Below are positions 1 through 64,000 of a stretch of 64,000 nt of DNA, piece by piece. The first letter of the stretch is position 1. The number at the start of each line of letters is the position of its first letter. The DNA is taken from assembly GCA_947500295.1 (NCBI GenBank), contig CANMRM010000001.1:1364001-1428000 (forward strand). Reading direction: 5' to 3'. Under the pieces are notes generated by a model. That model was not told the DNA's origin. It saw only the letters and a program-made list of their open reading frames with translations, and searched no databases. The position numbers and the translations under genes were made by a program. This DNA comes from an uncultured Kordiimonas sp. (GTDB lineage: Bacteria; Pseudomonadota; Alphaproteobacteria; Sphingomonadales; Kordiimonadaceae).

Positions 1-1000
1 GGATGCCATTAGCTTTGGCAAACGCGACTATATCGTGCACGGTCAGGAAATAGGGTGCATAGCCAAGCTCTTCCACAAGATCGAGCTCGCGCGTCAGAAT
101 GCCCCGTACTTTTTCAGGTAACCCGTCAGGGTAGCGCCAGCGCGCGCCTGCGTACGACAAATCTGCCAGATGCTGCTGTGGCGTCTTGCCTTCCGGTACA
201 GGCTCATGCGGGTAATTGTAGGAAAGCTCATCCAGCGAAAAATGGCATGCCTCTTTGATTTTGAGTGTATTTTGTATGGCGTCTGGATGGTCGGCGAACA
301 AACGCAGCATTTCTTCTGGCGGTTTGATGAAGCGCTCGGCGTTTGCTGCAAGAAGATAGCCTGCGTCTTCGATGCGTTTGTGTTCCCGGATACAGGTGAC
401 CACATCCGCGAGCACACGGCGATCGGGCGCATGGAACATTATATCGCCGGTGGCGACAAGAGGTGTTCCTGCGCGCATGGCACACTTGGCGAGTGCACCG
501 ATCCGTCGTTTATCTTCTCCCTGGTAGGTGTAGCTGGCTGCCAGAAAGAGGGGCCTATTGAGCTGTTCACGCAGGCCCCCAAGCATTTGCACATGGTCGT
601 CGGCGAGGATGCGATGCATGTCTGTTTCTTCCGGTAACAGGACAAACATCAACCCTGTGCTGAAAGCAATCACGTCATTCATGGAAAGATGACACTCCCC
701 CTTGGGAGCACGTCGATTGCCAACCGTCAGCAGCTCTGTCAGTCGGGCATATGCACACCGGTCGGTTGGATAGGCGAGCAGGGAAGGCGCATCCTGCAGG
801 TCAAGGCGACAGGCTGGCAGAAAAGCCAGTTCCTGTTCTTTAGCCGCTTTGTGGGCGCGCACTACGCCCGCCAGGCTGTTGCGATCCGTAATCGCCAAGG
901 CTTCAAGTTTTCTCAGCTTGGCCATGATGACCAGTTCTTCCGGGTGTGAGGCTCCGCGCAGAAAACTGAAATTGCTGGTGCATTGTAATTCGGCGTACAT
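1..1000 (-). CDS. dnaE2: Error-prone DNA polymerase DnaE2, N-terminal part (cut by window edge)
   Basis: This is the N-terminal third of the SOS-induced C-family polymerase that extends past DNA lesions together with ImuA and ImuB. Reading from the ATG at 998-1000, the protein opens with MYAELQCTSNFSFLRGASHP, the hallmark start of the DnaE2 PHP domain, and stays open for 333 codons to the left edge; the full-length family is about 1,050-1,100 residues. The gene starts 11 bp after the imuB stop, so it is the last gene of the imuA-imuB-dnaE2 operon, under the LexA box at 3382-3396. The polymerase catalytic residues lie outside the window. Replicative DnaE1 is unlikely, because the cassette context is diagnostic. 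Confidence 0.95.
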   Translation of the reverse strand, partial: MYAELQCTSNFSFLRGASHPEELVIMAKLRKLEALAITDRNSLAGVVRAHKAAKEQELAFLPACRLDLQDAPSLLAYPTDRCAYARLTELLTVGNRRAPKGECHLSMNDVIAFSTGLMFVLLPEETDMHRILADDHVQMLGGLREQLNRPLFLAASYTYQGEDKRRIGALAKCAMRAGTPLVATGDIMFHAPDRRVLADVVTCIREHKRIEDAGYLLAANAERFIKPPEEMLRLFADHPDAIQNTLKIKEACHFSLDELSYNYPHEPVPEGKTPQQHLADLSYAGARWRYPDGLPEKVRGILTRELDLVEELGYAPYFLTVHDIVAFAKANGI

Positions 1001-1011
1001 CAGGCGGCTCC

Positions 1012-2610
1012 TCAGGCAAAAAAGCCGTGCATGAACCAGCGCGGGCCATTGCCGTTGAGAGGGTCCTGTATCTGGTCACCAGCACGCACACCCGGTACGC
1101 CGTATAGGCCGCGACGGAACACCCAGAAGCGGGCGCCTTCTTCAACCTCTATGCGGTAATAATCGCGGGCCAGGGTTTCCGGGTCATCAGGTTCCAGTGC
1201 GTGCCACCATTCGGCGGCGATACGTTCCGGCCCCTCAGCATGGGCAACCTTATGATCAACCCGGCGCCACCGAAACCGGCGCGGTGCACCTTCCGGAACT
1301 TCAGCCATTACCTCCATGGCTTCAGGACGCATCAGAAGCCTGAGCGGCCGCGGTGCATGTGTTGTGGGCAGGCTGTGCCAGTCAAGTTTGTCGGAAAAGA
1401 GCGGGCTATAGGATTGTGCCCGTTCAGGGATATGACTGTGACGGTGTTTGAGTTGGGTTACAGCGCCAGCGCCTAGTCGCGCACTTAATCGGTCGAGAAC
1501 CTGGGCGGTTGCTTCTGCCTGCGCATCTTTCACTGTTGTGATCTGGCTGGGCGGCAGTTTTTCGCTTTCGCTGACGGACAGCATCAGAAGGTCAAAACCA
1601 AACCCGGACTGCAGGGTGTCGAGTTTTTCTGAAAACAACCGCATCAGGTGTGCAGCGTCCCGGCTGGGTCGGCTGGTGCCTATCCGGATATGCTGAACGC
1701 TGCCATCAACCCGGAAGGCACTGAGTGTCAGTCGCCTCACCCCCATGTCGGCACGGGCAAGTATGCTGATCATTCCTTCAATCAAGTCAGGTAACACGGC
1801 CTCGATTGCAGCCAGATGCTGTATGGGTTCGCTGAAAGCATGTCGAAGCCGCCAGAGAGGCAGGGGTTGCAGGGGTTCGATGGGTTCAGGTTTGAGCCCA
1901 AGTGCCTGATCAAGACGCATGAGCAGGTCACTAACATCTTTTGCGGGTTTACCACGAAACCTGCGGGCAAGAGCTGGTCGTGGCAGAACAAGGACATCGC
2001 CGACGCGCTTCAATCCCAACCGGTGAAGCGTTGTTACGCTGCCTGCATCCAACCGCAGGGCTTTCACTGGCAGAGGCGCCAGGGCTTTTGCTTTTTCCCC
2101 GGTTGTTATGGTCGCGCCTGGTGCATAGCGGGCAAGTGCCCAGGCGGCTCCTACCGTATCAGCGACAGCAACCTGCGCTTGAAACCCCGCTTCTGCCAGC
2201 CGCTCTGACAAATCCCTGATCAAATGCTGGTCCCCATCATACAGATGCCCACAACCGGTAATGTCCAGCAGCAAGCCATCACTGCCATCAATAGCTACCA
2301 GCGGTGTATAACGGTCGCACCAACGGGCGAGCGCGAGCAAAGCCTGAGCGTCCGCGGTTTCGTTGGCTGCCGCTGTGTCCAGCAGCGGCACAATGGCGCG
2401 CGCTTCGGCCAGCGTCATGCCGCTCATCAGCCCCTGCGCCTGTGCAACGGTTGATACAGCTTGCAGTTTCTGGGTCTGGTTGACCGTTTGCGTCAGGGCA
2501 AAGGCCTTATCCGGCTGCGCGGCTTTCCTGCGCCGTTTGCCGGTGGTCTGTATCCGGACCCAACGGTTGATGGACCATTGAGGGAACCATATGGAAGCGA
2601 TGATGCGCAT
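1012..2610 (-). CDS. imuB: ImuB, catalytically inactive Y-family polymerase-like protein
   Basis: This 532-residue protein is the hub of the SOS mutasome; in the family it links DnaE2 and ImuA to the beta sliding clamp and does not itself polymerise. The start MRIIASIWFPQW (ATG at 2608-2610) matches the family; a longer reading to 2766 adds 52 residues of unlikely composition that overlap imuA further. The Y-family fold is visible in LLLDITGCGHLYDG. A QPLPLW stretch near the middle resembles the known clamp-binding motif QLPLW. The C-terminus ends in RWFMHGFFA, usual for ImuB. The gene overlaps the end of imuA by about 104 bp and precedes dnaE2 by 11 bp. Confidence 0.95.
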   Translation of the reverse strand: MRIIASIWFPQWSINRWVRIQTTGKRRRKAAQPDKAFALTQTVNQTQKLQAVSTVAQAQGLMSGMTLAEARAIVPLLDTAAANETADAQALLALARWCDRYTPLVAIDGSDGLLLDITGCGHLYDGDQHLIRDLSERLAEAGFQAQVAVADTVGAAWALARYAPGATITTGEKAKALAPLPVKALRLDAGSVTTLHRLGLKRVGDVLVLPRPALARRFRGKPAKDVSDLLMRLDQALGLKPEPIEPLQPLPLWRLRHAFSEPIQHLAAIEAVLPDLIEGMISILARADMGVRRLTLSAFRVDGSVQHIRIGTSRPSRDAAHLMRLFSEKLDTLQSGFGFDLLMLSVSESEKLPPSQITTVKDAQAEATAQVLDRLSARLGAGAVTQLKHRHSHIPERAQSYSPLFSDKLDWHSLPTTHAPRPLRLLMRPEAMEVMAEVPEGAPRRFRWRRVDHKVAHAEGPERIAAEWWHALEPDDPETLARDYYRIEVEEGARFWVFRRGLYGVPGVRAGDQIQDPLNGNGPRWFMHGFFA

Positions 2611-3355
2611 CCTGCCACTCCAGAAGGGTTTTTCGGGGTAATTCGCCGCCCCGGTGTTTGTGTAAAAGGGCCTGCAGGCAAGGGCGGCCCGTCCAGCTAG
2701 ATTCAGCGTTGGCTGCATCATGGCGGGAGGGGCGTGCTTCAATCCGCCAGCGACTGTAGGCAACACTTTGCGGCGGCATTTCTGAACGCATCAGCAGAAG
2801 ACAGCGTGCTTCATGGGCCTGCACGGCAAGCGAAAGCCGCCTGCTGCTTGTCAGGTCAATATCCGAGAGTTCACCAATGACGGCAGTAAAGGCACCAGAT
2901 TTGATGGCTTCTTCAAGCGCCCATAAACTGTCTGCCTGAGATGGAGCCTTCACCAGTACAAATTGATCCGGATTGATCGCAAGGCCCTTGAGGCCATGCC
3001 CATAAGGAACACCTTGCTCGCGCAACAAATCCGGGCTGGTTACCCATAAAAATGGTTTTCCATCAGAGGGTATGGAGGAGAGTGCCCATGCCATTGCTGT
3101 TGCATGGTCCCGTTGATGTGGAGCCCATAATTCATGGAGCCAGCCAGCTGGAAACCCGGTTGGTGTTGCCTCTGGTTCTGCATCGGGGGATTCCGCTTGC
3201 AGTATTGCGGGCCCTTGTGTTGCCGGGTCAAGTTGGGCGAGCGCTATACGCAGGGAGTGCAGTCTTGCGACTTTATCAAGCGTGTTTTGGTCCTGTCCGT
3301 TATCCGACAGGCCGTATGGCTGAACATGGTTATCATTGATGGCGGTGACATGCAT
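2507..3355 (-). CDS. imuA: ImuA, SOS mutasome accessory protein
   Basis: ImuA is the RecA/SulA-like accessory protein of the ImuA-ImuB-DnaE2 translesion system. I place the start at the ATG at 3353-3355 (MHVTAINDN), giving 282 residues. An upstream ATG at 3400 would put the LexA operator (3382-3396) inside the coding region. Family features include GFPAGWLHELW near residue 70 and the core around FLWVTSPDLLREQGVPYGHGL, followed by the conserved SRRLSLAVQAHEARCLLL. The C-terminal 34 codons overlap imuB in another frame, an unusually long overlap that suggests translational coupling. It is the first gene of the SOS operon. Confidence 0.9.
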   Translation of the reverse strand: MHVTAINDNHVQPYGLSDNGQDQNTLDKVARLHSLRIALAQLDPATQGPAILQAESPDAEPEATPTGFPAGWLHELWAPHQRDHATAMAWALSSIPSDGKPFLWVTSPDLLREQGVPYGHGLKGLAINPDQFVLVKAPSQADSLWALEEAIKSGAFTAVIGELSDIDLTSSRRLSLAVQAHEARCLLLMRSEMPPQSVAYSRWRIEARPSRHDAANAESSWTGRPCLQALLHKHRGGELPRKTLLEWQDAHHRFHMVPSMVHQPLGPDTDHRQTAQESRAAG

Positions 3356-3381
3356 GATGGTATAGCGACTCGTTCTCATTT

Positions 3382-3396
3382 GTTCACTATTTGTTC
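3382..3396. promoter_or_regulatory. LexA (SOS) operator, alphaproteobacterial GTTC-N7-GTTC type
   Basis: The sequence GTTC-ACTATTT-GTTC is an exact match to the direct-repeat LexA box known from Alphaproteobacteria. It ends 26 bp before the imuA start. A third GTTC lies just outside it at 3372-3375. The position over the expected promoter fits SOS repression of the whole cassette. Confidence 0.85.
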
Positions 3397-3431
3397 TCAC
3401 TTTTTTATGTAAAAGTCAAGCTAGGTACAAC

Positions 3432-3454
3432 CCCAGGGTGGTTCCCTGGGAACC
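3432..3454. other. Overlapping inverted repeats in the imuA / binding-protein gap
   Basis: The divergent gap 3356-3571 holds CCCAGGG-TGGTT-CCCTGGG (3432-3450), overlapped by the perfect palindrome GGTTCC-CTG-GGAACC (3440-3454). There is no T-tract, so a terminator is unlikely. It could be an operator for the binding-protein pair. No known site type is matched. Confidence 0.35.
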
Positions 3455-3571
3455 AGTTAAGCTGATAGTAACGCCAACAGGGCTATGTGGAATTTACCTT
3501 GGAAATACTCTTGCCAAGCTATCGAACATACAGGACTATGCTCGTCTGCCTTGGGGGCGGAAAGTAAACAT

Positions 3572-4390
3572 ATGCCACAAAAAACAAAAACAGCCCCGCG
3601 GCTTTGCCTGACATTCATACTGTTGCTTGCGGCTTTTGGCGCACAAGCTCAGGAAGCACCAGAAAACACCAAAATTGCAGACCCTCTAACCTGCCGTATT
3701 CATTTTACGCGCAGCTGGGAAGATTATGGTGCGGAAATGGGAACCGTTCCGACCAGTGAGTTCTACCGGCAACTGGAAAGCGTGTTTGCAGACGTCGGCG
3801 TTCGATTGGAGCCAGAGCCTTTTGTACCCTGGAGCCGTGCTATCGAACAGGTTGTGAGAGGTACAGGTCATGGCCTTTCAGTCGCCCTTGAAACTCCTGA
3901 AAGAGCAGAAGTCCTGGCATTTCTGGGGCCGATTTTCCGATCCAGATGGAATGCCTACAAAAAGCAGGGTGCGGGTGATCCTGATTTAAACAATCCGAAA
4001 GTGGGTGTTTACAGCACGTACGCGAATCTGGCGCCGGTCCAAAAAGCTGTTGAAGACATCAATGGTGAAATTGTCGGCATGCCCCTGCCGCGCCTGAGCA
4101 GGCTGCTGGAGGAAAACCGGATCGACATTCTATATGCACCAGCCATCGGGATCGGGTACCTGCAGGAAAGAATGAATCTCGCACTGGAAAAAATCCCCGG
4201 TATTGAGTTCGAAATGCTGTCGTATGTTGCCATCCGCAAAGACGCCCCTTGCATGAAACACCAGGACGCGTTGAACGAAGCCCTGATAGCCTGGAGCAAA
4301 ACCGAAATTGCTCAGTCCTACGCTGTTGCCTCACCGCTCAGCCGCACATTCACCGAAGTTCTGGAAAGCGCGAAGAAGTACAGGCAATGA
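3572..4390 (+). CDS. Exported solute-binding-like protein (SBP_bac_3 fold), first of a pair
   Basis: This 272-residue protein looks like a periplasmic amino-acid-type binding domain. A Sec signal peptide (RLCLTFILLLAAFGAQAQ, residues about 10-28) is followed by a two-lobed region with family-like segments such as GHGLSVALETPERAEVLAFLG and PKVGVYSTYANL. The start at 3572 was chosen because it places the signal peptide at the N-terminus; an upstream in-frame ATG at 3485 adds 29 residues of no recognisable character. The stop overlaps the next start (ATGA), so the pair is co-translated. No ABC permease or ATPase lies nearby, which makes a sensing or adaptor role as likely as transport. Confidence 0.7.
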   Translation: MPQKTKTAPRLCLTFILLLAAFGAQAQEAPENTKIADPLTCRIHFTRSWEDYGAEMGTVPTSEFYRQLESVFADVGVRLEPEPFVPWSRAIEQVVRGTGHGLSVALETPERAEVLAFLGPIFRSRWNAYKKQGAGDPDLNNPKVGVYSTYANLAPVQKAVEDINGEIVGMPLPRLSRLLEENRIDILYAPAIGIGYLQERMNLALEKIPGIEFEMLSYVAIRKDAPCMKHQDALNEALIAWSKTEIAQSYAVASPLSRTFTEVLESAKKYRQ

Positions 4391-5121
4391 AAACCAAATT
4401 ACATATATTGCTGGCAGGCTTGATTGCCGGGCTAAGCTGGCCCACGCTTGCACAAGAGTGTGTCGTGGCCTTCCCTGAGCGCCTCGGTAACTGGGCAGAC
4501 GTGAAAGACGGCCGCTATAGTGGCCCTTTGATCGAGTCAACGGACAGCATATTGAAAGCTGCTGGTATTTCGGCAAAGCACCACGGCGAAGATCGATGGC
4601 AAAACATTCTTTCCAAATTCGATGCCGGCGATATCGACATTCTGGCCGTTGCGGTCAAAACGCCGGAACGGGAGCAAACCATGCAGTTTGTCGGCCCTTG
4701 GCTCAACTATCGCTGGGGGCCTTTTTATCTGGAAGGCACTGATGTTACTTCAATGGAAACACCCCGTGTCGGTGTCAATCGGGCACTGCAGGGTGTTTGG
4801 CCCATTCCAACCTATTTGACCCGCCTGCACGGCGAGGCGCACTGGGATACGCCCGAGCAACTGATGCAAAAGCTCTCGCGTGGGGAAATTGATGTCATTC
4901 TCGGTGAATATGAAGCCATCCTCACCCGTGCAAGTGAGCTCAACATCGCTGTACGTGAGCTGCCAAATACCGAAATGCGGCTCACCGCTTATATGGCGAT
5001 CAACAAGAAAAGTGCGTGCGCTTCGGTTTCAACCCGACTTGATCGTGCCATAAGGGACTGGAAACAACAGGGTGGTTGGGATTCGCTTTTGGTGGCCGTG
5101 CAGAATACGGGACGACGCTGA
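4387..5121 (+). CDS. Exported solute-binding-like protein (SBP_bac_3 fold), second of a pair
   Basis: This 244-residue protein is a probable paralogue of its upstream neighbour. The signal peptide is KLHILLAGLIAGLSWPTLAQ, then a binding-protein-like body with DIDILAVAVKTPEREQTMQFVG and RVGVNRALQGVW; the segment TPERxxxxxFxGP is shared by both proteins. It starts inside the previous stop codon. The two genes face the amine oxidase gene and end 4 bp from it. With no transporter subunits beside them, the ligand and partner are unknown. Confidence 0.7.
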   Translation: MKTKLHILLAGLIAGLSWPTLAQECVVAFPERLGNWADVKDGRYSGPLIESTDSILKAAGISAKHHGEDRWQNILSKFDAGDIDILAVAVKTPEREQTMQFVGPWLNYRWGPFYLEGTDVTSMETPRVGVNRALQGVWPIPTYLTRLHGEAHWDTPEQLMQKLSRGEIDVILGEYEAILTRASELNIAVRELPNTEMRLTAYMAINKKSACASVSTRLDRAIRDWKQQGGWDSLLVAVQNTGRR

Positions 5122-5125
5122 CCTG

Positions 5126-6589
5126 TCAGGCTTCCAGACGGTCGATCACCTCAAAGGCAGCCCGTTCGCCTGACTCCATCGCACCTTCCATACCGCGGTC
5201 CAGTCGCGCCGTGTGTTCACCGGCAAAAAAGATGTTGCCCGATGGTGCGCCAATAGTGGGCACAATACGGCTTACCTGTCCCGGTGCCCAAGCGGCATAT
5301 GTGCCACCTACATTCTGGTCCTGTTGCCATGACCAGGTCCGTACAGGCCGGATCGCTCCCTTGGTTGCAGGCCGCGCCGCATGAATTTCACCGAGCAATA
5401 AAGTGAGCGCATCCGTGTCTGACATACCATCAAGTGTTTTTGCGGCCAGGCCTGTTGACCAGGTTTTAAGGTAGGCCGGTCCGTCATCTGCACCGGCTGC
5501 AATAAACAAGCGACCGGCCAGGGTGTCGGTCCAGTAAGTGAGCGGCATACCGTCCTGTTCCCAAAAGGGGCTCTCGATTTCAAAAAAGCCCTGATACACC
5601 CTGGAGTAGGGAACGGACCTGAAGGCTGCCACCCTGTCAGTGGGCACCGCACCATCAAACGCCACTTTGCCAAGTGCCTTCAATGGCAGGGTAATTACAG
5701 CAGCCTTCGCACGTACGGCACCGCCGTTAGTGCTCTTGAGCAGCACCTGCCCGCCGGTTTGTTCAACGCCTGCCAGGCGGAATCCATGCCGCACGGAAGT
5801 TTTCAGGGATTCCGCCATGCGGATAGGGATTTGCTGGTTGCCACCGACAATCTGGAAAGTAGGTGATGTACCGGGTTCCATAAAGGCGAACTGTCGCCTG
5901 ATCCAGGCCGCATTATAAAAGTGCATCATTGCGGAAATTGTGTCGCCGCCATCCCCATATGTCGGATTAATGTCGGTCAGAAGGCGAATTTGCTCATCGC
6001 CGAGCCCTGTTTTTCTCAGGGTTGATGCCAGCGAAATATCATAAGGATGAAACTCGCTGTCAAGCCAGTCTTCCGTATTCTGGACCGGGTTAAGGCGACC
6101 AATGAGGGCGCGCATCCGTTCCCAGGGGAACTGGCCCCGGTTGTCATCATCAAACGGGTTCAGGTCGCTTTCGCCCCATGCATTCCGGTCGGCAAATGTC
6201 TGTTTTTCAAAGTGCATGGCTGTGCCGCGTTGCCGAAGCACCGGGTTTGACGCGCCGGGATTGTAGCGCTCCAGCCCCAGGTCGTCTGCCGCAGCAACCA
6301 TCCGGGCATAGCCGTTGCCGATCGATTGGCCGCCAAGTTCCTGTACACCGTTCATGTCGGTCAGGGAATAAACCCGACCGCCGATACGGTTCTGTGCTTC
6401 AAGCACGAGGACTTTCAGGCCCTGTTCTTCCAGATGCCTTGCCGCGTTTAATCCAGCGAGGCCTGCGCCGACAACCGCCACATCGCAGTCGAGGGTGCGT
6501 GCAAACGCAATGGAGCCCACTGCCGGTGCCGCGATCGCAGCGGCGCTGCCAAGCAAAAACCTGCGGCGGTTTATGTGTGTCCAGCTCAT
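5126..6589 (-). CDS. Tat-exported flavin-containing amine oxidase
   Basis: This 487-residue flavoprotein probably oxidises an amine, or a related C-N or C-H bond, in the periplasm. A twin-arginine signal (NRRRFLLGSAAAIAA, residues about 7-21) precedes a Rossmann FAD motif VVGAGLAGLNAARHLEEQG, the GG-doublet NRIGGRVYSL and the C-terminal FAD-binding GNIFFAGEHTARLDRG typical of the monoamine oxidase family. The start at 6589 has an upstream GGGG and puts the Tat signal first; a start at 6610 is possible but adds seven residues. It diverges from the VOC-TRAP operon, with a copy of the shared palindrome between them. Confidence 0.88.
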   Translation of the reverse strand: MSWTHINRRRFLLGSAAAIAAPAVGSIAFARTLDCDVAVVGAGLAGLNAARHLEEQGLKVLVLEAQNRIGGRVYSLTDMNGVQELGGQSIGNGYARMVAAADDLGLERYNPGASNPVLRQRGTAMHFEKQTFADRNAWGESDLNPFDDDNRGQFPWERMRALIGRLNPVQNTEDWLDSEFHPYDISLASTLRKTGLGDEQIRLLTDINPTYGDGGDTISAMMHFYNAAWIRRQFAFMEPGTSPTFQIVGGNQQIPIRMAESLKTSVRHGFRLAGVEQTGGQVLLKSTNGGAVRAKAAVITLPLKALGKVAFDGAVPTDRVAAFRSVPYSRVYQGFFEIESPFWEQDGMPLTYWTDTLAGRLFIAAGADDGPAYLKTWSTGLAAKTLDGMSDTDALTLLLGEIHAARPATKGAIRPVRTWSWQQDQNVGGTYAAWAPGQVSRIVPTIGAPSGNIFFAGEHTARLDRGMEGAMESGERAAFEVIDRLEA

Positions 6590-6679
6590 GTATTTTTCCC
6601 CGAATAGCAATAATATGAGCCGATTTTATTGAGCGCCGCTGCTTAGGCCCAAGACATAGATCAAGACGGCATTGTAAAA

Positions 6680-6697
6680 TGATATAAACTTATAACA
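6680..6697. promoter_or_regulatory. Candidate shared operator, site 1 (weak)
   Basis: TGATATAAACTTATAACA lies between the divergent amine oxidase and VOC genes. By eye it matches 13 of 18 positions of the consensus TGTTATATCGATATAACA seen in other promoter gaps here. The right half-site TATAACA is intact and the left one is degenerate. Confidence 0.4.
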
Positions 6698-6782
6698 TTT
6701 ATTGTAAAATATTGATATACGTCATGTTGAAAAAAGCAGGATTTGGCCACCATCACTCAGAAAAATGGGATAGTCGGTTCCG

Positions 6783-7694
6783 ATGACAGAAAAACAGGGA
6801 TTTGACCGGGAAGGTCTGATCAAGGCGGCAACTGTAAGCGCAGCGGATGCAGCCGCGCTTGCCGGCACCTACCAGCAGTATTTCGGGCTGAATGTCGCCG
6901 AGCAGGGCACAGTGTCACCCGACCTTGCCGCAAGCTGGGGCGCTCCCGGCATGGCGGGGCAGCCCACCTATCTGATGACCTCAAGCAGCAAGACACCCAT
7001 TTTCGTCCGCATTGTCGAGAACCCCGGCATGCCAGCCTATACACCGCTTCGCACGTATGGTTGGAACGCGATGGAAATATGCGTGGAGGATGTTCATGCC
7101 CTGCACGCAAAACTGCAAGGGTCGCCGTTTAATATTATCGGCCCGCCGGTTGAGTTGGAGATTTCCAACATCTTTATTCCGATGCAGGCGATCGGGCCGG
7201 AAAATGAGGTACTGTTTCTGAATGAAGTGCACGGAAATATGCTCAATGAAGATCTGCCAAAAGCGGCTGCGCCGGTGGACCATATTTTTATCATGGTGCT
7301 GGCCACGCCCGATCGCGAAAAGGCCATCGAGTTTTATACCTCCAAGTTCGGTTGGCGAGAGGGCGACAGCTACAACCTCACTTATACCGTGATCAACAAT
7401 GCATTCGGGCTGGATGCAAACCATAAAACAGATATCACCACCACGGGGGTTGGTCGTCTGGTCAACAATGAAATTGACCAGTATCCCGCGGAAACCACAG
7501 AGCGCGACCAAGCAACCGGCATGCTGCCGCCAGGCATTGCCGCGGTTACCTACATGGTCAAGTCTCTCGATGGGCTCGACGTTGATTTCCTTACGGAGCC
7601 AGCGGAGCGCCCTGGTGCGATGTATCAGGGGCGTCGTTCCGCCTGTTGTCTTGGTGCCGCAGGCGAGCTCATTGAGCTGGTCGAGATCGATTGA
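6783..7694 (+). CDS. Two-domain VOC (glyoxalase/dioxygenase fold) protein
   Basis: This 303-residue cytoplasmic protein has two vicinal-oxygen-chelate domains, about residues 10-140 and 155-300. Visible features are GWNAMEICVEDVHALHAKL in the first half and VDHIFIMVLATPDREKAIEFYTSKFGW in the second, with ELIELVEID at the C-terminus supplying a family-type Glu. Family members are metal-dependent dioxygenases, isomerases or lyases, so the reaction cannot be given. It is the first gene of the operon running through the methyltransferase, TRAP transporter and FAD oxidase, which suggests it acts on the imported compound. Confidence 0.75.
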   Translation: MTEKQGFDREGLIKAATVSAADAAALAGTYQQYFGLNVAEQGTVSPDLAASWGAPGMAGQPTYLMTSSSKTPIFVRIVENPGMPAYTPLRTYGWNAMEICVEDVHALHAKLQGSPFNIIGPPVELEISNIFIPMQAIGPENEVLFLNEVHGNMLNEDLPKAAAPVDHIFIMVLATPDREKAIEFYTSKFGWREGDSYNLTYTVINNAFGLDANHKTDITTTGVGRLVNNEIDQYPAETTERDQATGMLPPGIAAVTYMVKSLDGLDVDFLTEPAERPGAMYQGRRSACCLGAAGELIELVEID

Positions 7695-7707
7695 GGCAGG
7701 TGGGGTC

Positions 7708-8595
7708 ATGAAAGGTGCGAGCAAAACGGCAGAAATGGTGGCGGCAGTACGTGCCGCTTATCACTATGGGCCGGAAGCAGCTCTGTTCGATGATCCCTTT
7801 GCGAGCCGTATGCTCGGGCCGGTGTTTCGCCTGAAATGTTCGGTTCCGTTCCTGCGCGAACATTATATGCGTCAGGGTATGTTCAAGCATCTGAAGTCTT
7901 CCCTGAGTGTTTTGTCGCGTGCCCGCTACTGCGAAGAACAGCTTGCCCAAGGAGTTACCGCCGGCATTCGTCAATATGTTCTTTTGGGTGCAGGGTTTGA
8001 TACGTTTGCACTGCGCGCTGATGAGCGGTTTTCTGCCCTCACTGTATTTGAGGTCGATACACCGGAAAGTCAGGCAGTAAAGCGTAAGCGTGTCGCTGCC
8101 TGCAGCCGGCAGTCGAATGTAGACCACCGGTTCGTGCCGGTGGACTTCACGCGCGACAAGGTTGAAGAACAGCTTCTTGCCAACGGTTTTGATCCTGAAA
8201 GCCCGGGCTTCTTCAGTTGGCAGGGTGTGCTGATCTATCTTGATAAAGAAACGATCCGGCGCTCCCTTGAGGGACTGGCCTCCATCACCGCCGCCGGGAG
8301 CCGGCTTATCGCGGACTTTATGGACGGTCGGCTTTTTGAAGCGGACTATCTGAAAACGATTCCGGAAACAGCCGCGGATGTGCAGCGCCTGATGGATTAT
8401 ACTGCCGCGAGGGGAGAACCTATCGTATCCGGGTTTGTACCGGCGGAGTTCGGAGAGCTGGCGCAATCAGTGGGCTGGAAACTGATTGACACGGTCACGT
8501 CCCGGGATCATGCGGCACCGCATCTTGAGGGCGAGCCTGATTATCGCTGGCCGACGGAATATGATCATTTGGTAACACTGGAACGTGTGCAGTAG
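7708..8595 (+). CDS. SAM-dependent methyltransferase, LCMT/TcmP-like family
   Basis: This 295-residue class I methyltransferase belongs to the leucine carboxyl methyltransferase-like family common in actinobacteria and proteobacteria. Visible features are the N-terminal ALFDDPFASRML, SAM motif I VLLGAGFDTFALR (about residue 90) and VFEVDTPESQAVKRKR. In that family, members methylate carboxylates or hydroxyls of small molecules. The start at 7708 has an AGGTGGGG ribosome site 13 bp after the VOC stop. Its place between the VOC and TRAP genes suggests a role in modifying the transported metabolite; the substrate is unknown. Confidence 0.8.
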   Translation: MKGASKTAEMVAAVRAAYHYGPEAALFDDPFASRMLGPVFRLKCSVPFLREHYMRQGMFKHLKSSLSVLSRARYCEEQLAQGVTAGIRQYVLLGAGFDTFALRADERFSALTVFEVDTPESQAVKRKRVAACSRQSNVDHRFVPVDFTRDKVEEQLLANGFDPESPGFFSWQGVLIYLDKETIRRSLEGLASITAAGSRLIADFMDGRLFEADYLKTIPETAADVQRLMDYTAARGEPIVSGFVPAEFGELAQSVGWKLIDTVTSRDHAAPHLEGEPDYRWPTEYDHLVTLERVQ

Positions 8596-8630
8596 GCTGA
8601 GCACAGCAGTTGGTTTTGAGGGGAGTTAAA

Positions 8631-9704
8631 GTGTTCAATTGGGTGAAGTCACTGTGCGCAGCTGCGCTGGCAGTAGTTGTTGCCGTTGCTGCCATTGCGC
8701 AGTCCGATGAGCAGCAAGTGCCCGGTGTCAAAGTGACGGTTGGCGCCTTTGCCGCGCCCGGTTCACCGTGGGACAATGACTGGCAGACCTTCAAACGAAA
8801 TGCGGAAGGCCGCTCAGACGGCGATGTTGCGATTAAGCTGTTGATCCGCGGTGAAACCGGCGGCGAGCCCGTAACCATGAGCAATATCCGCCGCAACCGC
8901 ATCCAATTTGGCGGATTCACAATCGGCGGGGCCTCGGCGATTGTACCCGAACTGTCGATGTTGCTGACACCCTTCTTTTTCCAGGACCGGGCCGAGCTGG
9001 ACTATGTCATGGACGAGCATCTGCTTGATGTATTTCAGCCGTTGTTTGCCGAAAAAAATCTGGTTCTCATTCGCTGGGTGGATGTGGGCTGGCTGAATTT
9101 TTACGGCAAAACGCCTATTCTGCGTCCTGAAGATGCGCGAGGGTATGCGTTGCGTTCACAGGCGTCGGAAGCGTCACAGGTTCTGATGACATCGCTGGGC
9201 GGCGACATGATCCAGATGCCTTTTCCGGATCTTATCCCGGCCCTTCAGACCGGTCTGGTGGACGGCGGTGAAACCAACATGCTTTTGTATGCCATCACGG
9301 GGCTGGGCAAAGAAGCGTCACACCTGACACTTACGCGCCACGCCTACGACACAGGTGTTGTTGTTGCCAACTATAAATGGTTCAACGCACTTAGTGTCGC
9401 TGATCAGGCTTTGATCAATGACGCTTTCCCAACATCTGCCGAAGCGCGGGGCGGTGTCCGTGCAATGACCGAGTCGCTGGGGGCCGCCATGCACGCTGAC
9501 CCGGACGTGACCATATATACGCTTTCGGAAGAAGACCGCGAGGCCTGGATTTCAGCGACTGCTGACAACGCAGAACAGATCATTGCCGAAGTCGGTGGCC
9601 AATCCGCCATGATTTTTGAAGCCATGCTCAAGGGCAGGGCGGATTATCGCGCCCGGCTTGCAGCAGGCGAATTTGGTGCAGCCGCTGAAAAAGGGGCAAA
9701 CTGA
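8631..9704 (+). CDS. TRAP transporter solute-binding protein (DctP type)
   Basis: This 357-residue periplasmic receptor delivers an organic acid to the DctQM permease encoded downstream. A signal peptide (LCAAALAVVVAVAAIAQ) precedes the DctP fold, seen in the segments LRSQASEASQVLMTSLGGD and the ligand-loop PALQTGLVDGGETN. I prefer the GTG at 8631, which has GAGGGGAG five bases upstream; a TTG at 8610 would add seven residues. The stop overlaps the dctQ start (TGATG). In the family the Arg in this region usually contacts a substrate carboxylate, so a carboxylic acid ligand is likely. Confidence 0.88.
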   Translation: MFNWVKSLCAAALAVVVAVAAIAQSDEQQVPGVKVTVGAFAAPGSPWDNDWQTFKRNAEGRSDGDVAIKLLIRGETGGEPVTMSNIRRNRIQFGGFTIGGASAIVPELSMLLTPFFFQDRAELDYVMDEHLLDVFQPLFAEKNLVLIRWVDVGWLNFYGKTPILRPEDARGYALRSQASEASQVLMTSLGGDMIQMPFPDLIPALQTGLVDGGETNMLLYAITGLGKEASHLTLTRHAYDTGVVVANYKWFNALSVADQALINDAFPTSAEARGGVRAMTESLGAAMHADPDVTIYTLSEEDREAWISATADNAEQIIAEVGGQSAMIFEAMLKGRADYRARLAAGEFGAAAEKGAN

Positions 9705-10261
9705 TGGAATTGGCCCGTAGCTTTTTGAAAGTTGTCTCGAAGGCGGAACGAACAATCACCTTGCTGGCGTTTGCAGTGATGACCCTGATCATTATTGCCG
9801 ATGTTATGAGCCGCAAAATCACTGGCGTTGGATTGGCTGGTGCGCCGCGCATCGGTGTTTTTGCGATGATCGCAACCGCATTCGTTAGTTTTGGCCTCGC
9901 GTCAGATGCCCGCAGGCATCTGCGGCCAAAGTTTGCGGACAGCTGGTTCCCGGAAAGCTGGGACAGTGCCATTACGCGCATTCAGGAGTTGCTGACCGCT
10001 GCCTTCTGTCTCGCATTTGCTGTGGTCGGTGTTGGGGTTGTGATCGAGACCTATGAGTTGGGCGAAGCCACACGGATGCTGCGCATTCCTGTCTGGCCGA
10101 TGCAGGCTTTGATCCCGCTCGTGTTTTTTGTTGCTGCGATCCGGCACAGCATCTTCGGGTTGATACCGGACCTAAGGCCCAAGCTTGAAGAAGCCGCAGG
10201 GTTGGACCCCATACCGGCAGACTTGAAGCCGGACGCCAAAGGTGAAGGAGACAGGGCATGA
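9704..10261 (+). CDS. TRAP transporter small permease (DctQ type)
   Basis: This is the 185-residue four-helix membrane subunit that pairs with DctM. Four hydrophobic segments are visible, beginning with ITLLAFAVMTLIIIADVMS (about 20-40) and including FCLAFAVVGVGVVIETYELG and WPMQALIPLVFFVAAIRH. It is translationally coupled on both sides: TGATG with the binding-protein gene and ATGA with the large permease gene. Confidence 0.88.
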   Translation: MELARSFLKVVSKAERTITLLAFAVMTLIIIADVMSRKITGVGLAGAPRIGVFAMIATAFVSFGLASDARRHLRPKFADSWFPESWDSAITRIQELLTAAFCLAFAVVGVGVVIETYELGEATRMLRIPVWPMQALIPLVFFVAAIRHSIFGLIPDLRPKLEEAAGLDPIPADLKPDAKGEGDRA

Positions 10262-11517
10262 GTGCACTTGTTCTTTCAACCTCCCTGATCGCGATGCTGC
10301 TCCTGCGGCAACGCATCGTCATTATGCTGATGTTTGCAGCGGCCTTCAGTTATCTGGCGTGGGGCGATGGGCGGCTTGATTATGTGGTGCTCGATGCGTG
10401 GGCGGCGGCGGATCAGGAAGTTCTTCTGTCCATTCCGCTCTTTATTCTGGCAGGCAACATCATGTCGCGCGGCTCTATTGCACGACGGCTGATATCCATT
10501 ATGCGCGAGGCCATGAACCCGATACCGGGTGGTCTGGCGATCGCGACGGTGCTGTCCTGCGCCTTTTTTGCCGCCATTTCCGGGTCAAGCACTGTAACGC
10601 TCATCGCCGTTGGCTCCGTGATGTATCCGGCACTCATAGATGCGGGTTACAGTAAAAAGTTTGCGCTGGGCGCGCTCTGTGCCGCTGGCACGCTTGGTAT
10701 CATCGTGCCGCCCTCCATTCCGCTTATCCTCTACGGTGTGATGACGGAAACATCGATTGCCGATCTCTTTAAGGCAGGCATCGGTCCGGCCATTCTGCTG
10801 ACCAGCATATTTGTCGCCTATTCGATGGTTGTGAACTGGAACAAGGAACGGGCGCCGTTCAATGTCAGTGCCGTATGGGCTGCATTGAAGGACGGCATTT
10901 TTGCGCTGTTCATGCCGGTTGTCATCCTGGGCGGTATTTATGCGGGCTGGTTTACCGCCACCGAGTCTGCGGCTGTTGCCGTGTTTTATGCCGTCCTTGT
11001 GGAACTCTTTGTTCACAAGGACATGACACTGGCTGAATTGAAGGATACGTCGCTTGAAACGGCGACTATGATGGGCAGCCTGTTTCCACTTCTGATGATG
11101 GCATTGTCGATCAACACCTTCATGGCTTATGAGCAAATTCCGGCAGCACTTGTCGGCTGGATGACCGAGCTGATAACCGACCCTGTTTCCTTCCTGCTGA
11201 TCACGATGGTGCTGTTGCTCGCTGTTGGCTGCTTCATGGATATAGGTTCGGCGATCCTGATTATATCGCCGCTTCTGATGCCGCTTGCGCTCTCGCAAGG
11301 TGTGGATCCGGTGCATTTTGGTGTGATCATGATCACCAACCTTGAAATTGGCTATCTCACACCGCCTCTTGGGTTAAATCTCATTGTTGCGATGACCGCC
11401 TTCAGGGAAGATTTCTGGCTGATCGCCAAGTCGGTGTTGCCGTTCCTCCTCTTGATGCTGATTGGTCTCTTGATCGTCACTTTCACACCAGCCTTGTCGC
11501 TTTTCTTAGTAAACTAG
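10258..11517 (+). CDS. TRAP transporter large permease (DctM type)
   Basis: This 419-residue, about 12-helix protein is the Na+-coupled translocating subunit of the TRAP system. Family features are LFILAGNIMSRGSIARRL, the SGSSTVTLIAVG region, and the repeated PPSIPLILYG and PPLGLNLIVA segments that mark the inverted-repeat core. Its length is normal. The start overlaps the dctQ stop. With dctP and dctQ it makes a complete secondary importer, followed 13 bp later by an FAD-linked oxidase that probably acts on the imported acid. Confidence 0.9.
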   Translation: MSALVLSTSLIAMLLLRQRIVIMLMFAAAFSYLAWGDGRLDYVVLDAWAAADQEVLLSIPLFILAGNIMSRGSIARRLISIMREAMNPIPGGLAIATVLSCAFFAAISGSSTVTLIAVGSVMYPALIDAGYSKKFALGALCAAGTLGIIVPPSIPLILYGVMTETSIADLFKAGIGPAILLTSIFVAYSMVVNWNKERAPFNVSAVWAALKDGIFALFMPVVILGGIYAGWFTATESAAVAVFYAVLVELFVHKDMTLAELKDTSLETATMMGSLFPLLMMALSINTFMAYEQIPAALVGWMTELITDPVSFLLITMVLLLAVGCFMDIGSAILIISPLLMPLALSQGVDPVHFGVIMITNLEIGYLTPPLGLNLIVAMTAFREDFWLIAKSVLPFLLLMLIGLLIVTFTPALSLFLVN

Positions 11518-11530
11518 TTAGGACCGAGCC

Positions 11531-13102
11531 ATGGATTCCTCCCTCAAAGACCGTTTGATCCAGATAGTGGGGCAGGACAATCTGCTTCTGGAAGACGCGG
11601 ATCGCATCTTCTATTCACAGGACGTCAGCAAGCGCGCCGATTATGTAACCAATGCCGTGATCTGCCCTGGCGACAAGCATGAGCTGGCGGCTGCGGTGAA
11701 AGTGGTTGTTGAAGCGGGCTACTCTGTGTTCCCGCGCGGGGGCGGCATGAGCTACACCAGCGGATACCTGCCCACCAACAAAAAGGCGGTCACGATCGAC
11801 ACGGGTCGGATGAACAGGGTTCTCGAGGTCAACACAACGGATATGTATGTGACTGTTGAGGCCGGGTGTCGCTGGATAGATTTGCACGAGGCCTTGAAAG
11901 GCAAGGGCGTGCGCCCTCCTTTCTGGGGCACATTGTCGGGCATCCGTGCGACCATTGGCGGCGGTATGAGCCAGAACAGCATCTTCTTCGGCTCTGGCGT
12001 GCATGGCACGGCAGCGGACAGCGCGACCGGGTTCGAGATTGTGCTGGCCGACGGCAGTATCTTAAAGACAGGCGCGGGTGCACAGGTGAACGCCAGTCCT
12101 TTCCAACGCCATTACGGCCCGGATCTGACCGGCCTGTTTACTGCGGACGCAGGCGCACTAGGGCTGAAAGCAACGGTGACGATGAAGCTCATTCGCGACC
12201 CGGCTCACAAGCGCTTCGCTTCCTTTGACTTTGCGGATTACTCCTCGCTGTTTAAGGCGGCGAGCGAAGTATCGCGGCGTGGGCTTGCTACGGAAAGTTT
12301 TGGCTTTGACCCCTATTTGCAAAGCCAGCGCATGAAGCGGCAAAGCCTGGCAAGCGATGTCAAAACGCTCACCAATGTGATGAAATCATCGGGCGGTGCT
12401 TTCAAGGCTTTGAAGGAGGGCGCGAAGATTGCCATGGCGGGCCGTGGCTTTATGGATGATGCCGAGTACAGCTATCATTTCATCACCGAGGCTCACAGCG
12501 CAGCTGGCGCGGATGCAGCTCTCGCGGAAATTGAGGAGATATGCACCGAAGCGGGCGGCAAGCAGCTTGAAAACTCGATCCCGAAGATCATCAGCGCCAA
12601 TCCTTTCACGCCGTTGAACAATATGGTCGGACCGGAAGGCGAGCGCTGGCTGCCCGTGCACGGGCTGGTGCCGCACTCCAAAGGGCCGGAACTGATGGCC
12701 GCAGTGGAAAAATGCTTCGCTGACCACGGTGATGAATTGGACGCACACGGTGTCAACACGGGGTATCTCATCGCGACAATCGGTGCGAGCACCTGTGTGC
12801 TTGAGCCCGTGTTTTTCTGGCCGGATGAACGTATGGAAATTCAGGAAGAGGTCGTAGAGGACAGCGCCAAGAAAAACTTCAAGGACTTCGGTGCGCGGCC
12901 CGAAGGGTTTGCGACGGTCATGAAGGTGCGAGCTGCTCTCAGCGATATTTTTGTGGCGCACGGCGCGGTACACATGCAAATCGGCAAGGCCTATCCCTAT
13001 CGCGAAGGGCTGGAACCAGCGACTTATGCTGTGGTTGAAGGCCTGAAGAAACAGCTCGATCCGACTGGCCAGATCAACCCTGGCGCTTTGGGGCTGATTT
13101 AG
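11531..13102 (+). CDS. FAD-linked oxidase/dehydrogenase of the GlcD/VAO family
   Basis: This 523-residue soluble flavoprotein has the PCMH-type FAD domain (about 35-215) with FPRGGGMSYTSGY, the flavin-contact region TVEAGCRWIDLHEAL and TIGGGMSQNS, and ends in the usual LDPTGQINPGALGL. Relatives oxidise 2-hydroxy acids, phenolic alcohols or lactones. It is the last gene of the VOC-methyltransferase-TRAP operon, so the imported compound or its methylated product is the likely substrate. I cannot separate a GlcD-like hydroxyacid dehydrogenase from a 4-cresol/vanillyl-alcohol type enzyme by eye. Confidence 0.82.
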   Translation: MDSSLKDRLIQIVGQDNLLLEDADRIFYSQDVSKRADYVTNAVICPGDKHELAAAVKVVVEAGYSVFPRGGGMSYTSGYLPTNKKAVTIDTGRMNRVLEVNTTDMYVTVEAGCRWIDLHEALKGKGVRPPFWGTLSGIRATIGGGMSQNSIFFGSGVHGTAADSATGFEIVLADGSILKTGAGAQVNASPFQRHYGPDLTGLFTADAGALGLKATVTMKLIRDPAHKRFASFDFADYSSLFKAASEVSRRGLATESFGFDPYLQSQRMKRQSLASDVKTLTNVMKSSGGAFKALKEGAKIAMAGRGFMDDAEYSYHFITEAHSAAGADAALAEIEEICTEAGGKQLENSIPKIISANPFTPLNNMVGPEGERWLPVHGLVPHSKGPELMAAVEKCFADHGDELDAHGVNTGYLIATIGASTCVLEPVFFWPDERMEIQEEVVEDSAKKNFKDFGARPEGFATVMKVRAALSDIFVAHGAVHMQIGKAYPYREGLEPATYAVVEGLKKQLDPTGQINPGALGLI

Positions 13103-13138
13103 GCAAGCAACGGACGTTCTGTCTGGACAGGCCTCCGT

Positions 13139-14254
13139 CTACCGCAATGAGAAAGGCCGCACCCGGGTTACCATCTCGTATAGATATTTGCCGGGTTGTT
13201 CGTTGATGACCAGATGGGCGGAATGCTCAAAATTCACATACTCTTTGTGGGGCGCTTCCAGTGTTTCAAACCAGGGGCGAACAAGACTTGTTGGCGTTTG
13301 CCAGTCATGTTCTCCCTGAAAAAGGAACATAGGTACCCGATACCGTGTGCCAAACTGAAGCCGAAGGTCCCGGTCGTGCAGGTCGGCGAACAGCTGCTTC
13401 GTGGTTTCACTTTCACCGCTTAATAGTCCCATTGCCTGCCCGAAGGACACTTCGGGCGAGAACAACAGGTCGTGTGCAATGTCTGATGTGAAGAAGCTGT
13501 TGCTTTTGGAAGCATGCAGCGACGTGCCGAAGTCCGTGAGCGGTTCCTGGATCGTGCTGATCCGTCCCATTATGCCGTCGAAGTCATTTTTGTCCGGCCA
13601 CATATCGGTAAGGGCGCGCAAGCGGTTGGCGGTGGTGGTATCACCAGCGCGTTCTGCGGCTTCGATGTTCAGGCGGCGCGACTCGTCAAAGCCCCCTTTC
13701 CAGCTCAGGGCTTGCCCAACACCAACATAGGCTGAGATGAGGTCGGGACGTTTCTGGATGACGCCAAGGCCCAGCATGGCGCCCCAGCTGTGACCAACAA
13801 GCGTCACTTTATTAACGTTCAATCGATGCGTCAGGTGCTCAATCAACTCAACCGTGTCGCTGACCATTCGGTCGTAGTCTGTGGGGGTTTGCTCCGGATC
13901 GGCTACGGGTGATCGAACCGTGCCGCGCTGGTCCCATTCCACAAGGGTGAAATATTCTGTGAGCGGGCGCAGGTTCCGGTACGACATGCCGGTCTGGGGC
14001 CAGCCGGGGCCACCATGCAGGTCGAGCATCACAGGATTGTCGGCGTTTCTGCTCCGAATGCGAACATATTGCTCGACGCCGCCCAGCGTGACCATCTCCG
14101 CTTCATCAATACCGTTTGGTGATCCGAACCAGTTGGCGTCGTCATTGTAGGTTTTGCCAACATCAATAATGAGCGCCGCGCCAACTAACGCGCCTGCTAG
14201 CACAAGCAGCAGCGGCAGGCCGACATATTTGCCAGCCGACTTAAAAAACTTCAT
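13139..14254 (-). CDS. Membrane-anchored alpha/beta hydrolase, proline-iminopeptidase-like
   Basis: This 371-residue hydrolase has an N-terminal hydrophobic anchor (YVGLPLLLVLAGALVGAALI, about 8-28) and then a periplasmic alpha/beta fold. The oxyanion motif LHGGPGWPQ and the nucleophile elbow GHSWGAMLG are intact, and the acid/His end is seen as HDWQTP and FEHSAHLV. HGGPG with GHSWG is characteristic of prolyl iminopeptidases, epoxide hydrolases and related esterases. The start at 14254 is preceded by AGGTGGG; an upstream ATG at 14287 is less likely. It is a single gene, separated from its neighbours. Confidence 0.85.
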   Translation of the reverse strand: MKFFKSAGKYVGLPLLLVLAGALVGAALIIDVGKTYNDDANWFGSPNGIDEAEMVTLGGVEQYVRIRSRNADNPVMLDLHGGPGWPQTGMSYRNLRPLTEYFTLVEWDQRGTVRSPVADPEQTPTDYDRMVSDTVELIEHLTHRLNVNKVTLVGHSWGAMLGLGVIQKRPDLISAYVGVGQALSWKGGFDESRRLNIEAAERAGDTTTANRLRALTDMWPDKNDFDGIMGRISTIQEPLTDFGTSLHASKSNSFFTSDIAHDLLFSPEVSFGQAMGLLSGESETTKQLFADLHDRDLRLQFGTRYRVPMFLFQGEHDWQTPTSLVRPWFETLEAPHKEYVNFEHSAHLVINEQPGKYLYEMVTRVRPFSLR

Positions 14255-14331
14255 AGACCCACCTAACCTCACGGTTGCAAACTTCATTCCTGGCGAGAAT
14301 TTAACCTGCCTTTTCCGTATGGTCGAGCCCG

Positions 14332-15354
14332 TTAGTCCAGTTTGACAATAGTCTTGCCATGGTTTTTGCCAGCCATGAGGCGGCTGAAGGCCGCGGGTGC
14401 TGCTTCAATTCCTTCGCTGAGGTCTTCAAGAAATTTCATCTTGCCTGCCGCGATGAGGGGCAGGAAAGTGTCTACCATATCTCCCATCTGGTCCATAAAA
14501 TCATAGACGACAAGGCCACGAACCGTAGCACGTGCCTTGATCACCGAGCCAAGGCCCGGTCCCGTGGGTACGCCCGTCTGGTTGATCACGGAGATCATGC
14601 CGCACAATACAACCCGCGCTCCAATCGCCAGGCGCCAGATCACCGCATCCAGCGTTTCACCACCCACATTGTCGAAGTAGATATCAACACCATTTGGGCA
14701 CAGCCGATCTATACCGTCTGCGACGGATTCTTTTTTATAATTGATACACGCGTCGAAACCTGCCTCTTCCAGCAGCCATGCGCATTTCTCGTCGCTGCCA
14801 GCAATGCCGATGACTTTGCAGCCAAGTGATTTGGCATATTGTCCAACCACGGAGCCCACGGCGCCTGCTGCAGCGGAAACAACCAGAACATCACCGGCCT
14901 TTGGCTCGGCCAGATGCTTTAAACCGGCGTATGCTGTCAGGCCGGGCATGCCCAAACTTCCCAGAGCAAGCGTTTGCGGCATAATTCGTGCGTCCAAGAT
15001 ACGGGTACGGTCGAACCGTTCAGGATCAGTAATCGGTTCTACGGTGCAGTAGGTTTGCCAGTTACCTCTCACAAGAATTGTGTCCCCTGCCTGAAAGTCA
15101 GGGTGACGGCTCTCCAAAACCTCGGAAACAGTCTCTCCGAGCAGCAGGTCACCCGGCTTTATGCTACCGGATATGTGTCGCCCGGCAATCTGGCTGCGCA
15201 TGTAGGGGTCGAGCGAAAGATACAGGTTTTTGCACAAAATCTCTCCGTCACCCGGTGGCACAACCGCGCTTTCGGAAAGAACAAAATGATCTGCTGTCGG
15301 GACACCCTCGGGGGTTGCCCTCAGGCGAATTTGCTGGTTCATCGGTTCAGTCAT
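14332..15354 (-). CDS. NADP-dependent MDR oxidoreductase, zinc-independent (CurA/PTGR type)
   Basis: This 340-residue medium-chain reductase belongs to the branch that reduces the C=C bond of alpha,beta-unsaturated carbonyls. It shows NLYLSLDPYMR near residue 45, the nucleotide-binding AAAGAVGSVVGQYAKSLGCKV (about 155-175, a Rossmann AxxGxxG variant) and VDIYFDNVGGETLD. No zinc-ligand cysteine set is present. It diverges from the nitrilase-like gene, with a palindromic operator 19 bp ahead of its start. A close paralogue lies at 32640-33665. Confidence 0.88.
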   Translation of the reverse strand: MTEPMNQQIRLRATPEGVPTADHFVLSESAVVPPGDGEILCKNLYLSLDPYMRSQIAGRHISGSIKPGDLLLGETVSEVLESRHPDFQAGDTILVRGNWQTYCTVEPITDPERFDRTRILDARIMPQTLALGSLGMPGLTAYAGLKHLAEPKAGDVLVVSAAAGAVGSVVGQYAKSLGCKVIGIAGSDEKCAWLLEEAGFDACINYKKESVADGIDRLCPNGVDIYFDNVGGETLDAVIWRLAIGARVVLCGMISVINQTGVPTGPGLGSVIKARATVRGLVVYDFMDQMGDMVDTFLPLIAAGKMKFLEDLSEGIEAAPAAFSRLMAGKNHGKTIVKLD

Positions 15355-15372
15355 GGCGCGCTCCGCATTAAA

Positions 15373-15390
15373 TGCTATATCAGTATATCA
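15373..15390. promoter_or_regulatory. Candidate shared operator, site 2
   Basis: TGCTATATCAGTATATCA sits in the divergent gap between the MDR reductase and nitrilase-like genes and matches 14 of 18 positions of the local consensus TGTTATATCGATATAACA. It is 18 bp upstream of the MDR start, placed to block that promoter. Confidence 0.55.
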
Positions 15391-15469
15391 TTTTAATTTA
15401 TTCTTGATGTAAAACAAGTGATATTCTGCGTGTTTCCGTTATAGTCAGGCGAAATATAAGGGGTGATGT

Positions 15470-16528
15470 ATGAGTGATCAGAAACTGCTGGGTCCGAGCT
15501 ACTATGCGGCCGCATTGCAAACCACGTGTGATGCCGTCAATGGCCTGCCGTCGCGCGAGGAAGCCCGCGCCTCCATGATGCGTACCATCGAGCGGCTGGC
15601 CGGCGAAATACAGGCGACCAAACGCTTTGTCGGCCCCGATACAAAGATAGTTGTTTTGCCGGAATATGTGCTGACGGCTTATCCCCTGGGGGACACTGTG
15701 CCGGGCTGGGCGGACAAGGCGGCGATCGATGTCGATGGACCCGAATATGATGCCCTCGGCAAAATTGCGCAGGACAATGATCTCTTTTTGATGGGCAATG
15801 CCTACGAGCGCGACGTGCACTTCCCGGAGCTTTATTTTCAGGCCTGCTTTATCATCGGCCCCAATGGGGATGTCGTTTTGCGCTACCGGCGCCTCAACTC
15901 CATGTTTGCCCCCACACCGCATGATGTTTGGGACAAATATCTGGATATTTACGGTCTCGATGGTGTGTTCCCGGTGGCTAAAACTGAAATTGGCAATCTG
16001 GCGGCGATTGCTTCCGAAGAAATTCTCTACCCTGAAATTGCCCGATCTTTTGCCCTAAGAGGTGCTGAAGTATTCCTGCATGCCACCGGCGAGATGGGGT
16101 CCGTGTCAGACACGCCCAAAGCGATTGCCAGAAAAGCCCGGGCGCTTGAAAACCTTGCGTATGTTGTATCCGCAAATGCGGGCGGTATCCGCGGTCACGA
16201 GCTACCGTTTTCAGCAACCGACGGGCGGTCTTCAATTGTTGACTATAAGGGTGTGGTGCAGGCGGAAAGCGGCTGGGGCCAGACTATGACGGCCCATGCC
16301 TGTATTGACCTGAACGCCTTGCGCAAGCACCGCCGCCGCCCGGGCATGAGCAATATGCTGGCCCGCCAGCGATTGGAACTTTTCGCAGAAACCTATGCAA
16401 CGCTTGGCACGCAGCCCGCGAACAGCCTTCTCAATGGCGACGGCATTGTCAAAACACCTGACCGCGCGCATTTCATTGGCGCACAGCAGGCCTCGATCAA
16501 GAAAATGAGTGACGACGGTGTGATCTGA
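15470..16528 (+). CDS. Nitrilase-superfamily protein with altered catalytic triad
   Basis: This 352-residue protein has the full carbon-nitrogen hydrolase fold, but only the Glu of the Glu-Lys-Cys triad is conventional. VVLPEYVLTAYP keeps Glu65. In VLRYRRLNS the usual Lys after YR is Arg141. In LAAIASEEILYPE the nucleophile position before the two residues preceding xxxPE is Ser182 instead of Cys. The family therefore predicts no normal nitrilase or amidase activity; a Ser-based hydrolase or a non-catalytic role is possible. The last 12 codons, including the stop, are duplicated exactly at 17706-17741. The gene diverges from an MDR reductase across operator site 2. Confidence 0.8.
   Translation: MSDQKLLGPSYYAAALQTTCDAVNGLPSREEARASMMRTIERLAGEIQATKRFVGPDTKIVVLPEYVLTAYPLGDTVPGWADKAAIDVDGPEYDALGKIAQDNDLFLMGNAYERDVHFPELYFQACFIIGPNGDVVLRYRRLNSMFAPTPHDVWDKYLDIYGLDGVFPVAKTEIGNLAAIASEEILYPEIARSFALRGAEVFLHATGEMGSVSDTPKAIARKARALENLAYVVSANAGGIRGHELPFSATDGRSSIVDYKGVVQAESGWGQTMTAHACIDLNALRKHRRRPGMSNMLARQRLELFAETYATLGTQPANSLLNGDGIVKTPDRAHFIGAQQASIKKMSDDGVI
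16493..16528 (+). repeat. 36-bp direct repeat, left copy (3' end of the nitrilase-like gene)
   Basis: These 36 bases encode the last residues of the nitrilase-like protein (SIKKMSDDGVI) and its stop codon. An identical copy in the same orientation lies at 17706-17741. The sequence in between carries the minus-strand epimerase gene. The flanking sequences beyond the 36 bp are not clearly alike. Confidence 0.9.
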
Positions 16529-16536
16529 ACGGGTAG

Positions 16537-17625
16537 CTAGCCTCGACTACGCCAGCTATTCAATATTTCCTGCTCCCGCTCGCGGGAGAGGCCGAGCCCT
16601 CCAACAGGAAAGCTCGTGTGCCGGAAATTATAGGCGCTGTACCAGCGCCAGGCCGCACGTGCGGTTTCTTGAAGGGGCCTGTAGTGTGCACCTGCGGCAA
16701 GTGCTTTGGCGCCGCTGATCTGATAAAAGCCCTCATCTTCGTCAAGTGGTGCCCAAAGGGGCATGTCTGAAAAAGAGTTCACGCCTTGCTCGCGCCTCAG
16801 AAAATCCGCATCGACCCATGTCAATCGGACATCGCTGCCAAGGGCCTCGCGCGTGACTTCAAGAAAGTCCCTGAATTGCAGGGGTTTCTCGGGTCCGCAC
16901 ATGTTGAAAATGCCTGCCCGCTTGCTCTCCACACTATCCAGAATCCAACCTGCGAGGTCGCGCACATCAATGTATTGCACCGGGTCGTTGCCGTTGCCTG
17001 GGGCCAGAACCTCGTCTTCAAAAGCTAGTCTGCGCAGCCAATAGTGGAAAGCGGCACCGTCATCGCGCGGACCAAAGATGGCATGACAGCGCGAGACGCC
17101 ATGCGCATTCGGAAAGTACGTGGACAGAAGTTGCTCTGCCGCCACTTTTTCGCCCCCGTACCAGCCGGGATTATTGATATGAACGGGATCGCTTTCCTGC
17201 AGACCAGCCCGGCTAAAATTTCTGTAAACTGCGATACTTGAGCAGAAAAAGTAGAAGTCGGTCCGATCCGCCAATAGCCTTGCTGTTTCCGCAACCAACG
17301 CTGATTGCTCTGGCCAGACATCGATGACGGCATCCCAGCGACGCTTGCCGGCCAAAGCTGACAAATCGCTACCGTTCAGCCGTCTGTCGCCGCGAAGCTT
17401 TTCAACGTTCGGAAACAGGTAGGGCCGGGTGATGCCCCGATTAAACAGGGTAACCTCATGGCCTGCCGCGAGCGCACGTTCAACAACTGCAGGGCCGACA
17501 AAATTCGTACCGCCAAGGACCAATATCTTCATTGGCGTTTCGCTGGCCACCGCTTTTTGCGTCGCACCCACATAAGCGGCTGCCAGTCCACCAAGGGTCG
17601 TTTGCAGAAAACTTCTTCTGTGCAT
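16537..17625 (-). CDS. Exported NAD-dependent epimerase/dehydratase-like protein (Tat signal)
   Basis: This 362-residue short-chain reductase-type protein has a Tat-like leader HRRSFLQTTLGGLAAAYVG, then a Rossmann NAD motif ILVLGGTNFVGPAVVERAL (about 34-52). The active-site Tyr of extended SDRs appears in the NPGWYGGEKVAAEQLL segment (YxxxK: YGGEK). Related proteins act on nucleotide sugars or chloroplast RNA-binding substrates. Export of an NAD-binding SDR is uncommon, so the leader may be vestigial; a start at MKILVLGG (17532) would give a cytoplasmic form. The gene lies between two identical 36-bp repeats, as if inserted behind the nitrilase-like gene. Confidence 0.75.
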   Translation of the reverse strand: MHRRSFLQTTLGGLAAAYVGATQKAVASETPMKILVLGGTNFVGPAVVERALAAGHEVTLFNRGITRPYLFPNVEKLRGDRRLNGSDLSALAGKRRWDAVIDVWPEQSALVAETARLLADRTDFYFFCSSIAVYRNFSRAGLQESDPVHINNPGWYGGEKVAAEQLLSTYFPNAHGVSRCHAIFGPRDDGAAFHYWLRRLAFEDEVLAPGNGNDPVQYIDVRDLAGWILDSVESKRAGIFNMCGPEKPLQFRDFLEVTREALGSDVRLTWVDADFLRREQGVNSFSDMPLWAPLDEDEGFYQISGAKALAAGAHYRPLQETARAAWRWYSAYNFRHTSFPVGGLGLSREREQEILNSWRSRG

Positions 17626-17705
17626 GTAACTTTATAACATTAATTTGGCTCGGACACAAGATAGCCATCTATGGCAGCATTTGTCTCATGGGTGAGAAGC
17701 GGATA

Positions 17706-17741
17706 TCGATCAAGAAAATGAGTGACGACGGTGTGATCTGA
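17706..17741 (+). repeat. 36-bp direct repeat, right copy
   Basis: This is an exact copy of 16493-16528, including the nitrilase stop codon, in the same orientation. Here it is not part of a gene: it lies between the epimerase promoter side and the end of the Fnr-type regulator. The copies start 1,213 bp apart. It marks the right border of a segment holding only the epimerase gene. Confidence 0.9.
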
Positions 17742-17746
17742 CAGGG

Positions 17747-18469
17747 CTATTGCCCGTTCGGATAATATTCCGCAATATCCTCGAGCCGTTCGCGCTGTTT
17801 TATCACCACATTGTTGGGGTCAGGCAGCTCAATAAGGCCTTCGCGTTTGATTTTGGAAAACACGCGGCTGACAGTCTCGACTGTGATGCCAAGATAGTCC
17901 GCGATATCCACCCGTGTCATGGGCAGGTGCAGTGTTTCACGCGGGCCCAGCGCGGCTTTTTGCCGGTGTTCCATATGCAGCAGGAAATAAGCGAGTTTCT
18001 CGCGCGCGTTTTTGCAGCCCAGAACAAAAACCTGATCAAGCGTTGTTGCCAGTACTCTGCCGCCAATGCGTCTCAGGCGATGCTCCAGTTCAGGGTGGCG
18101 CTCCATCAAGGCGTCAAGGTCACGAATATGCCAGCGGCATGCGTTGAGCCGACTAAGCGCTTTGGCGCTTACGCTCGCAATTGCGTCCGGCAGGAGCCCG
18201 GCAAAATCCCCCGGGAACAGGAAGGCCATGATCTGGCGGCGTCCATCGCTTGACAGGCGCTCAAGAAGGCCGATGCCCGTGCTGATGTTGTAAACATAAT
18301 CACTGGGGTCTTCTTCTTCGAACAGATAGCCACCCGGCTTGATTTCGATGCGGGTGGCAATGGCATCAAGCTCATAGATTGCCTGTTCGTCGAGCGCAGA
18401 ACAAAGCCGGCTTTTGCGAGCCGGGCAGTTATGACACAGAATTTCACCAGTTTGCGACACAGGACGCAT
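17747..18469 (-). CDS. Crp/Fnr-family oxygen-responsive regulator (FnrL type)
   Basis: This 240-residue regulator has an N-terminal cysteine cluster CHNCPARKSRLC (C-x2-C-x7-C) plus a fourth Cys in LNACRWHIRD. This is the ligand set for an oxygen-labile [4Fe-4S] cluster in FnrL-like proteins of Alphaproteobacteria. A cyclic-nucleotide-like beta-roll follows, then a C-terminal helix-turn-helix with the recognition helix VETVSRVFSK, whose E-x2-SR pattern predicts binding to TTGAT-N4-ATCAA. Such sites occur at 24925, 43134 and 51091 in this window. I prefer the ATG at 18469, behind GGGAGAGAGG, over a GTG at 18487. Confidence 0.88.
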   Translation of the reverse strand: MRPVSQTGEILCHNCPARKSRLCSALDEQAIYELDAIATRIEIKPGGYLFEEEDPSDYVYNISTGIGLLERLSSDGRRQIMAFLFPGDFAGLLPDAIASVSAKALSRLNACRWHIRDLDALMERHPELEHRLRRIGGRVLATTLDQVFVLGCKNAREKLAYFLLHMEHRQKAALGPRETLHLPMTRVDIADYLGITVETVSRVFSKIKREGLIELPDPNNVVIKQRERLEDIAEYYPNGQ

Positions 18470-18539
18470 GCCTCTCTCTCCCGACACTTTGGTCAGGCGC
18501 AGACGGTATCAGAAAAAAAATTAAACGGGAACATAGATT

Positions 18540-18565
18540 GAGGGTGGTGCAGGTGCACCACCCTC
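18540..18565 (-). terminator. Intrinsic terminator after the cupin operon
   Basis: A perfect hairpin, GAGGGTGGTGCA paired with TGCACCACCCTC over a two-base loop, lies 22 bp beyond the stop of the cupin gene. On the minus strand it is followed some 15-20 bases later by a T-run. It should end the seven-gene minus-strand operon before the Fnr-type gene. Confidence 0.6.
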
Positions 18566-18587
18566 TGGTCTTCATTGAAATCCATCT

Positions 18588-19691
18588 CTAGTGCTTGTGA
18601 TCGAGGTCGCCGTCACCATGGTGGTGCGCATGACCATGCTCATGATCATGGTGATGGTGATGGTCTTCCTCTACCTTGTGAGCATGATGCACCTTGTGCA
18701 CATATTCGTCGGCATGTAGATGATCCATTTCGCGGAATGTATAGCTCTGGTTCGCAAGTGCACTCACATCTGGCCGGTGACCATATCCGGGGGTTTCGAA
18801 ATCATGCGGTGGCTTCTGGTAGTTCAGTTGTCCCTGCGGGCCATGCGGGTGGTTGTGTCCGCCCGCGCCCACCCAGCGGAAGAGCTGCGGCCGCTGGCGA
18901 TACAGGAAGGAAGCCGCCCGTGCCTGATTGTCATCAGGGTTGGTCCACGGATTGAAGTGGAAATAATTGTGCAGCTTGCTGTCCGTACGGCCAATGGCAA
19001 TACATCCGAGTTTGGAACGGAAAGACCCGTGGTTGATGTAGGGTGGGCGCCAGAAGTAACCGCCGGTAGGCAGGTCGCCAAACTGCATCATCCAGCTGGT
19101 GCCCCAGATGTGATAGCTCTCTTCAGCGCAATCATGGTAGCTGATGTTGTCCTGCATAAACTCGGGTGTCATGCAATACAGAAAGGTCATCGCTTCTGTG
19201 ATGGGATCAAAGCGCAGCAGCTTGATCATGCAGCCAGTTGCTGTTGACGGTGAAACAATAGAACCTGACGCCCAGGGGCAATCCAGATAGCTGTTGACCG
19301 AAACGAAGCCTTCCTTCAGCGCAAGCAGGTGGTCGCGGTCCGTTTCTTCAAACGTGGGCTCGCTGTCATTGTACCAGATGATGGCTTCAGCACCTTGTGA
19401 GACTTCCATGGCGCCAAGCGCAACGCCGGCCGGTACGAAGGCGAAATGACCTTCGACCCAGGTTTCAGTACCAACCTTGATTTCGCCGCTCAGGACGAAA
19501 ATTTCCATATCCGAGTAACAAAGGCCGGGCTTGCGGGTGTATCCGCCGTTGAATTTGACCTTCAGGGAGCTGGCGCCAGTGTCAACATCGAGTGACAGCA
19601 CTTTGTATTCTGCACCTTTGTAGGCCGCGAAATCGAATGCACGATAGTCCTCGTTAAATTCGACATAGGGTTCAATATGGGGACGTGCCAT
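18588..19691 (-). CDS. Double-cupin protein with a histidine-rich C-terminal tail
   Basis: This 367-residue protein has two cupin-like beta-barrel halves: about residues 35-115, with CYSDMEIFVLSGEIKVG and FAFVPAGVALG, and about 170-260, with ESYHIWGTSWMMQFGDLP and FWRPPYINHGSF. It ends in a tail with some twenty histidines in the last forty residues, including HHHHHDHEHGHAHHHGDGD. Such tails bind Ni, Co, Zn or Cu in metallochaperones. The operon also encodes a His-rich metal transporter, so the cupin is probably a metalloenzyme whose metal is supplied by its neighbour. The reaction is not known. AGGAAC precedes the start. Confidence 0.75.
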   Translation of the reverse strand: MARPHIEPYVEFNEDYRAFDFAAYKGAEYKVLSLDVDTGASSLKVKFNGGYTRKPGLCYSDMEIFVLSGEIKVGTETWVEGHFAFVPAGVALGAMEVSQGAEAIIWYNDSEPTFEETDRDHLLALKEGFVSVNSYLDCPWASGSIVSPSTATGCMIKLLRFDPITEAMTFLYCMTPEFMQDNISYHDCAEESYHIWGTSWMMQFGDLPTGGYFWRPPYINHGSFRSKLGCIAIGRTDSKLHNYFHFNPWTNPDDNQARAASFLYRQRPQLFRWVGAGGHNHPHGPQGQLNYQKPPHDFETPGYGHRPDVSALANQSYTFREMDHLHADEYVHKVHHAHKVEEDHHHHHDHEHGHAHHHGDGDLDHKH

Positions 19692-19717
19692 TTTTCTGTT
19701 CCTTTCCTATGCCAGCT

Positions 19718-19990
19718 TTACCAAACGACCCGCATCGCGTCGGGGCGATCCGGCTTTTCGGCTATTTCTTCTTTTGGGATGACGCGTCGCTGGTCCCCTG
19801 TGAAGTTGAAACCTTTGGTCTGCACGATTTCCAGGAACTCGGCGTACCATTTCTCCCGCTCCGGGATCAGGCCGTCCTGCTCGTCTACGATCGCTTTGTA
19901 GCGGTCTTCCTGGGTTGCCGTTTCCTTTTCCAGCCAGGCCTTGGCTTCCGCCGTCATCGGCGGTTTTTCGTCCTGTACATATTTACTCAA
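19718..19990 (-). CDS. Small charged protein of unknown function, TTG start
   Basis: This 90-residue protein reads from a TTG at 19990, chosen because GAGGAG lies seven to eight bases upstream and no in-frame ATG gives a sensible product. It is charged and probably helical (EAKAWLEKETATQEDRYKAI) with a C-terminal Arg/Lys-rich part. It has no signal peptide or membrane segment, and I do not recognise a family. It lies 26 bp before the cupin gene and 48 bp after the CaiB gene, so it may be a partner subunit of one of them. Confidence 0.65.
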   Translation of the reverse strand: MSKYVQDEKPPMTAEAKAWLEKETATQEDRYKAIVDEQDGLIPEREKWYAEFLEIVQTKGFNFTGDQRRVIPKEEIAEKPDRPDAMRVVW

Positions 19991-20038
19991 CGGTCTCTCC
20001 TCTTTTCGTCAGATTTCTTAAGGTTTCCTCAGATTTCC

Positions 20039-21253
20039 CTAGTGTTCCTTCTCTGGCGTTCGGGTCACCCCGTCCGCAATCATGGTCTCAATTTCGCTTG
20101 TGCTGTATCCGGCTTCGGCCAGAACCTCTGCGCTGTGCTCACCAAGGTGCGGCGGCAGTCGGCGGATCGACGCCGGCGTTTCCGAAAAATTATAAGGCGA
20201 TGACGCCATGCGCAATTTGCCCTCGGTCGGGTGGTCGTGGATTTGCCAAAAGCCGCTTTCCGCCAGGTGCGGATCGTCAATCAAATCATCGAGGGAATTC
20301 ACCACCATGAAGGGCACATTGGTGCCTTCAAGGGCGCTGATTAGTTCTTTTGTCGTGCGTTTGGCGAGCTCTGCGCTGATTTCCGCATGCATGTCGTTGA
20401 TGTTTACCAGCCGGTGTTTCATCCGGTCGAAGCGCGGGTCGGTAATCATGTCTGGCCGGTCAATGATGCCGCAGAAAGTTTTCCAGTGATTGTCCCAATA
20501 GGGCAGCAGGGAGATATGACCATCTTTGGTTTTATAGGGCATGCGGTTGTCGGCTAGAAGCCGGGCGTAGCCTGCTGTGCCCATAGCGGGCTCAAACGTC
20601 TGCCCCCACTGATGCTCTGCCATCAGGAAGGAAACCGTTTGCTCAAACATCGGCACTTCGATTGCCTGGCCTTTGCCGGTGCGTTCGCGCGAGAAGAGGG
20701 CGGCGCACACAGCATTCACGACTGCCATGCCTGTCGTTTTGTCAGCAATAACCGTTGGCAGGTAACGGGGTTGGCCGTCACCTATGGCCCGAGCCATCAG
20801 CATCGAAATGCCGGATACGGCCTGAATGCCATCGTCAAGTGCACCGCGGTTTCCATAGCGCCCCTTGCGGCTGAAGCCATAGGTGGCGCAGTAGATTATG
20901 TTCGGGTTTACCGCTTTGATGGCATCGTAATTGAGCCCCAGTTTGTCCATGGCTGAGGGCCTGAAGTTATGCACCATCACGTCAGCATCGGCGACAAGTT
21001 TGAAGGCGGCTTCTTTGCCTTTGTCAGACTTGAGGTCCAGTACAATAGAGCGTTTGTTGCGGTTGCAGCTCAGGTAAAGCGCGCACATGTTGCCGGTTTC
21101 CCGGTAAGGGCCGAGGTTCCTGTTCGTGTCCCCCGTTGGTGGCTCGACCTTGATCACGTCAGCGCCCATGTCGCCAAGGATCTGGCAGGCCCAGGGCCCC
21201 AGCACAACGCTGGTAAACTCAACAACCTTGATGCCGTCCAGAGGGCCGGGCAT
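20039..21253 (-). CDS. CaiB/BaiF-family CoA-transferase
   Basis: This 404-residue family III CoA-transferase moves CoA between two organic acids through an aspartyl-anhydride intermediate. The N-terminal GIKVVEFTSVVLGPWACQIL and DMGADVIKVEPP, and the YLSCNRNKRSIVLDL segment, are typical. The catalytic Asp is in TVIADKTTG (about residue 170), followed by RERTGKGQAIEVPMFE. Translation is coupled to the amidohydrolase gene upstream (TGATG). Together with the amidohydrolase and aldehyde dehydrogenase this suggests that the operon makes a carboxylic acid and activates it as a CoA thioester. Confidence 0.9.
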   Translation of the reverse strand: MPGPLDGIKVVEFTSVVLGPWACQILGDMGADVIKVEPPTGDTNRNLGPYRETGNMCALYLSCNRNKRSIVLDLKSDKGKEAAFKLVADADVMVHNFRPSAMDKLGLNYDAIKAVNPNIIYCATYGFSRKGRYGNRGALDDGIQAVSGISMLMARAIGDGQPRYLPTVIADKTTGMAVVNAVCAALFSRERTGKGQAIEVPMFEQTVSFLMAEHQWGQTFEPAMGTAGYARLLADNRMPYKTKDGHISLLPYWDNHWKTFCGIIDRPDMITDPRFDRMKHRLVNINDMHAEISAELAKRTTKELISALEGTNVPFMVVNSLDDLIDDPHLAESGFWQIHDHPTEGKLRMASSPYNFSETPASIRRLPPHLGEHSAEVLAEAGYSTSEIETMIADGVTRTPEKEH

Positions 21254-22161
21254 CAGCCATCCCCTTTAGGGTCTTCGGGGGCGAGTTCAATACCCAGGCG
21301 TTCAAGCCCGTACAGTTTGATTGCATTGTTGCGCATGAATTTTTTGCGTACCTGCGGCTTGAGGCCATAATCATCAATTTCCTGCACGGTTCGGCCGAAG
21401 CGCAAAACCGGGAAATCCGACCCGAAGATCACCTTGTTCTGACCATAGCTGTTGATGTAGCGCCAGACGCTTTCGGGCCAGTATTTGGGGCTGTGTGCAT
21501 CGGTGGCGATGTAAACATTTTCATGTTTCCAGGCCATGGCAATCATTTCGTCATGCCAGGGAATGCCCACATGGCTGCCAATCAGCTTGAGCTCCGGCAG
21601 GTCGCAGGCGATGTCGTCCAGATAGATCGGGCGCCCGACAGAGCGGCAGCGGTATTCTTTGGAATAGATCAGAGACTGCCCAACCTGCATCTGGATCGGG
21701 ATATCGAGCTCGATACATTTGGCATAAAAGGGATAATACTGTGCGGCGTTGGGTTCCAGGTTGTACCAATGCGGATAGAGATGCGCACCGATGAAGCCGA
21801 GCTCTTTGACCGCATATTCAAGCGCGCGCACCCCGTCCATACCCTGAAACGGATCGATCCCCAGAAGACCGAGAAAACGGGTGGGGTATTTTTTGACGGC
21901 TTCGGCCACCACTTCCGGCGGCATGTGATAGCAGCCGGGCAGGCCAACGCGGCCAGCCTTGGCAGCGATGAGGAAGCCATACTCGATACCGGCGGCGTCC
22001 ATGTCTTCGATCATTTTTTCGAGGGTGATGCCGACTTCATCGTGTTCGCCTTTCATCTTGCCGATGAAAAATTCGTCCGTCCACCCAGGTCTGTGTGACA
22101 GCGCTTCAGGGGTCCAGATGTTGACGACTGTGTCGATGGCCTTGTAGCCGTGATCGTTCAT
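21253..22161 (-). CDS. Amidohydrolase-2 family protein (ACMSD-like) lacking the HxH motif
   Basis: This 302-residue TIM-barrel protein resembles the metal-dependent decarboxylases and hydrolases of PF04909. Later metal-site segments are present: GAHLYPHWYN, LKLIGSHVG with its His, and VIFGSDFP with the catalytic Asp. The N-terminal HxH metal motif is replaced by IDTVVNIW, as in one branch of the family, so metal binding may rest on fewer ligands. It sits 12 bp after a His-rich metal transporter gene and overlaps the CaiB gene by one base. Decarboxylation or C-C hydrolysis of a cyclic acid is the most likely role. Confidence 0.75.
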   Translation of the reverse strand: MNDHGYKAIDTVVNIWTPEALSHRPGWTDEFFIGKMKGEHDEVGITLEKMIEDMDAAGIEYGFLIAAKAGRVGLPGCYHMPPEVVAEAVKKYPTRFLGLLGIDPFQGMDGVRALEYAVKELGFIGAHLYPHWYNLEPNAAQYYPFYAKCIELDIPIQMQVGQSLIYSKEYRCRSVGRPIYLDDIACDLPELKLIGSHVGIPWHDEMIAMAWKHENVYIATDAHSPKYWPESVWRYINSYGQNKVIFGSDFPVLRFGRTVQEIDDYGLKPQVRKKFMRNNAIKLYGLERLGIELAPEDPKGDG

Positions 22162-22173
22162 AAACGTCTCCCT

Positions 22174-22899
22174 CTACAATCCAAGCCCAACAATTGCGAA
22201 ACCACATGTGGCGATGGTGCCGCCTGCAATCGCATGGGTATAGCGTTGCAGGGTCGCTGCGGGCACGAAAGCCAGTCCTTTGAAAACGGCCATGGCAACA
22301 ACCGTCATTGTCGCAACGGTGACCAGAACGAAGGTGCCAACGACGGCGGTCATGCCCAGTGCTGAAGTTGTTGCTGCCGGGTACAGCATTAGCGGAATCA
22401 GGGGTTCGCAGGGCCCAAGGACAAAGATGATGAAAATAGACCATGGCGCGAGTGCAAGCTTGCTGTCTTTTTTTGCTGGAGCGTCATGCACATGCATGTG
22501 GTTGGTCGTGTGCGTGTGCTCATGGGCGTGCGCTGTGCCGTCTGCATGCACGTGAAAATGGCTGTGGGTTTTTTTGAGGTGTGCGTGTCGCAGGCCCCAG
22601 GCGAGGTACAGCAGGCCAAATGACATCAGCGCCCATGCGGCCATGTCACCGCGCAGCCCTTCAATGACTTCCATGCGTTCCAGCGCAAACCCCAGGGAAA
22701 TGCCAATGAGGCCCAGAACGATAGATCCGACCGAGTGACCGAGGCCACAGCCTATGGTGACCATTGCCATTTTGCGCGTTGTCCAGCCACGGGCCTTGCC
22801 GAGCGCAACAAAAGGCAGATAGTGGTCTGGCCCGATGAGCGTATGCAACAAGGCAATCGATGCAGCTGTGGTGACAAGCACCATCAGTTCAGGTGACAT
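22174..22899 (-). CDS. Metal-ion transporter of the NicO/HupE/UreH type with His-rich loop
   Basis: This 241-residue membrane protein has about six helices. The first carries LLHTLIGPDHYLPF, a variant of the H-x4-DH nickel/cobalt signature with one extra residue (H-x5-DH). A later helix holds LGPCEPLIPLMLYP. A cytoplasmic loop at about residues 108-142 is packed with histidines (HSHFHVHADG, HAHEHTHTTNHMHVH). Relatives move Ni, Co or other divalent metals. Its place in an operon with an amidohydrolase and a His-tailed cupin suggests it supplies a metal to those enzymes; the direction of transport is not certain. Confidence 0.75.
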   Translation of the reverse strand: MSPELMVLVTTAASIALLHTLIGPDHYLPFVALGKARGWTTRKMAMVTIGCGLGHSVGSIVLGLIGISLGFALERMEVIEGLRGDMAAWALMSFGLLYLAWGLRHAHLKKTHSHFHVHADGTAHAHEHTHTTNHMHVHDAPAKKDSKLALAPWSIFIIFVLGPCEPLIPLMLYPAATTSALGMTAVVGTFVLVTVATMTVVAMAVFKGLAFVPAATLQRYTHAIAGGTIATCGFAIVGLGL

Positions 22900-23047
22900 C
22901 CTATTCCCCTACTTGGCCCCGTTCCCACGGGGCATCGACCGGAACACTTTCCTCAAAAAAACTGCGTACCGGACGTTTGAAGCCTAGCTAGCTGCTCGCC
23001 GTACCGACCATGACATTTGTCAACGGATTTACCGCTTTTGCCTGTGC

Positions 23048-24472
23048 TTAGGCAGTATTGGCGTTGGCTTCGTCAAACATGCTGATCGGTGCGACATCTG
23101 CAGTGTTTACCATCATGGACTGGCGGCGGAAAAACCTGAGAAACCCTGAAGTACCCATTCGTGATGGGCCCATGCCGGAGAGCTTGAATGAGTTCTTTTC
23201 CGCTTCGTGCATCATGCCGGTAAGCGAACCATCGTTGATGCTGATACCGCCTGCCTCTATTTGTCGTCCAACCTTGATCGCCTCGTCTGCGGTCGCCGCG
23301 TAGACGGCCGCACTCAGACCATATTCGCTGTCGTTCGCCATGGTGACTGCTTCATCGACTGTGTCGAACGGGATAACGGGCAGCAGCGGGCCGAAGGTTT
23401 CTTCACGCATGATTTTCATGTCATCCGTCAGGCCTGTTATCACCGTTGGGCGGCACCAGTTCCCACCGTGTTTTTCGATCGTGCCACCTGTGTGGATCGT
23501 TGCGCCTTTGGTGCGGGCATCCTCGATTTGACCTTCAATGATGGCGGCTTGTTTTTCGAAGATAATAGGCCCTATCTGGCCTTTGTGGATGTCAGGCGCA
23601 TTGATGGTGACGGCTTTTGCTTTCTGCACCAGCTTTTCCAGAAAATCGTCATAAACCGGGCGAGCAACATAAATGCGTTCAATCGACTGGCAGGCCTGGC
23701 CAGTGTTGAGGACAGATGCGCGCAACAGCGACGTGCTGGCGCGGTCAATATCTGCGCTCTCGAGCACAATTGCGGGGTCCTTGCCGCCAAGTTCGAGGCA
23801 GGAGGGAATGAAATTGTGCGCCGCCTGCTCGCCCACCTTGCGGCCGGTTGCGACGCTGCCTGTGAAGCAAACCATGTCCACATTGTCCACCAGTGCGGCA
23901 CCGGTGCCGCCATCACCATCCGCAATACAGAGCACATCCCGGAGGCCTTCAATGCCCTCAATGATTTTGCGGATGGGTGCAGCGAACCGCGGTGTAACCT
24001 CGCTTGGTTTGATGATGACTGCGGCGCCCGCCATCAAAGCGGGCAGGGCGTCAATGAAGGAAAGGGTGAGGGGGAAATTCCAGGGGCTTATCACGCCGAC
24101 TAACTGATAGGGCCGGTAGCCAACAGAATACTCGATAAACGGCATGGCACCCGAGCGGCCTGTGTCTTCACCGAGTTCGTCAGCACATTTGATCCAGCGC
24201 TCCACCGCACCGGGGATGCCGTCAATCTCCATAGCGGATATGTAGGCGCGGCCGGTGTCGTCGGTGAGAGCTGCATGAATTTCGGTCTTGTGTTTGATTA
24301 CCTGTTGACCAAACTCGCGCAGCTTAGCGGCCCGCCCTTTGAAACCGGCTGTTTCCCATGCGGGCTGTGCAGCGCGCAGTTTTTTGCAAGCGGCGGCAAC
24401 ATTTTCAGCCGATACCGGATTGATGTGGTAATCCGTCTCGCCGGTATGCGGGTTTCTAACAGGCAGGCTCAT
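23048..24472 (-). CDS. NAD(P)-dependent aldehyde dehydrogenase
   Basis: This 474-residue ALDH-superfamily enzyme oxidises an aldehyde to its acid. The N-terminal half has ISPWNFPLTLSF, the cofactor motif FTGSVATGRKVGEQA, the general-base Glu in CLELGGKDPAIV and the nucleophile Cys in NTGQACQSIERIYV; EETFGPLLPVIPF is also intact. Length is normal for succinate-semialdehyde or betaine-aldehyde type members. It lies 31 bp after DUF1330 and 148 bp before the metal transporter gene, within the operon divergent from the GntR/UTRA gene. Confidence 0.92.
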   Translation of the reverse strand: MSLPVRNPHTGETDYHINPVSAENVAAACKKLRAAQPAWETAGFKGRAAKLREFGQQVIKHKTEIHAALTDDTGRAYISAMEIDGIPGAVERWIKCADELGEDTGRSGAMPFIEYSVGYRPYQLVGVISPWNFPLTLSFIDALPALMAGAAVIIKPSEVTPRFAAPIRKIIEGIEGLRDVLCIADGDGGTGAALVDNVDMVCFTGSVATGRKVGEQAAHNFIPSCLELGGKDPAIVLESADIDRASTSLLRASVLNTGQACQSIERIYVARPVYDDFLEKLVQKAKAVTINAPDIHKGQIGPIIFEKQAAIIEGQIEDARTKGATIHTGGTIEKHGGNWCRPTVITGLTDDMKIMREETFGPLLPVIPFDTVDEAVTMANDSEYGLSAAVYAATADEAIKVGRQIEAGGISINDGSLTGMMHEAEKNSFKLSGMGPSRMGTSGFLRFFRRQSMMVNTADVAPISMFDEANANTA

Positions 24473-24503
24473 AAATTCTCTCCGGAAACGGGACGTTTTG
24501 AGG

Positions 24504-24800
24504 TTAGTCTAGCGCTTCAACAAGGCGGACGCGAACCGTTGAATTTCCTGCGCGCAGTTTTTTTGCTTCGGCATACTCGGGTGAATTCCAGAAAGCCTTG
24601 GCAGCTTCAAAAGAAGGCCATTTTGATATAACAACTTTGGTCTCCTCGGGCCAATCGCCTTCCAGGCACTCACTCTGTCTGGCTCCCCGTGCTATATATT
24701 CGCCGCCAAACTGCTCAACCAGCTGGGCTGCGCGCTCGCCGTATGCCCTAAAGCTTTGCATATCTTGAATTTCTGCCAATATGATCATATAAGCTGCCAT
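24504..24800 (-). CDS. DUF1330 family small protein
   Basis: This 98-residue protein has the ferredoxin-like DUF1330 fold, seen in AYMIILAEIQDMQSFRAYGERA near the start and VVISKWPSFEAAKAFWNSPEY at about 56-76. Members are often found beside catabolic enzymes and may bind or isomerise small intermediates, but no reaction is established here. It is the first gene of the seven-gene minus-strand operon, and its promoter gap holds both the shared palindrome and a perfect Fnr box. Confidence 0.85.
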   Translation of the reverse strand: MAAYMIILAEIQDMQSFRAYGERAAQLVEQFGGEYIARGARQSECLEGDWPEETKVVISKWPSFEAAKAFWNSPEYAEAKKLRAGNSTVRVRLVEALD

Positions 24801-24887
24801 GCGGAAAGCTCCTGTTGATCACCCGTGCCCAGGGTGAAGTTGAAGGTCACAAGGTTAAAGCAAAGCTATTTGCCAGTACCCCCGAAA

Positions 24888-24905
24888 TGATATATCAATA
24901 TATCG
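24888..24905. promoter_or_regulatory. Candidate shared operator, site 3 (GntR own promoter)
   Basis: TGATATATCAATATATCG is a near-perfect dyad (GATATAT-CA-ATATATC) between the DUF1330 operon and the GntR/UTRA gene. It matches the local consensus at 14 of 18 positions. Its presence at the regulator's own promoter is the main reason to propose that this GntR protein reads the shared palindrome. Confidence 0.6.
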
Positions 24906-24924
24906 GGCACGCACGAGGGGGACG

Positions 24925-24938
24925 TTGATCAATATCAA
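24925..24938. promoter_or_regulatory. Perfect Fnr/FixK-type box
   Basis: TTGAT-CAAT-ATCAA matches the canonical TTGAT-N4-ATCAA site exactly. It lies 93 bp before the GntR start and 125 bp before the DUF1330 start. The Fnr-type protein encoded at 17747-18469 has the recognition-helix residues expected for this site. Confidence 0.7.
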
Positions 24939-25030
24939 TGGGTGTTGCCGCGTTCTTCTGATTTGAAGGCGCAAGTAAATGCGCGCGAGGTCGAAAAAAC
25001 TACATAAATTGGCAAAAACCGGGGGGAAAC

Positions 25031-25843
25031 ATGGGCAAAAACAGAAATGGTGATGTGATTTTCTCGTCGACGGAACGGGTGAATGAAAATTTACCAACAC
25101 CGCTGTATCACCAGATTTATGTTTTGCTGCGGGAAAAAGTTGTCTCGGGCGACTATCCGGAAGGCACCTTGATCCCAAGCGAGCACGAGCTTGAGAAAAT
25201 TTTCAACGTATCGCGAATTACAGCCAAGCGCGCCCTTGACGAGCTTGCGGCAGATGGCCTTGTTGCCCGACAGAGGGGCCGGGGCACTGTGGTTACTTTT
25301 TCTGCGCCCATTCCGTCCAAGAGTGCGGAGTCGATGGACGGCCTCCTGGAGAACCTGTTGACAATCGTGCTCGAGACCCAGGTCACCATTCATGAGTTTG
25401 ACTATGTTGCGGCGCCGCCGCGGGCGGCAGAATCACTCGAGATCGCACCGGGCACCAAAGTCCAGCGGGCCATTCGGGTCAGGCACAAGGACGAAACGCC
25501 ATTTTCCTATGTGGAAACCTATGTGCCGGAAGATATCGGCCGGTCCTTCAAGCGGGAAGAAATGGAAAACCAGCCGTTGCTGGCCTTGCTGGAAAGAGCC
25601 GGTGTGAAAATATCAAGAGCCCGGCAATCAATTACCGCAACGCTGGCGGACGGCAAAACCGCTTCGATGCTGAGCGTGAATGTGGGCAGCCCGCTCCTGA
25701 AGGTCACGCGTGTTGTGTTTGACAGCAATGACCGGCCGGTGGAATTTATCACCGTTCTATATCGTCCCGATCTGTACCAAATGAACATGACGCTCAACCG
25801 GGTTGAAGGCGAAGACTCAAACTTCTGGAAAACCGAACACTAA
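25031..25843 (+). CDS. GntR-family regulator with UTRA domain (HutC subfamily)
   Basis: This 270-residue repressor-type protein has an N-terminal winged helix (about 22-90: LPTPLYHQIYVLLREKVVSG, IPSEHELEKIFNVSR, and RGRGTVV at the wing) and a C-terminal UTRA ligand domain (about 120-255: VETYVPEDIG, LLKVTRVVFDSNDRPVEFI). A GGGGGG ribosome site precedes the ATG. UTRA regulators answer to a small metabolite. The divergent gap holds a palindrome that recurs at eight other promoters in this window, so this may be the local regulator of that set. A hairpin at 25850 follows the gene. Confidence 0.9.
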   Translation: MGKNRNGDVIFSSTERVNENLPTPLYHQIYVLLREKVVSGDYPEGTLIPSEHELEKIFNVSRITAKRALDELAADGLVARQRGRGTVVTFSAPIPSKSAESMDGLLENLLTIVLETQVTIHEFDYVAAPPRAAESLEIAPGTKVQRAIRVRHKDETPFSYVETYVPEDIGRSFKREEMENQPLLALLERAGVKISRARQSITATLADGKTASMLSVNVGSPLLKVTRVVFDSNDRPVEFITVLYRPDLYQMNMTLNRVEGEDSNFWKTEH

Positions 25844-25849
25844 GCGTTG

Positions 25850-25871
25850 CGGTGCGCCCGGCGGCGCACCG
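25850..25871 (+). terminator. GC-rich hairpin after the GntR gene
   Basis: CGGTGCGC pairs perfectly with GCGCACCG across a six-base loop, starting seven bases after the GntR stop. There is no clear T-run on the plus strand, so termination strength is uncertain. It shows that the GntR gene has its own 3' structure, separate from the hairpin at 25887. Confidence 0.45.
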
Positions 25872-25886
25872 GCGGATCTGCCAAAT

Positions 25887-25933
25887 AAAAAAGGCCGGCT
25901 CTTCAAAGCCGGCTGGGTAGATTGTCTTGAAGG
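25887..25933 (-). repeat. Terminator-like repeat, left copy (flanks the three-gene cassette)
   Basis: This 47-bp stretch matches 28885-28931 at 39 of 47 positions by my count, in the same orientation. It contains the hairpin GCCGGCT-CTTCAA-AGCCGGC, with an A6 run on its left; on the minus strand this is a hairpin followed by a T-run. No minus-strand gene lies immediately upstream, so it looks like an orphan copy of the TonB-receptor terminator. The similarity continues about 20 bp past the hairpin. Confidence 0.6.
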
Positions 25934-26198
25934 GGACATAAAGGCAGCCACTCCGCATCCACCGAGTTATGGGAGTTAGAGCTTGTCCAATGTGACACAG
26001 TCTGGTGCAGTCCGGGTGGGCGCTTACTCATGAACAACAAGTGCCAAAGCCTATTGAGCCCCGAAGAATAGCCACCTCCAACACATGATCTGAGCCGCTG
26101 TGATGGCCGTCACAGCGAAGGCGCTTCATGCCTCGCTAAAATATGGGCTGTGTTTCGGCATCCGACCAAACGCGGTCATGTTACCACTAGAGGAGGGT
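25934..26198. other. Promoter region of the three-gene cassette
   Basis: This non-coding stretch completes a gap of about 355 bp (25844-26198). Apart from the hairpins at its left end, the one recognisable element is a Crp-like dyad at 26099-26114. Plausible in-frame upstream ATGs for the next gene occur at 26100, 26103 and 26178, but none has a good ribosome site. I see no RNA gene. Confidence 0.5.
26099..26114. promoter_or_regulatory. Perfect Crp-like site TGTGA-N6-TCACA
   Basis: TGTGA-TGGCCG-TCACA is an exact match to the Crp consensus half-sites with the correct spacing, centred about 92 bp before the preferred start of the first cassette gene. No Crp protein is encoded in the window other than the Fnr-type one, whose predicted site differs. 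Confidence 0.5.
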
Positions 26199-27158
26199 AT
26201 GGTGGCGCATCAACAAACGGGGCAGGAGCTTACTGAGCAATTCGAAAAGCTCTCATTGAAAGAAAAAAACGAGTTCCTGGACGCGCAGTCCAAGGGTCTG
26301 AGTTTGAGAGAAAAGACTAAGGTTCTGGAACTCCATCTAAAGAATCTGACCCCGGGCGATACCGAAACTATTCTTGATGAACTCGACGATGAGGTCGCTG
26401 CGAAGGTGCTGACGGCGGGCTTAGAAGTGAATACCGAGGCCCTACCCAAAGAACAGCAGGCACTATATCTCACAGACATGCAGTCAGCGCTTTTGATGGC
26501 CGGCCTGTTAAAGCTGGTTGTCCTGGCGTTCTTCATCGAGCGGCTGTTCTCTCACCTTTATGATCATGAACTCTTTCTGGGGCTGGAGCGTCTATTCGGC
26601 CTGCGTGCACCAATCGGCGCGGAGGAATTTGACGAGAAAGGCCTGCAGTCGGGCAAATCTGTGGCCATCCGTCGCGGTCTAAAGGCCGTTATTACTTTTG
26701 GGGTGGCGTTTAGCACTTGCACCCTGTTCGAGTTCAATCTCATTGATGGTGTTTTCCCTCATCAACTGGGAGAACATGAATGGCTCGGTTATGTCCTTAC
26801 GGCGGCTGTGCTGGCGGGCGGTAGTGAAGGTGCGATCAAGCTAATGCAGGATTTCCTTGGTATGCGCGGCGAGCTGCGTCGCGCATCGATCGGCCGCCAG
26901 CGACAGACACTGGTGACGCCAACAACTACCATCACTGCCATCACCCCGGGTCAAGACCGGCAATCCATCGACGAGAGTACTGGCAAGCTGTTGCTGCTCA
27001 CCCTCAAAAACACCGGCAAGTCAGCCAAAGGCCTAGCGGCGGCGCTGGGCGGCGGTTGGACTGAGAATAAAGTCCTGGCGCTGGGCCAACGCCCCGTCAC
27101 TTTCACGCGCGAGGAACGCACGCAGATCAACGCCTTTTTCGGACAGAATTTTTTCTAG
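26199..27158 (+). CDS. Unrecognised inner-membrane protein, cassette gene 1
   Basis: I do not recognise this 319-residue protein. The N-terminal part (about 1-95) is charged and helical, with repeated K-L-S-L-K-E-K / L-S-L-R-E-K-type units that look like a coiled coil or MgtE-N-like solenoid. Three hydrophobic segments follow: ALLMAGLLKLVVLAFFIERL, LKAVITFGVAFSTCTLFEF and GYVLTAAVLAGGSEGAIKLM. The C-terminal 85 residues are soluble. GAGGAGGG lies just before the start, so ATG 26199 or GTG 26202 is likely; an ATG at 26178 is possible. A lipoprotein gene begins 11 bp later. Membrane-anchored signalling, transport or defence are all conceivable. Confidence 0.7.
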   Translation: MVAHQQTGQELTEQFEKLSLKEKNEFLDAQSKGLSLREKTKVLELHLKNLTPGDTETILDELDDEVAAKVLTAGLEVNTEALPKEQQALYLTDMQSALLMAGLLKLVVLAFFIERLFSHLYDHELFLGLERLFGLRAPIGAEEFDEKGLQSGKSVAIRRGLKAVITFGVAFSTCTLFEFNLIDGVFPHQLGEHEWLGYVLTAAVLAGGSEGAIKLMQDFLGMRGELRRASIGRQRQTLVTPTTTITAITPGQDRQSIDESTGKLLLLTLKNTGKSAKGLAAALGGGWTENKVLALGQRPVTFTREERTQINAFFGQNFF

Positions 27159-27168
27159 GAGACAAACA

Positions 27169-28338
27169 ATGTTGAAGAAAATTACCTTGATGTTGATGGT
27201 GGCTTTATGTGTCAGTGCCTGCGCGACACCAAACCTGCAACCATTTGCAGATTCCACGGCATCGCTTGCCGCCTCAATCAGCACGGAACATAAGCTGACG
27301 TACGCGCGAATGGAGGGGGCAGCTCAGAAACGAGCGCACTGGCTGACCAATAATCATGACGTAAAGTCTATGTGCGCAGGTGGGTCACCCGACAGTTACT
27401 GTCGGCTGTATCAACAAGCCGAGCGGTACAAGGTCAATGCCGCAGTCGTTGACAAGCTTTATATGGAACTGGTCGCTTACTCGAATGCACTCGCGGAACT
27501 GGCTGCAGCCGGCGAAACAGGCAAAGAAGCGGTTGAGTCCCTGACCGGCAGCATTAGTGACTTCGGGAGCGCCGTTGGTTTGGGTCCCGTTGGCCTCGGT
27601 TCAGACTTGGCCAAAGAAATCCTCGGCACAATCGCTTTGATTTGGACACGAGTTGAGGCTCAGGAGAAATTGCATGATGCCATGAGTGTGCTGGAATCGC
27701 CTATTAGCGACATTGCTGAGGGCGGGGTCATTGACTCAGGTGGCGTACCTGCAATCGAGTATGTGCGGCGTCTAACCGTCCAGCTGTATGCCGCCGATGG
27801 CAATAATCCACAAGCCAATATTCAAGGCAATATCATTGAACAGGTCACTGGCCTGGAGCGACCATGGGCTCTAGAATACGTGGGGAGCGAGCAAGTTGGA
27901 TTGTATGTCCGCATGATCAAGCCGGTTGGTCAAGGTGGCAACCGTATTAACGGGCTCTATAATTATCTTGCCGATTGGGGCGTCACCGTTAGCGCTAACG
28001 CAGGGAATTGCTTGATAGACCGCTGTTTTCCTGAGGGCGTCACGCCCAGCGAAGTCGCAGCGTTGATTGATCTCGTAAAGCAAAGTGAAGCGACATACTT
28101 GCGGTATCGAGAGGCGTTGGATGAAATAGCGGCCTTCAAAGCGAGCCGTTTGGCTGCAAATGCAACGATTGCCAAAGCCGTCAGTGTCTGGCGCGCTGAA
28201 CACAAGAAGATCTATGAAAAACTGGACAGCTGTGGAGGCTTCAAAGCTTTGAGGTCGAAATGTGGCAACCTGACCGTCGCTAATCTGAAGGCGGTCGCTG
28301 AGGAACTCGACTATCTGGTTAAAAAGGAGTCTAACTGA
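27169..28338 (+). CDS. Unrecognised lipoprotein, cassette gene 2
   Basis: This 389-residue protein has a clear type II signal: MLKKITLMLMVALCVSACATP, where the lipobox VSAC gives a lipidated Cys18. Asn/Thr-Pro after the Cys gives no inner-membrane retention signal, so the outer membrane is likely. The mature part is mostly helical and rich in Ala, with four further cysteines (DVKSMCAGG, DSYCRLY, GNCLIDRCFP, DSCGGF and SKCGNL regions) that could form disulphides. I know no family for it. It is preceded by AGGAGA and overlaps the start of the third gene by one base (TGATG). Confidence 0.75.
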   Translation: MLKKITLMLMVALCVSACATPNLQPFADSTASLAASISTEHKLTYARMEGAAQKRAHWLTNNHDVKSMCAGGSPDSYCRLYQQAERYKVNAAVVDKLYMELVAYSNALAELAAAGETGKEAVESLTGSISDFGSAVGLGPVGLGSDLAKEILGTIALIWTRVEAQEKLHDAMSVLESPISDIAEGGVIDSGGVPAIEYVRRLTVQLYAADGNNPQANIQGNIIEQVTGLERPWALEYVGSEQVGLYVRMIKPVGQGGNRINGLYNYLADWGVTVSANAGNCLIDRCFPEGVTPSEVAALIDLVKQSEATYLRYREALDEIAAFKASRLAANATIAKAVSVWRAEHKKIYEKLDSCGGFKALRSKCGNLTVANLKAVAEELDYLVKKESN

Positions 28339-28847
28339 TGCTGACCCAAAGTGAGAAAAAACTGAAATATCAATCGATCGGAGAACGTTTGCTTGTCGGT
28401 ATTCATGATGCGGCAAAGCGTGGACAGTCGGAGCGGCAGAATGCCCTGATGAACAAGCTTGAAGGGCTAGTCACGAACTTCGAAGTGCCATACTCTGTAA
28501 GAGTGAGTCTCATGCCGGCGCTTGAGGAAGCTAGATTGAATGCCCTCGGGTTTGCTTTAGATCAGATGGAAAGTGTTGCTCAGTCACTCTCTGGTGCCAT
28601 GGCATCGATCAGCACAGCAAGACGAGTTGCGGAAAGCGGCAAGAAAGAGCTCTTCTTCCCTGCACTCGCTAATGAAGCAGAGACCATTGTTTCGACCCTT
28701 GAGACATATTTGGAAGCTGGCGAGTCGATAATCGGTCAACTAAATGCTATTGGCGACGGGAATGGATTGCTAGGTCAGCTTGAAGCTGCCCACAACGCGA
28801 TAGCTAACATTCGCGTTGCGATCGATGAGTTTGGCGCAGGCGACTAG
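28338..28847 (+). CDS. Unrecognised all-helical soluble protein, cassette gene 3
   Basis: This 169-residue protein starts inside the stop codon of the lipoprotein gene, so the two are co-translated. It has no signal peptide or membrane segment. The sequence is almost entirely amphipathic helix (KLKYQSIGERLLVGIHDAAK, ARLNALGFALDQMESVAQSL, LLGQLEAAHNAIANIRVAID) with Gly-rich breaks near IGDGNG. No catalytic motif is visible. A structural or regulatory partner of the other two cassette proteins is the simplest idea; the lack of a leader means it acts on the cytoplasmic side. Confidence 0.7.
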   Translation: MLTQSEKKLKYQSIGERLLVGIHDAAKRGQSERQNALMNKLEGLVTNFEVPYSVRVSLMPALEEARLNALGFALDQMESVAQSLSGAMASISTARRVAESGKKELFFPALANEAETIVSTLETYLEAGESIIGQLNAIGDGNGLLGQLEAAHNAIANIRVAIDEFGAGD

Positions 28848-28884
28848 TCAGCAACGGCTTTTTGTTCGACAGCTAGCGAAACTC

Positions 28885-28931
28885 AAAAAAAGCCGGCTCG
28901 TGAGAGCCGGCTGGCTAGTTTCTCATGAAGG
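28885..28931 (-). terminator. TonB-receptor terminator and right copy of the flanking repeat
   Basis: The hairpin GCCGGCTC-N4-GAGCCGGC is followed by a T7 run on the minus strand, about 100 bp past the end of the TonB-receptor gene, so it is a good intrinsic terminator for that gene. The 47-bp block is 39/47 identical to 25887-25933 in the same orientation, with similarity running beyond the hairpin. The two copies bracket the three-gene cassette. Confidence 0.7.
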
Positions 28932-29026
28932 ATGGCCCATTTGGCGGAGATCACCGTGTCGAGCCGAGACAATACTCAAAACTGAACTGATAGAAGGCTC
29001 CGGGCGATCACCCGAAGCCTGTTGTC

Positions 29027-31453
29027 TTAGAAGCTGTAGTTAAAGCGGATGCCAAACTGACGCTTGCGGCGCAGGGCAACGTGAATGCTTTCCTGGCTAA
29101 AGTCGAAGAAGTTAGCTCCAAAGGGAGGACGTGTCCTCACGTCTGCGCTTGTATCAGCGATGTTGTTTGCAGAACTTGGCGCGTCTTCGTTGAAGAGGTT
29201 GGTCACAAACAGCTCAACCGAAACATCGTCGAGGCGCAATCCAGTCCGGAAGTTTATATCCAGCGCCGTCTGGGTCTCAGCCAGGTTTGTGTTGCTGTCA
29301 AAGAATGACCCTGTGTAGAAGCTGTCCGCTCTCCAGAAGAAGGTCGGGCTGTCAATGCCCAGGAACGTGCCTTCGATTGGCTTTTCGTAGGAGAGGTTCG
29401 CATTCCATGCCCATTTCGGGAAGCGCGGTGCGCGCTGGCCTTCTACGCTGGCGTCAGGGCCAAACACATCACCAAAGTCACCGGAGCCGGCACCTTCCGG
29501 GAAGCTGTCAATTTTTGCATCGATGTAAGACACCGAGCCCTGGAATGTCAGCGTTTCGGAGAGGTTGTAGGTTCCATCCAGCTCGATACCATAGATATTG
29601 GTAGTGGCGCCATTGCCGGTGAAGGCAACTGTCCGGACAGGGTTTGGTGCGTTGGGGTCGGTTTCATCGATGAAGGCAAACCCTGAGAAGATCTGGTCAG
29701 ACCGCTTCATATAGAAGGCTGCCAGATTAAAGGCACCACGCCGGTCGTCGAAATACTGTTTCCAGCCGATTTCGTAGTTCTCGAGTTTTTCCTCGTTGAA
29801 AGTAACGTCAATGCCCGGGTTGTCTTCTTCGAGCTGGCGCAGTTGCTCTGCATCAAGCTCAGCCACTTCGGCGTTAAAGCCGCCCGGCAGGTTACCCACG
29901 CTATAGTTCAGATAGAGAGTGGTGTCGTCGCTGGGTGTATAGTTTAACACAACCCTCGGAAGGAACTTGTCAAACGTGCCAACGCCGTTGACGACAGCGG
30001 CGTTGCGGATTTCGTCTTCCTGATACCGGCCCTCGAAAATGATCTCGAACTGGTCGTTGATCTGATAATCGAGTGTGGCAAAAATACCTTTGGTTTCTGC
30101 GCCGGTTGAGTTCGCCGGAGCGACCACACCTGAGAACCAGAAGTCCAGCAGGCCGTCGTAGAAGCCACCAGCTGTCAGGATGTCGATATCGAGATAGTTG
30201 GCACCAAACGTCCAGTTCAGCTTGTCATCAAAGGCTGTGCCGGACAGGCGGGCCTCGATGCTGATGTCTTCCAGTTCACTGGCGCCGGAGGTGTTGAAAC
30301 CGTATGTGCCGGTGCTGTCGAAGTCGCCGAAGAAGAGATACTCTTCCTTGTTGTAGCCAAAGAGGACTGCCAGCGACATGCCGTTCTCGAAATCATAGGC
30401 GGAGTCGAGACTGCCACGCCATGCTTCCCGCTTGAGGCCAAAGCCATCAAGGTCATCAAAGGTCAGACCAAGCGAGGTTGCCTGGCCCAGATTGGCCAGG
30501 GCCGCCATCGCGGCATCAAAATCCGCGCGTGTGGTGTTGGCGGCGACTTCGTCATCGCCTGGAATCCTGAGCGTGCCCTGGAAAGCGCGTTCCGTCGTGC
30601 CACCCCCTTCAAGTGGGAAGCCGCCGAAATTGTGCTCTGCAAAACCGCCGATCCGGGCAACAGCAGCCGGGCCATCGTCATCTTCATAATAAAGGCCGCG
30701 CGCCTTGATCCGGAAGTTTTCGTTGGGGCGGAACAAAAGCGTACCGGAAACGGACCAAGTGCTCTCACGTCCCAATTCCTGGCTCGTGTCGTTGTTGTTG
30801 CGGTAATGGCCGCCTACATAGTCATAGCTGGCATTGATCCGACCGGTCAGGTTGTCGGTGATCGCGCCCTCCATGCCGATCTGGCCGCGGAATTCGTCCC
30901 GTGTGGCAGCGAGGCCTGTCATGTTGACTGCGAATTCTTCGCCCGGATCCTTTGTGATGTAATTGATCGCACCGGCAAAGGTGTTCCGGCCAAAGAGGGC
31001 GGACTGGGGACCTTTGATTATCTCAACGCGTTCAAGTTCTTGAACGCCAATACCTTGAATGCCGCCAGAGACATATATGCCATCAATGAAGATGGCTGCG
31101 GTGCGCAGCAGGGGGTCGCTGTTGTCGACGGTGATGCCACGAAAGCGCGGTGATGTCGCGATACGGGCATTCCGGTCATTGAAGCCCTCGATGAAAAGAC
31201 CCGGGGTTGCCCGTGCTACATCAAGGATGTTGTTGAAACCGGCATCAAAAAGCTGCTCGTTGCTGAATGCGGAAATTGCGATTGGTGTGTCTTGCAGGCT
31301 TTGCTCCCGCTTACGCGCAGTAATCGTAATTTCATCGATGGCAAAATCATCGTCAGCTGCAGCGTCTTGCGCTGTCACCGCTGATGAAAAACTTGGGACT
31401 GCGAGCACAATGCTCATTGCTGCAGAAGCCAAGAGTCTCCGTTTGTGGATCAT
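29027..31453 (-). CDS. TonB-dependent outer-membrane receptor
   Basis: This 808-residue receptor imports a large or scarce substrate across the outer membrane. After a signal peptide (LLASAAMSIVLAVPSFSSAVTAQ) comes a TonB-box-like EITITARKREQSLQDTP, the plug domain (PRFRGITVDNSDPLL, RVEIIKGPQSALFGRNTFAG) and a beta-barrel ending in RQFGIRFNYSF, with the aromatic C-terminal residue required for assembly. Start ATG 31453 has GGAGGGGAAGG upstream; an ATG at 31525 is unlikely. No FecIR-type signalling genes are present. The promoter holds a copy of the shared palindrome, placing the receptor in that putative regulon. Confidence 0.93.
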   Translation of the reverse strand: MIHKRRLLASAAMSIVLAVPSFSSAVTAQDAAADDDFAIDEITITARKREQSLQDTPIAISAFSNEQLFDAGFNNILDVARATPGLFIEGFNDRNARIATSPRFRGITVDNSDPLLRTAAIFIDGIYVSGGIQGIGVQELERVEIIKGPQSALFGRNTFAGAINYITKDPGEEFAVNMTGLAATRDEFRGQIGMEGAITDNLTGRINASYDYVGGHYRNNNDTSQELGRESTWSVSGTLLFRPNENFRIKARGLYYEDDDGPAAVARIGGFAEHNFGGFPLEGGGTTERAFQGTLRIPGDDEVAANTTRADFDAAMAALANLGQATSLGLTFDDLDGFGLKREAWRGSLDSAYDFENGMSLAVLFGYNKEEYLFFGDFDSTGTYGFNTSGASELEDISIEARLSGTAFDDKLNWTFGANYLDIDILTAGGFYDGLLDFWFSGVVAPANSTGAETKGIFATLDYQINDQFEIIFEGRYQEDEIRNAAVVNGVGTFDKFLPRVVLNYTPSDDTTLYLNYSVGNLPGGFNAEVAELDAEQLRQLEEDNPGIDVTFNEEKLENYEIGWKQYFDDRRGAFNLAAFYMKRSDQIFSGFAFIDETDPNAPNPVRTVAFTGNGATTNIYGIELDGTYNLSETLTFQGSVSYIDAKIDSFPEGAGSGDFGDVFGPDASVEGQRAPRFPKWAWNANLSYEKPIEGTFLGIDSPTFFWRADSFYTGSFFDSNTNLAETQTALDINFRTGLRLDDVSVELFVTNLFNEDAPSSANNIADTSADVRTRPPFGANFFDFSQESIHVALRRKRQFGIRFNYSF

Positions 31454-31565
31454 GTCCTTCCCCTCCGTTAAGGAACCGTGGATGCGAAATACTCCCCGCT
31501 GAATGCTTTTGCAGCCTGCACGCAATAAGATTGCGCTGGAGCCAGCATTTCAGCACGAAAATATT

Positions 31566-31583
31566 TGTACTATTGATATAATA
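31566..31583. promoter_or_regulatory. Candidate shared operator, site 4
   Basis: Read on the minus strand, TATTATATCAATAGTACA matches the local consensus at 14 of 18 positions. It lies 113 bp ahead of the TonB-receptor start. The rest of the 31454-31726 gap shows no other recognisable element. Confidence 0.5.
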
Positions 31584-31726
31584 CTATGTCAACTAAATCG
31601 CCGCGGTTTTGCAAGCAGGATGAGCTACGACCTGGCGTTGTGACGAAAAAGGCACACCTGGGATATTGCGGGCTGTATCTCGGGGGAAGTGGCCGGCGTT
31701 TGTTGTGTGTGGCGGCGGGGTTGCTG

Positions 31727-32527
31727 TCAGCGATGTTGCCACAGGGTATCAAAAGCGGTCTGTAGACAGTCGGCATGGTCACTGCCCCGATACACCTTTT
31801 GGTTATCCGGCAACAGATCCAGGCACAGGCAAAGAGGGTCCTGTGCTCCTGCCATAATGAGCAGTTTGTCAGCTGGCAGCATGCCTTCCTTGACTGGGTC
31901 AAAAGCAAAGGCTGCGTTGTAGGGGGCAATATAGTTATTCCCTGCCATCAGAAGGTCTTCGACCATTGACTGGCATTTGGCGGCGGAATAGGGAGGCACG
32001 TTGATGCGGGCGGCGTCGTCCGTCCGGTACCAGGGGAAAAATTCCGCCTGTTTCATAAAGCGCTGCCAAAGCCAGTCCATGTGGCTGCCATCAACTTCTG
32101 GTACAATTGGCGGGCAGTAATTGGCGAGCAGGTCCTCGCGTTGTTGTCCCCGAAAAATAGCGAGGCCGTTGGCAACGGCAAAACCAACCCGGTCCGGGAA
32201 CAGGGCTGCAGTTGCGGTTGCGATACTGCCGCCAGTGTGAAAGCCATAAATCAGAGTACTATCAATGTTGATGGCATCGAGAAATTCGACCAGTGCGGCA
32301 GCATAGTCTTTCATCGCAGGTACGTCTTGCGGCAGCGGGTCCGACATGCCGTTTCCGGGATTGTCGGGCGCGATGACAGTATAGTCTGAGGCGAGCTTTT
32401 GAATGAGGTCGGTGTATTCTTCGGACGTGCGAGGGGACTGATGCAACAGCAACAGCGTTGGGCCTTTTCCGGCAGTTCGATAATGAACCTGTCCAAAGCT
32501 GACGTCTGCGTATTGCCGTTTATGCAT
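31727..32527 (-). CDS. Alpha/beta hydrolase-fold protein with GFHTG elbow
   Basis: This 266-residue protein has the alpha/beta hydrolase fold: LLLHQSPRTSEEY carries the oxyanion-loop region, VIAPDNPGNGMSDP is the typical cap entry, and the nucleophile elbow reads IYGFHTGGSIA. The usual Ser of G-x-S-x-G is therefore His. The protein at 46646 has the same GFHTG, so this is a conserved branch rather than an error. The family also contains cofactor-free dioxygenases and lyases, so non-hydrolytic chemistry is possible. ATG 32527 follows GGGGAAG. A perfect palindrome separates it from the divergent MDR gene. Confidence 0.8.
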   Translation of the reverse strand: MHKRQYADVSFGQVHYRTAGKGPTLLLLHQSPRTSEEYTDLIQKLASDYTVIAPDNPGNGMSDPLPQDVPAMKDYAAALVEFLDAINIDSTLIYGFHTGGSIATATAALFPDRVGFAVANGLAIFRGQQREDLLANYCPPIVPEVDGSHMDWLWQRFMKQAEFFPWYRTDDAARINVPPYSAAKCQSMVEDLLMAGNNYIAPYNAAFAFDPVKEGMLPADKLLIMAGAQDPLCLCLDLLPDNQKVYRGSDHADCLQTAFDTLWQHR

Positions 32528-32576
32528 TGTCTTCCCCTTCTGCACACTAGCTTGGCGCGCAGACGCGGCGTCGTGA

Positions 32577-32590
32577 ATGACCTAGGTCAT
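32577..32590. promoter_or_regulatory. Perfect 14-bp palindrome between divergent genes
   Basis: ATGACCTAGGTCAT is a perfect dyad in the gap between the GFHTG hydrolase and the MDR reductase genes, about 50 bp from each start. It does not resemble the AT-rich palindrome found elsewhere in the window. It is placed like an operator; the binding protein is unknown. Confidence 0.45.
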
Positions 32591-32639
32591 GGCCGGCAGG
32601 CGGTCTATTGGCAGGATGCAGCGCAAGGGAGACATGCCA

Positions 32640-33665
32640 ATGAGTGCAACAACAAATCGTCAATGGTGCCTGGCTGAAAGGCCGATTGGGCGGCCAGTCA
32701 AAGAATCCGATTTCGCCCTGAAGGACGGTGAAGTCCCGGCTATTTCTGGTGGGGAGTTTCTGATCAGGACACGGTATCTGTCCGTCGCTCCCGTCATGCG
32801 AAATTATATGATTGACGGTGCGGGCATTGAAGCGCCGCTGGCCATCGGTGATGTGATGCGCGGCCGCGGTGTCGGCGAAATTGTCGAGAGCAACAATCCG
32901 GCCTGGCCTGTTGGTACGGTTGTTCAGGGCAAACTTGGCTGGCAGGACTATGCTGTTGGTACGGGCGCGCCCGGTACTTTGATGTTTCCCATTCGTCAGA
33001 AGGTGGCGCCAATTGCCACCGGGCTCGGTGTGTTAGGCATGACGGGCTTCACGGCCTATTGCTCGCTCAAGGACATCGGCAAACCAAAGCAGGGCGAAAC
33101 CGTCGTTGTTTCGGGTGCGCTTGGCGGCGTTGGCAATATCGCGGTTCAACTGGCTCGCCTGATGGGCTGCCGCGTTATCGGCATTGCAGGGTCGGACGAA
33201 AAATGCCGGCTGCTTGAGGACAAACTTGGTTGTCATGCCACCATCAACTACCGCAACGGGCGGGTTGATGACGATTTAAAATCTGTTGCACCTGATGGTG
33301 TGGATATATTCTTCGACAATGTGGGCGGCTCCATTCTTGACGCCGTGCTGCTGCACCTGAACCGGTACGCTCGCATCATCTGTTGCGGCCGGATTTCGGA
33401 ATATCTGAATGATGAGCCCTACAGGCTCAGAAACTGGGGCGAAGTTGGTCACATGCGTGCCATGATGCAGGGCTTTTTTGTCTATGACTATGAGCCCATG
33501 TTTGAAGAGGCCGAGCGGGTCATGGCTGACTGGATCGCTGCTGGCGACCTGACCTATCAGGAAGACCGCCTTGAAGGGCTGGAGATGATGCCGACGGCGT
33601 TGATGCGGCTGTATGAAGGCAAAAATGTCGGCAAACAGATCGTGCATATCTCCGGCGAAGACTGA
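32640..33665 (+). CDS. NADP-dependent MDR oxidoreductase, zinc-independent
   Basis: This 341-residue paralogue of the 14332-15354 reductase shows RYLSVAPVMRNYM, GMTGFTAYCSLKDIG, the cofactor loop VSGALGGVGNIAVQLARLMG and VDIFFDNVGGSILDAV, all typical of C=C-bond reductases of the CurA/PTGR group. The ATG at 32640 is preferred: AAGGGAG lies eight bases before it, whereas the ATG at 32634 is too close. It diverges from the hydrolase gene and ends 3 bp from the converging carrier gene. The two paralogues probably act on related unsaturated intermediates. Confidence 0.87.
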   Translation: MSATTNRQWCLAERPIGRPVKESDFALKDGEVPAISGGEFLIRTRYLSVAPVMRNYMIDGAGIEAPLAIGDVMRGRGVGEIVESNNPAWPVGTVVQGKLGWQDYAVGTGAPGTLMFPIRQKVAPIATGLGVLGMTGFTAYCSLKDIGKPKQGETVVVSGALGGVGNIAVQLARLMGCRVIGIAGSDEKCRLLEDKLGCHATINYRNGRVDDDLKSVAPDGVDIFFDNVGGSILDAVLLHLNRYARIICCGRISEYLNDEPYRLRNWGEVGHMRAMMQGFFVYDYEPMFEEAERVMADWIAAGDLTYQEDRLEGLEMMPTALMRLYEGKNVGKQIVHISGED

Positions 33666-33668
33666 TAC

Positions 33669-34988
33669 CTAGTTTGTTACCGAATCCTGCGCGCGCAAAT
33701 CGTCTTCGTGCAGCGCATAGTAATAGATAAAGAGCAAGCTCAGCCCCATGCAGACGGCGGGCACGAAACCAACAGTAAAATAGAGACCACTGATCGCTTC
33801 AGGCGACTGGGTTTCAGCGCCGCGCTGGTATCCGGTGTAGGCAAGAATGAACCCCAGGATCTGGGCTGCAATACCGGAGGTGATTTTCTCCGTCAGACTG
33901 TAGCTTGCGGCAAAAACACCGTTGCGGCGCTCGCCGTGGCGACGGAAGTCATCGTCCATGATGTCCTGCAGCATGCCATTGCCCATCAGCAGCATGCCTC
34001 CCGACAGAATGCCAAACAATAAGGCACGACCGAAAAGCGGCACCGCGGGTTCCTGTGGCTCAGCCAGCAGCCAGCTGATGGTAAGCAAAGTGTAGAGCGC
34101 TGTCGCCAGCATATAGCCCTTGCGCTTGCCTATGTTGTTGGCAAGCCGTGTCCAGAAAGGCATGACAAGCGTCCAGGTAACGGTCGTTACCATGCCGTAA
34201 AGGCCGAGCATCGTGGCGTCATACTCAAGAGCGGCCGTGAAGAAGAAGAGCAGGCTGCCCGCACCAACGGCAAGGCCCAGAAGGTGCAGGATTTTGATCA
34301 TGAGCAGCATCTGGTAGCTCCGGCCTTTCACGATGGATTTGAGTTGGTGCCACAGGGCGGTCGGGGGCTCGCTGCTGGCATGGTCCGGGGCGCCTTTGAG
34401 ACTTGTGAAACTGCCGAAGAAAGCAGCAAAAATAGCGACCGCCATAATGAAAGCGAGTGCGCTGTATCCGTCAGCACCGCCTCCCATCTGGCCAACGATA
34501 ATGGGCGCAATGGAAATACCGAAGAGTGTTCCAAGCGCGATGGCGCTGGAGCGCGCGCCGACCATATGGGTGCGCACATCAGGGCTGTTTGTCATTTCCG
34601 CGGGCATCGACAAATAGGGCACGTTGAAGAGCGTGTAGCCGACCGCGCTCAGGAGCAGCAGGCTGATGATGGCCTGCATGTCACCCCCGGACCCTGCACT
34701 GAAAAGGCCGTAAGCGGCGAGCGGAGTGATCAGGGCAGCAGCCAGCAGGTAAGGCCTGCGCCGACCCATAGCTGTATGGGTGCGGTCGGACAGCCAGCCG
34801 ACAGGCATGTCAGTGAGGACATCAACCAGCTTTGTCGACAAAACAATGGTGCCTGCCAGCGCAGGCTCTATGCCGACAACCCGGATAAGGTATGCCATCA
34901 ACAGCACGTTCAGGGTGTTGTGCACCACGGCAAGCCCAACCGAGCCAAGGCCCCAGCCCCAGACAAATTTTTTACTGAGAGCCGACAT
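33669..34988 (-). CDS. MFS carrier of the GPH (glycoside-pentoside-hexuronide:cation) type
   Basis: This 439-residue protein has 12 hydrophobic segments. GPH-type features include the N-terminal KLVDVLTDMPVGWLSDRT, with the conserved Asp pair and R, and the cytoplasmic loop GRRRPYLL. The family couples uptake of sugars, or in bacteria also terpenoid and aromatic acids, to Na+ or H+. ATG 34988 is eight bases after AGGGGG; an upstream in-frame start at 35027 is less likely. It diverges from a methyltransferase across a strong copy of the shared palindrome. Confidence 0.85.
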   Translation of the reverse strand: MSALSKKFVWGWGLGSVGLAVVHNTLNVLLMAYLIRVVGIEPALAGTIVLSTKLVDVLTDMPVGWLSDRTHTAMGRRRPYLLAAALITPLAAYGLFSAGSGGDMQAIISLLLLSAVGYTLFNVPYLSMPAEMTNSPDVRTHMVGARSSAIALGTLFGISIAPIIVGQMGGGADGYSALAFIMAVAIFAAFFGSFTSLKGAPDHASSEPPTALWHQLKSIVKGRSYQMLLMIKILHLLGLAVGAGSLLFFFTAALEYDATMLGLYGMVTTVTWTLVMPFWTRLANNIGKRKGYMLATALYTLLTISWLLAEPQEPAVPLFGRALLFGILSGGMLLMGNGMLQDIMDDDFRRHGERRNGVFAASYSLTEKITSGIAAQILGFILAYTGYQRGAETQSPEAISGLYFTVGFVPAVCMGLSLLFIYYYALHEDDLRAQDSVTN

Positions 34989-35038
34989 GTGCATATCCCC
35001 CTGATTTCCGGATTTACCGGTGGCCACTGGTGCTGCAT

Positions 35039-35056
35039 TGTTATATATCTATAACA
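35039..35056. promoter_or_regulatory. Candidate shared operator, site 5
   Basis: TGTTATA-TATC-TATAACA has perfect seven-base arms and matches the local consensus at 15 of 18 positions. It lies 50 bp from the GPH carrier start and 30 bp from the methyltransferase start, so it could control both. Confidence 0.65.
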
Positions 35057-35086
35057 ACTAAGCAACCGGAATTGCGAGCAAGAACC

Positions 35087-36199
35087 ATGTCACGCGACCT
35101 TACCCACGACCTGATGCCCAGAACCGATCATGATGGCATGAGCAGGCGGCTTGCCGTACTTGCCATCAAGCGGGCAGTGGGGCGTGTGCTGCAGCCCGCA
35201 CTGATGAAGATGTATGAAGAAGATATCAGGCCGGTGGTCGAGAGCGATTTGGGCCGGCCTGTGGAAACGGCGGCTGATTTTCGCGAACCGCTCAAGCAAC
35301 GCGGCCTCTATAAGGTCTGGTCAAGCGTCAACAGGGCAAGCCAGCATCGCATGTGGACCATGCTGGCCGACCAGATAGACGCGGACTATGATCGTATTGC
35401 CGCTACTGCGGGGGTGAGTGAACAACGCGCGTCCCTGGATGGCGCTGATGGTTTTGAAGCGCCTGACTACATCCGGCAGGCCGACATTCACTGCCAGCCG
35501 GGCGGGTATCTTCTGGATCGCTTCGAGGGGGATCTGGGCGCTGGCCTTCTGTATGAAATGGGCGGCAATATCTACGCGCTTGGACAGAACATCGGTGCAA
35601 AAGACTCGAAGGCGCAGCGGATAATTGATTTCATCCGGGGCGAGTTTCCCGACCTGAAGCCCTCGAGTATTCTGGAGCTCGGGTGTTCCGCCGGGGCGCA
35701 AACAAGTTATTATCCTGCCGCCTTTCCGGACGCAGAAGTCCATGCAGCCGATATCTCGCACGCGATGCTGAGGTATGCAAAAGCCCGCGCTGACGCGTTG
35801 GGGGCGTCCGTTCACTTCCATTTGGCGGACGCTGCCAACATGCCATTTGACGATGGGGCATTTGACCTGATTGTGTCTCACAATATGCTGCATGAGACCG
35901 CCGCAAGCCATCAGGCTGCTGTTATGCAGGAGTGCGAGCGGCTTTTGGCTCCGGGCGGCCTGTGCCTGCATCAGGATGTGGCGGTACAGCTCGATAAACT
36001 TCCCCCCTTCATTCAGTTCCTGTCGGAATGGCAGAAGGAAAACAACGGCGAACCTTTCTGGCTTGATTATGCGACCGCCGACATTCCGGGCATATTGATT
36101 GATGCAGGATTTGATGCGGGTGCGGTAAAACCGCATTATCTCGACCAGCTGGATGGTCCGTTGCAATGGTATGTGGTGACTGCAAGCAAGTCCCGTTGA
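35087..36199 (+). CDS. Class I SAM-dependent methyltransferase
   Basis: This 370-residue protein has an extra N-terminal domain (about 1-200) of unknown role, then a methyltransferase core with motif I ILELGCSAGAQTSYYP (about 205-220), the acidic post-I residue in VHAADISHAML, and MPFDDGAFDLIVSHNMLHE with LLAPGGLCLHQDV. Relatives methylate small molecules or quinone-like rings. The start at 35087 gives MSRDLTHDLMPR; an upstream ATG at 35030 would overlap the operator. Being divergent from a carrier under one operator suggests that it modifies the transported compound. Confidence 0.82.
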   Translation: MSRDLTHDLMPRTDHDGMSRRLAVLAIKRAVGRVLQPALMKMYEEDIRPVVESDLGRPVETAADFREPLKQRGLYKVWSSVNRASQHRMWTMLADQIDADYDRIAATAGVSEQRASLDGADGFEAPDYIRQADIHCQPGGYLLDRFEGDLGAGLLYEMGGNIYALGQNIGAKDSKAQRIIDFIRGEFPDLKPSSILELGCSAGAQTSYYPAAFPDAEVHAADISHAMLRYAKARADALGASVHFHLADAANMPFDDGAFDLIVSHNMLHETAASHQAAVMQECERLLAPGGLCLHQDVAVQLDKLPPFIQFLSEWQKENNGEPFWLDYATADIPGILIDAGFDAGAVKPHYLDQLDGPLQWYVVTASKSR

Positions 36200-36203
36200 T
36201 CGA

Positions 36204-36500
36204 TCAGCTGTTTCGCATCAGGGCTGCAACGCGCTCCATCAGGGCATTCACATAGTTGCTGTGTGCAGCCAGGCGGTCGCTGGTTTCAGCCGCATCCGGC
36301 CGGTGCTGGTCTATCAGCCCGGATAAGCCTGCGTGCAGGGTCTCCGCCGTCTTCAGGCGGTCCCGCAATACACAGTTTTCTTCGGCGAGCTCCAGCAAGA
36401 GGGCAAGAAGCTCGTCTGTCGTTTTGTCGTCAAAATACCGGGGGCGGTTGGCGCTTGCCGCGTCGGCAATGCTTTTCAAGGTCGGCTTAGTGCCGCTCAT
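36204..36500 (-). CDS. Small coiled-coil protein of unknown function
   Basis: This 98-residue protein starts inside the stop codon of the CaiB gene (ATGA), so it is co-translated with it. The central part, LLALLLELAEENCVLRDRLKTAETL, has heptad-like leucines and is probably a coiled coil. It has no signal peptide or membrane helix. I do not recognise a family. A role as a small partner or stabiliser of the CoA-transferase is possible but rests on context alone. Confidence 0.65.
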   Translation of the reverse strand: MSGTKPTLKSIADAASANRPRYFDDKTTDELLALLLELAEENCVLRDRLKTAETLHAGLSGLIDQHRPDAAETSDRLAAHSNYVNALMERVAALMRNS

Positions 36501-37690
36501 TTGCCGCACCGTATCGTACCGTCGCTATCAAGGGCGTCGATGTCGGCTTCGCTGAATCCAAGGGTTGCAAGTACCTCGGCGGTATGTTCGCCGATTCTCG
36601 GCAGGTTCGTGCGAAGGCCGGGGCGTTCTCCGTCCATTTCAACAGGCATCGCTGGCAGCTTCGCTTTTGATCCGTCCTCAAGCGTGACTTCAATCATGCC
36701 GCCGTCAGCATTCAAATGTGGGTCGTCGATCAGTTCTTCCGGCTTGGCAATAGGGGCAAAAGGCAGGCCCGTCGTCTCCAGTTTTTCCATCAATTCAGCT
36801 TTACTGAACCGGCGGAAAAGGGCGCGCACGGTTGGCATCAGGCTATCCCGGCGCTTTACGCGCTCCGGATTGGTGGCATAGTCCGGATTGTTGGCCATTT
36901 CCGGCAATCCAAACGCCTCACAAAAAGCGACCCATTGGGTGTCGCTGACGACGCCAACAAAAATATTGTCCTCGTCGGCCGTTTCGAAAACATCATAAAT
37001 CGCCCAGCTGGAGATGCGGGCAGGCATTGGCTGTGCGGGTGTGCCGGTCACCGCATACTGAGCCATATGCTGCCCCACCAGATAGGCGGTCGTTTCATAA
37101 AGAGAACTTTTGACGTACTGACCCTTGCCCGTGCGGTGGCGTTCCTCGATCGCGGCAAGGATTGCAATGACTCCGAACATGCCACCCGTCACGTCGATCA
37201 CGCTGGCGCCAGCGCGCAGCGGACGGCCTGGAGGGCCGGTCATATAGGCAAGCCCACCCATCATTTGAGCAACTTCGTCAAGGGCGGTCCGCTCTTCGTA
37301 AGGGCCTTTCAAAAAGCCTTTTTCCGAACAATAGATCAGCCGATCGTTGATCTGGCTCAGGTCGTCATACCCAAAGCCAAGCTTGTCCATCGCGCCGGGG
37401 CGGAAGTTTTCAATAACAACGTCGGCATCCCTGATCAGCTTGCGGGCAATATCCTTGCCGGTATCAGACTTCATATCCAGGCAAATGCTGCGCTTGTTAC
37501 GGTTATACATGGCGAAATAACCGGCGCCCGCACCAACAAGGCGCCGCGTGTTGTCGCCTTTGGGCGGTTCTATCTTGATAACATCAGCGCCGAGATCGCC
37601 CAGCATAACGCCCACAGTGGGGCCCATCACCATGTGCGTAAACTCGATGACTTTGATGCCTGAAAGCGGCAGGTGCCGGATGTCCGTCAT
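36497..37690 (-). CDS. CaiB/BaiF-family CoA-transferase
   Basis: This 397-residue family III CoA-transferase has GIKVIEFTHMVMGPTVGVML, DLGADVIKIEPPKGD, AMYNRNKRSICLDMK and the catalytic Asp in ASVIDVTGG (about residue 168), followed by RTGKGQYVKSSLYE. It diverges from an HMG-CoA-lyase family gene across a copy of the shared palindrome. LeuCD-type genes and the lyase are nearby, which suggests the acid made by the dehydratase is activated here before C-C cleavage. The CoA donor and acceptor cannot be read from the sequence. Confidence 0.9.
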   Translation of the reverse strand: MTDIRHLPLSGIKVIEFTHMVMGPTVGVMLGDLGADVIKIEPPKGDNTRRLVGAGAGYFAMYNRNKRSICLDMKSDTGKDIARKLIRDADVVIENFRPGAMDKLGFGYDDLSQINDRLIYCSEKGFLKGPYEERTALDEVAQMMGGLAYMTGPPGRPLRAGASVIDVTGGMFGVIAILAAIEERHRTGKGQYVKSSLYETTAYLVGQHMAQYAVTGTPAQPMPARISSWAIYDVFETADEDNIFVGVVSDTQWVAFCEAFGLPEMANNPDYATNPERVKRRDSLMPTVRALFRRFSKAELMEKLETTGLPFAPIAKPEELIDDPHLNADGGMIEVTLEDGSKAKLPAMPVEMDGERPGLRTNLPRIGEHTAEVLATLGFSEADIDALDSDGTIRCGK

Positions 37691-37770
37691 GGTGCCCCTT
37701 TACTCCTTGACGATTGCAGCCACAACCCTGATCGGGTCATTATTTTGTCACTTGATCCTAAAACCTCAAT

Positions 37771-37788
37771 TGTTATATCAATAGAGCA
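37771..37788. promoter_or_regulatory. Candidate shared operator, site 6
   Basis: TGTTATATCAATAGAGCA matches the local consensus at 15 of 18 positions, with an intact left half-site. It is centred in the divergent gap between the CaiB gene (80 bp away) and the HMG-CoA-lyase family gene (86 bp away). Confidence 0.55.
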
Positions 37789-37874
37789 ATTAAAAAGACG
37801 GTTCAACCGGAAAATCCACCAGTTGCTCTCCGTTATTATAGTAATAGTGCTCGAAATCGGGCGGGAGTGACCTC

Positions 37875-38822
37875 GTGAATTCTGCAGACATAGACATCGA
37901 AATCAGTGAAGTTGGCCCCAGAGACGGCCTCCAGAGTATCGACCGGATCATGCCATTGGAGGCTAAAAAAGCCTGGGTCGCCGCGGAAGCTGCAGCTGGC
38001 GTGCCGGAGATCGAAGTGGGTTCCTTTGTGCCGGCAAAAATATTGCCGCAACTTGCGGATACGGCGGAGCTTGTTGCTTACGCAAAAACCCTTCCCGGTC
38101 TTACTGTTGCGGTGCTGGTACCGAACTTCCGGGGCGCGCAAAATGCCATTGAGGCAGGTGCGGACAAAATCACAATCCCCTTGTCGGTGAGCGAAACTCA
38201 CAGTCTCAAAAATGTGCGCCGCACCCATGAACAGATGCTTGAAGAGGTGTCACGGATCGTCGAACTGATAAACACGTTGCCTGAAAACAAACGCCCGGTT
38301 TTTGAAGGCGGCCTCTCTACAGCTTTTGGGTGCACTCTTGAAGGCGCCATTCCTGAAGGCACGGTGGTTCGGCTCGCTGAAGCGTTGATGGAGCGCGGGT
38401 GCAGTGAGGTTGGCCTGTCGGACACCACAGGTTATGCCAACCCGGGGCAGGTCAAGCGGCTTACAAAAGCGGTGAAAGCAGCGGTGGGTGATGACAAACT
38501 GACGGGTCTTCATTTGCACAATACCCGCGGCGTGGGGCTCGCCAATGTGATGGCGGCGCTTGAGGTTGGGATCACAACGCTGGATGCGTCGCTTGGTGGT
38601 ATTGGCGGTTGCCCGTTTGCCCCCGGCGCAAGTGGCAATATTGTCACGGAGGATCTTATTTACATGCTTGACAGCATGGGGCTGAAGACCGGGATCGATA
38701 TAGACAAGCTGCTTGGCGTTCGTTCAATCATCGAAGAAGCGTTGCCGGGCGAGCCGTTATACGGCTTCACGCCGGATGCCGGATTGCCCAAGGGATACCC
38801 GCGCGGCTATCAGCCGATCTAA
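37875..38822 (+). CDS. HMG-CoA lyase family enzyme (acyl-CoA retro-aldol)
   Basis: This 315-residue TIM-barrel lyase splits a 3-hydroxy-3-methyl-type acyl-CoA. Metal and active-site segments are intact: EVGPRDGLQ at the N-terminus, LSDTTGYANPGQ, LHLHNTRGVGLAN with the two His ligands, and GIGGCPFAPGASGN with the catalytic Cys. Translation begins at a GTG at 37875, seven bases after GGGAG. The substrate may be HMG-CoA or a citramalyl-CoA analogue. It lies between a CoA-transferase that could supply its thioester and LeuCD-type genes that could make the hydroxy acid. Confidence 0.9.
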   Translation: MNSADIDIEISEVGPRDGLQSIDRIMPLEAKKAWVAAEAAAGVPEIEVGSFVPAKILPQLADTAELVAYAKTLPGLTVAVLVPNFRGAQNAIEAGADKITIPLSVSETHSLKNVRRTHEQMLEEVSRIVELINTLPENKRPVFEGGLSTAFGCTLEGAIPEGTVVRLAEALMERGCSEVGLSDTTGYANPGQVKRLTKAVKAAVGDDKLTGLHLHNTRGVGLANVMAALEVGITTLDASLGGIGGCPFAPGASGNIVTEDLIYMLDSMGLKTGIDIDKLLGVRSIIEEALPGEPLYGFTPDAGLPKGYPRGYQPI

Positions 38823-38847
38823 AACTCTCTAATTCAGGAGCATGAAC

Positions 38848-39186
38848 ATGTCCGATGCTGACCCAAACCGCACCTTGTTTGTCATGGCCGTTTGCAAAGA
38901 CCGGCCAGGCCAGGAAGCGATAGATGCCCGAGAAGAATTTATGCAGGGTCACCTCGAGTATGTGGAATCGATCATGGACCACATTCTTGTTGCCGGGCCA
39001 ATTTTTGCGGATGACCAGAAAACGCTGATTGGCTCAAACCTCATCTACAAAACGGATGACAAGGAACAGGCGCGCCAATGGTTGGAATCTGACCCCTATT
39101 TCAAAGCGCCGATTTGGGAATCGGTGGAGTTTCATCTGTTTCGGGGTGCGCTGGGTGAGGCTGTTGGCGGTATCACCTACCGTTAG
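38848..39186 (+). CDS. YciI-like small protein
   Basis: This 112-residue protein has the YciI (ferredoxin-like) fold pattern: LFVMAVCKDRPG near the start, MQGHLEYVESIMDHILVAGP with conserved His and Asp, and the DPYFKAPIWESVEFHLF end. The group includes muconolactone-isomerase-like and dehalogenase-like proteins. The ATG at 38848 is seven bases from AGGAG; an ATG at 38842 is one base from it and less likely. It follows the lyase gene by 25 bp, and its stop overlaps that of the converging leuD-type gene. Confidence 0.78.
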   Translation: MSDADPNRTLFVMAVCKDRPGQEAIDAREEFMQGHLEYVESIMDHILVAGPIFADDQKTLIGSNLIYKTDDKEQARQWLESDPYFKAPIWESVEFHLFRGALGEAVGGITYR

Positions 39187-39815
39187 GGCTGGTTTTCGCT
39201 GAGCTTTGCCCAGGTGTTGCCGTCATAGTGGTTTTGTTCGAAGTCCTCTATTGAGGCCTTGAGTGTCAGTGTCCGGTCGATTGGATCCAGCCCGTCCAGC
39301 AGGGTCTGGCGATGGTTGGGCGAAATTTCGAACGTGTGTGTCCGGCCTGCAGGGTCGATGATGTGTTGCGCCAACAGATCAATTGTAAAAATGCCTGAAG
39401 AGCCTCCGACAGCCAGTTTTGCCAGCGCCGCGACTTCATCGGCAGGAAGCGTTACCGGCAACACACCGTTTTGAATGCAATTGCTGTGGAAGATGGCGCT
39501 GAAGGACGGCGCGATGACGGCGCGAATGCCATATTCCACAAGCGCCCAAACCGCATGCTCGCGGGATGACCCGCAGCCAAAATTCTCGCCGGCGATTATG
39601 ATCTGTGTGCCGAGATAAGCCGCGTGGTTGAGCACAAACTCCGGATTTGCGACCCGTTCGTCTATGTCTGTATAGCGCCAGCCTGCAAACAGGCCATTGG
39701 ACAGTCCTTTTTTCGAAACACGTTTCATCTCCCGCGACGGGATGATGATATCGGTATCGATGTTGACCCGCATCAAGGGGGCTGCAATCGCTGTTATGAC
39801 AGAAAATTTTTCCAC
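39183..39815 (-). CDS. leuD: LeuD-type dehydratase/isomerase small subunit
   Basis: This 210-residue protein is the swivelling subunit of an aconitase-family enzyme, with MRVNIDTDIIIPSR, NFGCGSSREHAVWALVEYG and the substrate-contact loop typical of isopropylmalate isomerase. I choose the GTG at 39815, one base after the leuC-type stop; longer readings overlap leuC. The pair sits in a catabolic neighbourhood with no other leucine genes, so it may isomerise or dehydrate a substituted malate other than isopropylmalate, such as dimethylmalate or citramalate. Confidence 0.85.
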   Translation of the reverse strand: MEKFSVITAIAAPLMRVNIDTDIIIPSREMKRVSKKGLSNGLFAGWRYTDIDERVANPEFVLNHAAYLGTQIIIAGENFGCGSSREHAVWALVEYGIRAVIAPSFSAIFHSNCIQNGVLPVTLPADEVAALAKLAVGGSSGIFTIDLLAQHIIDPAGRTHTFEISPNHRQTLLDGLDPIDRTLTLKASIEDFEQNHYDGNTWAKLSENQP

Positions 39816-39816
39816 G

Positions 39817-41259
39817 TTAGCCAACGCCCCCGGCGACCTTGCGGTCAAGCATGCCATCCTCAAGATCGTGAAAACTCGAAATACAGCCCTTGATCGCTGA
39901 CGCTGCGACAGTGGCGGGGCTTGCCAGATGTGTGCGGGTTTTAGGCCCCTGCCGGTTTTCGAAGTTTCGATTGGTGGTGGAAATCACGCGTTCCCGCGTG
40001 CCAAAGCTCTCTCCGCCTGCATAGAAACACATGGAGCAGCCCGGCAGTCTCCACTCAAAACCGGCATCCTTGAAGACCTGGTCAAGGCCTTCAGCCTCCG
40101 CCTCGGCTTTCACTTTCATGGAACCCGGAACGCAAATCGCCTTGACGCCTTTTGCTACGTGCCGCCCCTTGAGGACAGCGGCTGCACGGCGCAGGTCGGA
40201 TAGCCGGCCGTTGGTGCACGAGCCGATAAAGGCGCCGTCGATGGGAACCCCGGCGATCGGTATACCGCTTTCCAGTCCAATGTAATCGAGTGCTTTGCTG
40301 ATGCTCTCATGATTGACCGAGCAACCGGTGTTATCCGCTGTTGGCACCAGTCCACCAATTTCTACGGCGTGCTCGGGGCTTGTGCCCCAGGTTACGGTCT
40401 CGGAAAGATGGCTGACATCGATGATAACGTCCCGGTCAAAAATGGCATTGCCGTCGCTGCGCAGGCTGGACCATAGCGATTTAGCTTCATCCCATGCGTC
40501 GCCTTTCGGCGCATAGGGTTTCCCCTCCAGAAAGCTGATTGCTGTTTCATCCGGTGCAATGACGGCAGTGAAAGCGGACAGCTCCACGCCCATATTGCAA
40601 AGCGTCATGCGGGCTTCCATGTCCATCGCTTCAATGACGGGACCGCAGAATTCAATGGCATGCCCGCTGCCGCCCGCTGCACCAAGTTCACCAATAATGT
40701 GCAAAATCACATCTTTGGCTGTCAGGCCGTCTGGAAGAACACCATTGACCGTGATCCGCATTTGTTTGGGTTTCGTGACCCGCAGGGTTGAGGTGGCAAG
40801 GGCATGCTCTGCTTCTGTCGAGCCAATGCCCCATGCCAGTGCGCCGAACGCTCCCTGCGAACAGGTGTGGCTGTCAGGACAAACAAGGCTCAGGCCCGGT
40901 AGGACAATGCCTTGTTCCGGTGAGATGACGTGTACGATACCCTGATCGGCATCATTGACGTCAAAGAGTTTAATCCCGGCCCAGCGGCACCCTTCGCGCA
41001 TCGCCTTGATGAAGTCTTCGCCGCTTGGCATCAGGGTGCTGTCGCCGCGGCCGTCCAGCGTATCGACGATGTGGTCCATCGTGCCAAAAACGTGGGCAGG
41101 AAAGCGAACAGTCCGGCCGCTTTCCTGTAAACTTTTGAGCGCAACGCTACCGGTGCGCTCATGGATGAACACCCTGTCGACATAGAGAAGCGCGTTGTTG
41201 TCACCGAGGTCGGTGACAACATGCGCATCCCATAATTTATCGAACAGAGTTTTTGCCAT
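39817..41259 (-). CDS. leuC: LeuC-type dehydratase/isomerase large subunit
   Basis: This 480-residue protein binds the [4Fe-4S] cluster of an aconitase-family enzyme. The cluster cysteines are visible in VCPDSHTCSQGAFG, FIGSCTNGR and PGCSMCFYAGGE. Length is normal for LeuC. It forms a two-gene operon with the small subunit directly downstream. The CaiB and HMG-CoA-lyase neighbours favour a catabolic hydroxy-acid isomerase over leucine synthesis, but a plain biosynthetic leuCD cannot be excluded without phylogeny. Confidence 0.88.
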   Translation of the reverse strand: MAKTLFDKLWDAHVVTDLGDNNALLYVDRVFIHERTGSVALKSLQESGRTVRFPAHVFGTMDHIVDTLDGRGDSTLMPSGEDFIKAMREGCRWAGIKLFDVNDADQGIVHVISPEQGIVLPGLSLVCPDSHTCSQGAFGALAWGIGSTEAEHALATSTLRVTKPKQMRITVNGVLPDGLTAKDVILHIIGELGAAGGSGHAIEFCGPVIEAMDMEARMTLCNMGVELSAFTAVIAPDETAISFLEGKPYAPKGDAWDEAKSLWSSLRSDGNAIFDRDVIIDVSHLSETVTWGTSPEHAVEIGGLVPTADNTGCSVNHESISKALDYIGLESGIPIAGVPIDGAFIGSCTNGRLSDLRRAAAVLKGRHVAKGVKAICVPGSMKVKAEAEAEGLDQVFKDAGFEWRLPGCSMCFYAGGESFGTRERVISTTNRNFENRQGPKTRTHLASPATVAASAIKGCISSFHDLEDGMLDRKVAGGVG

Positions 41260-41279
41260 AGCTCTTCTTGTATCAGGAC

Positions 41280-42197
41280 CTAGTTGTGGCCGCCACGTGG
41301 AAGCTTGCCACCTTCAATCATCTTCTTGAAGTATGTCCAGCTCGTCTCGTTTGGCCGATCATCATCACCCGGAGGTGGTGTTGTGTAAGTCGGCTCTTTC
41401 TCAGCGACATACCGTTTCATCACGTCTGGCAGGTCATCCCACGAGTCGACCTTCTGGCCTGCGGCATGGATGTAGATGATGCCTTCGCGGCCCTGCATTT
41501 CCATCCACGGCAGCCAGTCCGAAATACGAACCCAGCCGACTTTCACGTCCGCTGTGTCGGTGGCGTCGCTTGTCAGGCTTTCCAGGTCTCCCATGAAGTT
41601 AAACAGTTCTGTTGCATGGTAAGCTCCGCCCACATAGGGCTGATATTCACCGCCAAGCTCATTGTGGTAAAAAAGCGGAATTGGCGCTGTCAGGAACCAG
41701 TTGTCACCCTGGTTGCGGGCAAACCAGCGGGCACGCGGGTTGCCTTCGTCGTCATAGGGAAAGCTCGGGCGCTGGTTCACAGGGTCGTTTGCCACATGCA
41801 GAACATTGACCGTGGTGTCGGTCCACGGGTTGTCCCATGTCTCAAGCGCTTCACCGGTTTTGGGGTCCAGATACAGCAGGATTTCTTTCGAAACCAGCCG
41901 GTACCCCGTGCCTTTTTCGCCGCCGTCAACGGATACACAGGTGCGAATATTCATGCCGACTGTGCCAAACATGCGTTTGTCCGCTTCGCCCATGCGACGG
42001 GAAAAGACGGAGCCTTCCCATGTGTAAAGCACTGGCTTGTTGTCTTCGGTCGAACACTGGATTTTCCGGTTGGCAGCGACAGCGCCTTCCGGTGTGTTCA
42101 GGTCAATTGGTGCAGCTGTTGCCGCTGTGCCTGCAAGCAAGGCACCGGTCACTGCGCTCGCCAGGACAAACCGTCCTGATTTCAGCATCCCCATCAT
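41280..42197 (-). CDS. Exported DUF1838 family protein
   Basis: This 305-residue protein has a signal peptide (GRFVLASAVTGALLAGTAATAA) and the DUF1838 body, with RKIQCSTEDNKPVLYTWEGSVFSR, KEILLYLDPKTGEALETW and WLPWMEMQGREGIIYIHAAG. The family has no established reaction; its members often lie next to catabolic genes and are periplasmic. GAGGAGAC precedes the start. A near-consensus copy of the shared palindrome is 34 bp upstream, and a terminator of the neighbouring membrane gene separates the two. Confidence 0.82.
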   Translation of the reverse strand: MMGMLKSGRFVLASAVTGALLAGTAATAAPIDLNTPEGAVAANRKIQCSTEDNKPVLYTWEGSVFSRRMGEADKRMFGTVGMNIRTCVSVDGGEKGTGYRLVSKEILLYLDPKTGEALETWDNPWTDTTVNVLHVANDPVNQRPSFPYDDEGNPRARWFARNQGDNWFLTAPIPLFYHNELGGEYQPYVGGAYHATELFNFMGDLESLTSDATDTADVKVGWVRISDWLPWMEMQGREGIIYIHAAGQKVDSWDDLPDVMKRYVAEKEPTYTTPPPGDDDRPNETSWTYFKKMIEGGKLPRGGHN

Positions 42198-42231
42198 AAA
42201 TAGTCTCCTCTCTGCTGGATTCTGGTTTAAA

Positions 42232-42249
42232 TAGTATATTGATATAACA
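42232..42249. promoter_or_regulatory. Candidate shared operator, site 7
   Basis: TAGTATATTGATATAACA matches the local consensus at 15 of 18 positions with an intact right half (GATATAACA). It is 34 bp ahead of the DUF1838 start, where it would cover the core promoter. Confidence 0.6.
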
Positions 42250-42304
42250 ATAGGATCAATTGATTCCGTGAAATCCTATCGAAATGACTTGGAAAGCTAC
42301 AAAA

Positions 42305-42328
42305 AAGGCAGACGCGCAGGCCTGCCTT
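42305..42328 (-). terminator. Intrinsic terminator after the six-span membrane gene
   Basis: AAGGCAG pairs with CTGCCTT across a ten-base loop, and the plus-strand A-run at its left (42301-42306) becomes a T-run on the minus strand. It lies 22 bp past the end of the membrane-protein gene, as expected for its terminator. Confidence 0.6.
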
Positions 42329-42349
42329 GATTGCGTATTGATTGCTGGA

Positions 42350-43069
42350 TCAGAAGGCCTTGGTGACGCCAACAAAGGCCATGGTGCCGATGCTGACCCA
42401 ATAGATGTAGGCAGCGATCCGTGCCTGCTGCAGCGTGTTATAGATATGGTCTTCCAGTGTATCGTCCGGGCCATCTGATTCCAGTTTCCGGAAGGCGCCA
42501 ACCCAGTCGGTCATTACATACCGCAGGTACAGGCCAATGATCAGGATGAAGCCAAAGAAGGCCATTTTGAAGGCAAACCAGTATTGACCGGCTTCGTCGC
42601 CTGTCACCAGAACCTTGCCGGTAAACATGGTGTAAAGGCCCGCGAACATCAGTGCCGGGATGACAACCCAGCGGATCTTGTTGTCGATTTCGGTCAGGCG
42701 CACATATTTTTCCGTGCCAGCGTTTTTGAACGCACCCCAGATGAGGAACCACCACCAGGCGGCTGTTGCGACCCACACAACCGTGACCCACATGCCCGAT
42801 ACGGGCGACAGCCCGTAGTTGTCAGCCATATGAAAACCAACCGGCAGCAGCCAGATGATGGCGGAGCGCGGCAGGATATCGATCATCACCGCTGTTTTCA
42901 TGTGACGCCGGCGCTCTTCCAGCGTGAGTGTGCGATCTGCGACAAATGTCGATGCGTTGAAAACGCCCCACTCGCCGCCCAGCCAGTAAGCCGCCAGAAT
43001 GATATGGATCCAGCGCAGCACGTCATGCAGCGGGATTTCCATGCCTAGAAAGTTCAGATATGTGTCCAT
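42350..43069 (-). CDS. Six-helix membrane protein, CopD/urate-hydroxylase-N-like
   Basis: This 239-residue protein has six hydrophobic segments, beginning with VLRWIHIILAAYWLGGEWG, whose R-W-x-H pattern in helix 1 recalls the membrane part of PuuD urate hydroxylases (DUF989) and CopD-like proteins. Helix-borne His in this family can bind haem or copper. HMKTAVMIDILPR and GFHMADNYG hold further His. No cytochrome c domain follows, unlike full PuuD. The ATG at 43069 is eight bases after AGGGGA. Function is unknown; a link to the DUF1838 protein next door is contextual only. Confidence 0.7.
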   Translation of the reverse strand: MDTYLNFLGMEIPLHDVLRWIHIILAAYWLGGEWGVFNASTFVADRTLTLEERRRHMKTAVMIDILPRSAIIWLLPVGFHMADNYGLSPVSGMWVTVVWVATAAWWWFLIWGAFKNAGTEKYVRLTEIDNKIRWVVIPALMFAGLYTMFTGKVLVTGDEAGQYWFAFKMAFFGFILIIGLYLRYVMTDWVGAFRKLESDGPDDTLEDHIYNTLQQARIAAYIYWVSIGTMAFVGVTKAF

Positions 43070-43133
43070 CACATGTCCCCTGTAGGTAACCCTTTAGTTA
43101 GCCCCAATCTCTGGCTGAGAGCGGTTTTTTGCA

Positions 43134-43147
43134 TTGATGCACGTCAA
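43134..43147. promoter_or_regulatory. Fnr-like box, one mismatch
   Basis: TTGAT-GCAC-GTCAA differs from the canonical TTGAT-N4-ATCAA at one position. It lies between the divergent membrane-protein and MFS genes, 16 bp from operator site 8. Confidence 0.5.
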
Positions 43148-43162
43148 TGGGCTGGTAAAAGT

Positions 43163-43180
43163 TGTGATATCGATATAACA
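43163..43180. promoter_or_regulatory. Candidate shared operator, site 8 (best match)
   Basis: TGTGATATCGATATAACA differs at one base from the perfect palindrome TGTTATATCGATATAACA, and the flanking TT and AA extend the dyad to 20 bp or more. It is 50 bp ahead of the MFS gene and 93 bp ahead of the divergent membrane gene. Confidence 0.7.
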
Positions 43181-43230
43181 ATTAAAGAATCGTAGCGTAA
43201 AGCTGTTGGCCATAGCGGGGAGATGGGCAC

Positions 43231-44595
43231 ATGAGCGACACCAGCAATTCGGACTCAAATACGCCTGAAAACACCGGGCAATCCGGGGCATATCCCAATT
43301 CAGGCTATGCCTGGTATGTGGTTGTTCTGCTGACGATTGCCTACATCTTCTCCTACATTGACAGGATTGTGCTGGGTCTCGTGCTTGAGCCAATGAAGGC
43401 CGACCTGGGCCTCTCGGACACCAACATGGGTCTGCTTGGCGGCGCTGCGTTTGCTATTTTTTACGCTACCATGGGTATTCCGCTCGGTTGGCTTGTGGAC
43501 CGAAAGCCGCGCAAGCTTATTGTCGCCATGGGCGCCATTTTATGGTCGGCCGCCACAATGGCAACAGGTGTTGCCCGTGGTTTTTATCAGCTGTTTGCTG
43601 CCCGTATGGCGGTTGGCTTTGGCGAGGCGGCGCTCAGCCCGAGTGCCATGTCGCTGATTTCTGACCTGTTTGCGCCGGAGCGACGGGCCAAGGCTATTGC
43701 TTTCTATTCGATGGCGCTTGGTGTTGGATCAGCGATCGCATATCTGGTGGTGGGCGCAATCCTCACCTATGCTGAAAATGCTGACCTGTCCTACCTGTCA
43801 TTTCTCGGGGTCGACAAGCCCTGGCAAGTTGTGTTTCTGGCTGTGGGTTTCCCCGGCATCCTGCTTGGGCTGATCTTTCTGACTGTTCGTGAGCCGGAGC
43901 GCAAGCAAACCAAACTCTCGGCAACGGACGGCCAGGGCGCGGCGACGTTCCGCCAGACACTTGGTTACATCTGGGGTCACAAACTGCCTCTTATCGGGCT
44001 CACGGTGATGGTGTCTGGCATGACGGCTATCGCCTATACCAGCATGTGGTTGCCACCTTTGTTTGAACGCACCTGGGGGTGGAGTGCAGCGACATTCAGC
44101 AACTATAACGGTTCCGTTCTGCTGTTTCTTGCGCCGGCGTCGATTTTGTTCTGGGGATGGCTGATTGACCACTTTAACCAGAAGGGGCGGCATGACATGC
44201 CATTTGTGGTCACCCGGGCAGGCCTCGCCGTGCTGGTGGTCTCCAGTGTCATCTTTCCGCTGATGCCGGACGTTTGGGCAGCGTTTGTGATATCACAGGT
44301 CGCCAACGTCGGTTTCACGATGGTGACAGCTGGCGGAATCACCGCGATGCTGGCCATCCTGCCCAGTGAACTCAGAGGGCAGGCTGTGGCGCTATACTAT
44401 ATGTTTATCAGCATGACAGGGCTGTTGATCGGCCCGTCGGTGGTGCCCTTGTTCACAGACTACGTCTTCAGGGACGAAAGCCTGATCCGCTACTCGATGT
44501 CTTTGGTGCCATTGTTGTATGGCGGCACAATTCTGCTGTTTTCCGGCATTGTCGGGCGAGCCTATCGCGAGGAACTCGCCCGATTTAATGACTAG
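43231..44595 (+). CDS. MFS transporter (Spinster-like / aromatic-acid type)
   Basis: This 454-residue carrier has 12 predicted helices. The N-terminal helix 1 YVVVLLTIAYIFSYIDRIVLG with its Asp, the loop-2 motif GWLVDRKPRKLIV and the SLISDLFAPERRAKAIAFYS segment are typical of the Spinster-like branch common in sphingomonads and related bacteria. A GGGGAGATGGG ribosome site precedes the start. It lies under operator site 8 and beside the VOC array, which suggests import of the compound handled there. Confidence 0.88.
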   Translation: MSDTSNSDSNTPENTGQSGAYPNSGYAWYVVVLLTIAYIFSYIDRIVLGLVLEPMKADLGLSDTNMGLLGGAAFAIFYATMGIPLGWLVDRKPRKLIVAMGAILWSAATMATGVARGFYQLFAARMAVGFGEAALSPSAMSLISDLFAPERRAKAIAFYSMALGVGSAIAYLVVGAILTYAENADLSYLSFLGVDKPWQVVFLAVGFPGILLGLIFLTVREPERKQTKLSATDGQGAATFRQTLGYIWGHKLPLIGLTVMVSGMTAIAYTSMWLPPLFERTWGWSAATFSNYNGSVLLFLAPASILFWGWLIDHFNQKGRHDMPFVVTRAGLAVLVVSSVIFPLMPDVWAAFVISQVANVGFTMVTAGGITAMLAILPSELRGQAVALYYMFISMTGLLIGPSVVPLFTDYVFRDESLIRYSMSLVPLLYGGTILLFSGIVGRAYREELARFND

Positions 44596-44598
44596 GGG

Positions 44599-45063
44599 CT
44601 ACCCTTCAAGGCGTTGGTTCAACTCAAAAAAATGACCGTCGGGGTCGAACACACCGACGGATCGCACTTTCACAACACCGCCGTCGGCGCCGGGGTATTC
44701 AGATTCTGACAAGGGTGCGCGGATGACGCACTCGAGGGCTTTTGCCTTTTCAAAGGCGACCGCGGCATCTTCAACCGCTGCGACAAAAACCGGATTGCCG
44801 AAATCGAAGTCATACGGGATTTCCGGTGCGTCCGGTTTGGGGTCCAGCCACTCCAGAAGCCCGATCATGCCGATAACCGGATCTTCACCCTTCATGATCA
44901 CAAGGCGTGTCACGTCCCCTTTGTTGCCGCCTGGCAGCAGGTCGCCCGACAAAGTGATTTCGTTGTCATAGTATTTCGACATGCCCATGACGCCTTCATA
45001 GAAGGCAACGGATTTTTCCATATCACGGACCTTCAGGGTCGTGCGTTTGACAATTGCGGTCAT
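44599..45063 (-). CDS. Single-domain-pair VOC family protein
   Basis: This 154-residue protein has the glyoxalase-type fold: VKRTTLKVRDMEKSVAFYEGVMG at the N-terminus and VRSVGVFDPDGHFFELNQRL at the C-terminus. It is a paralogue of the adjacent 45083-45556 protein (same VKRTT.RVRDM.K..AFYEGV.GM pattern). The start at 45063 follows GGGGAAC; an ATG at 45126 is unlikely. A metal-dependent dioxygenase, lyase or binding role is possible. Confidence 0.8.
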   Translation of the reverse strand: MTAIVKRTTLKVRDMEKSVAFYEGVMGMSKYYDNEITLSGDLLPGGNKGDVTRLVIMKGEDPVIGMIGLLEWLDPKPDAPEIPYDFDFGNPVFVAAVEDAAVAFEKAKALECVIRAPLSESEYPGADGGVVKVRSVGVFDPDGHFFELNQRLEG

Positions 45064-45082
45064 AGTGGGTTCCCCAATAAAG

Positions 45083-45556
45083 TTAAAGACGTTGATTGCA
45101 TTCAAAAAAATGGCCGTCCGGGTCAAAAAGACCCACGGAGCGGACTTTTACGGTGCCGCCAGCTGCGGCGGGATATTCGGTTTCTGTCAGGGCGGAGCGG
45201 ATCTCGCAGCCCATGGCTTTGGCTTTTTCATAGAGTGCATTGGCATCCGGGCATTGCACAACAAATACGGGCTGACCAAACTCAAAATCATAGGTAACAG
45301 GCGGTGGTGATTGCGGAGGTTCAAGCCATTTCAGCAAGCCGATCATGCCGATCACCGGGTCTTTACCCTGCATAATCACCAAATGAATTTTATCCCCCGG
45401 TTTTTCGCCCGGCAGGAAATGTCGATCCAGCACCACGTCGTTATTGTAATATTGCTTCATGCCCAGCACGCCTTCGTAAAACGCGATGGCCTTGTCCATG
45501 TCACGCACACGGATCGTGGTGCGTTTCACTAAGGGGTCGTCAAGCGGTGTTTCCAT
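45083..45556 (-). CDS. VOC family protein, paralogue of its downstream neighbour
   Basis: This 157-residue glyoxalase-fold protein (VKRTTIRVRDMDKAIAFYEG, VRSVGLFDPDGHFFECNQRL) forms a two-gene unit with the 44599 gene, 19 bp apart. The C-terminal Glu of the metal site is kept in HFFECNQ. No clear ribosome site precedes the ATG, which lies 31 bp from the large palindromic operator shared with the divergent VOC operon. The two may form a heterodimer. Confidence 0.8.
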   Translation of the reverse strand: METPLDDPLVKRTTIRVRDMDKAIAFYEGVLGMKQYYNNDVVLDRHFLPGEKPGDKIHLVIMQGKDPVIGMIGLLKWLEPPQSPPPVTYDFEFGQPVFVVQCPDANALYEKAKAMGCEIRSALTETEYPAAAGGTVKVRSVGLFDPDGHFFECNQRL

Positions 45557-45586
45557 GGCGGTGAAGCTTTACTCAGGCAATTCAAA

Positions 45587-45612
45587 TGTTATATAAGTAT
45601 ATCTATATAACA
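45587..45612. promoter_or_regulatory. Candidate shared operator, site 9 (extended dyad)
   Basis: The arms TGTTATATA and TATATAACA are perfect reverse complements, nine bases each, separated by eight bases. This looks like two overlapping copies of the shared palindrome. It lies between two divergent VOC operons, 30 bp from one start and 12 bp from the other. Confidence 0.65.
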
Positions 45613-45624
45613 AAAGGGAATGCA

Positions 45625-46092
45625 ATGACACAGTCAATCGATGAGAAACCGCCAGTGCGTTTCCAGCGCGCCAACTATATTGTCAGTGATCTCGACCGTG
45701 CCTTACCGGTTTACACCGACGTGTTGGGGCTGGATCTGGTGTTTGTTAAGGAGTCGGCTGAAGACAGCTACTCTTACGAAGTGTTTCAGATTGACCGTGC
45801 CGCCAAAATGCGGTTTGCCGTCCTTGGTACTCCGTCCCAGCCAAATTGCATGGCTTTGACCGAGCTAAAGGGCATAGAACTGAAAGAAACACCGCTGCCG
45901 AGCCGGTCTGCGATTGTGCTTGAGTGTACAGATTTTGACGGTGTCATGCAGCGGGCAAAGGCTGCGGGACTGACTGTTTTCGAAGAAGGCAACCTCGTCA
46001 CGAAAGATGGGCGCAAGGGCCGCGAGCTTGGTTTTCTTGACCATGACGGTAACCTGATCGTTATCTATCTTATCCTTGAGCATCCTGAATAG
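45625..46092 (+). CDS. VOC family protein (cytoplasmic)
   Basis: This 155-residue glyoxalase-fold protein has FQRANYIVSDLDRALPVYTDVLGL at the N-terminus and GRELGFLDHDGNLIVIYLIL at the end. It is a paralogue of the next gene product, which shares the FQR.N..VS.LDRA..VY.DVLGL pattern but is exported. The start at 45625 follows AAAAGGGAA and lies just after operator site 9; an ATG at 45586 overlaps the operator. It begins a plus-strand operon of four genes ending at 48453. Confidence 0.8.
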   Translation: MTQSIDEKPPVRFQRANYIVSDLDRALPVYTDVLGLDLVFVKESAEDSYSYEVFQIDRAAKMRFAVLGTPSQPNCMALTELKGIELKETPLPSRSAIVLECTDFDGVMQRAKAAGLTVFEEGNLVTKDGRKGRELGFLDHDGNLIVIYLILEHPE

Positions 46093-46093
46093 A

Positions 46094-46645
46094 ATGTGGC
46101 CTGGCCGAGATATTCCTTGCGGCCGGCATTTGATCACCGGCGTGGCCATGCTTGTCGTCAGCTTTTTTACGCCGACAGCTTATGCCGATGACGGGATCCG
46201 CTTCCAGCGCTCCAACCATCTTGTATCCAATCTCGATCGGGCCTTTCGGGTTTACCGGGATGTGCTGGGACTGAAGCTGGAAGCTGTCAGGACCTTGCCG
46301 CGAGGCGGTTATGCTTATGACCTGTTTCAGATCCCTTCTACAGCGGCGCTCCGCTTTGCAGTGTTTTCCAGTCCTTCGCAGGAAAACATACTGGCGCTGA
46401 CCGAGGTCAGAGGAGTTGATGGGCTGGACCATCAGGAGCCCTTTCGGTTTCCACGTATGGCGATAGTGCTCGAAAGTCGGGAATTCGATACTGTTATCAG
46501 GCGAGCCGAGGGCGAGGGTCTTATGCTTTTCGATGAAAACGCTTTTACCACGTCAGACGGTCGATCCGGACGTCAGCGTGGTTTTCATGATCATGACGGA
46601 AACCTTATCGTCGTTTACAAGATTTCGGAAGAAACGGACAAATAG
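46094..46645 (+). CDS. Exported VOC family protein
   Basis: This 183-residue glyoxalase-fold protein has an N-terminal signal peptide (HLITGVAMLVVSFFTPTAYA) before FQRSNHLVSNLDRAFRVYRDVLGL, so it is probably periplasmic. The C-terminal GFHDHDGNLIVVYKI is close to that of the cytoplasmic paralogue upstream. The start is one base after the previous stop; a TTG at 46076 would overlap it. Periplasmic VOC proteins are uncommon, so this points to a reaction or binding step outside the cytoplasm. Confidence 0.75.
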   Translation: MWPGRDIPCGRHLITGVAMLVVSFFTPTAYADDGIRFQRSNHLVSNLDRAFRVYRDVLGLKLEAVRTLPRGGYAYDLFQIPSTAALRFAVFSSPSQENILALTEVRGVDGLDHQEPFRFPRMAIVLESREFDTVIRRAEGEGLMLFDENAFTTSDGRSGRQRGFHDHDGNLIVVYKISEETDK

Positions 46646-47431
46646 ATGGAAATTCGAAGACAATATGTTGATTGTGCATTTGGACAGCTGCATTTGCGCC
46701 GTGCCGGCGGTGGCGGTGTCCCGCTCGTTTGTTTTCACATGAGCCCATACTCCGGTCTGTACTATGAGCCGTTCATGCAGGCCATGGCCACCGATAGACT
46801 GGTCGTGTGCCCGGATACACCGGGATATGGCGGGTCCGACATGCCGCCCGAAACTCCCACCATGGAAGACTATGCCGCTGCCATTGTCGATATGCTGGAC
46901 GCACTTGGCCTTGATAAAGTGGACCTTCTGGGTTTTCACACCGGCTCGTTCATCGCGCTTGCCGTTGCCGACGCTGTTCCCGACCGCGTGCGCAAGCTCG
47001 TGCTGCCGGGCCTGCCCTATGTGGATATCGACGGGCGTGCGAAGCGACAGGAGATGTTTGCAGGCGACAGGCCCTATTTCGAGGAAGAGGGCTATATCGC
47101 CAAGCGTTGGGACGCTGGCTTGAAAGCAAGAGGTGGCCAGTCTGACGATCGCTTCCTGTCTCTGTTTGCGGAAAGCATGCGTAACGGGGCGGGTGGCATG
47201 AACAAGGGATTTTACGCCGTCTTTTCCTACGATCCCGATGTGGCAATCCCGGGGATCAGGCAGCCTGTTTATGTTCCTGTCCCCGATGAAATGCTGGCGG
47301 AAAACAGTCGGCTGGCTGCGGGCATGTTCCAGGACGCCACACTTGAAGAGTGGCCGGACCTTAAGGGGGACCTGTTCGATGTGGCGGCAGTTGACGTTGC
47401 GGGACGTATCAGAAAGTGGCTGGACCAATGA
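46646..47431 (+). CDS. Alpha/beta hydrolase-fold protein with GFHTG elbow
   Basis: This 261-residue protein is a homologue of the 31727-32527 hydrolase. It has LVCFHMSPYSGLYYEPF for the oxyanion-loop region, LVVCPDTPGYGGSDMP and LLGFHTGSFIALA in place of the usual GxSxG elbow, so the nucleophile position is again His. It directly follows the exported VOC stop and overlaps the next gene by four bases (ATGA). It has no signal peptide. The retained fold in two genomic settings argues for a real but unconventional activity. Confidence 0.8.
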   Translation: MEIRRQYVDCAFGQLHLRRAGGGGVPLVCFHMSPYSGLYYEPFMQAMATDRLVVCPDTPGYGGSDMPPETPTMEDYAAAIVDMLDALGLDKVDLLGFHTGSFIALAVADAVPDRVRKLVLPGLPYVDIDGRAKRQEMFAGDRPYFEEEGYIAKRWDAGLKARGGQSDDRFLSLFAESMRNGAGGMNKGFYAVFSYDPDVAIPGIRQPVYVPVPDEMLAENSRLAAGMFQDATLEEWPDLKGDLFDVAAVDVAGRIRKWLDQ

Positions 47432-48453
47432 AAAAGCTAATACCGACCTTCTGGAACACACTTTTACTTTTGGTGCTGGCGTCAACAGGCGCTACCGCCC
47501 AGCAGGTGACCGGCGGCTATCATGAAATCGTGATTGTGACGGCAGACACCAGTCGCTGGACGGGCGAGTTTGCGCCCTTCGCCGGTTGGGAAGTTCGGGA
47601 AAGCGGCGATGTTGATCCGGGCTGGCTGACGCTCTGGGGCGTGGACAGGCAGGCGCGTTACACCGTGATCGGCAACCCCGGCACGGAACGCGGCTTCATC
47701 CGGCTCGTGGAGTTTGACGGCGCGCCAGCAGATTTTATTCGACCCAACGGCCAGTCATGGGATACCGGCGGGCTGTTTGACTTCAATATGCGTGTGACAG
47801 ACATGGAAGCCGCGCGAAGTGCCCTGATGAACAAGGGCTGGGCGGCACCGAGCGACCCGGTTCAGTTTTCCTTTGGGCCTTTTGTTGTACAGGAATGGTT
47901 GCCGCGGGGGCCAGACGGTGTGAGGATCGCTGTCATCGAGAGGGTTGCCCCGCCGCTTGAAGGATGGGCAAATCTGCGAAAATTCTCGCGGGCTTTCAAT
48001 GCCACAATGGTGGTGGCGGACATTGCAGATGCCCGTCGCTTCTGGCGTGAGGGTCTGGGTTTCAAGTCTTATATAGAACACAAGGCGCCTTCCAAGGAGG
48101 CGGGCCCAAATGTGCTTGGTATCCCCCACAATCTCGCAACAGAAATTGTACGGGACGTATCGATTTTGCATCCCGATGCCAAAAATGAAGGCAGTATTGA
48201 ACTGCTGGCCTACGAAGGTGCGACGGGCGCTGATTTTTCCGGCAAAACGGACATGCCCAACCGGGGTATAGCGCGGCTGCGCTTCCCGGTTAGCGGGCTC
48301 GAAGCCCTTTGGCAAAAGGTGTCAGGCCTTGGCTACGCTGTGACGGACATTGCAAAGGAATTGCCAATGTCAGGCATCGGCATTGTGGATGTTTTTGTTG
48401 CCACGGCACCCGGCGGTACGAAGATCGAGCTTTATGAGGTTGTCGGCAACTAA
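47428..48453 (+). CDS. Exported two-domain VOC family protein
   Basis: This 341-residue protein starts inside the previous stop codon and has a signal peptide (TFWNTLLLLVLASTGATAQ). Two VOC repeats follow, about 30-160 and 185-340, with YHEIVIVTADTSRWTGEF opening the first, FNATMVVADIADARRFWREG opening the second and GTKIELYEV at the end. It is the last gene of the plus-strand VOC-hydrolase operon and converges with the deacetylase gene 10 bp away. Like the 46094 product it is probably periplasmic. Confidence 0.78.
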   Translation: MKKLIPTFWNTLLLLVLASTGATAQQVTGGYHEIVIVTADTSRWTGEFAPFAGWEVRESGDVDPGWLTLWGVDRQARYTVIGNPGTERGFIRLVEFDGAPADFIRPNGQSWDTGGLFDFNMRVTDMEAARSALMNKGWAAPSDPVQFSFGPFVVQEWLPRGPDGVRIAVIERVAPPLEGWANLRKFSRAFNATMVVADIADARRFWREGLGFKSYIEHKAPSKEAGPNVLGIPHNLATEIVRDVSILHPDAKNEGSIELLAYEGATGADFSGKTDMPNRGIARLRFPVSGLEALWQKVSGLGYAVTDIAKELPMSGIGIVDVFVATAPGGTKIELYEVVGN

Positions 48454-48463
48454 AAGATGATCG

Positions 48464-49387
48464 CTACTTGCGCTGGCGCCAGACCTCCAGGATTTCGCCG
48501 CCTGTTGCTGACCAGACATCGTTTGTTGCCATGATTTTCTCAAGCACAGCCCTCAGCGCATGTATGCGGAAGGGTTGGCCGATCACATAGGGCGTCAGCG
48601 ACAGGTGCAGGACGCGACCGCCGTAGTTTTTGCCTTCCGAACGCAGGAGATCAAAAGCAGCCAGTATCTGCTCCTGGTAGGTGTCTTCGTTTTGCCCCAG
48701 CGTCACCATCAGTTGCCGGTCATCCAGTTCCATGGTGTGTGGCATCGCCGTGATGGCGCCGCTTTCTGTGCTCATTTCATAGGGCATGTCATCATTGACC
48801 CAGTCACAGACATAGGAAAGGCCGTGCTCCGCCAACAGCTTTAGAGTGTTTTCGCTTTCGCTGCGCGCCGGCGAGAACCATCCGGCAGGTTTGGTGCCGG
48901 TATGTTTTTCAAGCATGACGAGTGCGTCGTCGATCTGCTGTGCTTCCTTCTCTGCGTCCATGCCGCCATAGTGAATATTGTTCATATCCACACCGTGGCC
49001 GATGATTTCCCAGTCCCGGTCCAGCACAGCTTTTAAAAGAGCCGGGTAGCGTTCGGCAATTTTGGCGCTCATCGGCGTGGAGGCTTTGAGGCCAAGTGCA
49101 TCAAGCACCTTCATGATCCTGAACACGCCGACCCGGTTGCCATAGTCACGCGTCGTGTAGGTTCTGTAGTCAGGGTAGGGCGTTACCATATGCCCGGGCG
49201 CCCTGAACGGCCCGTCATTGGGGGTCAGCGGAAAATACTCAAGTGCGACCGTAATCCAGAGCGCGACAGACTTGTCGTCGGGCCACGTGACCGGCCGGCG
49301 GTTAAACAGGTTCGACCAGCCATAAAGCTGGTGGTCCATGCCGTGGCTGCGATGCGGGTATTTCAGATAGTCTTCCGGAAGCGACAT
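48464..49387 (-). CDS. Polysaccharide-deacetylase-fold hydrolase, PuuE-like, copy 2
   Basis: This 307-residue protein lacks a signal peptide and has the NodB-like fold in the form seen in PuuE-type allantoinases: RDYGNRVGVFRIMKVLDALG, WEIIGHGVDMNNIHYGG and PAGWFSPARSESENTLKLLAEHG. It is a tandem paralogue of the 49387-50310 product and overlaps it by one base. Cyclic amides or related ring compounds are more likely substrates than polysaccharide, given the intracellular location and the cysteine hydrolase next to it. Confidence 0.78.
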   Translation of the reverse strand: MSLPEDYLKYPHRSHGMDHQLYGWSNLFNRRPVTWPDDKSVALWITVALEYFPLTPNDGPFRAPGHMVTPYPDYRTYTTRDYGNRVGVFRIMKVLDALGLKASTPMSAKIAERYPALLKAVLDRDWEIIGHGVDMNNIHYGGMDAEKEAQQIDDALVMLEKHTGTKPAGWFSPARSESENTLKLLAEHGLSYVCDWVNDDMPYEMSTESGAITAMPHTMELDDRQLMVTLGQNEDTYQEQILAAFDLLRSEGKNYGGRVLHLSLTPYVIGQPFRIHALRAVLEKIMATNDVWSATGGEILEVWRQRK

Positions 49388-50310
49388 CAGCTTGCCTCCT
49401 TTTGTGCGGCCTCGATGCTGTTGAGCGCTTCGTCATAACAGGTGTTGAGGTAAAACTCGGCGATCTCGGCGGCGGTCGTGACCCACACATCATCCTTGTG
49501 CCCGGTGATATAGTCGAGCACTTCGCGGAACGGCCCCATCCGGTGCGCACGTCCGATCAGGTAGGCATGCAGTGGTATGCACATCACCGTGCCACTTGTA
49601 TCGCCTTCTTCCAGCAGGGTGTCGAACTGGCGTTTCAGCAGGTCGGCATACTGGCGCGCGCTTTGGCCATATACATTGAAGGCATAGTGGTCGTTAACTT
49701 CCAGGCTGTAAGGCATGGAAACGAGCTTTTTGCCACTTTTGGTTTTGAGCGGTTGCGGCTGATCGTCCTGAAACAGATCGCAGCTGTACCAGAAGTCATT
49801 TTCGGCCAGCAGGTCGATGGTATGCTCGGTGTGGGTCAGGGCCGGGGCCAGATAACCGCGGATACGCTGTCCTGTCGCCTTTTCCACCGTCTTGATCGAA
49901 TCTGTCAGGATCGACTGTTCCTGGGCGCGGTCCATGCCGTAGATATAGCGCGTATTGTATATGCCATGGCTGAAAAACTCCCACTTGCGCGCAGCGCAGG
50001 CTTCGATGATTTCAGGGTGATGCTGACACATGGCAACCGACAGGGAAATCGAGCCGCGTACGCCAAATTCATCCATCATCTCCATCAATCGCCAGTGGCC
50101 AACCCGGTTGCCGTGGTCGCGGTAGCTGTAGGGCGTGATATCGGGGTAGGGCCGAGGCCATGACTTGCGCTGAGGGTTGGCAGGCGGATTAAGCTCGTAA
50201 AACTCTATGTTCGGCGCGACCCAAAATGCGACCTTCTTTGCCCCGGGCCAAACAATTTTGGGCCGGTTCTGGTAAGGCCAATAGTCATAAAGTCCGGGAT
50301 CGTATTTCAT
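49387..50310 (-). CDS. Polysaccharide-deacetylase-fold hydrolase, PuuE-like, copy 1
   Basis: This 307-residue protein has YSYRDHGNRVGHWRLMEMMDEFG, WEFFSHGIYNTRYIYGMD and IRGYLAPALTHTEHTIDLLAE, aligning along its length with the copy downstream. The identical length and tandem order show an old duplication. Absence of a leader puts it in the cytoplasm. It lies between an isochorismatase-like gene (15 bp away) and its paralogue in a three-gene operon, so a stepwise amide-ring degradation is a reasonable guess. Confidence 0.78.
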   Translation of the reverse strand: MKYDPGLYDYWPYQNRPKIVWPGAKKVAFWVAPNIEFYELNPPANPQRKSWPRPYPDITPYSYRDHGNRVGHWRLMEMMDEFGVRGSISLSVAMCQHHPEIIEACAARKWEFFSHGIYNTRYIYGMDRAQEQSILTDSIKTVEKATGQRIRGYLAPALTHTEHTIDLLAENDFWYSCDLFQDDQPQPLKTKSGKKLVSMPYSLEVNDHYAFNVYGQSARQYADLLKRQFDTLLEEGDTSGTVMCIPLHAYLIGRAHRMGPFREVLDYITGHKDDVWVTTAAEIAEFYLNTCYDEALNSIEAAQKEAS

Positions 50311-50325
50311 GAGCCTCGTTCCCCC

Positions 50326-51015
50326 TCAGCCGCTGTAGGCAGCGATCTGGTCAATCACGTCCTGAACCTTGACGACATCTGCGTACTTGAGTTGCAGGTC
50401 GGTCAGGTTGGCGAAATGATAGCTTTCATGTTTGTCGGCAACGCATTCGATCGGCACAATGGCCCTGTAGCCATGCGAGAGCGCGTCCACCGCTGTTGCC
50501 CGAATGCAGCCAGATGTGGATCCCCCGGTTATCACGACCGTGTCGACTTTGTGCCAGGTCAGGAAAGAGGCGAGGGGCGTTTCGAAAAAGGCAGAGGGCA
50601 TGCGCTTGGTATAAACGGCGTCCACTGTTTCATCGATCGTTAGCCGGTCGTCAAACTCGTGCCGTTCCGAGCCATACTTGATGTTCTGCAAACTGTCCGG
50701 CGTATCCGTGCGAGTGCCCCAAACACCAGCATCAGCCGCGTTGTCCATATAGGCTACGTGGGTCCAGACAACAGGCAAGCCTTTGGCGCGGGCAAGGCCG
50801 GAGATTTCATTGATGAAATCCATTTGCTTCGGGTCGGTGATATAGCCGGTTTTCGGAAACAGGTCAGGGCGTGTGTAGCCCTTCTGTGGGTCTACATTCA
50901 CGATGGCGATTTTTTCGCCAAAACCGAACTTTGCGCGGGCCGGGTTGGCCCACACGTCTTCAAAAATCTCGCGGGCCGTCTTGTCGGACGTGGCCATCGT
51001 GGGCTCGTTTGCCAT
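50326..51015 (-). CDS. Isochorismatase-family cysteine hydrolase (amidase-like)
   Basis: This 229-residue protein shows the full Asp-Lys-Cys triad: VNVDPQKGYT, VYTKRMPSAFFETPL and GGSTSGCIRATA. The STSGC form is typical of N-carbamoylsarcosine amidase and maleamate amidohydrolase-like members. AGGATACAGG precedes the start. It is the first gene of the minus-strand operon with the two PuuE-like hydrolases, and its promoter gap holds an Fnr-like box. A second homologue is encoded at 60883-61524. Confidence 0.87.
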   Translation of the reverse strand: MANEPTMATSDKTAREIFEDVWANPARAKFGFGEKIAIVNVDPQKGYTRPDLFPKTGYITDPKQMDFINEISGLARAKGLPVVWTHVAYMDNAADAGVWGTRTDTPDSLQNIKYGSERHEFDDRLTIDETVDAVYTKRMPSAFFETPLASFLTWHKVDTVVITGGSTSGCIRATAVDALSHGYRAIVPIECVADKHESYHFANLTDLQLKYADVVKVQDVIDQIAAYSG

Positions 51016-51090
51016 CCTGTATCCTCAATCCTGAACGTTGGGTATCGAAAATCCTCGGCGCTATCGAAACAGCGCGAGGGCATTTTCTCA

Positions 51091-51104
51091 ATGATACACA
51101 TCAA
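51091..51104. promoter_or_regulatory. Fnr-like box, one mismatch
   Basis: ATGAT-ACAC-ATCAA differs from TTGAT-N4-ATCAA only at the first base. It lies between the cysteine-hydrolase operon (75 bp) and the divergent transporter operon (62 bp to the start). Confidence 0.55.
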
Positions 51105-51166
51105 TGGCAACAGGCTTGATTTCGCTCAGTTTTTCCACTGAAATACACGGGAAGAGGGGACCCCGC

Positions 51167-51706
51167 ATGAAAGCCATCTATATGCTGCTCGTATCGCTTG
51201 TGATCGTGCTCATATCGGTCATCTGGATCATCGTTACACCGGAACCGGCAGGCGTGGCAGGAGCGGCGCATCCGGTGGTTCCCGGCATGCAGGTCGCGGG
51301 CGACGGCGCTGCCCGTTATGAGGCCGTGATGTATCCGGCGTTTTTCCTGCAGGTTGGTGTTTTGGCGGCTATGACATCGTTGCTGCTGTTGCCGTTTCAG
51401 GAGGGCGTGCGGATGCGCGGCATGTTCATCCGGCTGGTCCTGGTGTTTGTGCTCAGCGCGGCTGTGTGGATCGGTATCACGGTAACCTACGAGCAGTTCC
51501 TGCAGTCTTCTCGCGCGCCGGAAGACCTGCTTTTTGTCGCAGGCTTTCCACTGCCAAGCGCGCTGGCGGTATATGGTGTTTGGACTGTTGGCCTGCTGCT
51601 GACCTTCTTCTATGTGTTTGGCTTTGAGCGGTTTGTCTACACCGCCCGCGACCGTGAGAGTTTCGAAGCACTTGTTGAAGACATGCGCCAAGAGGGGGGC
51701 GGGTGA
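51167..51706 (+). CDS. Small four-helix membrane protein, likely partner of the SSS symporter
   Basis: This 179-residue protein has four hydrophobic segments (MLLVSLVIVLISVIWIIVTP, FFLQVGVLAAMTSLLLLPF, FIRLVLVFVLSAAVWIGIT, VWTVGLLLTFFYVFGFERF) and short charged ends. I recognise no family. The start at 51167 follows GGGAAGAGGGG and removes 21 upstream residues. Its stop overlaps the symporter start (TGATG), so the two are co-translated, much as small DUF485/DUF4212 proteins accompany some symporters. Confidence 0.72.
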   Translation: MKAIYMLLVSLVIVLISVIWIIVTPEPAGVAGAAHPVVPGMQVAGDGAARYEAVMYPAFFLQVGVLAAMTSLLLLPFQEGVRMRGMFIRLVLVFVLSAAVWIGITVTYEQFLQSSRAPEDLLFVAGFPLPSALAVYGVWTVGLLLTFFYVFGFERFVYTARDRESFEALVEDMRQEGGG

Positions 51707-53202
51707 TGGAAGAACTCCGGCAACCCATCATCCTTGGCTCGGTTCTTTTTTACATGGTGCTTTGCATCGGCATTGGCCTGTGGGCTATGCGCAAAACCAA
51801 GTCTGCGGGGGACTTTTTTGTCGCCGGGCGCAGCCTTGGCCCTATCGTTGTCGGGCTCGCGGTTTTCTCCAGCTCGCTGTCGGGTTTTGGCTTTGTTGGC
51901 GGACCTGGACTTGTGTATTCAACAGGCCTCAGTTCCGTGTGGATGAGTACGGTCACGGCCTTTGGTTTCGCAATCGGCTTCTACCTGATTGCAAAACGCA
52001 TCCGCATGATCGCGGAAGTGCGAGACACGCTTTCGCTGCCTGACATTGTTGCCGCGCGCTACAACAGCGAGCTGGCGCGCGGGCTCACGGGCGTGACCAT
52101 CCTCCTGGGTGTCATGGGATATATGGCGACGCAAATCCTCGCCATGGCGATGGTCTTGAAAGCTTTGCTGGCGGCCACGCCCATGTTTGCGGACACCAGC
52201 CTTGTCACCTGCGCCGTCATCTCAACCTCTGTGCTCATCTTCTATTCAGTCACGGGCGGTATCATCGCATCCGTTTACACCGATCTGGTGCAGGGCTCGA
52301 TCATGATTGTGGCGGGTGTGCTGGTCGTCATCACGGCGGCGACCGTGCTGGATGGTGGCATGACAGAGGTCAGCCAAACCATATTCGCTGATGACCCGGA
52401 GGCGATCATGCCTTTTGGGACAGTGGGCGTGGTGGGGGTGCTGAGCTGGTTTTTCCTCTTTGGTTTCGGCCTCGCGGGCCAGCCGCACATCATCACCAAA
52501 ATGATGATGAACCGACGGATTGAGGACAACAAAATCATTTTGCCGATGTCCATGCTCGGCTATGCCGTTGCCGTGCTCTTGTGGGTGTCGGTCGGCCTTG
52601 TGATGCGTGCGGTTGTGGTGGGCGATATGCTCACGCCCCTGGAAGCCGCGGATCAGGCGGCGCCGGTGTTCCTTTCCCAATATGCGCACCCGTTGCTGGC
52701 AGGTATTGTGTTTGCCGGGTTGTTTGCAGCCATCATGTCAACAGCGGATGCCTTCCTGAACATTGGCGCGGCCGCCGTGGTGCATGACATCCCCAAGGCC
52801 GTGCGCGGCATGGCGATGAAGGCGGAGCTCACATCAGCGCGCTGGGCCACCGTCATCATTTCCCTGATCGCAACAGGTTTTGCCCTCTACGCCCACTATG
52901 GCAGCGGGCAGCTGGTGGCACTTCTGGGCGCGTTTGGCTGGGGCACCTTCGCAGCCGCCATCGTGCCGATTGTGGTGATTGGGCTCAATTGGAAACGAGC
53001 GACACGGCCGGCTGCCATCACGGCGATTGTTTTCAGCTTGGTGATCAATCTGGCGTTCCAGTTGTTTGGCTGGTCACTTCCCTACGCCATGCACCCGGGC
53101 TTTCTGGCGCTCCTTGTCTCTATGATCCTGTTCATCATTGTGTCGCTGGCGACGCCGGAGGAAGAAATCGCCCCCGACATTGACCGGATTATGGAACTCT
53201 AG
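51706..53202 (+). CDS. Sodium:solute symporter (SSS family)
   Basis: This 498-residue carrier has about 13 helices with family features: RKTKSAGDFFVAGRSLGP, LVVFSSSLSGFGFVGGPG-like Ser-rich helix 2, YSVTGGIIASVYTDLVQG and GIVFAGLFAAIMSTADAFLN, where the last holds the Na2-site Ser/Thr residues. Members import proline, acetate, sugars or urea-like compounds with Na+. It diverges from the PuuE-like/cysteine-hydrolase operon, so it may import their substrate. Its 3' end overlaps that of the converging LysR gene by 14 bp. Confidence 0.9.
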   Translation: MEELRQPIILGSVLFYMVLCIGIGLWAMRKTKSAGDFFVAGRSLGPIVVGLAVFSSSLSGFGFVGGPGLVYSTGLSSVWMSTVTAFGFAIGFYLIAKRIRMIAEVRDTLSLPDIVAARYNSELARGLTGVTILLGVMGYMATQILAMAMVLKALLAATPMFADTSLVTCAVISTSVLIFYSVTGGIIASVYTDLVQGSIMIVAGVLVVITAATVLDGGMTEVSQTIFADDPEAIMPFGTVGVVGVLSWFFLFGFGLAGQPHIITKMMMNRRIEDNKIILPMSMLGYAVAVLLWVSVGLVMRAVVVGDMLTPLEAADQAAPVFLSQYAHPLLAGIVFAGLFAAIMSTADAFLNIGAAAVVHDIPKAVRGMAMKAELTSARWATVIISLIATGFALYAHYGSGQLVALLGAFGWGTFAAAIVPIVVIGLNWKRATRPAAITAIVFSLVINLAFQLFGWSLPYAMHPGFLALLVSMILFIIVSLATPEEEIAPDIDRIMEL

Positions 53203-54088
53203 GCGATTCACCAGAGAACATGGACTTGTTGGATGTGAACAGTTTGTGCAAGGCTTTTGCCGCCTGCCGCACGGGTTTCAGGTGTCGGTCTTCATCGTGG
53301 CTCACGAGCAGCTGAATATGGGTGAGTTCTTCGATGGGGGCAGACAATCGCCTCAGGTTCGGCTCACTGTCCCCGACAAAGCAGGGCACCACACACAGGC
53401 CGGCGCCCGCGGTGGCTGCATCGAGCACCAGCGTGGGGCTGGAGCAGGACAGGGCAGGCTGCTTGTTCAATCGCTCCCGCAGCCAAAGGGTTGACGGTAT
53501 GGGAGCACTGGCGGGGTCGTAGGTTATCCAGGGGCAGATGTCGAGAAGGTCATCCATTTCCGGCATGTTGTCCCCGATCGAGGCGAACCGGGGTGCGCCG
53601 TATACCGCGAAAGCAAGACGACCGAGTTTCTGGACCGCCAGGCCTTGCTGGGTCGGTCGGCGGTTGCGGATTGCCAGATGGGCTTCCCGCCGCCTGAGGT
53701 CGAGGAAGTTGTTGTCGGGCACGAGCCTGACGCATGTGTCTGTGGGCAAACTATCCAGATTTTGCGCGATGAACCGGCTGGTCCATGCGCCCGCCGTTAT
53801 CTTGATCACCGTGTGCTGGTCTCGTTGTTCCTGCCATCGGGTCACACCGGTTGAGGCTTCCTGCATGCTGCGGACGTGCTCCAGAAGCTGTTGGCCATCC
53901 TCGGTGAGTTCATAGCCGCTCTGGCGGCGTACAAAAAGCTCACAGCCAACAGCCTGTTCGAGCGCAGTCATGCGACGACCCAGTGTCGGGGCTGACAAGC
54001 CGGTTATGCGAACAGCACCTGCAAGGCCGTTCGCGTTTGCAACGGCCAGAAAAAGCTGAAGGTCGTGCCAATCCAGTGTTTCATTCAT
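53189..54088 (-). CDS. LysR-family transcriptional regulator
   Basis: This 299-residue regulator has the N-terminal winged helix (WHDLQLFLAVANANGLAGAV, LSAPTLGRRMTALEQAVGCELF) and a C-terminal periplasmic-binding-like effector domain. It belongs to a branch close to the AmpR/DsdC-like 'one-gene' regulators with PTLGRRM in the recognition helix. It has no clear ribosome site. A perfect dyad TGAAAT-ATTA-ATTTCA begins at its start codon and may be its own operator. It diverges from the exported ABM-domain gene, the most likely target. Confidence 0.88.
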   Translation of the reverse strand: MNETLDWHDLQLFLAVANANGLAGAVRITGLSAPTLGRRMTALEQAVGCELFVRRQSGYELTEDGQQLLEHVRSMQEASTGVTRWQEQRDQHTVIKITAGAWTSRFIAQNLDSLPTDTCVRLVPDNNFLDLRRREAHLAIRNRRPTQQGLAVQKLGRLAFAVYGAPRFASIGDNMPEMDDLLDICPWITYDPASAPIPSTLWLRERLNKQPALSCSSPTLVLDAATAGAGLCVVPCFVGDSEPNLRRLSAPIEELTHIQLLVSHDEDRHLKPVRQAAKALHKLFTSNKSMFSGESPRVP

Positions 54089-54103
54089 GAAATATTAATT
54101 TCA
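54088..54103. promoter_or_regulatory. Dyad at the LysR start, possible autoregulatory site
   Basis: TGAAAT-ATTA-ATTTCA is a perfect inverted repeat touching the LysR start codon in the gap shared with the ABM-domain gene. LysR proteins bind AT-rich dyads, but its placement over the start and AT-richness make this uncertain. Confidence 0.35.
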
Positions 54104-54174
54104 AAATTCGAGGTCGAACATCAATTAAAGTCCACGTATCACAGCCATAATAGCAAAAACATGATGGTACACAA

Positions 54175-54555
54175 ATGAAATACTCAATCAAAATATTGAT
54201 CACAGCCTTTCTTTTTTTGATCATGACAGGGGAAAAAACGGTGATAGCCAGCGAGGAAAACCCGGGTATTTACCTGATCATCAATTTTGATGTCAGGCCG
54301 GAAAAACAGGCCGAATTTGAAGATATCATGCGGGGTGTCAGCTTTGCCATGCAACGAGAAGCCGGATTTGAGGAAGCCTTTGTCTTTCTTGACGGGGATG
54401 AACCCAGCAAATTTGTCCTCATCGAGCGGTGGCAAAGCAAGGCATTACACCGGGCGCACTATGACCGGATTGTGCAATCCGGAGACTGGGCACATATCCT
54501 TGGCATGCTGAAGGCCGAACCTTCCATGAGCTACACACATCTTTTTGCCCACTAA
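54175..54555 (+). CDS. Exported ABM (antibiotic biosynthesis monooxygenase-like) domain protein
   Basis: This 126-residue protein has a signal peptide (KILITAFLFLIMTGEKTVIAS) followed by one ABM-type ferredoxin-like domain: IYLIINFDVRPEKQAEFEDIM, EEAFVFLDGDEPSKFVLIERW and HRAHYDRIVQSG. Most ABM proteins are cytoplasmic; export is unusual. The family includes quinone and haem oxygenases and simple binding proteins. It lies opposite a LysR gene and ends in a strong terminator. Confidence 0.75.
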   Translation: MKYSIKILITAFLFLIMTGEKTVIASEENPGIYLIINFDVRPEKQAEFEDIMRGVSFAMQREAGFEEAFVFLDGDEPSKFVLIERWQSKALHRAHYDRIVQSGDWAHILGMLKAEPSMSYTHLFAH

Positions 54556-54571
54556 GCTGGTCGATCACAAA

Positions 54572-54597
54572 AAAAGGCCGGGGTTAACCGGCCTTTT
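54572..54597. terminator. Bidirectional terminator between the ABM and hyuB genes
   Basis: AAAAGGCCGG pairs with CCGGCCTTTT across six bases, with A- and T-runs on either side, so it can end transcription from both converging genes. Confidence 0.8.
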
Positions 54598-54617
54598 CTC
54601 AAGAATTTCTGCAAGTT

Positions 54618-56477
54618 CTACCACTGAGGCTGGATTGGCGCGTCCAGGCCTGTTTCCGCTTTGCAGTTGGCACGGATCGCTTCGATGTCCGGCCCAAAAT
54701 TGAAGATTTCACCTTCGGTTTGGTCTTTCGCGAGCTCCGCGCGTTTGGCCTCGGTGGCGGCAGCATCAACGCTGCCGTCATCGCTTACCTTCACGCCGTA
54801 GTTCTCGAACGCGCCTTTGCTGCTCACGAGGCCGCGCCGGACTTCCAGTGCCACAAGGTCCGCATCGCGGTCCAACGGGTTGCCCCAGCCACCACCGCCC
54901 CAGGTGATATAGTCAAGCTCGTCGCCTTCAAACACTTCAATCCGGTCACATTTTGACGGGATGATTTCTTCCGAGCCATCTGCGCGGCGCAGGATCTTTG
55001 TCGAGCGTTCCCCTGGCTTGCCGCCGTTCACACCCCAGGGGTAGGTGAACCAGCGATCATCATGGATCGAGACCGTACCTCTGTTCAGGAACTCATAGGT
55101 CATCAGGATGCCGTTGCCGCCCCTGTTCAGGCCTGCGCCGCCGCTGTCCGGAATGGAGGTATAGCGGGTGATACGCATCGGGAAATATCGTTCCAGAAAC
55201 TCGTTCGGCACATTTGTGAAGCCGGGCCACAGGCTGTGGCCGTCAGGCCCGTCACCAAACGGACGACCGGGAATGCCACCAAAGCCGATCTGGAATAGCT
55301 GGAACCAGTCACCGCTGTCCTTGTCGAAGCCGGAGAACATCAGGTGAGGGCTTGAGCTGAATCCGGCAGCGTTCAGGAATTCCGGTTGGCCTTGCCCCAG
55401 CAACCCGCCCAGAATGTCGAAGATACGACCAAGCGCATGTGTCCGGCACGACAATGCGGCAGGGAAGTTTGGCTTCAAGAGGCTGCCTTGCGGGATGCGC
55501 ACATCCACCAGGTCATAGAAGCCGTCGTTAAACATGACCTGCGGGTCAAAGACCATCACCATATAGATGCCAAAGAACATCTTGAACATGTTCTCGTTCA
55601 GATAAAAGTTAATGGAGCCAACAGCTTGAGGGTCGGTACCGTCGAAATCGAGGATAACGGTCTCGCCTTCGCGCCACATGGTGCATTTGATCTTGTAGGG
55701 CCCAAAACCACGTCCGTCGTCGCAGATATAGTCTTCAAAGCTGACCTTGTCGGTGCTGACAGCGGTGTTGATCAGATGCCCCATGGCCCGCTTGTTGCGG
55801 TCGAGCAGCTCATCGGTGGCTGATGCGAAGAAATCGTCACCAAACCGCTCGCAAATCTCGTGCACACGCTTTTCCGCCACGCGGCAGCTTGCGACAATCG
55901 CCAACAGGTCGGCGCGGCACCACTCGGGCATGCGCACCTGATGCAGCACAAGCGTCAGGATATCTTCCTGCAGCACGTCGTTTTTGTAGAGCTTGATGGG
56001 CGGGATGCGCACGCCTTCCTCGAAGATGCTGGTGGCATCTGTTGGCAGGCTGCCGGGCACCTTGCCGCCAATGTCGGTCATATGACCGAACATGCAAGCC
56101 CAGCTGATCAGGCGTCCAGCAACGAAGATCGGCCGAATGATCAGCCAGTCATTGTTGTGGGACACGGCCCCTTCACAAGAATAAGGATCGGCGAGCCAGA
56201 TCATGTCGCCTTCTTCAATGTCACCGTCATAGCCTTTTAGAAAGCCATCGATAAAGCTGCCGAACTGGCCGACAACCATCAGGCCTTCACGGTCGGCAAT
56301 CAGCGGAAAGGCGTCGCCCTGTTCGCGGATGCCCGGGCTCATCGCCGTTCGGAAGAGAGTGGCATCCATTTCTTCACGCGCGTTTCTGAGCGCATTCTCG
56401 ACGATGTCGAGGGTGATAGTATCCACCGGCACTTTGTTAAATGGGGTGGTGTTGGACTCTAAGATTGTTGCAGGCAT
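54618..56477 (-). CDS. hyuB: Hydantoinase B / oxoprolinase-type subunit (HyuB family)
   Basis: This 619-residue subunit pairs with HyuA to open hydantoin-like rings or carboxylate acetone-type ketones with ATP. It has the start TLDIVENALRNAREEMDATLFRTAMSPGIREQGD, trimmed here to the family-like NALRNAREEMDATLFRT, then DGDIEEGDMIWLADPYS, SHNNDWLIIRPIF and GGGGWGNPLDRD near the C-terminus. AGGGGAGGACG precedes the start. It follows hyuA by 14 bp. N-methylhydantoinase, oxoprolinase and acetophenone-carboxylase-like activity cannot be told apart by eye. Confidence 0.88.
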   Translation of the reverse strand: MPATILESNTTPFNKVPVDTITLDIVENALRNAREEMDATLFRTAMSPGIREQGDAFPLIADREGLMVVGQFGSFIDGFLKGYDGDIEEGDMIWLADPYSCEGAVSHNNDWLIIRPIFVAGRLISWACMFGHMTDIGGKVPGSLPTDATSIFEEGVRIPPIKLYKNDVLQEDILTLVLHQVRMPEWCRADLLAIVASCRVAEKRVHEICERFGDDFFASATDELLDRNKRAMGHLINTAVSTDKVSFEDYICDDGRGFGPYKIKCTMWREGETVILDFDGTDPQAVGSINFYLNENMFKMFFGIYMVMVFDPQVMFNDGFYDLVDVRIPQGSLLKPNFPAALSCRTHALGRIFDILGGLLGQGQPEFLNAAGFSSSPHLMFSGFDKDSGDWFQLFQIGFGGIPGRPFGDGPDGHSLWPGFTNVPNEFLERYFPMRITRYTSIPDSGGAGLNRGGNGILMTYEFLNRGTVSIHDDRWFTYPWGVNGGKPGERSTKILRRADGSEEIIPSKCDRIEVFEGDELDYITWGGGGWGNPLDRDADLVALEVRRGLVSSKGAFENYGVKVSDDGSVDAAATEAKRAELAKDQTEGEIFNFGPDIEAIRANCKAETGLDAPIQPQW

Positions 56478-56491
56478 TGTACGTCCTCCCC

Positions 56492-58546
56492 TTATGCGAC
56501 CGGATTGATGAGAATTGTGCCGAAAGCGTCCACTTCGCCGACATGGTCCGGCAGAATAACTGCTGTACTATCCATCTCGGTGATGATGCAGGGGCCCGGT
56601 ATCTTGTCGCCCGCTTCCAGCTTCGCCCTGTCGTAGATTGCAGCGGCATGTTTTTCGCCGTTTGCCCACATGGTGTGGTCGCTGACCTTTGCCTGACCGG
56701 GATCGCCGTCACCTTTCGGCAACTTGATCGCTGGCATTTCCGCACCTTGGCCGAGCGCGATGGCGCGCAGGTTCACGACCTCATGCACAACATCCAGGTT
56801 GAAGGTAAACAGGCGTTTGTGCTCTTCATCGAACGCGGCCTGGAGTTTGGCGATGCCGTCTCCGGCTTCAAAGTCATTGAGGTTGATGGGCAGGTCCACT
56901 TCAAAGCCCTGACCAGCGTATCTGACCCCCGCTTCGAACGTGATGGTCTGCTGATCACGTGCGACGCCTTCTTCTTCAAGCTCGCGTGCAACCGTTTCGC
57001 GCATTTCAGCAAGCCACTTGGCCACTTCTGCGTCGTCAGTTTGTTTGACCGTGCGGTTGAAGGAGCGGGCGTGCTCGTACCGCATCTGGGTCGTAGCGTC
57101 GCCTGTTGCGCACAATACGCCGGGGCTCACCGGCACTACCACTGGGTAACTGCCCATCAGCCGGCCAACCGCGTTTGAGTGCAGTGAACCCGCACCGCCA
57201 AAGCCCATCAGGGCAAAATCACGCGGGTCGTAACCTTGCTGTACTGACACCAGCCGAAGCGCACCAAACATGTTTTCGTTGGCAATGTCGATAATGCCCT
57301 GCGCTGCTTCCTGAATGGTGACGCTCAAGGCATCAGCAATGGTTTGCACGGCTTTGGTCGCCGCTTCCACATCCAGCTTGAAGGACCCGCCAAGCAGCGC
57401 TGCGGGCAGATTTCCAAGCACAACGTGGGCGTCTGTCACGGTCGGCAGTTCACCACCTTTGCCGTAAGCTGCTGGGCCTGGCACGGCACCGGCAGATTCG
57501 GGCCCGACCCGCAAAGCGCCGGTGAGTTCAGGCACGTGAGCGATCGAGCCGCCACCTGCGCCAACCGTCTTCACGTCGAGGGAAGACGCGCGCACTGTAA
57601 GGTGGCCGACGCTGGTTTCGCGCCGGAGGCGGGGTTCGCCGTTTTCGATGAGCGCCACATCTGTGGAGGTGCCGCCCACGTCAAGTGTCAGGATATTTTT
57701 GAGGCCTGCATTGCGTGCGGACCAAAGGGCTCCCGTGACACCGCCTGCCGGGCCGGACATCAACAGGTTAACCGGGTGGCCTTCTGATTTTTCTGAGCCC
57801 ATCAAGCCGCCGTCAGACCTCAAGAGGTTAATGCGGCCTTCCATGCCGAGTGACCGGAGTTCATTCCTGAGGTTGGAGACATACATGGCCATGATCGGGC
57901 GTACGAGCGAGTTTGCAACCGATGTGAGTGCGCGCTCATATTCCTGCATTTCCGGCAAGACCTCATGACTGAGGGAAATCGGAATGTCCGGGAACACCTC
58001 TTTCGCAATCTCGCCGATTTCACGCTCATGCACACCGTTAATGTAGCTGTTGACGGTGCAGATGGTCAGGGCTTCGATGCCTTCGCCCTTGAGGCTTTCA
58101 AGAGCTGCTCGCGCCTGATCTTTGTTGACCGGTTTCACGACACCGCCGTTTGCGTCAAGCCGCTCTTCGATTTCCACGGTGCATTCGAGTGCGGCCAGGG
58201 GCTCGGGCTTTGGCCAGGTTATCCAGGCGGCCAGGCCGCCAGGTACCAGCGAGCGCGCCACCTGCAAAATCTGGCGATAGCCTTCGGTTACGACCAAACC
58301 TGTTTTAGCGCCTTTGCCTTCCAGAACAGCATTTGTTGCCACCGTCGTGCCGTGGAGAAACTGTCCTACGTCGGAGGGGCTGATACCTGCCTGATCACAA
58401 ATGGCCTTGGTGCCATTGATGACCGCCACCGATGGGTCGTGCGGGGTGCTGGGCACCTTGTCGCGCCACGTCGTGCCGGTTTCTTCATCGATCAGCAGAA
58501 GGTCAGTGAAGGTGCCTCCCACATCTACGCCTAGTCTGTAAGGCAT
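56492..58546 (-). CDS. hyuA: Hydantoinase A / oxoprolinase-type subunit (HyuA family)
   Basis: This 684-residue ATP-binding subunit has the N-terminal phosphate motif RLGVDVGGTFTDLLLIDEE, a second one in LTLDVGGTSTDVALIE, GQFLHGTTVATNAVLEG and AGGGSIAHV, all of the acetate/sugar kinase-actin-like fold used by HyuA. With HyuB it forms the ring-opening or carboxylating enzyme. GGGAGACT precedes the start. The next minus-strand gene upstream is an HMG-CoA-lyase family gene, 48 bp away, so a CoA-linked route downstream of ring opening is possible. Confidence 0.9.
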   Translation of the reverse strand: MPYRLGVDVGGTFTDLLLIDEETGTTWRDKVPSTPHDPSVAVINGTKAICDQAGISPSDVGQFLHGTTVATNAVLEGKGAKTGLVVTEGYRQILQVARSLVPGGLAAWITWPKPEPLAALECTVEIEERLDANGGVVKPVNKDQARAALESLKGEGIEALTICTVNSYINGVHEREIGEIAKEVFPDIPISLSHEVLPEMQEYERALTSVANSLVRPIMAMYVSNLRNELRSLGMEGRINLLRSDGGLMGSEKSEGHPVNLLMSGPAGGVTGALWSARNAGLKNILTLDVGGTSTDVALIENGEPRLRRETSVGHLTVRASSLDVKTVGAGGGSIAHVPELTGALRVGPESAGAVPGPAAYGKGGELPTVTDAHVVLGNLPAALLGGSFKLDVEAATKAVQTIADALSVTIQEAAQGIIDIANENMFGALRLVSVQQGYDPRDFALMGFGGAGSLHSNAVGRLMGSYPVVVPVSPGVLCATGDATTQMRYEHARSFNRTVKQTDDAEVAKWLAEMRETVARELEEEGVARDQQTITFEAGVRYAGQGFEVDLPINLNDFEAGDGIAKLQAAFDEEHKRLFTFNLDVVHEVVNLRAIALGQGAEMPAIKLPKGDGDPGQAKVSDHTMWANGEKHAAAIYDRAKLEAGDKIPGPCIITEMDSTAVILPDHVGEVDAFGTILINPVA

Positions 58547-58594
58547 TTTTTTAGTCTCCCTATATCGCGTGGTGCGAGAATATCCCGTTAGGCT

Positions 58595-59533
58595 TCAAAC
58601 GGTTTGTTGTTCTGTTTCAGGTATTGGAAATCCACCAGCCTGACTGACCATCGCTGGCGGTGTGCGGCCAAGTACGCCTTCAACCCAGCGGGCAAGGTCG
58701 ATCATTTTATCGAGGTCCACGCCAGTATTGACGTCCGATTCGGCTAGGAGGTAAAGCAGGTCTTCCGTACCAATATTGCCGGTGGCTTTCGGTGCAAACG
58801 GGCAACCGCCCAAGCCAGCAACGGATGCGTCCAATGTTGTTACACCCGCTTCAAATGCAGCCCAGGCGTTGGCGAGGCCGGTGTTGCGCGTATTGTGGAA
58901 ATGAGCGCGCAGGGGCATGCCCGGCAGGCGCTCGCGAATAGCAGTTATCAACTCAGTCACGCGTTTTGGCGACCCGACGCCGATGGTGTCGGCAATTGCT
59001 ATCTCACGAGGGTCGGCTTCAGCGATGTCTTCTGCCATCGCTATAACGCGCGCCGGGTCGACCCGGCCTTCAAACGGGCAGCCGAACGATGCCGAGATGG
59101 TCGCCTGTGCGGTCATGCCTTCTGCCTTGGCCATTTTGATCATGTCTTTGGTAATGGCGACGGACTCAGCCGATGTCTGGCCCTGATTTTTTTCTGCGAA
59201 CGTGTCACTCGCGATTGCCACGCAGCCCGCTTCATCGATACCGCGTTTGCCGCCTTCACGGGTTGCGAAACCGCGCAGCAGGCCGCGTTTGTTCAGGACC
59301 AGTCCGATGTAAGTGACGTCTTCGCGGTCTTCGAGGCCCGCGATTACATCCTCTGCATCCGCCATTTGCGGGACGCGCTTCGGGTGCACAAAGCTGGCTA
59401 CTTCAAGACGGCGTACGCCTGCAGCGATCGCCCCATTGATCATCCGCAGCTTGTCGGCGGTGGAAAATACAACTTTTTCATTCTGCAGCCCGTCTCTGGG
59501 ACCAACTTCCAGAATTTCGACAAATGATGTCAT
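58595..59533 (-). CDS. HMG-CoA lyase family enzyme, second copy
   Basis: This 312-residue lyase matches the family closely: EILEVGPRDGLQNEK, AIADTIGVGSPKRV, RAHFHNTRNTGLANAWAAFE and VAGLGGCPFAPKATGN with the catalytic Cys. It is closer to canonical HMG-CoA lyase than the 37875 copy (SVAGLGGCPFAP is intact). It is divergent from a CaiB gene across TTGTATACAA-type sites read by the FCD regulator, and is probably co-transcribed with hyuA and hyuB. Confidence 0.92.
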   Translation of the reverse strand: MTSFVEILEVGPRDGLQNEKVVFSTADKLRMINGAIAAGVRRLEVASFVHPKRVPQMADAEDVIAGLEDREDVTYIGLVLNKRGLLRGFATREGGKRGIDEAGCVAIASDTFAEKNQGQTSAESVAITKDMIKMAKAEGMTAQATISASFGCPFEGRVDPARVIAMAEDIAEADPREIAIADTIGVGSPKRVTELITAIRERLPGMPLRAHFHNTRNTGLANAWAAFEAGVTTLDASVAGLGGCPFAPKATGNIGTEDLLYLLAESDVNTGVDLDKMIDLARWVEGVLGRTPPAMVSQAGGFPIPETEQQTV

Positions 59534-59583
59534 TTTATGCCTCTGTGAGTTCGCATGATATAGGTCAGCGCCTCATCGAAAAA

Positions 59584-59591
59584 TGTATACA
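59584..59591. promoter_or_regulatory. Candidate FCD-GntR operator, site 1
   Basis: TGTATACA is a perfect dyad in the divergent lyase/CaiB gap, one of four like sites near the FCD-type GntR gene. The next copy is about 22 bp to its right. Confidence 0.5.
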
Positions 59592-59605
59592 ATCCTGAAA
59601 TCTGA

Positions 59606-59615
59606 TTGTATACAA
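59606..59615. promoter_or_regulatory. Candidate FCD-GntR operator, site 2
   Basis: TTGTATACAA is a perfect 10-bp palindrome, 72 bp ahead of the CaiB start and 73 bp ahead of the lyase start. It has the GT...AC core usual for GntR proteins. Confidence 0.55.
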
Positions 59616-59686
59616 AAATCCAACGAAACGATTCTTATCTGTTATAGCGACCCTGTTCGTTGAGATAAATCATTAGGAGAGAAACA

Positions 59687-60883
59687 GTGACGAGTGCCCC
59701 GAATTTTGGCGCCCTCAAGGGCCTTAGGATGATTGAGCTCGGACAACTGATTGCCGGTCCCTTTTGTGGGCAGTTGATGGCGGACCACGGCGTTGAAGTG
59801 ATCAAGGTGGAAGCGCCTGGTATCGGCGACCCCATGCGCAAATGGGGGCAGAGCGCGCCACTATGGTGGCCAGTTGTTTCTCGTAACAAAAAATGCGTCA
59901 CGCTGAACCTGCGCGAGAAGGAAGGGCAGGACCTCCTCAAGGAGATGGTTAAAAAGACTGACTTTCTCTTGGAGAATTTTCGCTCTGGCACGATGGAAAA
60001 ATGGGGCCTCGGATATGAAGAACTCTCAAAAATTAACCCGAAGCTGATTATGATTCGCGTGTCAGGCTTTGGCCAGACAGGCCCCTATGCCAAGCGCGCA
60101 GGGTACGGCTCTATTGGTGAAGCAATGGGGGGAATGCGCAATCTGGCGGGAGACCCGTCGACGCCGCCAAGCCGCATCGGCCTCTCGATCGGTGACTCGC
60201 TGGCGGCGACATACGCCTGTTTGGGTGCTTTGATGGCCCTGCGGCACCGGGATCAGACCGGCAAGGGTCAGGTGGTCGATTCCGCCATCTATGAGGCCGT
60301 GCTGGCGATGATGGAGTCAGTGGTGCCTGAATATACCCAGCAGGGATTTGTCCGGGAGCGCACCGGCTCTGTTTTGCCCAAGGTCGCGCCTTCGAACGCA
60401 TATCCCACCAAAGATGGTGACATTCTGATTGCGGCCAACCAGGATACTGTGTTCAAGCGTCTGGCAGCCGCGATGGGACGGCCGGAAATGGCGGAAAGCG
60501 AAGAGTATGCGACGCACCATGCGCGCGGTGCACGCCAAGAAGAACTGGATGAAATGATTGCCGAATGGACCAAGGATTTCACCAGCGACGAAATGCAAAG
60601 CCTGATGGACGAGCACGGCGTGCCAGCGGGCAAAATCTTTAAAGCACCGGACATGCTTAAGGACCCGCAATATGAAGCCCGGGATGCAATTGTGAAGGTT
60701 GACCACCCTGAGTATGAACAGCTCTACATGCAAAATGTGTTTCCAAAGCTTTCGGAAACACCGGGCGAAGTTCGCTGGGCCGGGCCTCATTCCCTTGGTG
60801 AACACAATGAAGAGGTCTATGCTGACCTTCTGGGCAAGTCGCCGGAAGAGGTGGCGCAGATGCGAGACGCAGGGATTATCTGA
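59687..60883 (+). CDS. CaiB/BaiF-family CoA-transferase, third copy
   Basis: This 398-residue CoA-transferase starts at a GTG preceded by AGGAGAGAAACA. It shows GLRMIELGQLIAGPFCGQLM, GVEVIKVEAPGIGDPMRKWG, SRNKKCVTLNLREKEG and the catalytic Asp in GLSIGDSLAA, then DQTGKGQVVDSAIYEA. The GD.MRKWG form resembles succinyl-CoA:(R)-benzylsuccinate and formyl-CoA transferase relatives. It overlaps the next gene by one base and diverges from the lyase gene, the likely user of its product. Confidence 0.92.
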   Translation: MTSAPNFGALKGLRMIELGQLIAGPFCGQLMADHGVEVIKVEAPGIGDPMRKWGQSAPLWWPVVSRNKKCVTLNLREKEGQDLLKEMVKKTDFLLENFRSGTMEKWGLGYEELSKINPKLIMIRVSGFGQTGPYAKRAGYGSIGEAMGGMRNLAGDPSTPPSRIGLSIGDSLAATYACLGALMALRHRDQTGKGQVVDSAIYEAVLAMMESVVPEYTQQGFVRERTGSVLPKVAPSNAYPTKDGDILIAANQDTVFKRLAAAMGRPEMAESEEYATHHARGARQEELDEMIAEWTKDFTSDEMQSLMDEHGVPAGKIFKAPDMLKDPQYEARDAIVKVDHPEYEQLYMQNVFPKLSETPGEVRWAGPHSLGEHNEEVYADLLGKSPEEVAQMRDAGII

Positions 60884-61524
60884 TGCCGGAAGACGGTCAG
60901 TCACTTGAAGAAGATTATGCCCGGGCCGGCTTCGGCGGTTCGTTGGGTTTTGGCAAAAAACCGGCACTTCTCGTGATCGATATGTGTATGGCCTATCTGG
61001 ATCCGGCTGCACCTTTGTATGCCGGTATTGAAGCTGAAGCCAAGAATGTCGAACGGCTGCTGGCGGCGTTTCGGGATGCGGGCCGGCCCATTGTGCATAC
61101 GCGGGTGGAATTCACGCCCGGCGGTGCGGATGGTGGCCTTTTTTATAAGAAGATTTCTGCGCTGTCCTGCTTCGATAAAGGTAACCCATTTGCTGATCCG
61201 CCGCCCGAGCTTGCACCGCGGGATGGTGAGGTGGTGGTCACCAAGCAATATGCCAGCGCCTATTTTGGCACCTCGCTTGCCAGCACGCTGTCTGCGATGG
61301 GGTGCGATGCTGTTGTGGTCACAGGCGTCAGTACCTCGGGTTGTGTGCGGGCCAGTGCGCTCGATACGATCCAGAACGGCTTTATTCCGCTGGTTGTTGA
61401 AGATGCCTGCGGCGACCGGGACGCGCAAATCCACAAGGCCAACATGTTTGACCTGAGTGCCAAATATGCGGATTTGGTGACGACCGATCAGGTCATCAAA
61501 AAGCTGAATTCCGGCTGGGCGTGA
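60883..61524 (+). CDS. Isochorismatase-family cysteine hydrolase, N-carbamoylsarcosine-amidase-like
   Basis: This 213-residue protein has the intact triad in LLVIDMCMAYLDP, VVTKQYASAYFGTSLAS and VTGVSTSGCVRASALDTI. The STSGCVRA form is typical of N-carbamoylsarcosine amidase, an enzyme that follows hydantoin-ring opening, which fits the hyuAB genes close by. The start overlaps the CaiB stop (TGATG). It converges with the FCD regulator gene, 3 bp apart. Confidence 0.88.
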   Translation: MPEDGQSLEEDYARAGFGGSLGFGKKPALLVIDMCMAYLDPAAPLYAGIEAEAKNVERLLAAFRDAGRPIVHTRVEFTPGGADGGLFYKKISALSCFDKGNPFADPPPELAPRDGEVVVTKQYASAYFGTSLASTLSAMGCDAVVVTGVSTSGCVRASALDTIQNGFIPLVVEDACGDRDAQIHKANMFDLSAKYADLVTTDQVIKKLNSGWA

Positions 61525-61527
61525 GGC

Positions 61528-62196
61528 TTATTCGGCGGCTTCGTTTTCTTCGCTCGACAAGTAGCTGTTCATGAATTTTCGTTGGGCGGCGATAATGTGT
61601 GTCTTCATCACAGATGCTGCCCAAGCGCCGTCGCGTGCTTCAAGCGCCAGAACTATGTCCCGGTGGTGATCATTACTGTTCTGGAGTTCCTGCCGCGTAT
61701 ATTGGCGGGCAGTTTGGGCAATCAGTGGTGGCTGGACGATTTGCCCCAAAGTATCGGCAAGTGTGCGGCTGTGGGTTGCGTCCATGAGGATTTGGTGAAA
61801 ACGTTTGTTCTGATGCAGGAAAAAGTCGACCTTCAGTGTGTCATTCTCATCAAGCATCGACTGAATGGCCTGCTGGATTTCCCGCAATTCTAACAACTGG
61901 TCGTCGGTGATATGGTCAGCGGCACGGTCGGCGACCATGGATTCGAGGATGGCGCGGAGTTCAAAGATATCCTTGATATCGTCAACCGACCACTCATTGA
62001 CAAAAACTCCCTGATTGCGCCGCGTTACCACATAGCGGTCGGTAGCGAGTTGCCGCAAAGCGTCCCGAACGGGCGTACGGCTCACGCCGCAAAGATCAAC
62101 AAGTTCACCCTCTTTAAGGTGTGCCCCGGGGGAAAATGCGCCGCTCAGTATATTCTCCCGGATGAGGAAATATGCTTTTTCTGTCGCTTTCGACAT
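61528..62196 (-). CDS. GntR-family regulator with FCD domain
   Basis: This 222-residue regulator has the winged helix at 1-70 (AYFLIRENILSGAFSPGAHL, LVDLCGVSRTPVRDALRQLA, RRNQGVFVNEW) and a C-terminal all-helical FCD effector domain with DIFELRAILESMVADRAADH. FCD regulators usually respond to carboxylic acids. TGTATAC dyads occur just upstream of its own start and in the lyase/CaiB gap, so it probably controls hyuAB-lyase, CaiB-amidase, itself and perhaps the divergent TonB receptor. Confidence 0.92.
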   Translation of the reverse strand: MSKATEKAYFLIRENILSGAFSPGAHLKEGELVDLCGVSRTPVRDALRQLATDRYVVTRRNQGVFVNEWSVDDIKDIFELRAILESMVADRAADHITDDQLLELREIQQAIQSMLDENDTLKVDFFLHQNKRFHQILMDATHSRTLADTLGQIVQPPLIAQTARQYTRQELQNSNDHHRDIVLALEARDGAWAASVMKTHIIAAQRKFMNSYLSSEENEAAE

Positions 62197-62200
62197 CTGA

Positions 62201-62210
62201 TTTGTATACT
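62201..62210. promoter_or_regulatory. Candidate FCD-GntR operator, site 3
   Basis: TTTGTATACT differs from the TTGTATACAA dyad only in the outer bases. It lies five bases ahead of the regulator start codon, a position that suits autorepression. Confidence 0.45.
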
Positions 62211-62234
62211 CCGCCGTAAAGAATTCATCTTTAA

Positions 62235-62242
62235 TGTATACA
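62235..62242. promoter_or_regulatory. Candidate FCD-GntR operator, site 4
   Basis: TGTATACA is a perfect dyad, within AATGTATACAAT, in the gap between the regulator and the TonB-receptor genes. It repeats site 1. Confidence 0.5.
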
Positions 62243-62385
62243 ATATTATTGAAGATGCAATATAATGACTTAGTTCAGAGTTACATATGAAGGAGACAAC
62301 GCGCACGCGGGGGTGGGTGATGGAAGGTCGCACCACCGGGTACCAACAGCTGATAAATAGTGTGCGCGAAATGGAGGAGGAGACT

Positions 62386-64000
62386 ATGAACTCATTGAAC
62401 CGGCGCTCGCGCGCAATCGCGGGTGTATCGACACTCGCCATTGCGGCAACAGCCTTTTTAGGCAGCCCTGTTTCAGCGCAGCAGGATGCCGACGAAGAAC
62501 AGTTTTCATTTGAAGAAATCGTGGTAACGGCACGGCGGCGGGCTGAAAGCCTGAAAGACGTGCCCGGTACGGTGTCAGTTGTATCATCTGCGACCATCCG
62601 CGACGCGGGTGTGGAGCGTGCCGAAGATTTTATTGCCCTGACGCCAGGTGTTTCGATTGTGGATGCCGCCGAAGTGGGCGACAGCCAGGTGAATATCCGC
62701 GGCATTAACGGCGCGCGGGACGCGGAAAACAGCTTTGCGTTTGTTCTGGACGGCGTGTTGATGACCAACCCGGCCGCGTTCAACCGCGAATTCACCAACC
62801 TGAGCCAGATCGAAATTTTCAAAGGCCCACAGGGTGCTATCTATGGCCGCAACGCTGCCGCGGGTGCGATCATCGCAACGACCCGCAAGCCGGGCAACGA
62901 GTTTGGCATTCAGGCAGAAGGCAGCTACGGCAACAATGAAAGCATCGATTTTGCCGCGGCAATTGAGGGGCCTCTTGTAGAGGACAAACTTGCAATCCGG
63001 ATCGGCGGTGATTACCGCACGACAGACGGCTTCTTCCGCAACAGCTTCCAGAATAACGATGCAATCGTCGATCGGTTCGAGGGCTATAATCTCGACGGCC
63101 GCCTTATTTGGACACCTACCGAAAACCTCGAGATTGACAGCAAAATCAGATACGGCGAGGTGGACGCAAGCTCGATCACCTTTAACGCCACATTTCATTT
63201 GCCAAACTTCGCGGCTGGCGCCAATTCACCGCTCGCGAATGAAGACGTGAATGACCATGAGTTTGTTTTCCAGCCGAATATCGTGTCTGACAACAATCAG
63301 ACGGCGTTCGAGTTTTCGTCGAAATTCGATTATGACATGGACGGCATGACCCTGACGGGCTGGGTGCTCTATAGCGATATCGAAAATGACCTGATCGCTG
63401 ACGGTACGTCGGCGGCGTTTGGCTTTTTCAACAACGACCCAACCTGTCGGCAGACCACCGCCGACCTGAATGCGGCCGGCGTAACACTGCCCGCCCCGCA
63501 GATTTTGGGTACTGTGCCGGACGGCATTATCTTTACGCCTGACTTTTCTGGATCTTTCTTTGGGCCCTATACACCCACCACGTGTGATGGCATCCAGGAG
63601 CAGCTGAGAAACCAGCAGGACTTCAGCTTTGAATTACGCCTTGCGTCAGACGACAGTGCGGACCTGCGCTGGATGGCAGGCATCTATTTCCTCGATATTG
63701 ACCGGCAGGTTGGCGTTTCTCTGAACCGCGATAGCGGCGCTGCGCCGATCCGGGGGCTGGTGCAGGCGGATGGTCCCAACCGTACCGAGGCGCTGGTTTA
63801 CGATGATTTCGACAGCAATGTGTATGCGGTGTTTGGCCAAATTCAGTACGACCTGAATGACGACGTCGAATTCTCCGCGGCTCTGCGGTATGACCGTGAG
63901 GAGCGTCAGGTATCCAATCTGGTGCCGACCGATCTTACATCGACCGTGATTGACCTGAACTTCGATGGTGTTTTCAATGACCCGCTCAATCCGGGTCTGA
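62386..64000 (+). CDS. TonB-dependent outer-membrane receptor, N-terminal part (cut by window edge)
   Basis: The reading frame stays open from the ATG at 62386, five bases after GGAGGAGG, to the right edge, 538 codons. An in-frame ATG at 62371 has no ribosome site. A signal peptide (AIAGVSTLAIAATAFLGSPVSAQ) precedes a TonB-box-like FEEIVVTARRRAESLKDVP, the plug with VNIRGINGARDAENSFAFVL and QIEIFKGPQGAIYGRNAAAG, and the first barrel strands. It diverges from the FCD regulator with the TGTATACA sites between, so its expression may be tied to the hyuAB-CaiB set. About a third of the barrel lies beyond the edge. Confidence 0.93.
   Translation, partial: MNSLNRRSRAIAGVSTLAIAATAFLGSPVSAQQDADEEQFSFEEIVVTARRRAESLKDVPGTVSVVSSATIRDAGVERAEDFIALTPGVSIVDAAEVGDSQVNIRGINGARDAENSFAFVLDGVLMTNPAAFNREFTNLSQIEIFKGPQGAIYGRNAAAGAIIATTRKPGNEFGIQAEGSYGNNESIDFAAAIEGPLVEDKLAIRIGGDYRTTDGFFRNSFQNNDAIVDRFEGYNLDGRLIWTPTENLEIDSKIRYGEVDASSITFNATFHLPNFAAGANSPLANEDVNDHEFVFQPNIVSDNNQTAFEFSSKFDYDMDGMTLTGWVLYSDIENDLIADGTSAAFGFFNNDPTCRQTTADLNAAGVTLPAPQILGTVPDGIIFTPDFSGSFFGPYTPTTCDGIQEQLRNQQDFSFELRLASDDSADLRWMAGIYFLDIDRQVGVSLNRDSGAAPIRGLVQADGPNRTEALVYDDFDSNVYAVFGQIQYDLNDDVEFSAALRYDREERQVSNLVPTDLTSTVIDLNFDGVFNDPLNPGL

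Follow-up and report, generated by a model that had tools for sequence, protein, structure and literature searches.

Palindromic sites of a candidate GntR/UTRA regulon in a catabolic gene cluster of an uncultured Kordiimonas

Analysis of 64,000 nucleotides from the genome of an uncultured Kordiimonas sp., referred to below as the window, revealed a palindrome recurring in nine promoter regions. We estimate at roughly 0.88 the probability that these palindromes serve as operators for the GntR/UTRA protein whose gene lies at 25031-25843. In this reading the protein would bind as one or more HutC-type dimers and control, besides its own gene through one site (S3), eight other promoter regions in the cluster (transporters and TonB receptor, CaiB, lyase, hydratase and VOC genes), and it would be released once a pathway intermediate occupies its UTRA domain. 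Sequence comparison establishes that the sites exist, that they are conserved in promoters, and that they are linked to the GntR family and to its recognition helix. From this we infer that the protein binds the sites, that it represses and does not activate, and that a ligand releases it; it is most likely an inducer-released repressor of itself and of a local catabolic regulon.

Palindromic sites, their excess and their conservation

A sequence-only reading of the window had listed nine places where the palindrome matches at 13 to 17 of 18 positions, and all of them are present with such match counts. The positions were kept, with two exceptions: at 31566 a better register starts at 31574 (26.6 against 17.2 with a matrix built from sites of other genera, hereafter the foreign matrix), and 45587-45612 comprises two overlapping sites, 45587 and 45595, offset by 8 bp. 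The extended dyad with perfect nine-base arms described for this last place is seen there, with an 8-base spacer. The statement that every site lies between genes holds after correction of two start codons: the ORFs seemingly covering 35039 and 45587 begin too early in the ORF list, and these sites are intergenic because in-frame ATG codons are found at 35087 and 45625. Seven of the nine are located in divergent promoter gaps, as had been claimed, and 31574 and 42232 each face one gene start. The sites are as follows, with identities given relative to the related genome G014.

S1, 6680..6697: divergent gap between an amine oxidase gene (minus) and a run of a VOC-like gene, methyltransferase and TRAP transporter (plus); foreign-matrix score 29.8
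S2, 15373..15390: divergent gap between an ADH-type oxidoreductase (minus) and a carbon-nitrogen hydrolase (plus); 26.5
S3, 24888..24905: divergent gap between a DUF1330 gene and aldehyde dehydrogenase run (minus) and gntR (plus), proposed autoregulatory site; 13.6, the lowest of the set
S4, 31574..31591: upstream of the TonB receptor gene (minus); 26.6; identity 17/18
S5, 35039..35056: divergent gap between an MFS_2 carrier (minus) and a methyltransferase (plus, likely ATG 35087), starts read from the sequence; 23.5
S6, 37771..37788: divergent gap between CaiB (minus) and an HMG-CoA-lyase-like gene (plus); 22.4; identity 15/18
S7, 42232..42249: upstream of a DUF1838, LeuC-like, LeuD-like run (minus); 27.7; identity 16/18
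S8, 43163..43180: divergent gap between a gene for a 240-aa protein (minus), which matches no Pfam family at E 0.001, and an MFS_1 carrier (plus); 27.1; identity 16/18
S9, 45587..45612: divergent gap between two VOC genes; 27.4 and 21.7; identity 26/26

With up to three mismatches, the 18-mer occurs four times in the window and never in 100 dinucleotide shuffles, and the whole 4.27 Mb genome contains five such matches, four of them inside the window. The degenerate form TGNTATAWNNWTATANCA, composed after the sites had been seen, matches nine places genome-wide at up to one mismatch (reversed control 0); seven of these nine fall in the 64 kb of the window, or 1.5% of the genome, which supports the proposal of a local regulon. 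All six places matching TGWTATATNNNTATAWCA at 0-1 mismatch are in the window; at two mismatches many places outside appear too, and the totals rise to 20 matches forward and 16 in reverse, compared with 5 and 6 for the reversed control. A weight-matrix scan yielded 14 window matches above 12 with the foreign matrix, 12 of them the sites or overlapping registers, compared with a mean of 0.18 and a maximum of 3 in 300 runs of a second-order Markov null of intergenic DNA. Window sites occupy ranks 1-9 and 24888 has rank 13, being outranked by overlapping registers and by 17622, although the 15 sites of the matrix had been selected with the window matrix and the test is therefore not fully independent.

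Several further places were noted. The two remaining matches, 17622 and 54088, scored 15.7 and 12.1 and are not among the nine. A weaker site (16.2) is present at contig position 1345129, 19 kb left of the window and upstream of another TonB-receptor-like gene, and a strong palindrome outside the window, C2:511558, precedes a 752-aa ORF by about 18 bp. The genome match at contig position 927124, within ORFs downstream of a second LeuCD-like pair, was taken as chance. A promoter scan of 31400-45700 found 5 candidates against 9.2 in shuffles and is therefore uninformative. The sequence at 24616/24624 (TTGATATAACAA) resembled a perfect single unit and was rejected, being inside the DUF1330 gene, where by our own reading the variants in G003 and G018 differ solely at the third position of a Ser codon; it was kept out of the site set and the matrix.

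In the comparison with G014, the sites are 91% identical (105/116 bases) and the rest of the same six gaps 47% (409/877); these are six of the nine promoters, S1 and S2 lying outside the compared stretches and the genes flanking S5 not being found there. S3 itself is identical at 15/18 positions. The counterpart of S2 in G042 is located between both orthologs, with a window-matrix score of 27.4. In G013, whose sites were matched to those of the window by order and sequence only, a similar sequence scoring 25.1 lies left of the cluster.

Across 59 related genomes, the median number of pattern matches was 6 in the nine with a GntR ortholog of at least 63% identity (52 in total, reversed control 6) and 1 in the other 50, among which G025 and G040 were placed; the related genomes are not independent, so that the Mann-Whitney value (p = 9e-5) overstates the difference. 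The matches are clustered in G019 (6/6 within 54 kb that include gntR), G003 (7/7 within 61 kb) and G041 (4/5 within 26 kb). G040 has six matches and no GntR ortholog at E 1e-20; on three contigs examined, orthologs of window genes are preceded by sites, and a contig edge bears part of a gntR gene, 54% identical over 37 residues. Genomes with several matches and no ortholog include G036 (5), G007 (4) and G046 (4), with reversed controls of 3, 3 and 5.

The GntR protein and the site upstream of its gene

The main genes of the cluster are:

25031..25843, plus: gntR, GntR/UTRA (HutC-type) regulator of 270 aa, with an N-terminal winged-helix domain (Pfam GntR, PF00392, 3.1e-18, residues 25-88) and a UTRA effector domain (PF07702, 3.9e-33, residues 115-249)
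24504..24800, minus: DUF1330 gene, first gene left of S3 (Pfam DUF1330 7.3e-26; ends read from the sequence)
29027..31525, minus: TonB-dependent receptor (Pfam 1.9e-31)
36497..37690, minus: CaiB-type CoA transferase (Pfam 5.5e-117)
37875..38822, plus: HMG-CoA-lyase-like lyase (NCBIfam PRK05692, over cut-off)
39183..41259, minus: LeuD-like and LeuC-like hydratase subunits (both over the NCBIfam 3-isopropylmalate dehydratase cut-offs)
17747-18487: gene of an FNR-like protein, inside the cluster

The DUF1330 gene is absent from the ORF list, being under its length limit. The second LeuCD-like pair, at about 923.5-925.5 kb of the contig, is 48% and 44% identical to the pair in the window.

The GntR protein has the same two domains as members of the HutC subfamily (NagR/YvoA, DasR, HutC), and NagR/YvoA and DasR are the closest named among relatives of known structure. 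It matched 24 NCBIfam models, none over its own cut-off (HutC 113 versus 220 bits). The helix arginine of the subfamily is conserved: in the alignment to NagR, R62 falls on Arg48 and H52 on Arg38, which in NagR read G-4 and G-5, respectively (PMC4333415). In the half-site unit of the window G-4 is retained and position -5 is T, and the recognition helix has Lys where NagR has Arg.

Regulators of this type were detected at E 1e-35 in 43 of 385 alphaproteobacterial genomes sampled, and not all carry the site. It precedes gntR in relatives from across the Alphaproteobacteria, the most distant of which have a protein 34-41% identical. The window matrix, to which the gntR site of the window itself contributes, gave a score of at least 15 upstream of gntR in 33 of 54 homolog loci; 0.7% of 2,700 shuffles reached that score. 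The site was found with 30 of 41 proteins having Lys in the helix (SRITxKR) and with 3 of 13 having another residue (Fisher p = 0.002, an overstatement given that related genomes are not independent); 55 loci had been listed for this table, and the unparsed one (L106) showed an ARVTARR helix when scanned later and lacks the site (best score 2.3). The 11 of 41 SRITxKR homologs that lack a strong upstream site include the 63% ortholog in G042, a genome which has a site at another orthologous promoter although none strong upstream of gntR. Lys is not strictly needed, since three SRITARR proteins have the site; four do not. The G025 protein, only 34% identical overall, has the same helix and strong sites, and no site scoring above 8 was found for G031a and G031b (37% and 36% identical), which have other helices. 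Outside the table, L022-L024 (93-94% identical) scored 22.7, 20.3 and 19.8, and L124, a partial gene, scored 18.7 somewhere in its locus. Loci were scanned for part of the further homolog matches; those of about 28-33% identity (L032-L040, L042) gave no site above 11. The link between helix and site, the presence of the site before gntR even in distant homologs and the conservation of 91% versus 47% support the earlier choice of this protein as the best candidate reader.

Architecture of the proposed operator and alternative explanations

Most HutC sites have their GT and AC separated by 4 nt (PMC4494728). The outer GT and AC of the palindrome are 12 apart, so the suggestion that its GT...AC core agrees with GntR operators fails for the 18-mer as a whole, which misfits GT-N4-AC (GTMTAKAC), and stands only if each half is its own unit. 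The inner TGnTATAnCA keeps G and C at the HutC distance. Perfect units of this form number five, four at window sites (15373, 24888, 37771, 42240) and the fifth (24624) in the DUF1330 gene, which was missing from the mask at the time of this count. Each 18-mer may thus consist of two interleaved HutC units 8 bp apart, for which the support is moderate. Extra half-sites 7-12 nt from the site centre are described for the subfamily (PMC4494728).

The alternative that fares best is a wide operator, with one GntR dimer per 18-mer and DNA-binding domains 8 bp further apart than in NagR; we hold this to be a serious contender at somewhat less than even odds. The wide dyad is symmetric: of 27 deduplicated sites lacking a central CA or TG, 14 keep both outer TG and CA. 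Sites that lack the central dinucleotide make up at least half in every deduplicated count, and NagR DNA-binding domains take a wide range of orientations (PMC4333415). However, 37 of 81 sites have a central CA or TG, which would make a HutC-type unit complete, against a background of 13.6%, and half-sites in known GntR complexes are 5 to 8 nucleotides apart (PMC4333415). After removal of similar sites the central dinucleotide is found in 18/45, and under stricter removal in 7/19 and 4/11; without 14 sites from pattern loci (L055-L083) not tied to an ortholog genome, of which L082 and L083 were dropped without genome look-up, the count is 36/67, and 17/34, 5/13 and 4/8 with similar sites removed. 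In the 81-site set the central CA and the far half-site had seemed to trade off against each other; this was discarded, as the effect was gone once similar sites were removed (7/18 versus 14/27, p = 0.54).

It is improbable that the FNR-like protein reads the sites and that gntR is merely one of its targets. Its gene sits within the cluster, relatives 51-72% identical are encoded near gntR in G014, G041, G042 and G048 and 59 kb from gntR in G025, and in the latter genome the FNR-like protein is the better conserved (72% versus 34% for GntR). On the other hand, in nine distant alphaproteobacteria with the site at gntR (G153, G059, G240, G422, G434, G315, G350, G433 and G389) the best FNR-like match reaches only 35-44% identity and is located on a different contig or 0.89 Mb or more away from gntR, and no FNR-like gene was detected in the gntR neighbourhoods examined there. 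The FNR-like proteins of G019 are 40-41% identical, although one gene (C1:638104) does adjoin the outermost site of the cluster. The FNR box, TTGAT-N4-ATCAA, differs in spacing from the site, and the site tracks gntR and its helix, not the FNR-like gene. Among the observations against the assignment to GntR, the window's own gntR site has the lowest foreign-matrix score of the set, and an FNR-like regulator gene accompanies the cluster in several Kordiimonadales.

The nine copies are AT-rich and mutually similar, as a mobile or AT-rich repeat element other than an operator might be, but the chance of this is close to negligible, as the copies are 73% alike within the site and 29% in the flanks (28% for random window pieces), in 45 sites conservation fades over the first 4 or so bases outside the 18-mer, and other genera, with their different gene order, have sites at the corresponding promoters.

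Predicted pathway and related regulators

Judged from its core genes, the cluster may break down cyclic imides or substituted maleates. Known cyclic-imide breakdown involves a PuuE-like imidase and an amidase (Aspergillus HxnM/HxnN, bacterial imidases), and HxnM is described as resembling a protein related to cyclic imidases and PuuE (PMC9304392). The window encodes two PuuE-like proteins, which are far under the PuuE cut-off, and two isochorismatase-type hydrolases; these genes (48464-51015) have no strong site in the window, whereas their orthologs in G040 and G041 do have sites. A more specific combination, which we regard as doubtful, would have compound operators bound by two dimers at two HutC-type units offset by 8 bp (three units at 45587), governing an undescribed alphaproteobacterial regulon in which cyclic-imide or substituted-maleate breakdown proceeds through a hydration step (LeuCD or DmdAB-like enzymes) and a cleavage step (CaiB and HMG-lyase here, a methylisocitrate/dimethylmalate-lyase-like enzyme in G153); tetrapyrrole fragments, for example methylated maleimides, would be a conceivable natural source.

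No paper on this GntR regulator or its sites was recognised among the open-access literature matches listed. SdhR, of the HutC subfamily, has an operator that is likewise longer than the usual unit and has inner symmetry (PMC4494728); its sequence differs from the site found here, and the comparison covered the operator. On sequence grounds, the protein and its sites are well supported as a further member of the HutC-type regulators. An unassigned group of GntR/UTRA regulators would thereby gain a defined operator and target set, and the regulon can be used to find the pathway. The function of additional HutC half-sites was left open by the authors of PMC4494728, and the system offers a clean case for how HutC-type dimers use them.

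Palindromic sites in the window and in related genomes

A direct match count confirmed that the 18-bp palindrome occurs at nine places in the window, with 13 to 17 of 18 positions matching:

6680, 15373, 24888, 31574 (at first read as 31566), 35039, 37771, 42232, 43163 and 45587

The change of register at the fourth site raises its score from 17.2 to 26.6 on a "foreign" weight matrix, built from 15 sites of other genera. Seven of the nine places are in divergent promoter gaps, and all lie between genes, as the sequence-only reading had proposed, the two seemingly coding ones being upstream of start codons that are more probable (35087 and 45625). The extended dyad reported at 45587 is present in the sequence, but it represents two sites 8 bp apart rather than a single one.

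With up to three mismatches, the 18-mer was found four times in the window versus none in 100 shuffles, and five times in the 4.27 Mb genome, four of these within the window. A looser pattern, composed after the sites had been seen, matched nine places in the genome and none in the reversed control; seven of the nine fall in the window, 1.5% of the genome, which under random placement has a probability of about 6e-12. A second loose pattern gave six places with 0-1 mismatch, all in the window, and with two mismatches many outside it too (reversed control 5 and 6). The nine copies are 73% alike within the site and 29% in the flanks, compared with 28% for random pieces. The foreign matrix placed the window sites at ranks 1-9 and 24888 at rank 13; because its 15 sites were selected with the matrix built from the window's sites, this ranking is a consistency check and not an independent test.

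Further matches to the foreign matrix adjoin an epimerase-like gene (17622-17639, score 15.7) and a LysR gene (54088-54105, score 12.1). Elsewhere in the same genome, a 752-aa ORF is preceded at a distance of about 18 bp by the palindrome TGATATAACGTTATATCG (C2:511558-511575, L015:5058; score 17.6), which may be the property of another regulator.

Conservation extends to relatives. The GntR protein is 93-94% identical at three of the four loci in named genome contigs, all three labelled Kordiimonas or Kordiimonadaceae. In the related genome G014, whose gntR is 81% identical, 105 of 116 site bases are identical across six comparable promoters, versus 409 of 877 in the remainder of these gaps. 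Another relative, G013, carries nine sites in the same order, each scoring at least 22.7, and a tenth to the left. In other families of the order the gene order is reshuffled and the sites still lie in gaps beside relatives of window genes, namely aldehyde dehydrogenase/gntR (G041, G019 and locus L020), CaiB/HMG-lyase (G041) and ADH/CN hydrolase (G042), and beside a TonB receptor-like gene (G019).

The GntR protein as candidate reader

17747-18487: FNR-like regulator with N-terminal cysteines, below the FnrL and FixK cut-offs
24504-24800: DUF1330 gene, absent from the ORF list, left neighbour of the gntR site
25031-25843, + strand: gntR, encoding a 270-aa GntR/UTRA (HutC-type) regulator

Three successive genes beside gntR (26100-28847; 352, 389 and 169 aa) have no Pfam family at E 0.001.

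A homolog of the GntR protein was detected in 20 of the 59 relatives at E-values up to 1e-20; with the limit at 1e-35, 43 of 385 members of the class and 29 of 296 members of the order have one. A site scoring at least 15 lies no more than 600 bases upstream of the homolog match at 33 of the 54 loci scanned, while shuffled upstream regions gave 0.7%. Upstream sites accompany 30 of 41 homologs with the recognition-helix motif SRITxKR and 3 of 13 with other helices. The G025 protein, 34% identical with the same helix, has several strong sites by its gene, whereas the upstream scan of G031 paralogs (36-37%, other helices) revealed no site scoring above 8. This is the pattern expected of a self-controlling regulator that reads the site, and it supports the earlier choice of the GntR protein as the best candidate reader. 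The FNR-like protein is an unlikely alternative reader. Its relatives are found alongside the cluster in several members of Kordiimonadales and it is well conserved in G025, but in nine distant genomes its gene lacks the site association that gntR shows. The sites, their promoter position, their conservation and their link to the protein thus point to a real local regulon of the GntR/UTRA protein, well supported at the sequence level, for which we infer the steps of binding, repression, ligand and pathway.

Operator geometry

The agreement of the GT...AC core with GntR operators, proposed by the sequence-only reading, fails for the 18-mer as a whole, the outer G and C being too distant, and would return only with the two halves taken separately. 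PMC4494728 places GT and AC 4 nt apart in most HutC sites, and it already describes additional half-sites close to those of GntR proteins. Each half, taken as TGnTATAnCA, has a G at position -4 and a T at -5. In the NagR complex, as described in PMC4333415, G at -4 is read by Arg48 and G at -5 by Arg38; counted along the alignment, these residues correspond to R62 and H52 of the GntR protein, and in the absence of Arg38 a T at -5 is expected. Of the 81 sites, 37 have a central CA or TG that completes such a unit, against a background of 13.6%; the count is 36 of 67 without the 14 sites not tied to an ortholog-bearing genome, and 17 of 34, 5 of 13 and 4 of 8 with progressive removal of similar sites from that set. 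These counts lend moderate support to a predicted arrangement of two interleaved HutC-type units; one wide dimer per 18-mer is a possible alternative.

Putatively controlled genes and a possible pathway

39183-41259: LeuCD-like pair (a second pair lies at about 923.5-925.5 kb of the contig)
48464-51015: a side-by-side pair of PuuE/imidase-like proteins, with an isochorismatase-type hydrolase
54618-62196: genes for HyuA/HyuB (caprolactamase-like, scoring below cut-off), HMG-lyase, CaiB and a regulator of the GntR/FCD type

The window encodes the functions found near gntR in distant genomes. Eight of nine such genomes (the exception is G059) have HyuA/HyuB-like genes, LeuCD-like hydratase genes or both, their proteins being 29-48% identical to those of the window; some also have isochorismatase-type hydrolases and a PuuE-like protein. 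The run in G153 includes a methylisocitrate/dimethylmalate lyase family protein, below the prpB cut-off, to which the window's CaiB and HMG-lyase-like genes are likely an alternative. Five VOC/glyoxalase-type genes on both strands (44599-48453) cluster around one site.

The enzyme families suggest a route that starts with cyclic imides or lactams and passes via maleamate-type acids and substituted malates, which would account for the gene set. Against it, the window's LeuCD-like pair scores above the NCBIfam cut-offs for 3-isopropylmalate dehydratase, so that a catabolic role rests on cluster position and the second genome pair; one of the two pairs is probably not for leucine synthesis. Also against it, the imidase-like and HyuAB genes are outside the strong-site gene set. 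The matrix scan found no strong site at 48464-51015 in the window, and the site is present at the G040 and G041 orthologs of these genes. The genes of 54618-62196, adjacent in G014 too, perhaps form a neighbouring regulon. The regulon controlled by the putative GntR reader is ordinary as a kind, and within the literature searched it is new both as a group and in its operator.
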